This document shows, piece by piece, positions 1 through 23,336 of a stretch of 23,336 bases of DNA. Every line of letters starts with the position of its first letter. Within the stretch, counting starts at the first letter, position 1. Origin of the DNA: a virus; the IMG/VR virus record IMGVR_UViG_3300048927_000149, positions 1-23,336 of that record; one strand, written 5' to 3'. A program made the translations under genes and the position numbers. The notes below the pieces were generated by a model. That model saw only the letters and a program-made list of their open reading frames with translations. It was not told the origin of the DNA and ran no database searches.

Positions 1-3000
1 TCCTGGCGCGCAGAGCCTCGATCTTGACCAGGTCTTCCGCCCGGGCGCCGGACAAGCCGAGCGCCTTGGCGTAGTCGTTGGCCGCCTTTACTTGCTGGCG
101 ATACGTGCGCTCGATGGTCAGCGCCTGCGACTGGTACTGCGTCAGGTTGGCCGTCATCAGCTGGGTGCTCACGTCGGCCATGAGGCTGGCGTAGTTCCCC
201 AGCAGGCCGGTCACCTTCTGCACCTGCGTGGCAAGATCGGTGCCGGCAACGCTGGCCAAGTCCTGGAAGTAGTCAACGGCCTTGTTGACCTTCTCCACCT
301 CCATCCCGTTGAGGGCGCGGCCCAGCTCCTCGGCGTTGCCCACCGCCAGCGCGATCGAAGCACTGAGGGCCGAAAACACATCCGACGCTTCGAAGTAGCT
401 ATCCAGCTGGCCGCCGAAGCCCGCTGCCTTCACCGCCTCGGTGAACAGGCGATCGGTCATGTCGGCCAGATAGGCTTCCAGCTGCGCCTTGGCCTCGGCC
501 GAATCGGCAGACAACTGCATCTTGCCCAGCGACACCTTCACTCCGGCCAGTTGCCCGGAGAGATCCACGCCCAGCTGCTTGGCCAGATCAGTGGCTGCGC
601 CTCGCACCTGGCGAGCCGCCATGTCGAACGTGCGATCGATGCCCGGATCCAGCGCACCGTACTGCGTCCACTTCTTGTCCGAGCGGAACAGGCCACCCTT
701 GGCCTTGATATCGGCATAGGACTGGCCGTTGAAGCCACCGAACCCGTAATCGCCGGTGATGCCCTGCCCGGTGACCTTCGGCGCGCTGCGGCCGAACAGC
801 TTGGCGTGGATGCTGGAACCCGACAGGATAGAGGCCGTCTTGTCGTTGAAGCCCAGTCCACGGAACCCCTTATCCGCGAGCCCAACGGCGCCGGCCGTTG
901 CAATCTTGCCGGCCCAGCTCTCGCCGTTGGCAATGTCCCAGCCCTGATCGAACAGCTCGGCATTCTTCATCATGCCGGCGACGATCCAGCCGATGATCGG
1001 CACCGCGGCGGCGGCCGTCGATGCGGCACCGGCACTGGCTGCTGCGGTTCCGCTCGCTGCGGAAGCGCCGCCGCCGGCAAAGGCTGCGACGTTGTTGCCG
1101 AACCCTGCGAGGCTGCCGGCACTGACGCCGCTGCTGGCCGCACCCGCGCCAGCGCTGAACAGCCCCTGCCCCTTCGACAGGAGGCCGGCGATGTTGCTCA
1201 GGTTCTTGCCACCTGCGGCCGATCCGTTTCCGCCAAACAGACCCATGAGGCTGTCCAGGCTGAAGCCTCCACCCTGTCCACTGATTCCGCTCATGATCTG
1301 CGTCTGGATCGGAATAATCAGCTTCTGCTTCGCGATCTCAGCAATCATGTCGCGCAGCCCGCGCTTCGCCGCGTTCTTCAAGCCATCCCACAGATCATCG
1401 AACTTGCGCAACCCATCCACGGCAAAGTCGGCAAACGCATCGACACCGTCGGCCAAGCCAGAGACGAATATGTTGGCCAGCGCCTCGACGTGCGCTGCGG
1501 ATTCCTCAACCTGCAGAGACAGTTCCGCAGCAGCTGCCGCCGCCGCCAGCACGGACCGCTCGTACTCCTCGTAACTGGCTACCCCCTTGGCCAGCGCCAG
1601 TGCCTCCTTGCTACCGGCTGCCTCGACTGCCTTTTGCAGCTCGTCGCGCATGTCCTTCTCGTTTACAAGCTGCCGGCGATACAGCTCACGGGCTCGCCCC
1701 ACCTTGCCCAGCATGACCAGCTCGGTATCGAAGGTTGCCAGCAACTGCTCAGGCCCAGCCATGGCCTTTTCCACCTCCGCCGCGACCTTGGCGTACTCCA
1801 TGGCGCTCTGGCCCATGAGCACGTTGGCGTCGGCCTGGGCAATGTTGCCCTTGGCCAGCAGATCGTTGTACTCAGCCATGTTGCCAAGGTGTTTGGCCAT
1901 GGCCTCGGCCAGCGGCCCCTCCATGGCGCCGGCGGCCTCTTGTGCCTGCTGCCGGTAGCGCGCGATTTCGTCGGCGCGACGCTTCGCCTCGCTGTCTGTC
2001 TTCGCTCGGTCCGCCTTGCCGATATTTCCCGTCGGCCTGTAGGCCAAAGGCTGACCCGGTGCAGATGCGGTTGAATCTACAGTCGCCGATACGCCCCGGA
2101 ATGGGAATGCGGCGATAAGCGAGTCCACCTCCGCCAGTTCACTCTTCACCTTATCCTTGGCGTCGTCGCTGAAGATCCCTTTCCAGTTCTTGAGGCTGTT
2201 CTGCAGCGAACCGCGCCGGGCTTGCAGGTTATCCAACGAGTCGCCATCACTCACCGGCATAAACCCTTTGGATTTGAGCCACCCGGTATAGCTAACGACC
2301 AACTGTCCGAACCCGGCCGCGGCGTCCACCGCAGCCTTACCAAACGCTGTAATGCCATCGGTAGCGCTGCGCATCGCATCTTGCGACTGAGGATCATGCA
2401 GAAGCTTATTCAGCTCGGTGAGAGTCGGAATCACCCCTTGCGCGACCTGAACCTTGACACCCAAGAAAGCCAGTTCCGCTTCCTGCGTGACGCGGCGAAG
2501 ATCGCCCATCGCCTTTGCAGTGTCATTGCTTATGATGGCGCCGGCGGCCTCGGCGGCGTCCCCCCACTGTTTGAATCCATTGCCGCTGTTCCGAAGCAGC
2601 GGGATCAACGCCGCCGAATCGCTCGCGATGGCCTCCATATAGAAGGTCATTTCTGCCTGGGAAAGGTTTGCCTTCTCTAAGCTACTAAAGTAGAGCCCGA
2701 GTGCATCCGGACCAGAGAGCTTGCGCATTTGCTCGGCTGTTACGCCAGTTCGCTTGGCGATGTTCTCAAAGAAGTCGGCCATGGCGCCGCCGCCCGTCTG
2801 AACGTAGTCGCCGATCTTGTCTTGCACGTCCTTGAGGATATCCGCCAACTTCTCATGGCTGATCCCCACAACGTTGGCACCGGCTGCCATGCGCTGGAAA
2901 CTCTGAGACGTTGAACCCGATATCTGAGAGAAGCGCTCGTACTGCAGCGCAAGCTCACTGACCTCTTTTGTCCAAGTGGCGACCGCGGTCCCTGCGGCAA

Positions 3001-3163
3001 CTGCAGCCGTGCCGAGGGCGGTGCCAACGGTCGTAGCGAGGGTGGACAGCGTCTGCTGGATCTGAGCCGACCGCTGCGCGGCTATGCGCTCAGCTTTCCC
3101 CATGTCCTTCTCAAATGAAGCCGTCTTGGCGAGAAGGTCAACGGTGAGGGTATAGAGGGACAT
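1..3163 (-). CDS. Tail tape measure protein (partial, runs off left edge)
   Basis: Sets tail length and is carried inside the tail tube. I checked the frame base by base: it is open from ATG (MSLYTLTVDLLAKTASFEKD) to the left edge, giving at least 1054 residues with no stop. The start has the usual tape-measure form: a short beta-like segment, then a long helical region (about residues 15-45), a weakly hydrophobic Ala/Thr/Gly stretch (45-63) and further coiled-coil-like helices. There are helical stretches around residues 380-560, an Ala-rich low-complexity segment with a hydrophobic patch (VPIIGWIVAGMM, about 720-735), and more helix to the edge. It lies downstream of a terminator-like hairpin and a lipoprotein gene. 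Base composition is mosaic: hand counts give 47% GC at 2641-2700 but 70% at 1141-1200, suggesting that the N-terminal part was exchanged. Family call is confident from size, helicity and tail context; the true C-terminus is not seen. Confidence 0.9.
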   Translation of the reverse strand, partial: MSLYTLTVDLLAKTASFEKDMGKAERIAAQRSAQIQQTLSTLATTVGTALGTAAVAAGTAVATWTKEVSELALQYERFSQISGSTSQSFQRMAAGANVVGISHEKLADILKDVQDKIGDYVQTGGGAMADFFENIAKRTGVTAEQMRKLSGPDALGLYFSSLEKANLSQAEMTFYMEAIASDSAALIPLLRNSGNGFKQWGDAAEAAGAIISNDTAKAMGDLRRVTQEAELAFLGVKVQVAQGVIPTLTELNKLLHDPQSQDAMRSATDGITAFGKAAVDAAAGFGQLVVSYTGWLKSKGFMPVSDGDSLDNLQARRGSLQNSLKNWKGIFSDDAKDKVKSELAEVDSLIAAFPFRGVSATVDSTASAPGQPLAYRPTGNIGKADRAKTDSEAKRRADEIARYRQQAQEAAGAMEGPLAEAMAKHLGNMAEYNDLLAKGNIAQADANVLMGQSAMEYAKVAAEVEKAMAGPEQLLATFDTELVMLGKVGRARELYRRQLVNEKDMRDELQKAVEAAGSKEALALAKGVASYEEYERSVLAAAAAAAELSLQVEESAAHVEALANIFVSGLADGVDAFADFAVDGLRKFDDLWDGLKNAAKRGLRDMIAEIAKQKLIIPIQTQIMSGISGQGGGFSLDSLMGLFGGNGSAAGGKNLSNIAGLLSKGQGLFSAGAGAASSGVSAGSLAGFGNNVAAFAGGGASAASGTAAASAGAASTAAAAVPIIGWIVAGMMKNAELFDQGWDIANGESWAGKIATAGAVGLADKGFRGLGFNDKTASILSGSSIHAKLFGRSAPKVTGQGITGDYGFGGFNGQSYADIKAKGGLFRSDKKWTQYGALDPGIDRTFDMAARQVRGAATDLAKQLGVDLSGQLAGVKVSLGKMQLSADSAEAKAQLEAYLADMTDRLFTEAVKAAGFGGQLDSYFEASDVFSALSASIALAVGNAEELGRALNGMEVEKVNKAVDYFQDLASVAGTDLATQVQKVTGLLGNYASLMADVSTQLMTANLTQYQSQALTIERTYRQQVKAANDYAKALGLSGARAEDLVKIEALRAR

Positions 3164-3177
3164 GCTCAGCTCCTGAT

Positions 3178-3205
3178 GAAAGAAAGGCCCGCTTGCGCGG
3201 GCCTT
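3178..3205 (-). terminator. Rho-independent terminator upstream of the tape measure gene
   Basis: Perfect 9-bp stem AAGGCCCGC / GCGGGCCTT (3184-3192 and 3197-3205). Read on the minus strand it has a GCAA tetraloop and is followed by TTTCTTTC. It lies between the lipoprotein stop (3222) and the tape measure ATG (3163). Confidence 0.8.
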
Positions 3206-3221
3206 GTCTCGGTCTGCTGGG

Positions 3222-3653
3222 CTACTGAATCACTCCCAGACAGTTCTTGTTGAAGTAATCCGTGAACGCACGTTGCGTCCCCACCCCTGTTCGCTCCAGC
3301 GCCCTTCGCTTATCCAGCGCACGCTCAAGCGTGTACGCCTCGATCTCCTGGGCGCTCTTGTCAGGGTAGATCGTTGCAAACCTCCGCTGAGACTCCGCCA
3401 CCCACTTCTTCCACAGCTCTACATCGCCCATTTTCAGGGTGGCGCCGGTGCAGGTCACAACAGCGGTGATATCTGTGTCCGGTAGTGGCCGGGCCTTATC
3501 TGCTGCGGGCGCATCGCCAGGCGCGGGCTTTCCTGCCCCCGTGGAAGCCGCCTCACTGCTCTCCGGCGGCTCTACCCTCGGTGCAGCTGGCTGTTCCTGT
3601 CGCGAGCAGGCGCAAAGCAGCAACAATGAAATCGCAATCCATTTTTTGTCCAC
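3222..3653 (-). CDS. Small phage lipoprotein in the tail operon
   Basis: A 143-residue predicted lipoprotein. It begins at a GTG preceded by AAGGA about 8 bases upstream. The N-terminus is a classic type II signal: basic MDKK, hydrophobic core WIAISLLLL, then lipobox LCAC with Cys16 as the lipidated residue. The next residue is Ser, which by the +2 rule favours the outer membrane. A Pro/Ala/Glu-rich linker (about 20-60) precedes a mostly helical domain (60-143) with two cysteines (in VTCTG and NKNCLG). I do not recognise the family. Its place between tail genes, followed at once by a terminator, recalls moron lipoproteins. Lambda Bor, T5 Llp and other phage lipoproteins block superinfection or alter the host surface, so superinfection exclusion is a reasonable but unproven guess. 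Confidence 0.75.
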   Translation of the reverse strand: MDKKWIAISLLLLCACSRQEQPAAPRVEPPESSEAASTGAGKPAPGDAPAADKARPLPDTDITAVVTCTGATLKMGDVELWKKWVAESQRRFATIYPDKSAQEIEAYTLERALDKRRALERTGVGTQRAFTDYFNKNCLGVIQ

Positions 3654-3708
3654 ACGATGGTTCCTTGGTCAGAGCCTTGATTCTTACATGGGACAATGGT
3701 GGCTCGAT

Positions 3709-4470
3709 CTAGGCGGGAACCTCTTCGAACTCCATGTATCCTGTGAAGTACTGTCGGCTGATGTTTTCCGCGCTCGGAAGCTGGGTCGGGTAGCCGTAGA
3801 GCGCAGACCGAGCCGCAAGCTGCGGGTTGAAGGCCTTCGTGTCCATCTCGCGGTATTGAGGAATGACACAGGATCGGCGTCGCCCAGAAAGCGCCGCCCC
3901 GACCGTTTCCCAGTCTCTCCCGTTCAAACCGCCGCCGCGCACAACGTCCGTAGCCCGGCCCGACAGGTTGCAGCTCAGCCTGCGGTACAGCGCACCGGGA
4001 ACCGTGTTGACCTGGCCACCCTTCGTACGCGCGTGCACGCTGGTGTCGATCATGGCCACCGCCCAGCCGTCGGTGATCCCCACGTCCACAGCCTGGAAGA
4101 TCGCGATCTCGCCTACATCCACGTTCGTTGCGGTCGTGGCAATCTCGACCGACACCGTCGACAGCAGTGGAGCCTCCTCGGGAAAGAGCCAGGCGCACAC
4201 GCTGCCGTCCGGCAATCGCACCGTGGTGCCGGTCGCGCCGGCGGCGGTGACTGACACGCCCGGGGGCAGAGTGAGGCCAAGCACGGCGACGATGGCCGGC
4301 ACCACGGCATCGGCGAGCGTGATCGTGATCGCCAGCGAACCCGTGCGCCGGATCCGCGATGCCCGCCCTGGCTTGCCATCGAAGAGCGCCGAGCCCTGAT
4401 CCGTGCTGAGCCAGGTTCCACCGGTGAGGGTGACTGTCTGGACAGCCGGCATTCCATATCCAATCAGCAC
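3709..4470 (-). CDS. Tail-associated structural protein (253 aa), function unknown
   Basis: I do not recognise a named family. The start is GTG at 4470, with GGGGAT upstream at good spacing and only four bases after the preceding stop; an in-frame ATG at 4452 is the alternative. The first 150 residues look beta-rich: short alternating hydrophobic/polar strands with Thr, Val and Gly (TVTLTGGTWLST, SLAITITLADAVVPAI, TVSVEIATTATNVDV). This is common in tail-tip, fibre-base and decoration proteins. The C-terminal third has charged and aromatic segments and ends near YFTGYMEFEEVPA. It is transcribed directly after the 655-residue tip-like protein, and the two are probably partners in the same tail structure. 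The position before rather than after the tape measure gene is unusual. The role is inferred from context only. Confidence 0.65.
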   Translation of the reverse strand: MLIGYGMPAVQTVTLTGGTWLSTDQGSALFDGKPGRASRIRRTGSLAITITLADAVVPAIVAVLGLTLPPGVSVTAAGATGTTVRLPDGSVCAWLFPEEAPLLSTVSVEIATTATNVDVGEIAIFQAVDVGITDGWAVAMIDTSVHARTKGGQVNTVPGALYRRLSCNLSGRATDVVRGGGLNGRDWETVGAALSGRRRSCVIPQYREMDTKAFNPQLAARSALYGYPTQLPSAENISRQYFTGYMEFEEVPA

Positions 4471-4474
4471 GTCT

Positions 4475-6442
4475 TCATCCCCACACCGTCAGCACCACGT
4501 CCCCCGTGGCCGGGTTGCGTTCCACGCGCCGCACCAGCACCGGCTTGCCGTCTTCGAGGCCGTAGCGGCTGTAGGTGAGCCTGCCAATTTGCCCCGGCAG
4601 CGGCGCCAGATCCTGATCACCACGCACCGCGAGCTGGTAGAAGTAGCGCTGCACCTGGTACATGCCAAGGATGCGGTCGATCTCAACCTGAGCATCGGCT
4701 GCGTGCCAGAACAGCGAGACGACAGGATCGGCAGCTTCCGCCCGCTGGTAGTGAGCGTGCAGCGGGCCTGCCCCGTATACCTGCCCCCGGAAAAGCCCGG
4801 TCAGCTCGTCGCGGCGGGGCTGCGGCACGTCGAGCACGTCGGTGACCAGGTCGGATGCAGCCAGCGCCTGACCATTGGGCCGGTATGCCATGCGCCGGGT
4901 CAGGTTCGGTGCATCGTCGGGCACCATGACCAGATCAGCCGCCAGATCCGCCTCGGACAGGTCGAAGGCAAATTGGCCCACGTGCGCCTCGGGAGCGGTC
5001 ACGCGCACGAAGCGCAGCACACCTGCTGGATCTTGATAGCAACCTGCCCCGTAGCTGGGCAAGATCGCGTTCAGCGCCGCTCGGCCCGTGATGGCCGTTC
5101 CAGCGTAGTAGCCGATGCCCAGATAGCCCGAGGCCAGGTCAATCACCGCGCAGTCACTCGATGACCAGGCAGCGCGATCAAGGCGCGCCATTATGTCGCC
5201 CACCGCCTGCTCCAACCGGGCCGGCATCATGCCCGCACCGATGCTGGAAGCGTCAACAACGACCGGCGTCACGGGCGGGGACTTCAACAGCAGCTGCTGA
5301 CCGTCCGGCGCCTCGTTATAGGTGTTGGTCTCCATCAGGTCGCCGCGATCCATCACGGCGTTGATGTAGACCCGGCCGTCCGCCACAAACATGGAGGTCG
5401 CATCCGAGTTGGCCCCCATCGCCGGGATGCTGGCCACTGCGCCGATCACCACCGGCTGCGGCTTCCACGCCAGCGAGGCAATATTCGGCAGGAACACGCC
5501 CCGGTTGATTGTCTCATCCAGATAGTCGTGCGCGTCGCGCAGGTGCAGCGTCTTCGTGCCGTCGTCGTTGACCTCGATTTGCTCGATCGCACAGCGGAAC
5601 GCGGGCATGGCGTCGGCTCGCATGCCGCTTTCAGAGGCCAGCAGGATCTGCACCGAGCTGCCAGAGGCCCCCGTTCCTGCCATTCCGTCCAGCAGGCCAT
5701 CTGCATCGACCACGACACACTCGGCTGCCGCAGCCTGGGACACCGGATCACCGCCCCATGGCCAGAACGCCAGTTCCTGTATCAGGTTGACGCCCTCGGC
5801 CACCAACCCCTCATAGCGGGCGTTTGCGGGGCTATCGCCCGGGGCCGAAAGCCAGTCAACGTCGGCCAGGCGCGTGGCCGTGGCCGCTGCAGCAGGGAAC
5901 CGCCAACCGGCCGCCGCCGCTTCGCTACGCGGCCCCCACTGTCCAGCATTGACCGCCAGGCAAAGACCGCCGGCCTTGGTGGCACCCAACGATGCGGCGA
6001 AGTACAGCGGCCCGGACAGCTGCAGCTCCTGCAGATGCACCTGCACACCGTTGAGGAACAGGCGCAGCTGACGCGGGGTGCCGAACACCACCTGCAGCCC
6101 GACAATGTCGCCATGGGCGATCACCGGCAGCCCGGTTGCGATCCCTCCGCCAGCCTGCAGCAGGCGCCCGGCACCAAGGTCCCAGCCGATGCTGGCAACT
6201 TCTGCGCCCAACGCCTTGTTCAGCGCCGCCGAAGCCGTGGCGAACCCGACAAGTGCGGACATGGTGTCGTCGCCCCAAGCAGCGAACTCGACGCCCACCG
6301 TGCCGGCATCGAGACTGAAATCGGAGCGTGCATGGCTGGCCAGCGCAGTGGCGCCGGTGGTGGCCAAGGTCAACCCACCATCACGGGCGGCGAGCAGCGG
6401 GCCGATGGGGGTGGCGGCGAAGCGCCCGAAAGTGTCGGTCAT
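4475..6442 (-). CDS. Tail tip/fibre-like protein with possible N-terminal SPRY-type domain
   Basis: A 655-residue structural protein starting three bases after the stop of the chaperone frameshift frame. Residues about 25-172 read like a SPRY/B30.2 (concanavalin-like) beta-sandwich: paired strands around SALVGFATAS and SIGWDL, then GDIVGLQVVF, LRLFLNGVQV, LYFAASLG and LAVNAGQWG. These correspond to the G-D-x-I-G, F-x-N-G and W/F-x-A-V-S-L-G signposts of that fold. The C-terminal half (about 280-655) resembles the tip/hub-like tail proteins in which a beta-rich body (TLHLRDAHDYLDE, GLFRGQVYG, GRLTYSRYGLEDGKPVLVRRVE) carries a receptor-binding or attachment part. SPRY-like modules in phage tails usually serve carbohydrate or protein binding, so host recognition is a fair inference. 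The fold assignment comes from reading the sequence by eye; the structural role is fairly sure, the exact component is not. Confidence 0.7.
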   Translation of the reverse strand: MTDTFGRFAATPIGPLLAARDGGLTLATTGATALASHARSDFSLDAGTVGVEFAAWGDDTMSALVGFATASAALNKALGAEVASIGWDLGAGRLLQAGGGIATGLPVIAHGDIVGLQVVFGTPRQLRLFLNGVQVHLQELQLSGPLYFAASLGATKAGGLCLAVNAGQWGPRSEAAAAGWRFPAAAATATRLADVDWLSAPGDSPANARYEGLVAEGVNLIQELAFWPWGGDPVSQAAAAECVVVDADGLLDGMAGTGASGSSVQILLASESGMRADAMPAFRCAIEQIEVNDDGTKTLHLRDAHDYLDETINRGVFLPNIASLAWKPQPVVIGAVASIPAMGANSDATSMFVADGRVYINAVMDRGDLMETNTYNEAPDGQQLLLKSPPVTPVVVDASSIGAGMMPARLEQAVGDIMARLDRAAWSSSDCAVIDLASGYLGIGYYAGTAITGRAALNAILPSYGAGCYQDPAGVLRFVRVTAPEAHVGQFAFDLSEADLAADLVMVPDDAPNLTRRMAYRPNGQALAASDLVTDVLDVPQPRRDELTGLFRGQVYGAGPLHAHYQRAEAADPVVSLFWHAADAQVEIDRILGMYQVQRYFYQLAVRGDQDLAPLPGQIGRLTYSRYGLEDGKPVLVRRVERNPATGDVVLTVWG

Positions 6443-6445
6443 GGG

Positions 6446-7110
6446 TCACCCAAGAGAGTCGAACCAGTCCTCTGCCTCGTCCTCGTCGGATCGGGGCACA
6501 AGGGCGTCTAGGTAGTGCTGCATGCCGCGCTTTGTGCCGCCCTGGCTATGTGCAGCGGTGATGTACGCGACGAAGGCGGCGGGCTTCTGGTGGACGCTCA
6601 CCGGGTCAATGGGGTTTCGCTTGTGAAACTCCCACCACCACAGGAACTCCCGGCGCGACATGGTGGATCGCAACTCTGCCACTGTGCGATGCAGATGGCC
6701 GGCTAGGACATGCCAGAACCAATCCTCGCCGCGCAGCCTTAGCCGTTTCCCGCTTCTTCCCGCTGGGCCTCAGCATCACTTCCGAAGCCGGCGTGCTTGA
6801 GCGCGATAGCCTGCAGACTGGCCGCAACCTTCGGCTTCAGCTCGCCGGCCTGTTGTTCACTGAGTACACGCTTGCCGTTCTCATCGCAGATCGTGGCTGC
6901 GATCAGCTTGGCACGATCGGCTGTGCTCCACAGCTGGCGGAACTCGGTATCCGGCAGCGCGCGCACGAAGAATTCCGCCTTGGTGCCGTCCGGCAGTTCG
7001 ATGGTGTCCGGCTGCACGTCCTTTGTGGCGAACATACCGGCGCTGGTGAACGTCTGAAGGATGCTCACCGCCCCTGCCAGGGCTTCGTTACTGTCGTTGG
7101 TCTTGCTCAC
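6446..7110 (-). CDS. Tail assembly chaperone G-T fusion made by -1 ribosomal frameshifting
   Basis: The long form of the tail chaperone, equivalent to lambda gpGT, which coats the tape measure and recruits tube subunits. Ribosomes start at the G ATG (7110) and slip back one base at GGGAAAC (6745-6751). They then continue in the overlapping frame to the TGA at 6446. The product would be 221 residues: 122 from G plus 99 from the T frame. The T frame is open across the G stop and reads RLRLRGEDWFWHVLAG, then a second helical part around MSRREFLWWWEFHKRN, and ends EDWFDSLG. Tryptophan-rich GEDWFWHV and REF..WW sections are typical of phage T domains. The T frame has no ribosome-binding site at its first ATG (6682), so expression by frameshift is the sensible reading. 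The overlap geometry and heptamer are seen directly; efficiency is not known. Confidence 0.85.
6739..7110 (-). CDS. Tail assembly chaperone G (short form)
   Basis: The 123-residue in-frame product, equivalent to lambda gpG, which with the G-T form binds the tape measure during tail assembly and is absent from the finished tail. It starts with MSKTNDSNEALAGAVSILQT. It contains the usual chaperone core (TIELPDGTKAEFFVRALPDTEFRQLW), in which a beta-hairpin with a Pro-Asp-Gly turn is followed by helices, and it ends with a charged tail (AQREEAGNG). The stop TAA comes five bases beyond the AAC of the slippery heptamer. The gene follows the tail tube gene but is separated from it by about 125 bases holding a strong hairpin. 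The expected order tube, G, GT is kept; the tape measure, normally next, is displaced by three genes. Confidence 0.85.
   Translation of the reverse strand: MSKTNDSNEALAGAVSILQTFTSAGMFATKDVQPDTIELPDGTKAEFFVRALPDTEFRQLWSTADRAKLIAATICDENGKRVLSEQQAGELKPKVAASLQAIALKHAGFGSDAEAQREEAGNG
6745..6751 (-). promoter_or_regulatory. Slippery heptamer for -1 frameshift (GGGAAAC)
   Basis: On the minus strand the zero frame reads GCG GGA AAC GGC TAA, so G GGA AAC is a perfect X XXY YYZ heptamer in the correct phase, close to lambda's GGGAAAG. It lies five codons before the end of the G gene including the stop. The -1 frame then stays open for 99 codons. Confidence 0.88.
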
Positions 7111-7184
7111 GGGCCGTTTCCTTGAATGGCGACAGGGCGCGCGGGCCGCGCACGGCTAACACGCGGAGGATCCGCACGCCCTGC

Positions 7185-7211
7185 CAAAGAGAAGGCCCAC
7201 CGAAGTGGGCC
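7185..7211 (-). terminator. Rho-independent terminator between tail tube and chaperone genes
   Basis: Perfect 7-bp stem GGCCCAC / GTGGGCC (7194-7200 and 7205-7211). In the minus-strand RNA it has a UUCG tetraloop, one of the most stable loops known, followed by TTCTCTTTG. It lies in the 126-base gap between the tail tube stop (7237) and the G start (7110). The rest of that gap holds no gene that I can support. Confidence 0.75.
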
Positions 7212-7236
7212 GAAAGAGAGAGCGCCGTTGTTGCGG

Positions 7237-7710
7237 TCAGGGCGTCGGGCGGTGGGTGGTGACAGCGCCCGAGCCACGGATGGTCATCGCGGCCTTCCAC
7301 ACATCGTTGTCGGCCACCGTCACAGCAAAGTTCTGCACGAAGCCATTGAACTGCTTCGACACAACCGTCGTCGGCGGGGTGATGACACCATCGACTGCCA
7401 CCGGCTTGGCCGCGCCAGCCGTTTCGCTGGCTGGCGCGGTGACCAGGAAGTTGACCACCGCGCCAGTGCGGTGCAGTTCCTCCAGCGCCTCGGAATCGAC
7501 GGAGTCATAGATCACCTCGATGCTCGTGCTGCCGGTCGCCTTGCGACCAGCGACGAACTGGTCCCAATCGTCATCGAAGTCCGAGATATCGATTTCCGAG
7601 GCCTGGCCATCAGGGAAGCCGATCGTACGGACACGGGTCACCTTGATGACCTCCGCCTCGCCGATGGCGATGAACAGCTGGGTGTGCTTCGACTTGAGTA
7701 CCTGTCCCAT
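7237..7710 (-). CDS. Major tail tube protein
   Basis: The subunit that polymerises around the tape measure to form the tail tube of a non-contractile or flexible tail. The start (ATG 7710, MGQVLKSKHTQLFIAIG) is set by AAGGAAACCCCT just upstream; an extension further upstream would run into the preceding gene region and has no start signal. At 157 residues it is in the usual range for lambda V/HK97-type tube subunits without a C-terminal Ig domain. It shows the expected sequence of strands (TQLFIAIGEAEVIKVTRVRTIGFP, STSIEVIYD, VVNFLVTAPAS, FNGFVQNFAVTVADNDVWKAAMTIRGSG), including the late 'nnvwka..tir.sG' segment common in tube proteins. It is unusually isolated: terminator-like hairpins lie on both sides (7747-7767 and 7185-7211), as if expressed as a separate mRNA segment. 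Confidence 0.85.
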   Translation of the reverse strand: MGQVLKSKHTQLFIAIGEAEVIKVTRVRTIGFPDGQASEIDISDFDDDWDQFVAGRKATGSTSIEVIYDSVDSEALEELHRTGAVVNFLVTAPASETAGAAKPVAVDGVITPPTTVVSKQFNGFVQNFAVTVADNDVWKAAMTIRGSGAVTTHRPTP

Positions 7711-7746
7711 AGGGGTTTCCTTGCGTTGTGCCCGTCGCCGGGTATG

Positions 7747-7767
7747 AAAAAGGCCCCTTGCGGGGCC
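7747..7767 (-). terminator. Rho-independent terminator upstream of tail tube gene
   Basis: Perfect 6-bp stem GGCCCC / GGGGCC (7752-7757 and 7762-7767). In minus-strand RNA it has a GCAA tetraloop and is followed directly by five T residues. It sits between the DUF3168-like gene stop (7790) and the tail tube ATG (7710). Confidence 0.8.
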
Positions 7768-7789
7768 GGTGGATTGCCGTTGAGTTGGG

Positions 7790-8152
7790 TCAGCGAAGCT
7801 GCAGCAGTCGAGCGTCGAAGGAGATGCCGAACGCCCCTGTATCGTCGTCATCGGGCGGAGGGTTGTAAGACTCGATGCTTCCAACTGTCTCGACAGCATC
7901 GCGAACTGCCACCGCAGCAGCGTTGGCTTTGGACGTCGATTTCCCCCAAACCGTCAACCGGACGCGCCAGCCATCGGCGGGCGGTCGCTCGGAAAGCAGT
8001 TTGGTTGGTGAGCCGCCAACAACATCCCACGTGGCGTAAGGCAATGCGGTTTCCTGCGGCGCCGTAGAGGGGAAAACACGGACGGGATCACCAAACAGTC
8101 TCCGCACGGCCTCATCACCCTGCAGCAGCTCTTGGATAAGCGGCACCATCAT
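7790..8152 (-). CDS. Tail completion protein, DUF3168-like
   Basis: A 120-residue protein of the head-tail joining set, placed exactly where lambda U / HK97 gp10-neighbouring tail terminators sit. It starts at ATG 8152, overlapping the previous stop as ATGA, with AAGGGGGTGG upstream; a second ATG one codon later is an equal alternative. The sequence fits DUF3168: N-terminal helix (VPLIQELLQGDEAVRRLFGDPVRVFPS), then ALPYATWDVVGG, a strand pair in WRVRLTVWGKSTSKANAAAVAVRDAVE, and a C-terminal beta segment (GAFGISFDARLLQLR). Members of the family commonly end the tail tube or join it to the head completion proteins. Confidence 0.8.
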   Translation of the reverse strand: MMVPLIQELLQGDEAVRRLFGDPVRVFPSTAPQETALPYATWDVVGGSPTKLLSERPPADGWRVRLTVWGKSTSKANAAAVAVRDAVETVGSIESYNPPPDDDDTGAFGISFDARLLQLR

Positions 8153-8652
8153 TTCCACCCCCTTGCCTTCATTACCCGGTCGATAGCCGCGCGGGTCTGG
8201 TCGACAATCAACTGCGCCGCCTTGGGCCCGTTTGCCTCGGCAGCTGGCGTCAGGAACGGCTTTGCTGCCATCTTCTTCGTGCCAAATTCCAGATACCGCC
8301 AGTAGCTGGCCCAACCTGCCTGCACGTAGACCTTGCCAACGCGGCGCTGCCGGCGGTTCCTCTTGGTGTTGGCATACTTGGCGCGTTTGCCAGTCTTAAC
8401 GCCAACGGTGAAATACTCGCCACCCGGGCCGACGCCGGCCCTGTTCCGATTGCGCGCATTGGCCCTGCGCACCACGATCTGTGTGGCCAGGAAGCCGCTG
8501 GCACGCGGCACTCGCGCGCGTGCCGCGTCGCGGATCAGATTGCCGCCCCGACGCAGTGCGGTCTGCAGTGGCTTTCCCTGCAGCTCTACCGGCAATGCCT
8601 TCAACGACGACAGGAGCCCGTCAAGGCCATGGATTTCGATCTGCTCAGCCAT
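8149..8652 (-). CDS. HK97 gp10-like tail-completion (minor tail) protein
   Basis: A 167-residue basic protein of the HK97-gp10 family, which acts at the head-tail interface or at the tail terminator. The N-terminus (MAEQIEIHGLDGLLSSLKALP) and the following helix with TALRRGGNLIRDAARARVPRASGFLA are characteristic of the family. So is the C-terminal segment with YWRYLEFGTKKMAAKPFLTPA, whose 'EFGT..M.A.PFL.PA' pattern is its best mark. The middle (VKTGKRAKYANTKRNRRQRR) is strongly basic. It overlaps the head-closure gene by 8 bases and the next gene by 4, so translation is probably coupled. Confidence 0.87.
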   Translation of the reverse strand: MAEQIEIHGLDGLLSSLKALPVELQGKPLQTALRRGGNLIRDAARARVPRASGFLATQIVVRRANARNRNRAGVGPGGEYFTVGVKTGKRAKYANTKRNRRQRRVGKVYVQAGWASYWRYLEFGTKKMAAKPFLTPAAEANGPKAAQLIVDQTRAAIDRVMKARGWK

Positions 8653-8977
8653 CGGAGAGCCCCGCGTCTACCATCAAGGTGATGTGCCCCCGCGCCGTGG
8701 GATCAGGCAGGACAGCGCGGATCGCGTAGTGCTGGCCGTCAAACACCGCGCGCATTGTGTTCAGAACACCAGGCAGATACGGAATTTCCATGCGTGCTGT
8801 GACCTGGCCGTGCTCAGCCGATGCAGCAACGAATTCGCGCCCTGAAAGCGGCACCACCTCCGCCGGCACGTCTGCCTGCCAGTCCGCCCACTCCACCTCA
8901 TCGCCTCCCAGCGGATCCCGCACGAGTTCTTGTATCTGCAGGGCAATGCGATGCCGGTACTTGCCCGCCCGCCTCAT
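8645..8977 (-). CDS. Head closure protein (gp7/SPP1 gp16-like)
   Basis: A 110-residue head-completion protein that plugs the portal-connector channel after packaging. It starts MRRAGKYRHRIALQIQELVRDPLGGD, the standard opening of the phage head-tail adaptor family (a short basic start with 'R.HRI.LQ..'). There follows WADWQADVPAEVVPLSGREFVAASAEHGQVTARMEIPYLPG, where the conserved 'G.E...A......V...I' pattern occurs. It overlaps its upstream neighbour by 4 bases (ATGA) and its downstream neighbour by 8. Confidence 0.85.
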   Translation of the reverse strand: MRRAGKYRHRIALQIQELVRDPLGGDEVEWADWQADVPAEVVPLSGREFVAASAEHGQVTARMEIPYLPGVLNTMRAVFDGQHYAIRAVLPDPTARGHITLMVDAGLSDG

Positions 8978-9396
8978 GGCAGCACCCGCCGGTAGGGGAA
9001 CATCAGCCGGTCCAGCGTCGGGTTCTCAGCCAGCTGCGCGCCGGCAACCACTGCCTCGCGGTTGGAGTACAGATCCCCCAGGAGCAACAGCACCGCCGCG
9101 CGCAGCGGCCCCGGCAATGGGCCGGGCGTGGTGGTGAACTTCACCGGGTAAGCACCGACCGCGCTGTCCAAGATGGCCGGCTCGATTGGGAGCGGCGTGC
9201 GCCCCTCCCCAACCGGCGTCCACTCGTAAGACGCTTCCGCCAAGGCATAACCGGTGGTGCGTTCCACCGACTCCCTTGCCGCCGTGATGAATGCTCCGAT
9301 CAGCACATCGTCGGCATCGTGTATCACGACCAGGTGCGCCTTCGCTTCGCTCAGCGACACGGGCTCCTCAGTCGCCGGGGTCAACGTGCGCAGCAT
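8974..9396 (-). CDS. Head-tail connector protein (HK97 gp6-like)
   Basis: A 140-residue connector subunit that docks under the portal. The family pattern is clear. It opens with 'LSEAKAHLVVIHDADDVLIGAFITAARESVERTTGYAL', the all-helical gp6 signature with a conserved Asp-Asp pair and the 'A....E..TG..L' helix. It ends with a helix around AAVLLLLGDLYSNREAVV and then LMFPYRRVLP. The start is set by a perfect AGGAGG eight bases before the ATG, three bases past the preceding stop. It is the first of an overlapping block (8974/8977, 8645/8652, 8149/8152) that builds the neck and tail terminator. Confidence 0.9.
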   Translation of the reverse strand: MLRTLTPATEEPVSLSEAKAHLVVIHDADDVLIGAFITAARESVERTTGYALAEASYEWTPVGEGRTPLPIEPAILDSAVGAYPVKFTTTPGPLPGPLRAAVLLLLGDLYSNREAVVAGAQLAENPTLDRLMFPYRRVLP

Positions 9397-9399
9397 GGG

Positions 9400-9813
9400 T
9401 CATTCCTCCTGCTTGGCGGACTTGATGGCATTGGGGTGGGGGTCGATCAGTCCGCCAACGCGCAGCGCCTCAACGTGAGCCGCGTTGACCTGGATCACCT
9501 GTCCGACCTTGCCCAGGTGGTTGTCACTGAGCACCAGCGCCGGCACGGTTTCGCCGCTGGGCGTAGCCAACTCTTCATCCGATGGCGGCCCGCCGTTGTC
9601 CGTGTCAACGGTGTCGGTCGCCTGGCCGGCGCCGCCATCCTCCGTATCCCCCTCGCCGTCAGTGTCCGCCGCGGCAGTGTCGGCGCTTTCGGCGTTCGGC
9701 TGTTCGCCCTCACCGGTAGCAGCGTCAACCGCCGCAGCGTGTGCTTCCGGTGTAACAAGCGCGGCATCCCCAGTCGGCTCCACCGGTGCTGGAGTGTTCT
9801 TCTGCTTTGCCAT
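9400..9813 (-). CDS. Acidic head-region protein with conserved C-terminal domain
   Basis: A 137-residue protein of unknown function that follows the major capsid gene. The start is ATG 9813 (MAKQKNTPAPV) with GGAG upstream. Residues about 20-85 are a disordered, strongly acidic stretch rich in Asp, Glu, Ala, Gly and Thr. The last 50 residues form a compact domain (ALVLSDNHLGKVGQVIQVN, then HVEALRVGGLIDPHP). The position and the ending resemble small proteins found between capsid and connector genes in many siphoviruses, where a short domain of this kind is often present alone. It could be a head-associated or connector accessory protein; no function is assigned. Confidence 0.7.
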   Translation of the reverse strand: MAKQKNTPAPVEPTGDAALVTPEAHAAAVDAATGEGEQPNAESADTAAADTDGEGDTEDGGAGQATDTVDTDNGGPPSDEELATPSGETVPALVLSDNHLGKVGQVIQVNAAHVEALRVGGLIDPHPNAIKSAKQEE

Positions 9814-9825
9814 GATCGTCTCCGA

Positions 9826-9849
9826 GGGACGCCCCATCGTGGGGCGCCC
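9826..9849 (-). terminator. Terminator-like hairpin after the capsid gene (weak)
   Basis: Seven-bp stem CGCCCCA / TGGGGCG (9830-9836 and 9840-9846) with a 3-base loop, extended by GGG/CCC around one bulged base. It lies between the capsid stop (9871) and the next start (9813). The minus-strand sequence after it lacks a clear T run, so it may be an mRNA-protecting hairpin rather than a terminator. Confidence 0.4.
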
Positions 9850-9870
9850 CTCTGTTCGTGGGCCGCGCGG

Positions 9871-11115
9871 TTAAGCCGTGGCGCCGTGCTTGAAGGTCTT
9901 CACCGCGCCGCCCACGTCGACCAGGTTGCCGCCAGAGCGCATCCACGCCATGAAGCCAACCTGCCCCTTCTTGACGTAGGCCGAGTCGTTGAAGCGGAAC
10001 AGGGTCACCGCCATCACGTCGCGGATCTTGTAGTAGCTGAAGTCGCCGAACGCGATCGACGTGGCACCTGCGGCCGGGGCCGGCGCGTGCTGGTTGATCT
10101 GGATATCGCGGTTCAGCAGACGATCCGGCGCACCGCCCGGATTGCCCTGCTCGTAGCCCGGCACAAAGATCGGCCGGCCCTGGTCGTCCTTCACCTTGCG
10201 GATCAGCTTCAGCATGTCGTCGTGGAACATCCACTTGGCCAGCTGGCGATACGCCGGATCGACGCTGTGTTCCAGGTCCACCAGGTCGTCGTAGGTGATG
10301 ATCGGAAGCGCCGAAACCGCACCAATCTTGCCCACGGCCGCTGCGGTGAAAGCGCCCATCGGCTGACCCACGCCGGTGCCGACGGTGTAGTTGCGATTGG
10401 TGACTCGGCCCAGGCGGGTCTGCAGACGCTTCTCGATGAACCCGGCGATATCGGCGGTGCTGTCCTGCAGCAGCTCCCACGGCACGGTGACCACTTTCGA
10501 ACTGTACTTGTAGACCTGCAGGCCCTTGGTGCCGAAGGCCACGTCCTGATCGGTCGCCGACTGGTTCTCGGCGACCAGCTCACCCTCTTCCGAGGTGCCA
10601 TCGCTGGTCGGGTACTGCATCGGCTCGCCGCCGGCCGTGCTGAACACGTCGGCGACCTGGCGCATGCCGCCGAACGCCTTCAGAGCGTCCAGGATCTGCT
10701 GGGCCAGCGTGGTAGGCACGGTGTAGCCGCCCTGCTCAGGATTCACGGCCGGGTTGCCCGACATGGCGGCATTGACCTGCTTCCAGTCCTCGGCGTTCAG
10801 GGCGCTGTCGCCGCCGCGTGCCCAGCGGTCGAACAGGCGCTCTTCGTTGGACAACTCCCGGCCGCCGCGGTTGGCGGTGTCGTGTTCACGCACGCCCTGC
10901 TCGCGCAGCGCTTCATCGGCCGTCAGGTCCATGACCTTCTGATGGCGCTCAATGGCCGCATCAATGCGCTCGATCTCGGCCACGTTCTCGTCGTACTTCG
11001 CCTGGTTCTCCGGCGTCCACTTGTTGCCGTCGCCGGTGCTGGTGTCCAGCAGGTTGCGGGTGTCCTTTGCCAGCGCGGTGCGGCGCTCCCGCTCGGCCTG
11101 AATGTTGAAGGGCAT
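9871..11115 (-). CDS. Major capsid protein, HK97 gp5-like
   Basis: The 414-residue precursor of the icosahedral shell. The start is ATG 11115, preceded by GAGGAAATCACCA. Residues 1 to about 105 form a charged helical domain (AERERRTALAKDTRNLLD, ENVAEIERIDAAIERHQKVM) that matches the HK97 delta/scaffold domain removed by the phage protease. The shell fold begins near NPEQGGYTVPTTLAQQIL and continues with FSTAGGEPMQYPTSDGT, the E-loop-like region, SSKVVTVPWELLQDSTADIAGFI, GTGVGQPMGAF and DLVDLEHSVDPAYRQLAKWMF. It ends with FGDFSYYKIRDVMAVTLFRFNDSAYVKK and a last strand. The gene follows its maturation protease, as in HK97. It is preceded by one strong terminator and followed by a weaker hairpin. 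Confidence 0.95.
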   Translation of the reverse strand: MPFNIQAERERRTALAKDTRNLLDTSTGDGNKWTPENQAKYDENVAEIERIDAAIERHQKVMDLTADEALREQGVREHDTANRGGRELSNEERLFDRWARGGDSALNAEDWKQVNAAMSGNPAVNPEQGGYTVPTTLAQQILDALKAFGGMRQVADVFSTAGGEPMQYPTSDGTSEEGELVAENQSATDQDVAFGTKGLQVYKYSSKVVTVPWELLQDSTADIAGFIEKRLQTRLGRVTNRNYTVGTGVGQPMGAFTAAAVGKIGAVSALPIITYDDLVDLEHSVDPAYRQLAKWMFHDDMLKLIRKVKDDQGRPIFVPGYEQGNPGGAPDRLLNRDIQINQHAPAPAAGATSIAFGDFSYYKIRDVMAVTLFRFNDSAYVKKGQVGFMAWMRSGGNLVDVGGAVKTFKHGATA

Positions 11116-11134
11116 TGGTGATTTCCTCGTGTCG

Positions 11135-11157
11135 AAAAAAAACCGCCTTTCGGCGGT
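11135..11157 (-). terminator. Strong rho-independent terminator just upstream of capsid gene
   Basis: Perfect 6-bp stem ACCGCC / GGCGGT (11142-11147 and 11152-11157). In minus-strand RNA it has a GAAA tetraloop followed by about eight T residues. It is the best terminator in the window by tail and loop, and it lies between the protease stop (11184) and the capsid start (11115), inside the late operon. Confidence 0.85.
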
Positions 11158-11183
11158 CGGGATGAACTGCGGGCGGGAGTCGC

Positions 11184-11921
11184 TTACGCAGCGTGGCGTT
11201 CGAGCAGCGCCAAGCGGCGCGACAGGTTGGCTTTGTGGGCCGCGGCGGCTGCGCCGTCGTCGGGTTCGGGCTCGCGGCTGGCCAAGGCGGCCGGTGCGTT
11301 GTCGTAGGCAGACAGGTCCCAGGTGTTGGACGCCGTCTTCTTGCCCACGATCTCCACCACCTCGTCTGCGAAGCCGTGTTCCTTGGCCTCGTCAGCCGTG
11401 AACCAGGTCTCTTCGTCCATCCATTGGACGATCTGCGCCTGATCCTTGCCGGTGCGGCGGGTGTAGTCACCAGCCAAGCCAGCATCGATCTTGGCCAGCA
11501 ACTCGCCAGTCTTGGTCATGTCTGCCTTGTTGCCTACTGTGATTGTCCACGCGTTGTGGATCATGAACCCGGCGCCTTGGCTGATCTCGACCTTGTCGCA
11601 TGCCATGCAAACCCCCGTCATAGCCGAGGCGGCCAAGCCATCGATGTGGGCAATGACCGTTGCCTTGTGCTGGGCAATGGCGGTCATCATCGAACGTGCC
11701 GCGAACACGTCGCCACCGGGCGAGTCAATGCGCAGGTGGATCACGTCCGCATCAATGCCGGCCATTGCCTGAGCAAACATCGTTTCGTCAATGTCGCCCC
11801 ACCACCCGCCGATGACGCCGTGCAGGTAGATCGTGGCCTCCTTGCCTTCGGTCTCCGCCCGGATGGGCTTGGACTGGCCGGCGTTGTTCTTGGCCAGCTG
11901 CAGCAGCTTAGGAATTGGCAT
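11184..11921 (-). CDS. Head maturation protease, ClpP-like (S14)
   Basis: A 245-residue prohead serine protease that removes the capsid N-terminal domain. I chose ATG 11921 (MPIPKLLQLAKNN), which has AAAGGA about 8 bases upstream; ATG 11945 lacks such a site. ClpP-family marks are IHLRIDSPGGDVFAAR (oxyanion glycines, residues 68-71), HIDGLAASAMTGVCMAC with nucleophile Ser99, and GFMIHNAW with catalytic His122. The acid probably lies in the following helix (LAGDYTRRTG). The N-terminal strand IYLHGVIGGWWGD is also typical. The last 40 residues are Ala/Pro-rich and charged. It overlaps the portal gene by 14 bases. It is a monocistron-like partner of the capsid, though a terminator lies between them. 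Confidence 0.92.
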   Translation of the reverse strand: MPIPKLLQLAKNNAGQSKPIRAETEGKEATIYLHGVIGGWWGDIDETMFAQAMAGIDADVIHLRIDSPGGDVFAARSMMTAIAQHKATVIAHIDGLAASAMTGVCMACDKVEISQGAGFMIHNAWTITVGNKADMTKTGELLAKIDAGLAGDYTRRTGKDQAQIVQWMDEETWFTADEAKEHGFADEVVEIVGKKTASNTWDLSAYDNAPAALASREPEPDDGAAAAAHKANLSRRLALLERHAA

Positions 11922-13212
11922 CTTCAGGGTTCCTTTCAGGGTCATCGCTGTCCGGCTTGGCCGGTGGCGCGGGGTCTTTCGGTTGGTAGAGCTTGTCGCC
12001 GCCCTCGATGGGAGGCAGGTTCTTAAGGCGGCGGACCTCGTTGACGACCATCCAGCCTTGCGTACCGGGGCCACCCAGCGCCTTGCTGAAGTACTCGGCC
12101 TGCGTCTTCGAGTCGCCGGCCATGAACATGTCCACGTTGTGCTCAACGAAGTAGCGCGGCGTGCGGAACAGCTTGCGGTTCAACTCGTCCTTGATCCGCT
12201 TCAGGTGCGGGCCCAACGTGTACTTTACGAAGCCGATGCCCATGCTCTCGATGCCGGTTCCCCAGCTCGTAGCCTTGCTGGTCTCGCCGATCATGTGGGG
12301 CGGAACACCGAAGGCGCGGGCCACGTCGATGACCTGCCACTGACGGGACTCCAGCAGCTGCTGGTCGACCGCCGACATGGTCAGTTCGTGAACCTCCAGC
12401 CCCTCGGTCAAAACCAGCGGAATCCGACGATTGCCCTGCACCCCGCCGTACTTCTTGACCCAGGCGTCGCGGAAATCGTCCTGCTGCTCCTTGGTCATCT
12501 TGTTGGGCGTTCGGATGGCCACTTCGGGCTTGCCGCCCTCGCTGAAGAACTTGCCGGCGTGCTCGTCACCTTGGATGGCGATGCCGATGCCGTTCCGCGC
12601 GCCCCACTGGATCACCGACATGCCGTGCACGCCGTTGAAACCGAAACCGGGGAAATGGAGCACATCGTCCTGGTCAACGGTGAAGTACCCGTCCGCGTCG
12701 TGGAACGTGTACTGCAGCCGCGTCGGTTCCCGTGGGCTGGTCTTCTCCTGCTTGAGGATCATCACCCTGTCGCGGGGCCAGGGAATCAGCCCGGTCGCCG
12801 CGCCGGCGCGGTTGCGCGTCACGTACACCAAGCCATCACCGCGCAGCAGCATCTGGCCGACGATGAACTCCCAGCCGGTGGCGCTCGACCAACCGGAGGA
12901 AAACTGCTCATTCAGCAGCCACCAGTAATCGTGCTCAGCCCGCGTGCGCTGCCCGTCCACCCGCTCGAAGACGGGCAACGGCAACTGGGCGATCGCACCG
13001 GCGAGCAGCGAAACGGCGGCGAACACCGCCGAGACCCGCATCGCCGATTCGGGGGTCACCACGGCCCCGGAAGCCGTCGTCGGGTTCCCGAATACCTCGA
13101 ACATTCTCATGTCGGAGGACTGGATCACCTCGCCGTCGACCAGGTTGCTGATCGTCGGCTCGATACGGTCGCGGGCATCGGCCCGCCGGTTCTTCTCGAA
13201 TAGTCCGAGCAT
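11908..13212 (-). CDS. Portal protein, HK97 family
   Basis: The 434-residue subunit of the dodecameric ring through which DNA enters and leaves the head. Family marks are the N-terminal SAMRVSAVFAAVSLLAGAIAQLPLPVFERVDG, the conserved 'RG.GLVYV.RN..G' segment, DVLHFPGFGFNGVHGMSVIQW, SEGGKPEVAI, PLVLTEGLEVHELTMSAVDQQLLESRQWQVIDVARAFGVPPHMIG (the best-conserved stretch), and the long C-terminal helical region (LGPHLKRIKDELNRKLF). It is preceded by the large terminase gene with a one-base TGATG overlap. The length matches phage portals of this group. Confidence 0.95.
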   Translation of the reverse strand: MLGLFEKNRRADARDRIEPTISNLVDGEVIQSSDMRMFEVFGNPTTASGAVVTPESAMRVSAVFAAVSLLAGAIAQLPLPVFERVDGQRTRAEHDYWWLLNEQFSSGWSSATGWEFIVGQMLLRGDGLVYVTRNRAGAATGLIPWPRDRVMILKQEKTSPREPTRLQYTFHDADGYFTVDQDDVLHFPGFGFNGVHGMSVIQWGARNGIGIAIQGDEHAGKFFSEGGKPEVAIRTPNKMTKEQQDDFRDAWVKKYGGVQGNRRIPLVLTEGLEVHELTMSAVDQQLLESRQWQVIDVARAFGVPPHMIGETSKATSWGTGIESMGIGFVKYTLGPHLKRIKDELNRKLFRTPRYFVEHNVDMFMAGDSKTQAEYFSKALGGPGTQGWMVVNEVRRLKNLPPIEGGDKLYQPKDPAPPAKPDSDDPERNPEDANS

Positions 13213-14882
13213 CAGTCGATCACCACGAAGCCTTGTTGGGTTGTGCCAGTGTCCCGCGCCTGCATGGCGCGGCCCATGGCCATGATTAGCGCCACCGCGC
13301 CGTCTATCTTGTTTTCCATCTTTTCCTTACGCGGATAGACGTGCTCCTTCGCGTCCACCCTCGCCACGACATTGCCCATCATCCAGGTCATCGCCGCGTT
13401 GCCGTCGTGCCACAGGCGGCGCGACAGGATCAGCGCCTCCACTTCCTTCATCGGCTCAGATAGGTTGCGCACTGACTGCGCCATTTCGACAACCGGCAGG
13501 CTCTCCTGCTCCAAACGGGTCATCAGATACGCCGCCTGGGCCGGATCGAAGGCAATGTCCCGCACGTCGATGCCTTGCGCCGCAAGCTCCTTCAGTTCCT
13601 CTTCGATGAAGGCGTAGTCGGTCATATTTCCCGGCGTGGCCACGATCAGGTCATCCAGCAGGAACTGCTGGTACTTCTCGTTCTCCTCCACCGCAGATTC
13701 GGGAACATAGAAGCGCGGGATTGCGTAGAAGCTGTCGCCCTTCTCGAACAGCAGCACGACCGCGGCCACGTCCAGCTTCGACGCCAGATCGACACCGACC
13801 CAGCAGGGGCATCCAGCAAAGTCCGAGATCTCAAACCGACGTTTCTGCCGCTGCCAGGCCAGCATGTTCATCCATGCCAGCTTGGCGCCCACCCAGTCGT
13901 TCAGGTGCTTGGTGCGGTACGCACTTTGCTTGCTGGCAGAACGCTTTGCCTTTGCAAGCATGTCGACCAGAAACTGCTCGAACACGGACACCCCGAAATT
14001 CGGGTTGGCCTTTCGGAGCACCTCCGGATCGTCCCAGCGGTCGCCCTCATCAATGCAGTAGATCGCGGCGAACACAGTCTCGTCAGTCACTTCCCCGCGC
14101 AGAATGCGGACCGCATCGCTCCGCATCTCGAAGCACGGGCCGGACAGGTTGGTCCCCGCCGTGGTGATGATCGACAGCAGGGGCTGCTCGCGCGCGCCCA
14201 TGCCGGTTTCCATCGCATCGACCATGTGGTCGTCGTCGTGCTCGTGGTACTCGTCCACAAGCGCCGCGTGCGGGCTGGAGCCGTCGCCCGGCTTGCCGAT
14301 CATCGTCTCGAACTTCGACATGTCCTCCATGACGAAGAGGGGGCCGGGGTTCTTCGGGTTGCCGGCCTGCTCAATCCCGAACCGCGAGCGCAGCGCCGGC
14401 AGCTTCTGAACCATTTGCCAGGCCGGCCGGAACACCTCGTATGCCTGTTTCTCGCTGGTAGCGCCTGAGTACACCTCGGCGCCGGCCTCACCGTCAGCAC
14501 AGAACAGATACAGGCCGCGCGCGGCCAGCCGGAGCGACTTGCCGTTCTTGCGGGCGATCTCCTCGTAGGACCGGCGGAACCGCCTGTGCCCGGTCTTCTT
14601 GTGGACCCAGCCGAACAAGTTGCACTCGATGAACCGTTGCCAGGGCTCCAGCACCAGCAGCTTCTTCTGGGAAGCCCACTTGCCCTTGGTGTGCGGCATC
14701 TTCTCCATGAAGCGCACGGCACGATCAGCCTTGTCGGCGTCGTACTTGTAGGGCCAGCCGGCCCCCTTGCGCTTCAGGTCGTCAAGGAACCGCTGGCACG
14801 CCAGCCGGATATATTCGCCGGCGATGATCTTCCCAGCCATCACGCCCTTGGCGTAGGCCTTGGCTGATTCGGTCGGCGTCAT
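13212..14882 (-). CDS. terL: Terminase large subunit (ATPase and nuclease)
   Basis: The 556-residue packaging motor subunit that cuts the concatemer and pumps DNA into the prohead. The ATPase half has a variant Walker A (ARKNGKS, residues 110-116), Walker B with the catalytic pair (ALVDEYHEH, Asp210 and Glu211) and the ITTAGT coupling motif (239-244). The RNase-H-like nuclease half has metal-binding Asp365 in GVDLASKLD, a second acid in AFDPAQA (Asp446) and a third in KIDGAVALIMA (Asp528). The protein resembles the Terminase_1 family. It starts three bases after the small-subunit stop and overlaps the portal start by one base. Confidence 0.95.
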   Translation of the reverse strand: MTPTESAKAYAKGVMAGKIIAGEYIRLACQRFLDDLKRKGAGWPYKYDADKADRAVRFMEKMPHTKGKWASQKKLLVLEPWQRFIECNLFGWVHKKTGHRRFRRSYEEIARKNGKSLRLAARGLYLFCADGEAGAEVYSGATSEKQAYEVFRPAWQMVQKLPALRSRFGIEQAGNPKNPGPLFVMEDMSKFETMIGKPGDGSSPHAALVDEYHEHDDDHMVDAMETGMGAREQPLLSIITTAGTNLSGPCFEMRSDAVRILRGEVTDETVFAAIYCIDEGDRWDDPEVLRKANPNFGVSVFEQFLVDMLAKAKRSASKQSAYRTKHLNDWVGAKLAWMNMLAWQRQKRRFEISDFAGCPCWVGVDLASKLDVAAVVLLFEKGDSFYAIPRFYVPESAVEENEKYQQFLLDDLIVATPGNMTDYAFIEEELKELAAQGIDVRDIAFDPAQAAYLMTRLEQESLPVVEMAQSVRNLSEPMKEVEALILSRRLWHDGNAAMTWMMGNVVARVDAKEHVYPRKEKMENKIDGAVALIMAMGRAMQARDTGTTQQGFVVID

Positions 14883-14885
14883 GGA

Positions 14886-15266
14886 TCAGAACTCGTCGAA
14901 TGGGTTGCCCTCCGGGGTCTTCTCGGTCCCCAGCTTCTGGCGGTCGGCTGGGGTCAGCCCCAGCCGCGCCAGGCAGCCGATCAGGTGGGAGTACTTGGCC
15001 GCGACGAACTCGCCGCGGTTGGCACGGAACTCGGAAAGCAGCGATGACGCCACCTCCATGATGAAACGGTCGGCGCTTGTCAGGACACCAGGCAGGGCGC
15101 ACTTCTCCAGCTCCTTCCAGACCACCGCGACTTCGGCCGGAAGGTGTGCCGGCGCCTTGCCCAATGGCGAATTCGCCTTGGGCGCTTCCTTCTTGTAGCG
15201 CTGCGGATCCTTCTTGGTCGCGCCTTTCAGCTCGGCCAGTTCCCTCGGCTGTCGATGGCGAGCCAT
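14886..15266 (-). CDS. terS: Terminase small subunit (P27 family-like)
   Basis: A 126-residue DNA-recognition subunit that selects the packaging start. The start is ATG 15266 (MARHRQPRELAELKGATKKD), with AAAGGGGAGG just upstream. The opening 'LKGATKKDPQRY' and the later SADRFIMEVASSLLSEFRANRGEFVAAKYSHLIGCLARLGLTPADRQKL agree with P27-type small subunits, which have a basic N-terminus and a helical bundle ending in 'LGLTP..R..L'. The 160 bases before it hold no gene but strong repeats (see the cos candidate). Confidence 0.92.
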   Translation of the reverse strand: MARHRQPRELAELKGATKKDPQRYKKEAPKANSPLGKAPAHLPAEVAVVWKELEKCALPGVLTSADRFIMEVASSLLSEFRANRGEFVAAKYSHLIGCLARLGLTPADRQKLGTEKTPEGNPFDEF

Positions 15267-15301
15267 CGGACCTCCCCTTTCTGAAATTCAAATTCTGCGG
15301 A

Positions 15302-15424
15302 CGCGAGAAGAAAGGGGGGCGCGCGTATCGTCGCGAGAGGGCGCCGAACTTTGACCCTCCCCCCCGGTCAAATGTTAATATTTCGTTAATTTATGCGATT
15401 GTGCACGTTCCACGCTCGTGGAAC
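15302..15424 (-). other. Candidate cos / packaging-recognition region
   Basis: The 15267-15426 gap between HNH and small terminase genes has no ORF but is dense in symmetry. GTTCCACG-CT-CGTGGAAC (15407-15424) is a perfect 8+8 dyad directly after the HNH stop. TTTGACC / GGTCAAA (15350-15356, 15366-15372) is a perfect 7+7 inverted repeat around a C-rich loop. Between them is an AT-rich tract with GTTAAT twice, 11 bases apart (15374, 15385). CGCGAGA occurs twice, 30 bases apart (15302, 15332). In many cos phages the site lies between the HNH gene and the terminase genes, and the lambda cos region likewise combines a dyad, repeats and a bend. The function is inference; the ends are not seen. Confidence 0.5.
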
Positions 15425-15426
15425 CA

Positions 15427-15753
15427 TCAATCCCGCGCTCCTCGGCCGAATCCGCCGTTCTCCAGCGCTGTTTTCGTGCTGTGGCACGGCCCGCACAGGG
15501 GCTGCAGGTTGCTGTCAGCGTTGTTGGCATCGTCGCCGTCGATGTGGTCGACCTCAGTGGCTGCCCGCACCCTTCCCTGCCCCGCACAGCACCTGCACAG
15601 CGGCTCACGGGCCAGCACCACAGCTCGGATCCGCCTCCAGAGCGCTGAGTTCGTTGGCAGCGCGCGGCGGGCCTGCCTCTTGCGCACCTGGGCGCTGGTT
15701 TCTTTGTAGGGACGCCAACCTGCCGCTCGGTGCTGCGGTGGCCTGACAGGCAT
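15427..15753 (-). CDS. HNH endonuclease of the packaging module
   Basis: A 108-residue HNH nuclease that works with the terminase at cos in many cos-type phages. The motif is complete: CRCC near 53-56, EVDHIDGDDANNADSNLQPLC (His70, Asn82) and CGPCHSTKTA (Cys87, Cys90 and His91). The Cys pairs would hold a structural zinc. A basic N-terminus (residues 1-43, e.g. RKRQARRALP) probably contacts DNA. It starts one base inside the preceding stop (TGATG) and ends 3 bases before the dyad at 15407-15424. Confidence 0.92.
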   Translation of the reverse strand: MPVRPPQHRAAGWRPYKETSAQVRKRQARRALPTNSALWRRIRAVVLAREPLCRCCAGQGRVRAATEVDHIDGDDANNADSNLQPLCGPCHSTKTALENGGFGRGARD

Positions 15754-16043
15754 CAGTACGGGTTCCCGTCCAAGTCCACGCGCGGAGACTCGGCACCTTC
15801 GTCCGGAACCGGTGTGCCAGCCTCCTCCCCCAACAGCTGCGCGACAGCTTGGACCAGCATGCCGACATGCGCCGCCAGCTCTGCGATCTGCTCGCCCTGC
15901 TGCTCGATGCCCCCGACCAGACGGTCAATGCGAGCGTCTGTGCTGCCATCGATGCGCGCGGCCAGGGCGGCGTCGGCGACTGCGCGCGCAGCTTGCTCGG
16001 CGACCAGTGCTTCCGCCAGCGCTTCAATCCGTGCAACGTCCAT
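15753..16043 (-). CDS. Small coiled-coil protein, unknown function
   Basis: A 96-residue protein. The chosen start is ATG 16043 (MDVARIEALAEALVAEQAAR) with GAGGG six bases upstream; translation could also begin six bases earlier at TTG. Residues 1-75 are one long Ala/Glu-rich helix with heptad hydrophobics (IEALAEALV..., IDRLVGGIEQQGEQIAELAAHVGMLVQAVAQLL), suggesting a parallel coiled coil. The tail (about 76-96) is acidic and Pro-rich and ends DLDGNPY. It overlaps the next upstream gene by 20 bases and the HNH gene by one. I do not recognise a family; the position suggests an accessory packaging role. Confidence 0.7.
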   Translation of the reverse strand: MDVARIEALAEALVAEQAARAVADAALAARIDGSTDARIDRLVGGIEQQGEQIAELAAHVGMLVQAVAQLLGEEAGTPVPDEGAESPRVDLDGNPY

Positions 16044-16206
16044 CAGCAACCCTCGTTGTTCGAAGTACCAGGCCGCGGCGTATCCACCGCTCGACCCGAT
16101 CCCAGTCCGGTTCCTTGCTCGTAGCTTTGGCGAACCACACCACTGAGGCCAGGTAGCACCTCAGCCACCAGCGCATGCGGACGGTAGCCGTCACTGCTCC
16201 AGCCAT
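16024..16206 (-). CDS. Short conserved-looking phage protein (60 aa), unknown
   Basis: A 60-residue protein starting at ATG 16206, one base inside the preceding stop. The body MRWWLRCYLASVVWFAKATSKEPDWDRVERWIRRGLVL has an aromatic/basic helix followed by a second helix, a pattern I associate with short proteins near phage terminases. It is basic (many Arg) and has no membrane segment of full length, though the WWLRCYLASVVWF helix is hydrophobic. Function unknown. Its tight coupling on both sides suggests it is real. Confidence 0.65.
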   Translation of the reverse strand: MAGAVTATVRMRWWLRCYLASVVWFAKATSKEPDWDRVERWIRRGLVLRTTRVADGRCTD

Positions 16207-16568
16207 CAGAACTCCTCCACTGCCCAGCCGCCGCCGTCCCGCTTGGCCTTGACCTTCACCGCGATGAAGCGGAACGGATACATGGACGCGGCGACCTTGA
16301 TCTTGGCCCTTGCATCGTCCTGCCAATGGCCCTTCACTTCGTGGCAGGCCATGACACCGTCGGCCTCCATCACGGCAAAGTCCGGGGTGTAGAACGTGTT
16401 GTCTGCCAGGCGCAGCTTCAGCCCCTCGAACCTGTGCCACAGGATCTCGCCGGCGGCCTGCAACGCGCGCAGCCGTTCGGCATACGCGGCTTCTGTCTTG
16501 TTCATCTCGCCGGTCTTCAACCGGCCAAGCGCCAGGATGCGGCGCCTCGCGCCATCTGGGCTACCCAT
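16206..16568 (-). CDS. PD-(D/E)XK-type phage endonuclease (DUF1064-like)
   Basis: A 120-residue small nuclease. Catalytic layout is seen: an acidic helix residue in NKTEAAYAERL (Glu26), then FYTPDFAVMEADG (Asp63), and CHEVKGHW (Glu77, Lys79). After it come DARAKIKVAASMYPFRFIAV, in which the last helix and strand of the fold fit. This is the DUF1064-like group of phage nucleases related to VSR and endonuclease I, perhaps acting on junctions or branched DNA during packaging or recombination. The start is ATG 16568, with GAGG six bases upstream. It is the first gene after the terminator at 16634-16661 and the first of four overlapping genes running to the HNH. Confidence 0.75.
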   Translation of the reverse strand: MGSPDGARRRILALGRLKTGEMNKTEAAYAERLRALQAAGEILWHRFEGLKLRLADNTFYTPDFAVMEADGVMACHEVKGHWQDDARAKIKVAASMYPFRFIAVKVKAKRDGGGWAVEEF

Positions 16569-16633
16569 CAGAGGCCTCGGCAGCTGTCACGATCAGCACA
16601 GGTCATCCCCTTTCGATCTGCTTGAAAGAAGTT

Positions 16634-16661
16634 GCCCGGCCAGCGACTTCGCTGACCGGGC
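16634..16661 (-). terminator. Terminator-like hairpin after beta-rich gene
   Basis: Near-perfect 11-bp stem GCCCGGCCAGC / GCTGACCGGGC (16634-16644 and 16651-16661, one G-U type mismatch) with a 6-base loop. The minus strand continues AACTTCTTTC. It begins 6 bases after the stop at 16668. The remaining 60 bases to the nuclease start hold no supported gene. Confidence 0.7.
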
Positions 16662-16667
16662 ACAGCC

Positions 16668-17255
16668 TTAGTTCGCCAGAAGGATCAGCTGGAACTTGGC
16701 GTTCACACCCCACGAGCCGCCACCGCCGCTCGACGCGCCCAGGCTAAGGCTGAAGCTGGTGCCTGCGCCGAAAGACGAACTACCCCTGAAATCGATGCCC
16801 AAACCGCCACCGAACTCCTGGCGAACGCTGCCGGACCACTGCTCGTTGAACTTGTAAGTGACACCGACGCTTGCCGGCGAAAGGTCGATCGTGGTGTCCT
16901 TGAACTGGACCTTGGCGGAGCCGGAGAGGTTTCCGTTGCTGTCGAAGGTGCCGCTCAGACGAGCTTCCTCGGTGCCCACGCCGTAGCCGATCGTTCCGGA
17001 AACGCGCTCGTTCTCGTAGTTCAGACGCAGGAAGGAGTCGTCAGCGCCGACCTTCACGAATGCGTTGCCCTTCTTTGCTTCCCCGCTGACAGCAGTGCCG
17101 TTGATGTTGCCGGAGAAGCTCGCACCTACCGGGCGGCCATCCTTATTGATGACACTGCCGCTGACCTGCCAGCCACTCTCGTCCATCGGTTGATCGATCG
17201 TGCCGCCGCCTGCGCGCTGCATCACTTTGTCGTCCATGTGCTCGTTCTTGCTCAT
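16668..17255 (-). CDS. Unrecognised beta-rich protein in its own hairpin-flanked cassette
   Basis: A 195-residue protein of no family I recognise. The start is ATG 17255 (MSKNEHMDDKVMQRAGGG), with AAGGAG eight bases upstream. After a polar 28-residue lead there are about 12-14 short alternating strands (WQVSGSVINKDG, GASFSGNINGTAVSGEA, AFVKVGADDSFLRLNYE, RVSGTIGYGVG, EARLSGTFDSNGNLSGSAKVQF, SVGVTYKFNEQWSGSVRQEF). A Gly/Ser-rich repeat-like end follows (SSFGAGTSFSLSLGASSGGGG, VNAKFQLILL). The alternation of polar and hydrophobic residues looks like an amphipathic beta barrel or beta solenoid. No signal peptide is visible, which argues against ordinary outer-membrane export. It lies between the spanin genes and the packaging genes with a hairpin on each side, the pattern of a moron. 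Confidence 0.7.
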   Translation of the reverse strand: MSKNEHMDDKVMQRAGGGTIDQPMDESGWQVSGSVINKDGRPVGASFSGNINGTAVSGEAKKGNAFVKVGADDSFLRLNYENERVSGTIGYGVGTEEARLSGTFDSNGNLSGSAKVQFKDTTIDLSPASVGVTYKFNEQWSGSVRQEFGGGLGIDFRGSSSFGAGTSFSLSLGASSGGGGSWGVNAKFQLILLAN

Positions 17256-17326
17256 TGAATTGCTCCTTGTTGTTGCCATTACGGCGGTAATCGGTGCCAC
17301 GGCCTATCCGGGGCACCAAAACGGCA

Positions 17327-17349
17327 GAGGGCCGCACATGGCGGCCCTC
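17327..17349 (-). terminator. Terminator-like hairpin after the spanin genes (weak)
   Basis: Perfect 9-bp stem GAGGGCCGC / GCGGCCCTC (17327-17335 and 17341-17349) with a 5-base loop. On the minus strand a T run (TTTT) comes only after TGCCG, so termination may be partial. It lies 26 bases downstream of the Rz stop and about 70 bases before the beta-rich gene. Confidence 0.5.
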
Positions 17350-17375
17350 AAGTAAGAGTGGGATTCTGGTGGTGG

Positions 17376-17846
17376 CTACTGCTGATCGCGATCCGCTTGG
17401 ATCACGGCTTGGCAGGCGCGGACGTGGTCTTCGGCATCGGTGACGATTCGAATAGCAGCTCCGACAACCTCTGGACGTAGTTCGGCGTGCGCATCACGTT
17501 CGATGGCGCCGGCGGCGGCTTCGGACAGGCGAGCGGTGTGGCAGGTGGCGAGGTCGTCGCGCAGGCGGAGATTGCCGCTGCGCAGGCCAGCCACAACAGC
17601 AGCAGGGACGGTCTCGGCCGCAGCCCGGTCTTCTTCATGCTTGGCTCCAATGTCGGCCAGCTGCAGGGCCTTGCTCTGCTCGGTGGCACGGGTCTTATTC
17701 ACCTGGTCGGCGATTGCCTCAGCACCGGCCGCGCGTTGCTTGGCGGCTACACCCTCAGATCGGTCACCGCGCCATGCCCAGCCAGCGCCGAACATGGCTG
17801 CGGACCAAACGACGAATGCGACGATGGCGATAGCGATGCGATTCAC
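17376..17846 (-). CDS. Rz: Inner-membrane spanin (Rz-like)
   Basis: A 156-residue i-spanin that, with Rz1, fuses inner and outer membranes at the end of lysis. I start it at GTG 17846 (MNRIAIAIVAFVVWSA), which overlaps the endolysin stop as GTGA and has a purine-rich AGGGGC upstream; an in-frame ATG at 17861 would overlap the endolysin by 19 bases. Residues about 4-25 form one membrane anchor. The rest is a periplasmic helical coiled coil (AAKQRAAGAEAIADQVNKTRATEQSKALQLADIGAKHEEDRAA) of the usual Rz length. Rz1 lies entirely within it in another frame. Confidence 0.88.
   Translation of the reverse strand: MNRIAIAIVAFVVWSAAMFGAGWAWRGDRSEGVAAKQRAAGAEAIADQVNKTRATEQSKALQLADIGAKHEEDRAAAETVPAAVVAGLRSGNLRLRDDLATCHTARLSEAAAGAIERDAHAELRPEVVGAAIRIVTDAEDHVRACQAVIQADRDQQ
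17402..17638 (-). CDS. Rz1: Outer-membrane spanin lipoprotein (Rz1-like), nested in Rz
   Basis: A 78-residue o-spanin encoded wholly inside Rz in a different frame, as in lambda. The start is ATG 17638 (MKKTGLRPRP). A basic start and the hydrophobic core SLLLLWLACAAAI lead to the lipobox ISAC (Cys26, next residue Ala, so outer membrane). The mature part is short and Pro-rich (TTSPPATPLACPKPPPAPS) and then polar, exactly the o-spanin pattern. It would bind Rz through its C-terminus. The signal-plus-lipobox-plus-proline combination within an Rz gene leaves little doubt. Confidence 0.88.
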   Translation of the reverse strand: MKKTGLRPRPSLLLLWLACAAAISACATTSPPATPLACPKPPPAPSNVMRTPNYVQRLSELLFESSPMPKTTSAPAKP

Positions 17847-18307
17847 GACCGCCCCTCGCACATCCGACGCTCAGCCGCTCGACGGTTCACCAGGCCCTGC
17901 ACGCGTTTCCCGCCTGCATAGACCCAACGGTCCAGCTCTGCGCACCAGGCTGAGGCTGGTCGCCCGCTGTTGATCTTGCGCACCAGCGAGGAGCCACAGG
18001 CTGCGGTGGTCCCGACGTTGTAGGACCAGCTCAGCAGTGCTGCCCACTCGTGCTGTTGCAGCGGGACATGGATGCAGGCCTGTATGCCGGTGAGGTATTC
18101 GCCCAGGCGGCTGTTGAGCCGCGCAGCACACTCCGCCTCGGTGTAGTGCGCCTTGTCCGGCTTGTCCGTATCGCCGTAGCAGTACGTCGCAACACCGACC
18201 ATGTCGATGTAGGGCGTCGGTGCATAGCCCTCGCGCGGCTTGACCAGCACTGCGGCGGACAGGGCAATAACGGCCGCGGCAGTCCCGCCGATGATTTTCG
18301 CCCTCAT
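17843..18307 (-). CDS. SAR endolysin, T4/P21-type lysozyme (GH24)
   Basis: A 154-residue muramidase that cuts the glycan strands of the cell wall. It starts MRAKIIGGTAAAVIALSAAVLV: residues 4-22 form a weakly hydrophobic, Ala/Gly-rich signal-anchor-release segment, so the enzyme would be exported without holin, held inactive in the membrane and released later. The catalytic triad is in the classic spacing: Glu26 (REGY), Asp35 (YIDMVG) and Thr41 (VATYCYG), spaced 9 and 6 as in P21 R and T4-like lysozymes. Further marks are WAALLSWSYNVGT and NRRAAERRMCEG at the end. Several Cys residues (e.g. Cys43) could serve in activation by disulfide exchange. The start overlaps the holin stop as ATGA. Confidence 0.93.
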   Translation of the reverse strand: MRAKIIGGTAAAVIALSAAVLVKPREGYAPTPYIDMVGVATYCYGDTDKPDKAHYTEAECAARLNSRLGEYLTGIQACIHVPLQQHEWAALLSWSYNVGTTAACGSSLVRKINSGRPASAWCAELDRWVYAGGKRVQGLVNRRAAERRMCEGRS

Positions 18308-18531
18308 GCCTGCGCCCTCTGCCGCCACTCGCGGACCCAGCGCCACCCGAGGTAGGCGATCTGGCCAACGAGATAGACGATGGTCAACACCACCACCACG
18401 CGGTCTAGATCCGCGCCCGCAGCGACGGCGCCGGCGACGGTTACCGGCGGTGCGGCTTTGGCCACGGCACCGGCCGCAGTGCTGATGATCTCGTCCTTCA
18501 TGGTGGCCCCGTGACTAGTCCGGTTCGGCAT
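18304..18531 (-). CDS. Holin (two-transmembrane, possible dual start)
   Basis: A 75-residue membrane protein just upstream of the endolysin. One clear membrane segment is VVVVLTIVYLVGQIAYLGW (about 45-63); a weaker hydrophobic Ala/Gly stretch (17-40) could be the first. The C-terminus is short and very basic (RWVREWRQRAQA), as in holins. Two ATGs ten codons apart open it: MPNRTSH (18531, with GGGAGGGGC just upstream) and MKDEIIS (18501). The longer form adds Arg and His at the N-terminus, which resembles the lambda S107/S105 antiholin-holin pair, though I cannot show that both are used. The call rests on size, topology and position, not on a named family. Confidence 0.75.
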   Translation of the reverse strand: MPNRTSHGATMKDEIISTAAGAVAKAAPPVTVAGAVAAGADLDRVVVVLTIVYLVGQIAYLGWRWVREWRQRAQA

Positions 18532-18567
18532 AAGCCCCTCCCGGTTAATGGGTGCCCGCCCCTAGCG

Positions 18568-18627
18568 CCGGCTGGGCACGAGAGTTTGTCCGGCTGGGAC
18601 GCGGGCAAAGAAAAAGCCCCGGCTGGG
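18568..18627 (-). repeat. Three direct repeats of CCGGCTGGG in the late control region
   Basis: CCGGCTGGG occurs at 18568-18576, 18590-18598 and 18619-18627 (minus strand CCCAGCCGG), 22 and 29 bases apart, in the 159-base gap between Q and the holin. The third copy includes the loop side of the terminator hairpin. Three exact 9-mers within 60 bases are unlikely by chance. They lie where a phage Q-binding element or late promoter control site would be expected. Confidence 0.55.
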
Positions 18628-18636
18628 CCGGGGCTT
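18609..18636 (-). terminator. Strong terminator between Q and lysis genes
   Basis: Perfect 10-bp stem AAGCCCCGGC / GCCGGGGCTT (18614-18623 and 18627-18636) with a 3-base loop; on the minus strand it is followed by TTTTT. It begins 55 bases after the Q stop and ends about 80 bases before the holin start, the location of a tR'-like terminator that Q-type factors overcome. Confidence 0.85.
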
Positions 18637-18690
18637 GCGATTGGATGGTGACAATATTGCCGCCTATTTCGATGACCTTGGAAGTCATCG

Positions 18691-19395
18691 TTACGCCGTC
18701 ATCGTGAGTGCCTTGCTGAACTGCCTTGCAGCGCGCGCCTCGGCGGCGCGGAAGTTGGCAAGCATCCACTCATAGACCGGCCGCCAGAACCGGCTGTAGG
18801 CCGACCAATCCGCCCCGATGGCGCCGGCGCGCTTTCGGCCGCTCAAGGGCTCGCAACCACTCCCGCCGCAGTCTCCGCAGTTCACTACACCTGCGCCCGC
18901 CGGATCAGGAACAACCTTCCTGCCGCCGCAACGCTCGCACTCGCACGCCCCGACCATCTCCGCGATCACCGCCCCAGCCAGAACCCCAAGCTGCTCCATC
19001 GTGTTGTTCGGCCATGCCGCAACGCGCGCGTCATCCAGCGCCTTCTCTGCTCGGCGCAGCTCACGCCGCTGCGCCTCGGTGACCATCCCGCCGCACCAGC
19101 CCATGCTGGCCTTGGCGATGCCGAAGTGCGTGCGAGCGTCGGCCAGCTCGTGCATCTGGCGAGTGAACTCCGGTGCCACCAAAGCGATGACGGCCTGGCG
19201 CAGCTGTTCGCGGCGGCGCTTACCACTCTCGGGCCACCACATTGCCTGCAGCAGTTCATGCCCCAGCCCGTGTGGCACGTACGCCAGTGCGGCCACGATC
19301 TCCTGAGTGGTCGGGCCGCCCGCTCTGCCGTCGAAACTCATGGTCTTTGGGCCCGTCCGGCTGGACAACAGTTCCCGTGCATTGTTCATTCGCAT
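18691..19395 (-). CDS. Q-like late antiterminator with zinc finger
   Basis: A 234-residue protein in the Q position, between replication/accessory genes and lysis. The start is ATG 19395 (MRMNNARELL) with AGGGGGAAGG upstream; a second ATG two codons on is possible. A helical N-terminal half (EIVAALAYVPHGLGHELLQAMWWPES, RQMHELADARTHFGIAKASMGWCGG) is followed by a zinc-binding region with two DnaJ-like knuckles: CECERCGG (Cys151, 153, 156) and VNCGDCGGSGC (Cys173, 176, 181). Then comes WSAYSRFWRPVYEWMLANF and a basic C-terminal helix. The zinc module in this place is typical of Q-type antiterminators of lambdoid phages. The strong terminator and repeats just downstream fit. NinG-like or other zinc proteins are less likely by position. 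Confidence 0.65.
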   Translation of the reverse strand: MRMNNARELLSSRTGPKTMSFDGRAGGPTTQEIVAALAYVPHGLGHELLQAMWWPESGKRRREQLRQAVIALVAPEFTRQMHELADARTHFGIAKASMGWCGGMVTEAQRRELRRAEKALDDARVAAWPNNTMEQLGVLAGAVIAEMVGACECERCGGRKVVPDPAGAGVVNCGDCGGSGCEPLSGRKRAGAIGADWSAYSRFWRPVYEWMLANFRAAEARAARQFSKALTMTA

Positions 19396-19459
19396 GCGCC
19401 TTCCCCCTGGTGGTTTGCTTGTGCAGCGCGCGGTCGCGCCGGATTCTTGGTTGCGTGCA

Positions 19460-19723
19460 TCAGGCCGCCGCCGGGCCAGCCGGCTCGGCGGCATAGTGCG
19501 TGATCGCCGGGTTGTCCCCGCGCCAGCTGCCGAACACTGGCCGCTCGCTCACCGAGTCCCACAGCATCAGTCGTTGGCCGTTCTGCGGCGCGACTGCGAT
19601 GGGTAGCCACAGCACCGCCGGCGTCTCCGATTCGGCGATGATCCTCCTGACCACGTTGATCGAAATGCGACCATCGGCGACGCAAGTGGTCACCAGGTTC
19701 TGCAGCAATGGTTGATAGCTCAT
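19460..19723 (-). CDS. Small DUF551-like protein
   Basis: An 87-residue protein that starts ATGA-coupled at 19723. A helical N-terminus (MSYQPLLQNLVTTCVADGRISIN) is followed by a domain close to DUF551: WLPIAVAPQNGQRLMLWDS, then VFGSWRGDNPAITHYAAEPAGP. In DUF551 proteins the usual ending is 'vtHW.pLPePP', and here the ending ITHYAAEPAGP is the match. Function of that family is unknown, but it is common in phage accessory regions. It ends 64 bases before Q. Confidence 0.7.
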   Translation of the reverse strand: MSYQPLLQNLVTTCVADGRISINVVRRIIAESETPAVLWLPIAVAPQNGQRLMLWDSVSERPVFGSWRGDNPAITHYAAEPAGPAAA

Positions 19724-19923
19724 GCTGCCTGCTCCCAGGTGGCCGGAAGGCGCTGCACCTGCCCCCCACGGGCCTCGAACTGCGCCACCGTCTCGAATTG
19801 GCCGGCCACCAACGTGCCGGGCTTCCTTCGCTTGGGTCGGGACACCGTGTTGTGATCCATCCGCCGCTCCCTGGGCGCGATCTGAGGGTTCAACCTCGGT
19901 GCCAGTTTCTTCGTTGTCTTCAT
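19720..19923 (-). CDS. Short basic phage protein (67 aa), unknown
   Basis: A 67-residue protein starting ATG 19923 (MKTTKKLAPRLNPQ), overlapping the Ref-like stop as ATGA; an internal ATG (MDHNTVSRPKRR) would give 46 residues. The first 35 residues are strongly basic and probably unstructured. The end (TLVAGQFETVAQFEARGGQVQRLPATWEQAA) has one short helix and a turn-strand pattern seen in many small phage proteins. No family or function recognised. Confidence 0.6.
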   Translation of the reverse strand: MKTTKKLAPRLNPQIAPRERRMDHNTVSRPKRRKPGTLVAGQFETVAQFEARGGQVQRLPATWEQAA

Positions 19924-20288
19924 GCTGCCGCCCTCAGTTCGTTGATGTAGGTCTGGTTTGCAATCAGCTCGTCGTCGGAGCCGTATGTCTCGTGGAAGGT
20001 CCGCGAACCATCCAGCAGGCTCGGGCCGTAGATCTGGCGCATCGTCGCGAAGGTGTTCCCCTCCATCGGAATGCGGCGGTGGTGCCATACACAGAGCGCG
20101 AAGCCGAAGAAGTGGCCGCGCCGCCGGTTGCCGCTCTTGGCGTGGTTGTAGTCGCAGCCGTAGACCACCAACTCCGGGTCCAACAGCCGCTGGATCTGCA
20201 GCACCAGGCAGGCCATACACGGGCCGGTCTTGGCCAACTCGATGCGTGCCGCCTCTTCCCTGGTCGGCGCCGGATCGTTGGACCACAT
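19920..20288 (-). CDS. Ref-like (RecA-dependent nuclease family) HNH protein
   Basis: A 122-residue protein, starting one base inside the preceding stop (TGATG at 20288). It reads like the Ref family, which P1 Ref exemplifies as a nuclease that cuts DNA at RecA-made displacement loops. Marks are GPCMACLV (Cys24, Cys27), a CDYNHA segment (Cys45, His49), CVWHHRR (Cys66, His69 and His70) and the closing SRTFHETYGSDDELI, where the family has 'fe..yG...eLl'. Cys and His residues would hold zinc and build the HNH active site. It is only the catalytic core, without P1 Ref's long disordered N-terminus. It sits among replication genes, suggesting a recombination or replication role. Family is fairly sure, activity is inference. 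Confidence 0.75.
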   Translation of the reverse strand: MWSNDPAPTREEAARIELAKTGPCMACLVLQIQRLLDPELVVYGCDYNHAKSGNRRRGHFFGFALCVWHHRRIPMEGNTFATMRQIYGPSLLDGSRTFHETYGSDDELIANQTYINELRAAA

Positions 20289-20482
20289 CAGCGCAGTTCC
20301 GGAATCGGACCGGCATACCGGGTGATCGGGATCTGCCGGCAACCATCGCGCCAGACGGTCGCCCCACGGGTGGCGTACAGCACCAGCGGTTTGACCCCGT
20401 AGCCATAGGCCAGATACCAGCCGGCCACCGCCACCGGCTCGGACACAGGGCGCACCTCCAGTTCGACGTGGTCCTGCCTCAT
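20288..20482 (-). CDS. Small DUF551-like protein (64 aa)
   Basis: A 64-residue protein, ATGA-coupled to the previous gene (stop 20479). Its body (AGWYLAYGYGVKPLVLYATRGATVWRDGCRQIPITRYAGPIPEL) has the strand pattern and closing 'iT.ya.pipEL' of DUF551-like proteins, and it resembles the 87-residue protein at 19460-19723 in layout but not closely in sequence. Function unknown. Confidence 0.65.
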   Translation of the reverse strand: MRQDHVELEVRPVSEPVAVAGWYLAYGYGVKPLVLYATRGATVWRDGCRQIPITRYAGPIPELR

Positions 20483-21150
20483 GCCGCTGCGTCCTGAGCG
20501 GGGCCGAACAACTCGGCGATTTCGGCCAGGTGCCTCCGGGCGCGCTCGTTCGCTTCTGGGCTCGCCTCCACTCGGCCAGCCAGCAGGGCAAGCGGATTGA
20601 ACGCAGGTGTGGCCGGCGGCAGCGCCAGGTGATCGGCTACCTGCTCGTGCACCAAGCGGCCAGCATCCACCGCCAACTGCAGCGCTGCGGCGCGGGCACT
20701 CGCGTCATGGCCCAGCGATGGCTGATAGACGGCGCAGCCACCCACAGCGCGCGCACTCTTCACCAACCGGGCGTACACCTCCAGAAACGCCTGCCGGGCT
20801 GCGATCTTGTCGCCCTCCTCGACCAGCGGCAGCGCCGCCGTCCATGCGTCCCTGGTCTGCTCGGTCCATACAACGGTCACCGCCTCGTCGGCGGCCCGGA
20901 TCGCCACAGACCACGCTTCGTTCGGTGCCGGGTGCCCGTCGTCAATGCGCTCCATGATCGCGGCCAGACTCAGCCGGCCCTTTACCTCGCGGCGGCAGGC
21001 GGTCAGCGCCTCGGCCAGCACGCGCAGCGGGTAGGAGGCCAGGTCGGTGACCATGTACGCCGCAGCGGTCGGCCGAATCTGCTCGCCCATCACCTCGGCC
21101 GTGGCCACCAGCATTTCGACCAGCGTGTCCTGTTCGGAATCACTGAGCAT
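20479..21150 (-). CDS. P-position replication protein, possible helicase loader
   Basis: A 223-residue protein following the O-like initiator, where lambda P (helicase loader) sits. It starts at ATG 21150, overlapping the initiator stop by 11 bases (ATGCTCAGTGA), so translation is coupled. It is almost all helix: MLSDSEQDTLVEMLVATAEVMGEQIRPTAAAYMVTDLASYPLRVLAEALTACRREV, then GRLSLAAIMERIDDGHPAPNEAWSVAI, and helices to the end. The 'L..AL..CRRE.KGRLSL..I..RI.DG.P.P.EAW' segment is one I associate with proteins next to phage initiators. No ATPase motif is seen. Name rests largely on position; it may be a divergent loader or an unrelated accessory. Confidence 0.6.
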   Translation of the reverse strand: MLSDSEQDTLVEMLVATAEVMGEQIRPTAAAYMVTDLASYPLRVLAEALTACRREVKGRLSLAAIMERIDDGHPAPNEAWSVAIRAADEAVTVVWTEQTRDAWTAALPLVEEGDKIAARQAFLEVYARLVKSARAVGGCAVYQPSLGHDASARAAALQLAVDAGRLVHEQVADHLALPPATPAFNPLALLAGRVEASPEANERARRHLAEIAELFGPAQDAAA

Positions 21151-22036
21151 CGGCGTTCCCCTTCAGGCGGCGCAGCAGCGCCTTGGCGTCGTCGGCCGCG
21201 TTGGCATTGGCCTGCGTCTGGTCCTGCTGCCGGGCGCTGGTGTCGGTCACCTGCCGTCCGGTCGCCCACTGCGTGCGGTACGCCTCGGCCCCGGCCAGCA
21301 ACACGCCCAGGTCGTGCATCCGCTTCACGGCATAGTTCTCGTTGACGCTCAGGAACCAGCCGGCCACCAGCGGCGCCTCTTCACGACCCAGGCGTTTCAC
21401 CAGATCCCGAACGTTGGTGTTGACCTTGGCGTTGCGGACGGGGTCCACACCGTGGCGGATGCGGTAGGCAGCCCGGTAGGCAGCCCACGTCGCCTTGCAG
21501 GCCAGCTGCATCTGCTCTTCCTGCTCCGCCTTCGTCAGCGGCGCGGCCGACAGGCCCGCCGGAGATGACGGTTCTTCTGACGGTTCATTGGTGGTTATAT
21601 GACGGTTAGGCGGCACGGGGCGCACCTCCAGACCTGCGCCCGCTGCATCCCCACCTGCACGGGGCGCATCCCCACCTGCATCGGGCGCACCCCCTGCACG
21701 GGGCGCAGCACCTGCGCCCGATGCAGTACCGGCTTTCCCGGTCTTGCGAGTGCCCTTCGACGGCGCGGCGGCCTTGTCGAACTTGGCCGGGGTGACGTTG
21801 TAGACAGTGCTGCTGTTGAACCTGCGGTCGCGGGTCAGTAGGCCCACGACTTCCAGATGATCCATGGCGGTGCGGACAGCGCGCGGCGACATGCAGCAGC
21901 GCGCGGCGATGGTGCCCACCGCCGGCCAGCACACGCCGTCGTCGTTGGCTTGGTCAGCCAGCGAGATCAACACAGCCTTCTGCGTGACGCTCAGCCCCTG
22001 CAGCGGCCAGCACTGCGACATGATGATGGTCGACAT
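21140..22036 (-). CDS. O-like replication initiator with winged-helix domain
   Basis: A 298-residue protein, start ATG 22036 one base after the preceding stop. The N-terminal domain (residues 15-85) is a winged helix of the HTH_36 type: LSVTQKAVLISLADQANDDGVCWPAVGTIAARCCMSPRAVRTAMDHLEVVGLLTRDRR, with a wing in SSTVYNVTP. A low-complexity linker (about 95-150) made of Gly/Ala/Pro/Asp/Arg repeats (APRAGGAPDAGG, DAPRAGGDAAGAG) follows, and then a helical C-terminal domain (LTKAEQEEQMQLACKATWAAYRAAYRIRHG...). A DNA-binding N-terminus, a flexible middle and a partner-binding C-terminus is the lambda O layout. The linker is encoded by the iteron-like repeats described separately, so the origin may be inside this gene. 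Confidence 0.8.
   Translation of the reverse strand: MSTIIMSQCWPLQGLSVTQKAVLISLADQANDDGVCWPAVGTIAARCCMSPRAVRTAMDHLEVVGLLTRDRRFNSSTVYNVTPAKFDKAAAPSKGTRKTGKAGTASGAGAAPRAGGAPDAGGDAPRAGGDAAGAGLEVRPVPPNRHITTNEPSEEPSSPAGLSAAPLTKAEQEEQMQLACKATWAAYRAAYRIRHGVDPVRNAKVNTNVRDLVKRLGREEAPLVAGWFLSVNENYAVKRMHDLGVLLAGAEAYRTQWATGRQVTDTSARQQDQTQANANAADDAKALLRRLKGNADAQ
21612..21725 (-). repeat. Iteron-like repeat cluster inside initiator gene (candidate origin)
   Basis: Six copies of TGCAYSGGGCGCA (Y=C/T, S=C/G) in 114 bases. Direct copies on the + strand are at 21656-21668, 21677-21689 and 21695-21707, plus a one-mismatch copy at 21612-21624. Inverted copies are at 21635-21647 and 21713-21725. Spacings are 23, 21, 21, 18 and 18 bases; the last five copies are in step with two helical turns or slightly less. 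Lambda ori likewise lies as repeats within O. Because the repeats also encode the Gly/Ala/Pro linker, codon repetition is an alternative cause. Confidence 0.6.
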
Positions 22037-22037
22037 G

Positions 22038-22349
22038 TCAGAGCCCCAGCGTCATGTTCTGGCCCCGGGCCACCGGCCACCAGGTGCAGGCACTGCGGCC
22101 AGACACTGGGCAAGGCTTCTTCGGGCCCCGCCACACGCGGCCGGTTTCGGCCAGTTCGGGAAGGCGTCGAGCGAGCACGTATCGGCAGATGCCCGTCTCG
22201 TTCGCCAGTTCGAGGCTGGTCAGGCCTGGGAAGCGACGTACGGCGGAAGCTGCTGCGGCTTGCTGGTCACCTTGGACACCAGTGGCAACGATGTAGTTGG
22301 CTGCCTCGTGGCTGGTGCTGGGATCGGTGGAGCGAGCGGGATGGTTCAT
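22038..22349 (-). CDS. Small winged-helix-like early protein
   Basis: A 103-residue protein, start ATG 22349 (MNHPARSTDPSTSHEAANYIVATG) overlapping the previous stop as ATGA, with AAGGGGAGG upstream. The 'ARSTDP.TSH.AA' opening is a well-known mark of small phage proteins. It is followed by a helix-turn-helix-like region (AASAVRRFPGLTSLELANETGICRYVLARRLPELAETGRVWRG), which resembles winged-helix domains that bind DNA. The end (CPVSGRSACTWWPVA) is beta-like. A role in early control or replication is likely but not shown. Confidence 0.7.
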   Translation of the reverse strand: MNHPARSTDPSTSHEAANYIVATGVQGDQQAAAASAVRRFPGLTSLELANETGICRYVLARRLPELAETGRVWRGPKKPCPVSGRSACTWWPVARGQNMTLGL

Positions 22350-22876
22350 CGCGCCACCCTCCCCTTGGCCGCAGCGCGCGCAATGTTGCGCTCCAGACGG
22401 TGCGCCATCGTGCGCAGCGAACGGACCTCGGCCAGCATCAGCCGTGCTTCGTCGCTGTCGATCTGCTGATCCGCAATCGCCTCCAATGCGGTGCCAGACA
22501 GGGCACCCATGCTGCGCTGGATCTCCAGCAGCTTGGTCTGCAGCGCTGCGATCTCGTCCGACCAGCCGCCCTCCGGTGCCGGCGGCACCACATCCACAGC
22601 CATGCCGAACTGGCCGGCAAGTGCCTGCATCCAACCCAGCGCGCGGTCCGCACCACCCACCTGTTCCTGCATCCACTCGGTGAGCAGTTCGGCGATTTCG
22701 ATGGTTACCGATTCACCTTCAAGGCCGCGCAGCTTCGCGCGCAGCGTCTCGGGGTGCATCGACTTGCCCCGGCGCTGTGCCAGGTACGCGGCTGCGGCCT
22801 GCACACCGCCCGGCGTCTCGCGCACAGCGTTGTAGAGGGTGTCGAGCCAGCTAAGGGGGGATGTGCGGCAGGTCAT
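22346..22876 (-). CDS. CII-like phage regulator (Phage_CP76 type)
   Basis: A 176-residue protein in the cII position. I choose ATG 22876 (MTCRTSPLSWLDTLYNAVRETPGG), with AAGGTGA just upstream, over an ATG ten codons earlier that lacks a site. The first 75 residues match the CP76/CII-type domain: LDTLYNAVRETPGGVQAAAAYLAQRRGKSMHPETLRAKLRG, a lambda-repressor-like helix-turn-helix core, then VTIEIAELLTEWMQEQ. The second half is a long helical region (about 90-170, e.g. SDEIAALQTKLLEIQRSMGALS) that could drive oligomerisation. Such proteins activate lysogeny genes or control early transcription. It overlaps the next gene by 4 bases. Family is fairly secure. Confidence 0.8.
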   Translation of the reverse strand: MTCRTSPLSWLDTLYNAVRETPGGVQAAAAYLAQRRGKSMHPETLRAKLRGLEGESVTIEIAELLTEWMQEQVGGADRALGWMQALAGQFGMAVDVVPPAPEGGWSDEIAALQTKLLEIQRSMGALSGTALEAIADQQIDSDEARLMLAEVRSLRTMAHRLERNIARAAAKGRVAR

Positions 22877-22986
22877 GAGGTCACCTTGGGAGGGACGGTT
22901 TTTCAAGGTTTCGGGCTGTGCTCGGGTGGCGCACGATTGGCGCCATGGAGATCAACAATTCAGGGACGACGGCCAGGGATGGCCTT

Positions 22987-23336
22987 TCAGGCGGTGTCGA
23001 CCGGGCCAATGCGATCCGCGTCGGGATCGGATTCGACGCGCGAAACAGCACCGGCTGGCGCAGCACCCAGGACGGCGAGAACACCGGGCAGAGCCGGGAC
23101 AGCTGCGTCCAGCTCCCACGATGCGACGCGATCCGCCGGGAGGGCCAAGACGACGGCCAGGTGTGCGTCATTGGAGATGCCGAGCTTTACCAGCAGCTCC
23201 CGCTTGGTCACCGGGGCCAGACCGCCCAAGGGGCCGAAAATGTCGGGGCAAAGGTCATGGCGGGAAACGCCAGTGACGGATTCGATGGGAATGGCCATGG
23301 CCGGGGGCACACGCCCCCGGGAGCGCCAATTGCTGA
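22987..23336 (-). CDS. Cro/YdaS-type regulator (partial, 5' end outside window)
   Basis: Only the C-terminal 115 residues lie in the window; the frame is open to the right edge. It begins SNWRSRGRVPPAMAIPIESVTGVSRHDLCPDIFGP: 'SNW..RG.VP......IE..TGVSRH.L.PDIFGP' is the recognition-helix-to-end pattern of YdaS/Cro-type HTH proteins, so the remaining N-terminal part (about 30 residues) must be outside. The apparent GTG/ATG starts at 23310 and 23298 lie within the domain and are not true starts. A second, degenerate HTH-like unit follows (KRELLVKLGISNDAHLAVVLALPADRVASWELDAAVPALP). The end is Ala/Val-rich and then polar. A Cro/anti-repressor-like role at the head of the early operon is likely. 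Confidence 0.75.
   Translation of the reverse strand, partial: SNWRSRGRVPPAMAIPIESVTGVSRHDLCPDIFGPLGGLAPVTKRELLVKLGISNDAHLAVVLALPADRVASWELDAAVPALPGVLAVLGAAPAGAVSRVESDPDADRIGPVDTA

Follow-up and report, generated by a model that had tools for sequence, protein, structure and literature searches.

The window, the whole 23,336-nt stretch of DNA analyzed here, comes from a lambda-like phage of the Stenotrophomonas type, and 6.5% of it is non-coding. Its genes stand in the order O-like gene, Q, holin, lysozyme, Rz, terminase, head and tail, and the operon follows a Q-type antiterminator gene, as the initial annotation had proposed. That annotation also placed hairpins at eight sites, all of which we recovered on the minus strand, the coding one, with offsets of at most a few bases from its coordinates, which take in a few flanking bases. 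Folding energies range from -12 to -26 kcal/mol, with a G+C-rich stem and a short loop in all eight cases. Each site was assigned a d'Aubenton-Carafa-type terminator score (d), for which positive values are terminator-like. The features are as follows.

18691-19395, minus strand: gene for a Q-like late antiterminator of 234 aa with a Cys-rich, zinc-finger-like segment (phrog_127, E 6.7e-23)
18670-18690, minus strand: conserved dyad CGATGACTTCCAAGGTCATCG directly 3' of Q, a candidate late promoter or Q-loading site
18614-18636, minus strand: terminator-like hairpin 1, 10-bp stem, CCA loop, tail TTTCTTT (d +29)
17327-17349, minus strand: stable hairpin without adjoining U-tract in the gap between Rz and the beta-rich gene (-18.7 kcal/mol; d -15)
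16634-16661, minus strand: 12-bp hairpin 3' of the beta-rich gene, GAAG loop, U-run apart from the stem (d -17)
11141-11158, minus strand: terminator-like hairpin 2, GACCGCC-GAAA-GGCGGTT followed by T6 (d +25)
9871-11115, minus strand: major capsid protein gene, HK97 fold family (PF05065, E 6e-67)
9826-9849, minus strand: hairpin without U-tract, 3' of the capsid gene (d -20)
7752-7767, minus strand: terminator-like hairpin 3, GGCCCC-GCAA-GGGGCC followed by T5 (d +34)
7237-7710, minus strand: tail tube gene, start placed at MGQVLK (PF16460, E 2e-26)
7194-7211, minus strand: terminator-like hairpin 4, GGCCCAC-UUCG-GUGGGCC followed by TTCTCTTT, 3' of the tail tube gene (d +3.5)
3222-3653, minus strand: small lipoprotein-like, moron-like gene in a variable slot just 5' of hairpin 5
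3184-3205, minus strand: terminator-like hairpin 5, AAGGCCCGC-GCAA-GCGGGCCTT followed by TCTTTC (d +6)
2-3163, minus strand: tape measure gene, which runs off the record (phrog_2854, E 9e-90)

To place these sites against chance, the window was scanned with cut-offs of ≤-10 for the hairpin score and ≤-2.5 for the tail score, with 200 dinucleotide shuffles as the control. Seven sense-strand matches were obtained against a shuffled mean of 0.75, and stricter cut-offs gave 5 versus 0.16 and 3 versus 0.02; none of the 200 shuffles attained any of the observed sense counts. Six of the seven sense matches are wholly non-coding, while the antisense strand yields three weaker matches, every one within a gene. 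A chance origin is ruled out by the shuffles, by this antisense control and by the conservation described below. Bidirectional terminators were likewise rejected for the window, whose hairpin sites have no strong antisense match; bidirectional hairpins are limited to the tape-measure sites of some relatives. A search of Rfam returned no structured or regulatory RNA family at gathering score, and a tRNA search of the window found none. In 162 kb of Stenotrophomonas genome sequence, where gene ends were not called, 11 strong matches of similar stem, loop and tail were found.

Inspection of the individual sites divides them into two classes. A U-tract runs directly from the stem base at 18614, 11141, 7752, 7194 and 3184 and is absent there at 17327, 16634 and 9826, and d follows the same split, with five positive scores (+3.5 to +34, hairpin 4 being the weakest) and three negative ones (-15 to -20). 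The proposal that all eight are terminator-like was thus too broad. The beta-rich gene is not individually bracketed by terminators, since 17327 and 16634 score -15 and -17, and the capsid gene carries a terminator-like hairpin on its upstream side only, the downstream one at 9826 scoring -20. Loops described as mostly GNRA or UUCG proved to be so at four of six sites (11141, 7752, 7194 and 3184), the exceptions being CCA at 18614 and GAAG at 16634.

The unequal predicted strengths of the five positive sites would suit attenuators, at each of which part of the antiterminated polymerase stops, so that expression is graded and stoichiometry set. Two of the three strongest, however, precede the most abundant proteins, capsid and tail tube, which is the opposite of a decreasing gradient, and a known antiterminator passes heterologous terminators (PMC7969949). 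We regard attenuation as very unlikely.

The negative class is heterogeneous. Matches to the beta-rich gene occur in only 8 loci, and both of its hairpins are accessory. In relatives, the hairpin corresponding to 16634-16661 terminates in CTAC and forms a SMAG/REP-like, GTAG-tagged palindrome; the tag is present in three relatives (L022, L082 and L005) and missing in the window. In a 4.6-Mb Stenotrophomonas genome, its exact arm pair was found once. Assignment to SMAG/REP is not supported for this site, which lacks the tag in the window and is not at high copy number in that genome, and a REP/SMAG origin of every hairpin was rejected as well, the resemblance being confined to 16634-16661 and incomplete there.

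Conservation was assessed in 152 related loci, which hold 238 distinct sense matches versus 80 antisense. The sense matches cluster at the same five boundaries as in the window and are rare elsewhere; at the HNH|TerS boundary, for example, a U-tailed hairpin is found in 0 of 46 cases. The initial annotation had named absence of the hairpins from relatives with the same gene order as evidence against its proposal, and in these relatives they are conserved. A hairpin precedes the capsid gene in 49 of 60 unique relatives, the tail tube gene in 68 of 74 and the tape measure gene in all 79. Behind the tail tube gene it is found in 100% of 87 unique regions, with a U-tail by the strict cut in 49%. 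Stem and loop letters vary among relatives while pairing and U-tract stay. Before the capsid gene, 98.1% of cells are paired and five T columns are invariant across 36 sequences; before the tail tube gene, 99.2% are paired, 51 cells have both sides changed, and covariation reaches 0.594 versus 0.217 in shuffled controls.

Hairpins that lack a U-tract are conserved too. The region 3' of the capsid gene holds a hairpin in 87% of relatives, U-tailed in only 16%, and hairpins at this place recur in lambda, HK97, D3 and others. Both observations speak for a role in mRNA processing or stability, in which hairpins with or without a U-tract set 3' ends or protect segments of the late mRNA, the capsid and tail-tube segments then decaying independently. 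Stability alone, however, needs no strictly kept U-tract directly after the stem. The genes lying 5' of the capsid and tail-tube hairpins also encode low-copy products, so 3' protection would favor the wrong genes. Processing or stability is, in our judgment, an unlikely explanation for the five, and termination is favored by the retention of the U-tract alongside that of the stem.

The position of the hairpins appears to be tied to the gene that follows. In the window, about 26 nt separate hairpin 2 from the capsid start, about 42 nt hairpin 3 from the tail tube start and about 20 nt hairpin 5 from the tape measure start; in relatives the hairpin lies about 20-45 nt 5' of the capsid, tail-tube or tape-measure start. 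The hairpin is retained at a capsid protein identity of 46-47% (L087, L088) and also when the tail tube gene belongs to a different Pfam family, PF08813 (L083). What stays constant is the spacing to the downstream start codon and not that to the end of the upstream gene, most clearly at the tape measure, where the distance to the start is 15-49 nt and that to the upstream gene ranges from 56 to 865 nt. Such constancy would suit leader elements, the hairpin freeing the ribosome site and the U-tract serving as a site for ribosomal protein S1 to raise downstream translation. Against this reading, about 83 nt separate hairpins 1 and 4 from the start that follows, the tape measure is a low-copy protein, and the tail-tube gene does without a hairpin in five relatives; the odds of a leader role seem slim.

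The slot 5' of hairpin 5 spans 0-700 bp in relatives, and the small lipoprotein-like gene that fills it here has homologues in only three loci. This variable slot, the antisense genes that five relatives carry in the tail-tube slot and the morons of HK97 at some equivalent sites would each fit moron remnants, that is to say, hairpins that passively persist as terminators of genes formerly or presently inserted. Yet hairpin 5 is present in 79/79 unique regions, including those in which the slot is empty (as in L008 and L003), and pairing is maintained despite changed letters, which argues against passive persistence. At the tape-measure site, moreover, ownership by an upstream gene or moron is ruled out, because the distance to the start is constant while the upstream distance varies. 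Moron remnants are disfavored and the least probable of the alternatives.

The hairpins are nonetheless dispensable: in five relatives an antisense gene has been inserted ahead of the tail tube gene and no sense hairpin is present, and an alternative head module leaves only 11-13 nt ahead of the capsid gene, with no hairpin there.

Hairpin 1 is linked to Q. It begins 55 nt 3' of the Q stop, at a place equivalent to that of lambda tR' (Q, hairpin, holin), and a hairpin lies between Q and holin in 21/21 unique regions. Q, the dyad and hairpin 1 are co-inherited as a single unit in 34/34 loci, with the dyad CGATGACTTCCAAGGTCATCG kept in differing letters. At its center is a -35-like hexamer with CAATAT 18 nt downstream; these hexamers are weak, a promoter scan of the window found no consensus promoter, and we treat the dyad as a candidate late promoter or Q-loading site. 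The Q-like protein gave nothing significant against Pfam and NCBIfam. Matches to phrog_127-type Q occur in 30 of 50 records, some of them weak. Achromobacter records without such a match still have hairpins before the capsid and tail tube genes, so a strict tie to this Q type was rejected; the case is not decisive, because an unassigned 220-aa ORF followed by a hairpin stands at the corresponding place.

Taken together, the five hairpins are probably ordinary intrinsic terminators that mark constant boundaries between units in a late operon of the lambda type: after Q, before the capsid, tail-tube and tape-measure genes, and behind the tail tube gene. All five would be read through by polymerase that has been loaded with the Q-type antiterminator close to the late promoter. 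Unmodified polymerase, arising from leakage past hairpin 1, from accessory-gene promoters or from host read-through in the lysogen, would halt 5' of the structural genes, which would thereby be insulated as units and depend on antitermination for expression. That the hairpins stop transcription, that Q overrides this and that selection has favored them for insulation are our inferences. Against this account, stops placed just before the most-needed proteins would be costly under incomplete antitermination. A broader version is plausible but more doubtful: the hairpins may be serial checkpoints selected as a general design of Gram-negative siphophage late operons, such that each structural unit separately needs processive antitermination, lysogens are kept free of capsid, tail-tube and tape-measure protein, and a site keeps or regains its hairpin even when a gene from another family takes the place of the original one.

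These observations turn the scattered 'putative terminator' annotations of HK97 and N15 into a testable positional rule, namely U-tailed hairpins, maintained through compensatory change, about 20-45 nt ahead of the start of each of the capsid, tail-tube and tape-measure genes. If antitermination must cross several terminators over some 16 kb, the operon is a natural assay of the durability of Q modification; otherwise, the hairpins direct attention to mRNA processing in phage late transcripts. For annotation, such hairpins are not to be read as operon ends.

Coliphages with Q-type control (lambda, HK97, HK022 and N15) share the arrangement, and the scan found hairpins at corresponding places in lambda, HK022, D3, KS9 and others. 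Four Gram-positive phages, whose low G+C makes stems harder to detect, gave none at capsid, tail-tube or tape-measure starts. Lambda likewise has a Q-controlled late operon, with tR' after Q and hairpins at D|E, E|FI and I|J, a U-tailed one standing 21 nt ahead of E, the capsid gene, and another 25 nt ahead of J; it differs in that the scan found no hairpin before V or H. Its tR' lies far downstream of pR', whereas hairpin 1 begins only 55 nt past the Q stop.

Searches of the open-access literature found no study that deals with internal terminators ahead of a capsid, tail-tube or tape-measure gene. Terminators within antitermination-controlled operons are nevertheless known by experiment. In the AlpA operons of Pseudomonas aeruginosa, intrinsic terminators between promoter and first genes are passed only by antiterminated polymerase; the tested terminators lie in the leader, and the operon is not a phage structural one (PMC7969949). 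The Caulobacter GTA cluster is phage-like and structural, and its internal termination is overcome by the antiterminator GafZ; here the terminator has been located to three repeats of 150 bp each that follow the first gene, in contrast to short hairpins 5' of each structural gene (PMC11150451).

The closest parallels are in GenBank records. That of N15 (NC_001901) annotates stem_loops as 'putative rho-indep. transcription terminator' before and after the capsid gene, after the major tail gene and before gene 21, the tail tip fiber gene equivalent to J; in contrast to the window, no terminator is annotated ahead of the major tail gene or of the tape measure gene. The HK97 record (NC_002167) annotates a 'putative terminator' on either side of the major tail gene, ahead of the tape measure gene where it directly follows a moron, behind the capsid gene and ahead of the protease, and our scan recovers most of these. 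HK97 differs from the window phage in host and in stem sequences, and its upstream head terminator precedes the protease and not the capsid gene directly. The arrangement is therefore known in kind, the HK97 and N15 records already annotating it.

The window is a 23,336-base virus record, and all its identified genes lie on the minus strand:

Minus strand, replication and late control: O-like replication gene, Q-like antiterminator (phrog_127)
Minus strand, lysis: holin, lysozyme, Rz
Minus strand: beta-rich gene (function unknown), DUF1064, HNH
Minus strand, packaging and head: terminase subunits, portal, ClpP-type protease, capsid, connectors
Minus strand, tail: tail terminator, tail tube, assembly chaperone, further tail genes, tape measure
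3222-3653, minus strand: small lipoprotein-like gene between the further tail genes and tape measure

Close relatives include a Stenotrophomonas prophage (L082, capsid 97% identical) and Achromobacter prophages (L083-L086, 77-82%). Two large conserved genes at 3709-6442, phrog_8917 and one encoding an unassigned 253-aa protein, sit between the chaperone genes and tape measure, an unusual placing.

The hairpins of the late operon are real and conserved, and the initial annotation partly over-read their detail. Its strong sites were recovered both by a simple scan and by an independent hairpin-plus-tail scorer, where strong matches occur in clear excess over shuffles and fall in the non-coding 6.5% of the window. 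A d'Aubenton-Carafa-type score upheld terminator-likeness for five sites and was negative for three hairpins without an adjoining U-tract. Two of these three flank the beta-rich gene, and the proposed bracketing of that gene by terminators is thus not supported; both are accessory, and the gene itself has matches in 8 loci. The downstream hairpin (16634-16661) looks like an eroded GTAG-tagged palindrome (SMAG consensus in PMC2613905): versions in relatives resemble such a palindrome, with the CTAC tag intact in L022, L082 and L005, while the window hairpin lacks the GTAG/CTAC tag. The single genome searched for it holds few copies.

Conservation was addressed by mapping homologues of the window genes in 164 fetched loci plus the window and inspecting the gaps between them. 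Inspection of unique gaps reveals a U-tailed hairpin between Q and holin (21/21), protease and capsid (49/60), tail terminator and tail tube (68/74), and before tape measure (79/79). Between tail tube and chaperone, 43 of 91 qualify at the strict cut-off and every one of the 87 measured has a stem; none of the 46 gaps that separate HNH from the small terminase gene carries a U-tailed hairpin. Sense matches cluster at the five boundaries and antisense matches do not (152 loci). Among detected hairpins, loops differ (7-31 kinds per site) and stems stay paired. In alignments built without selecting for hairpins, the pre-capsid stem shows near-perfect pairing, and the pre-tail tube stem shows double-sided changes with pairing retained, where the two stem types may reflect few events. 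The HNH-small terminase gap (15267-15426) contains a block, CGATACGCGCGCCCCCCTTTCTT...CAGAATTTGAATTT, that is conserved across 36 unique aligned sequences and is a candidate cos site.

Hairpin position follows the downstream start. The tape-measure hairpin lies 15-49 nt from the start codon and 56-865 nt from the upstream gene, a spread that arises because the gene slot there varies, and it is retained in relatives with an empty slot. This slot is hypervariable, the window occupant recurring in only 3 loci. Distances to the start are 22-30 nt for the pre-capsid and 40-47 nt for the pre-tail tube hairpin. In Achromobacter L083 the tail tube falls in a different Pfam family (PF08813), yet the gene has a hairpin ~20 nt 5' of it; in Nitrosomonas and Thiosulfatihalobacter loci the hairpin is in place although the capsid protein is only 46-47% identical.

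The hairpins could act purely in transcript stability. We favour intrinsic termination, because the U-tract is kept and is absent from neighbouring stable hairpins, because the hairpins share one orientation, and because the hairpin after Q is linked with Q in 34/34 loci. In comparable operons, the antiterminators AlpA (PMC7969949) and GafZ (PMC11150451) are used to pass terminators. Under intrinsic termination, Q would let polymerase pass these particular hairpins, and the benefit would be structural genes that stay silent without Q. Single hairpins are not indispensable: one is missing from an alternative head module and one from each of five loci that carry an antisense insert. In these five (L152, L157, L047, L048, L046), antisense genes fill the site between tail terminator and tail tube, where no sense hairpin is left; they encode small, probably membrane proteins (150-205 aa) and possibly serve superinfection exclusion or another lysogeny function.

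A dyad, CGATGACTTCCAAGGTCATCG, with CAATAT 18 nt after its central hexamer lies between the Q stop and the first hairpin (18654-18690). This arrangement is kept in 34 loci, with different dyad letters where Q is divergent (L037-L041), and the element is possibly a late promoter with a Q-binding site. At the place of Q, L083 carries an unassigned 220-aa ORF (L083:2684-3346) with a weak helix-turn-helix match and a hairpin 74 nt downstream, a candidate for an unrecognised late antiterminator.

Comparable hairpins occur in other phages. Among 15 Gram-negative-type or cyanobacterial phages scanned, a U-tailed hairpin lies 18-40 nt 5' of the start of capsid in 6, tail tube in 10 and tape measure in 7, with at least one of the three so preceded in 13. 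In a small sample of four Gram-positive phages, whose low G+C content weakens detection, none has one before these genes, and in three a U-tailed hairpin follows tail tube. Many such sites are already marked as 'putative terminator' in the HK97 and N15 records, and the arrangement is therefore already known in kind.
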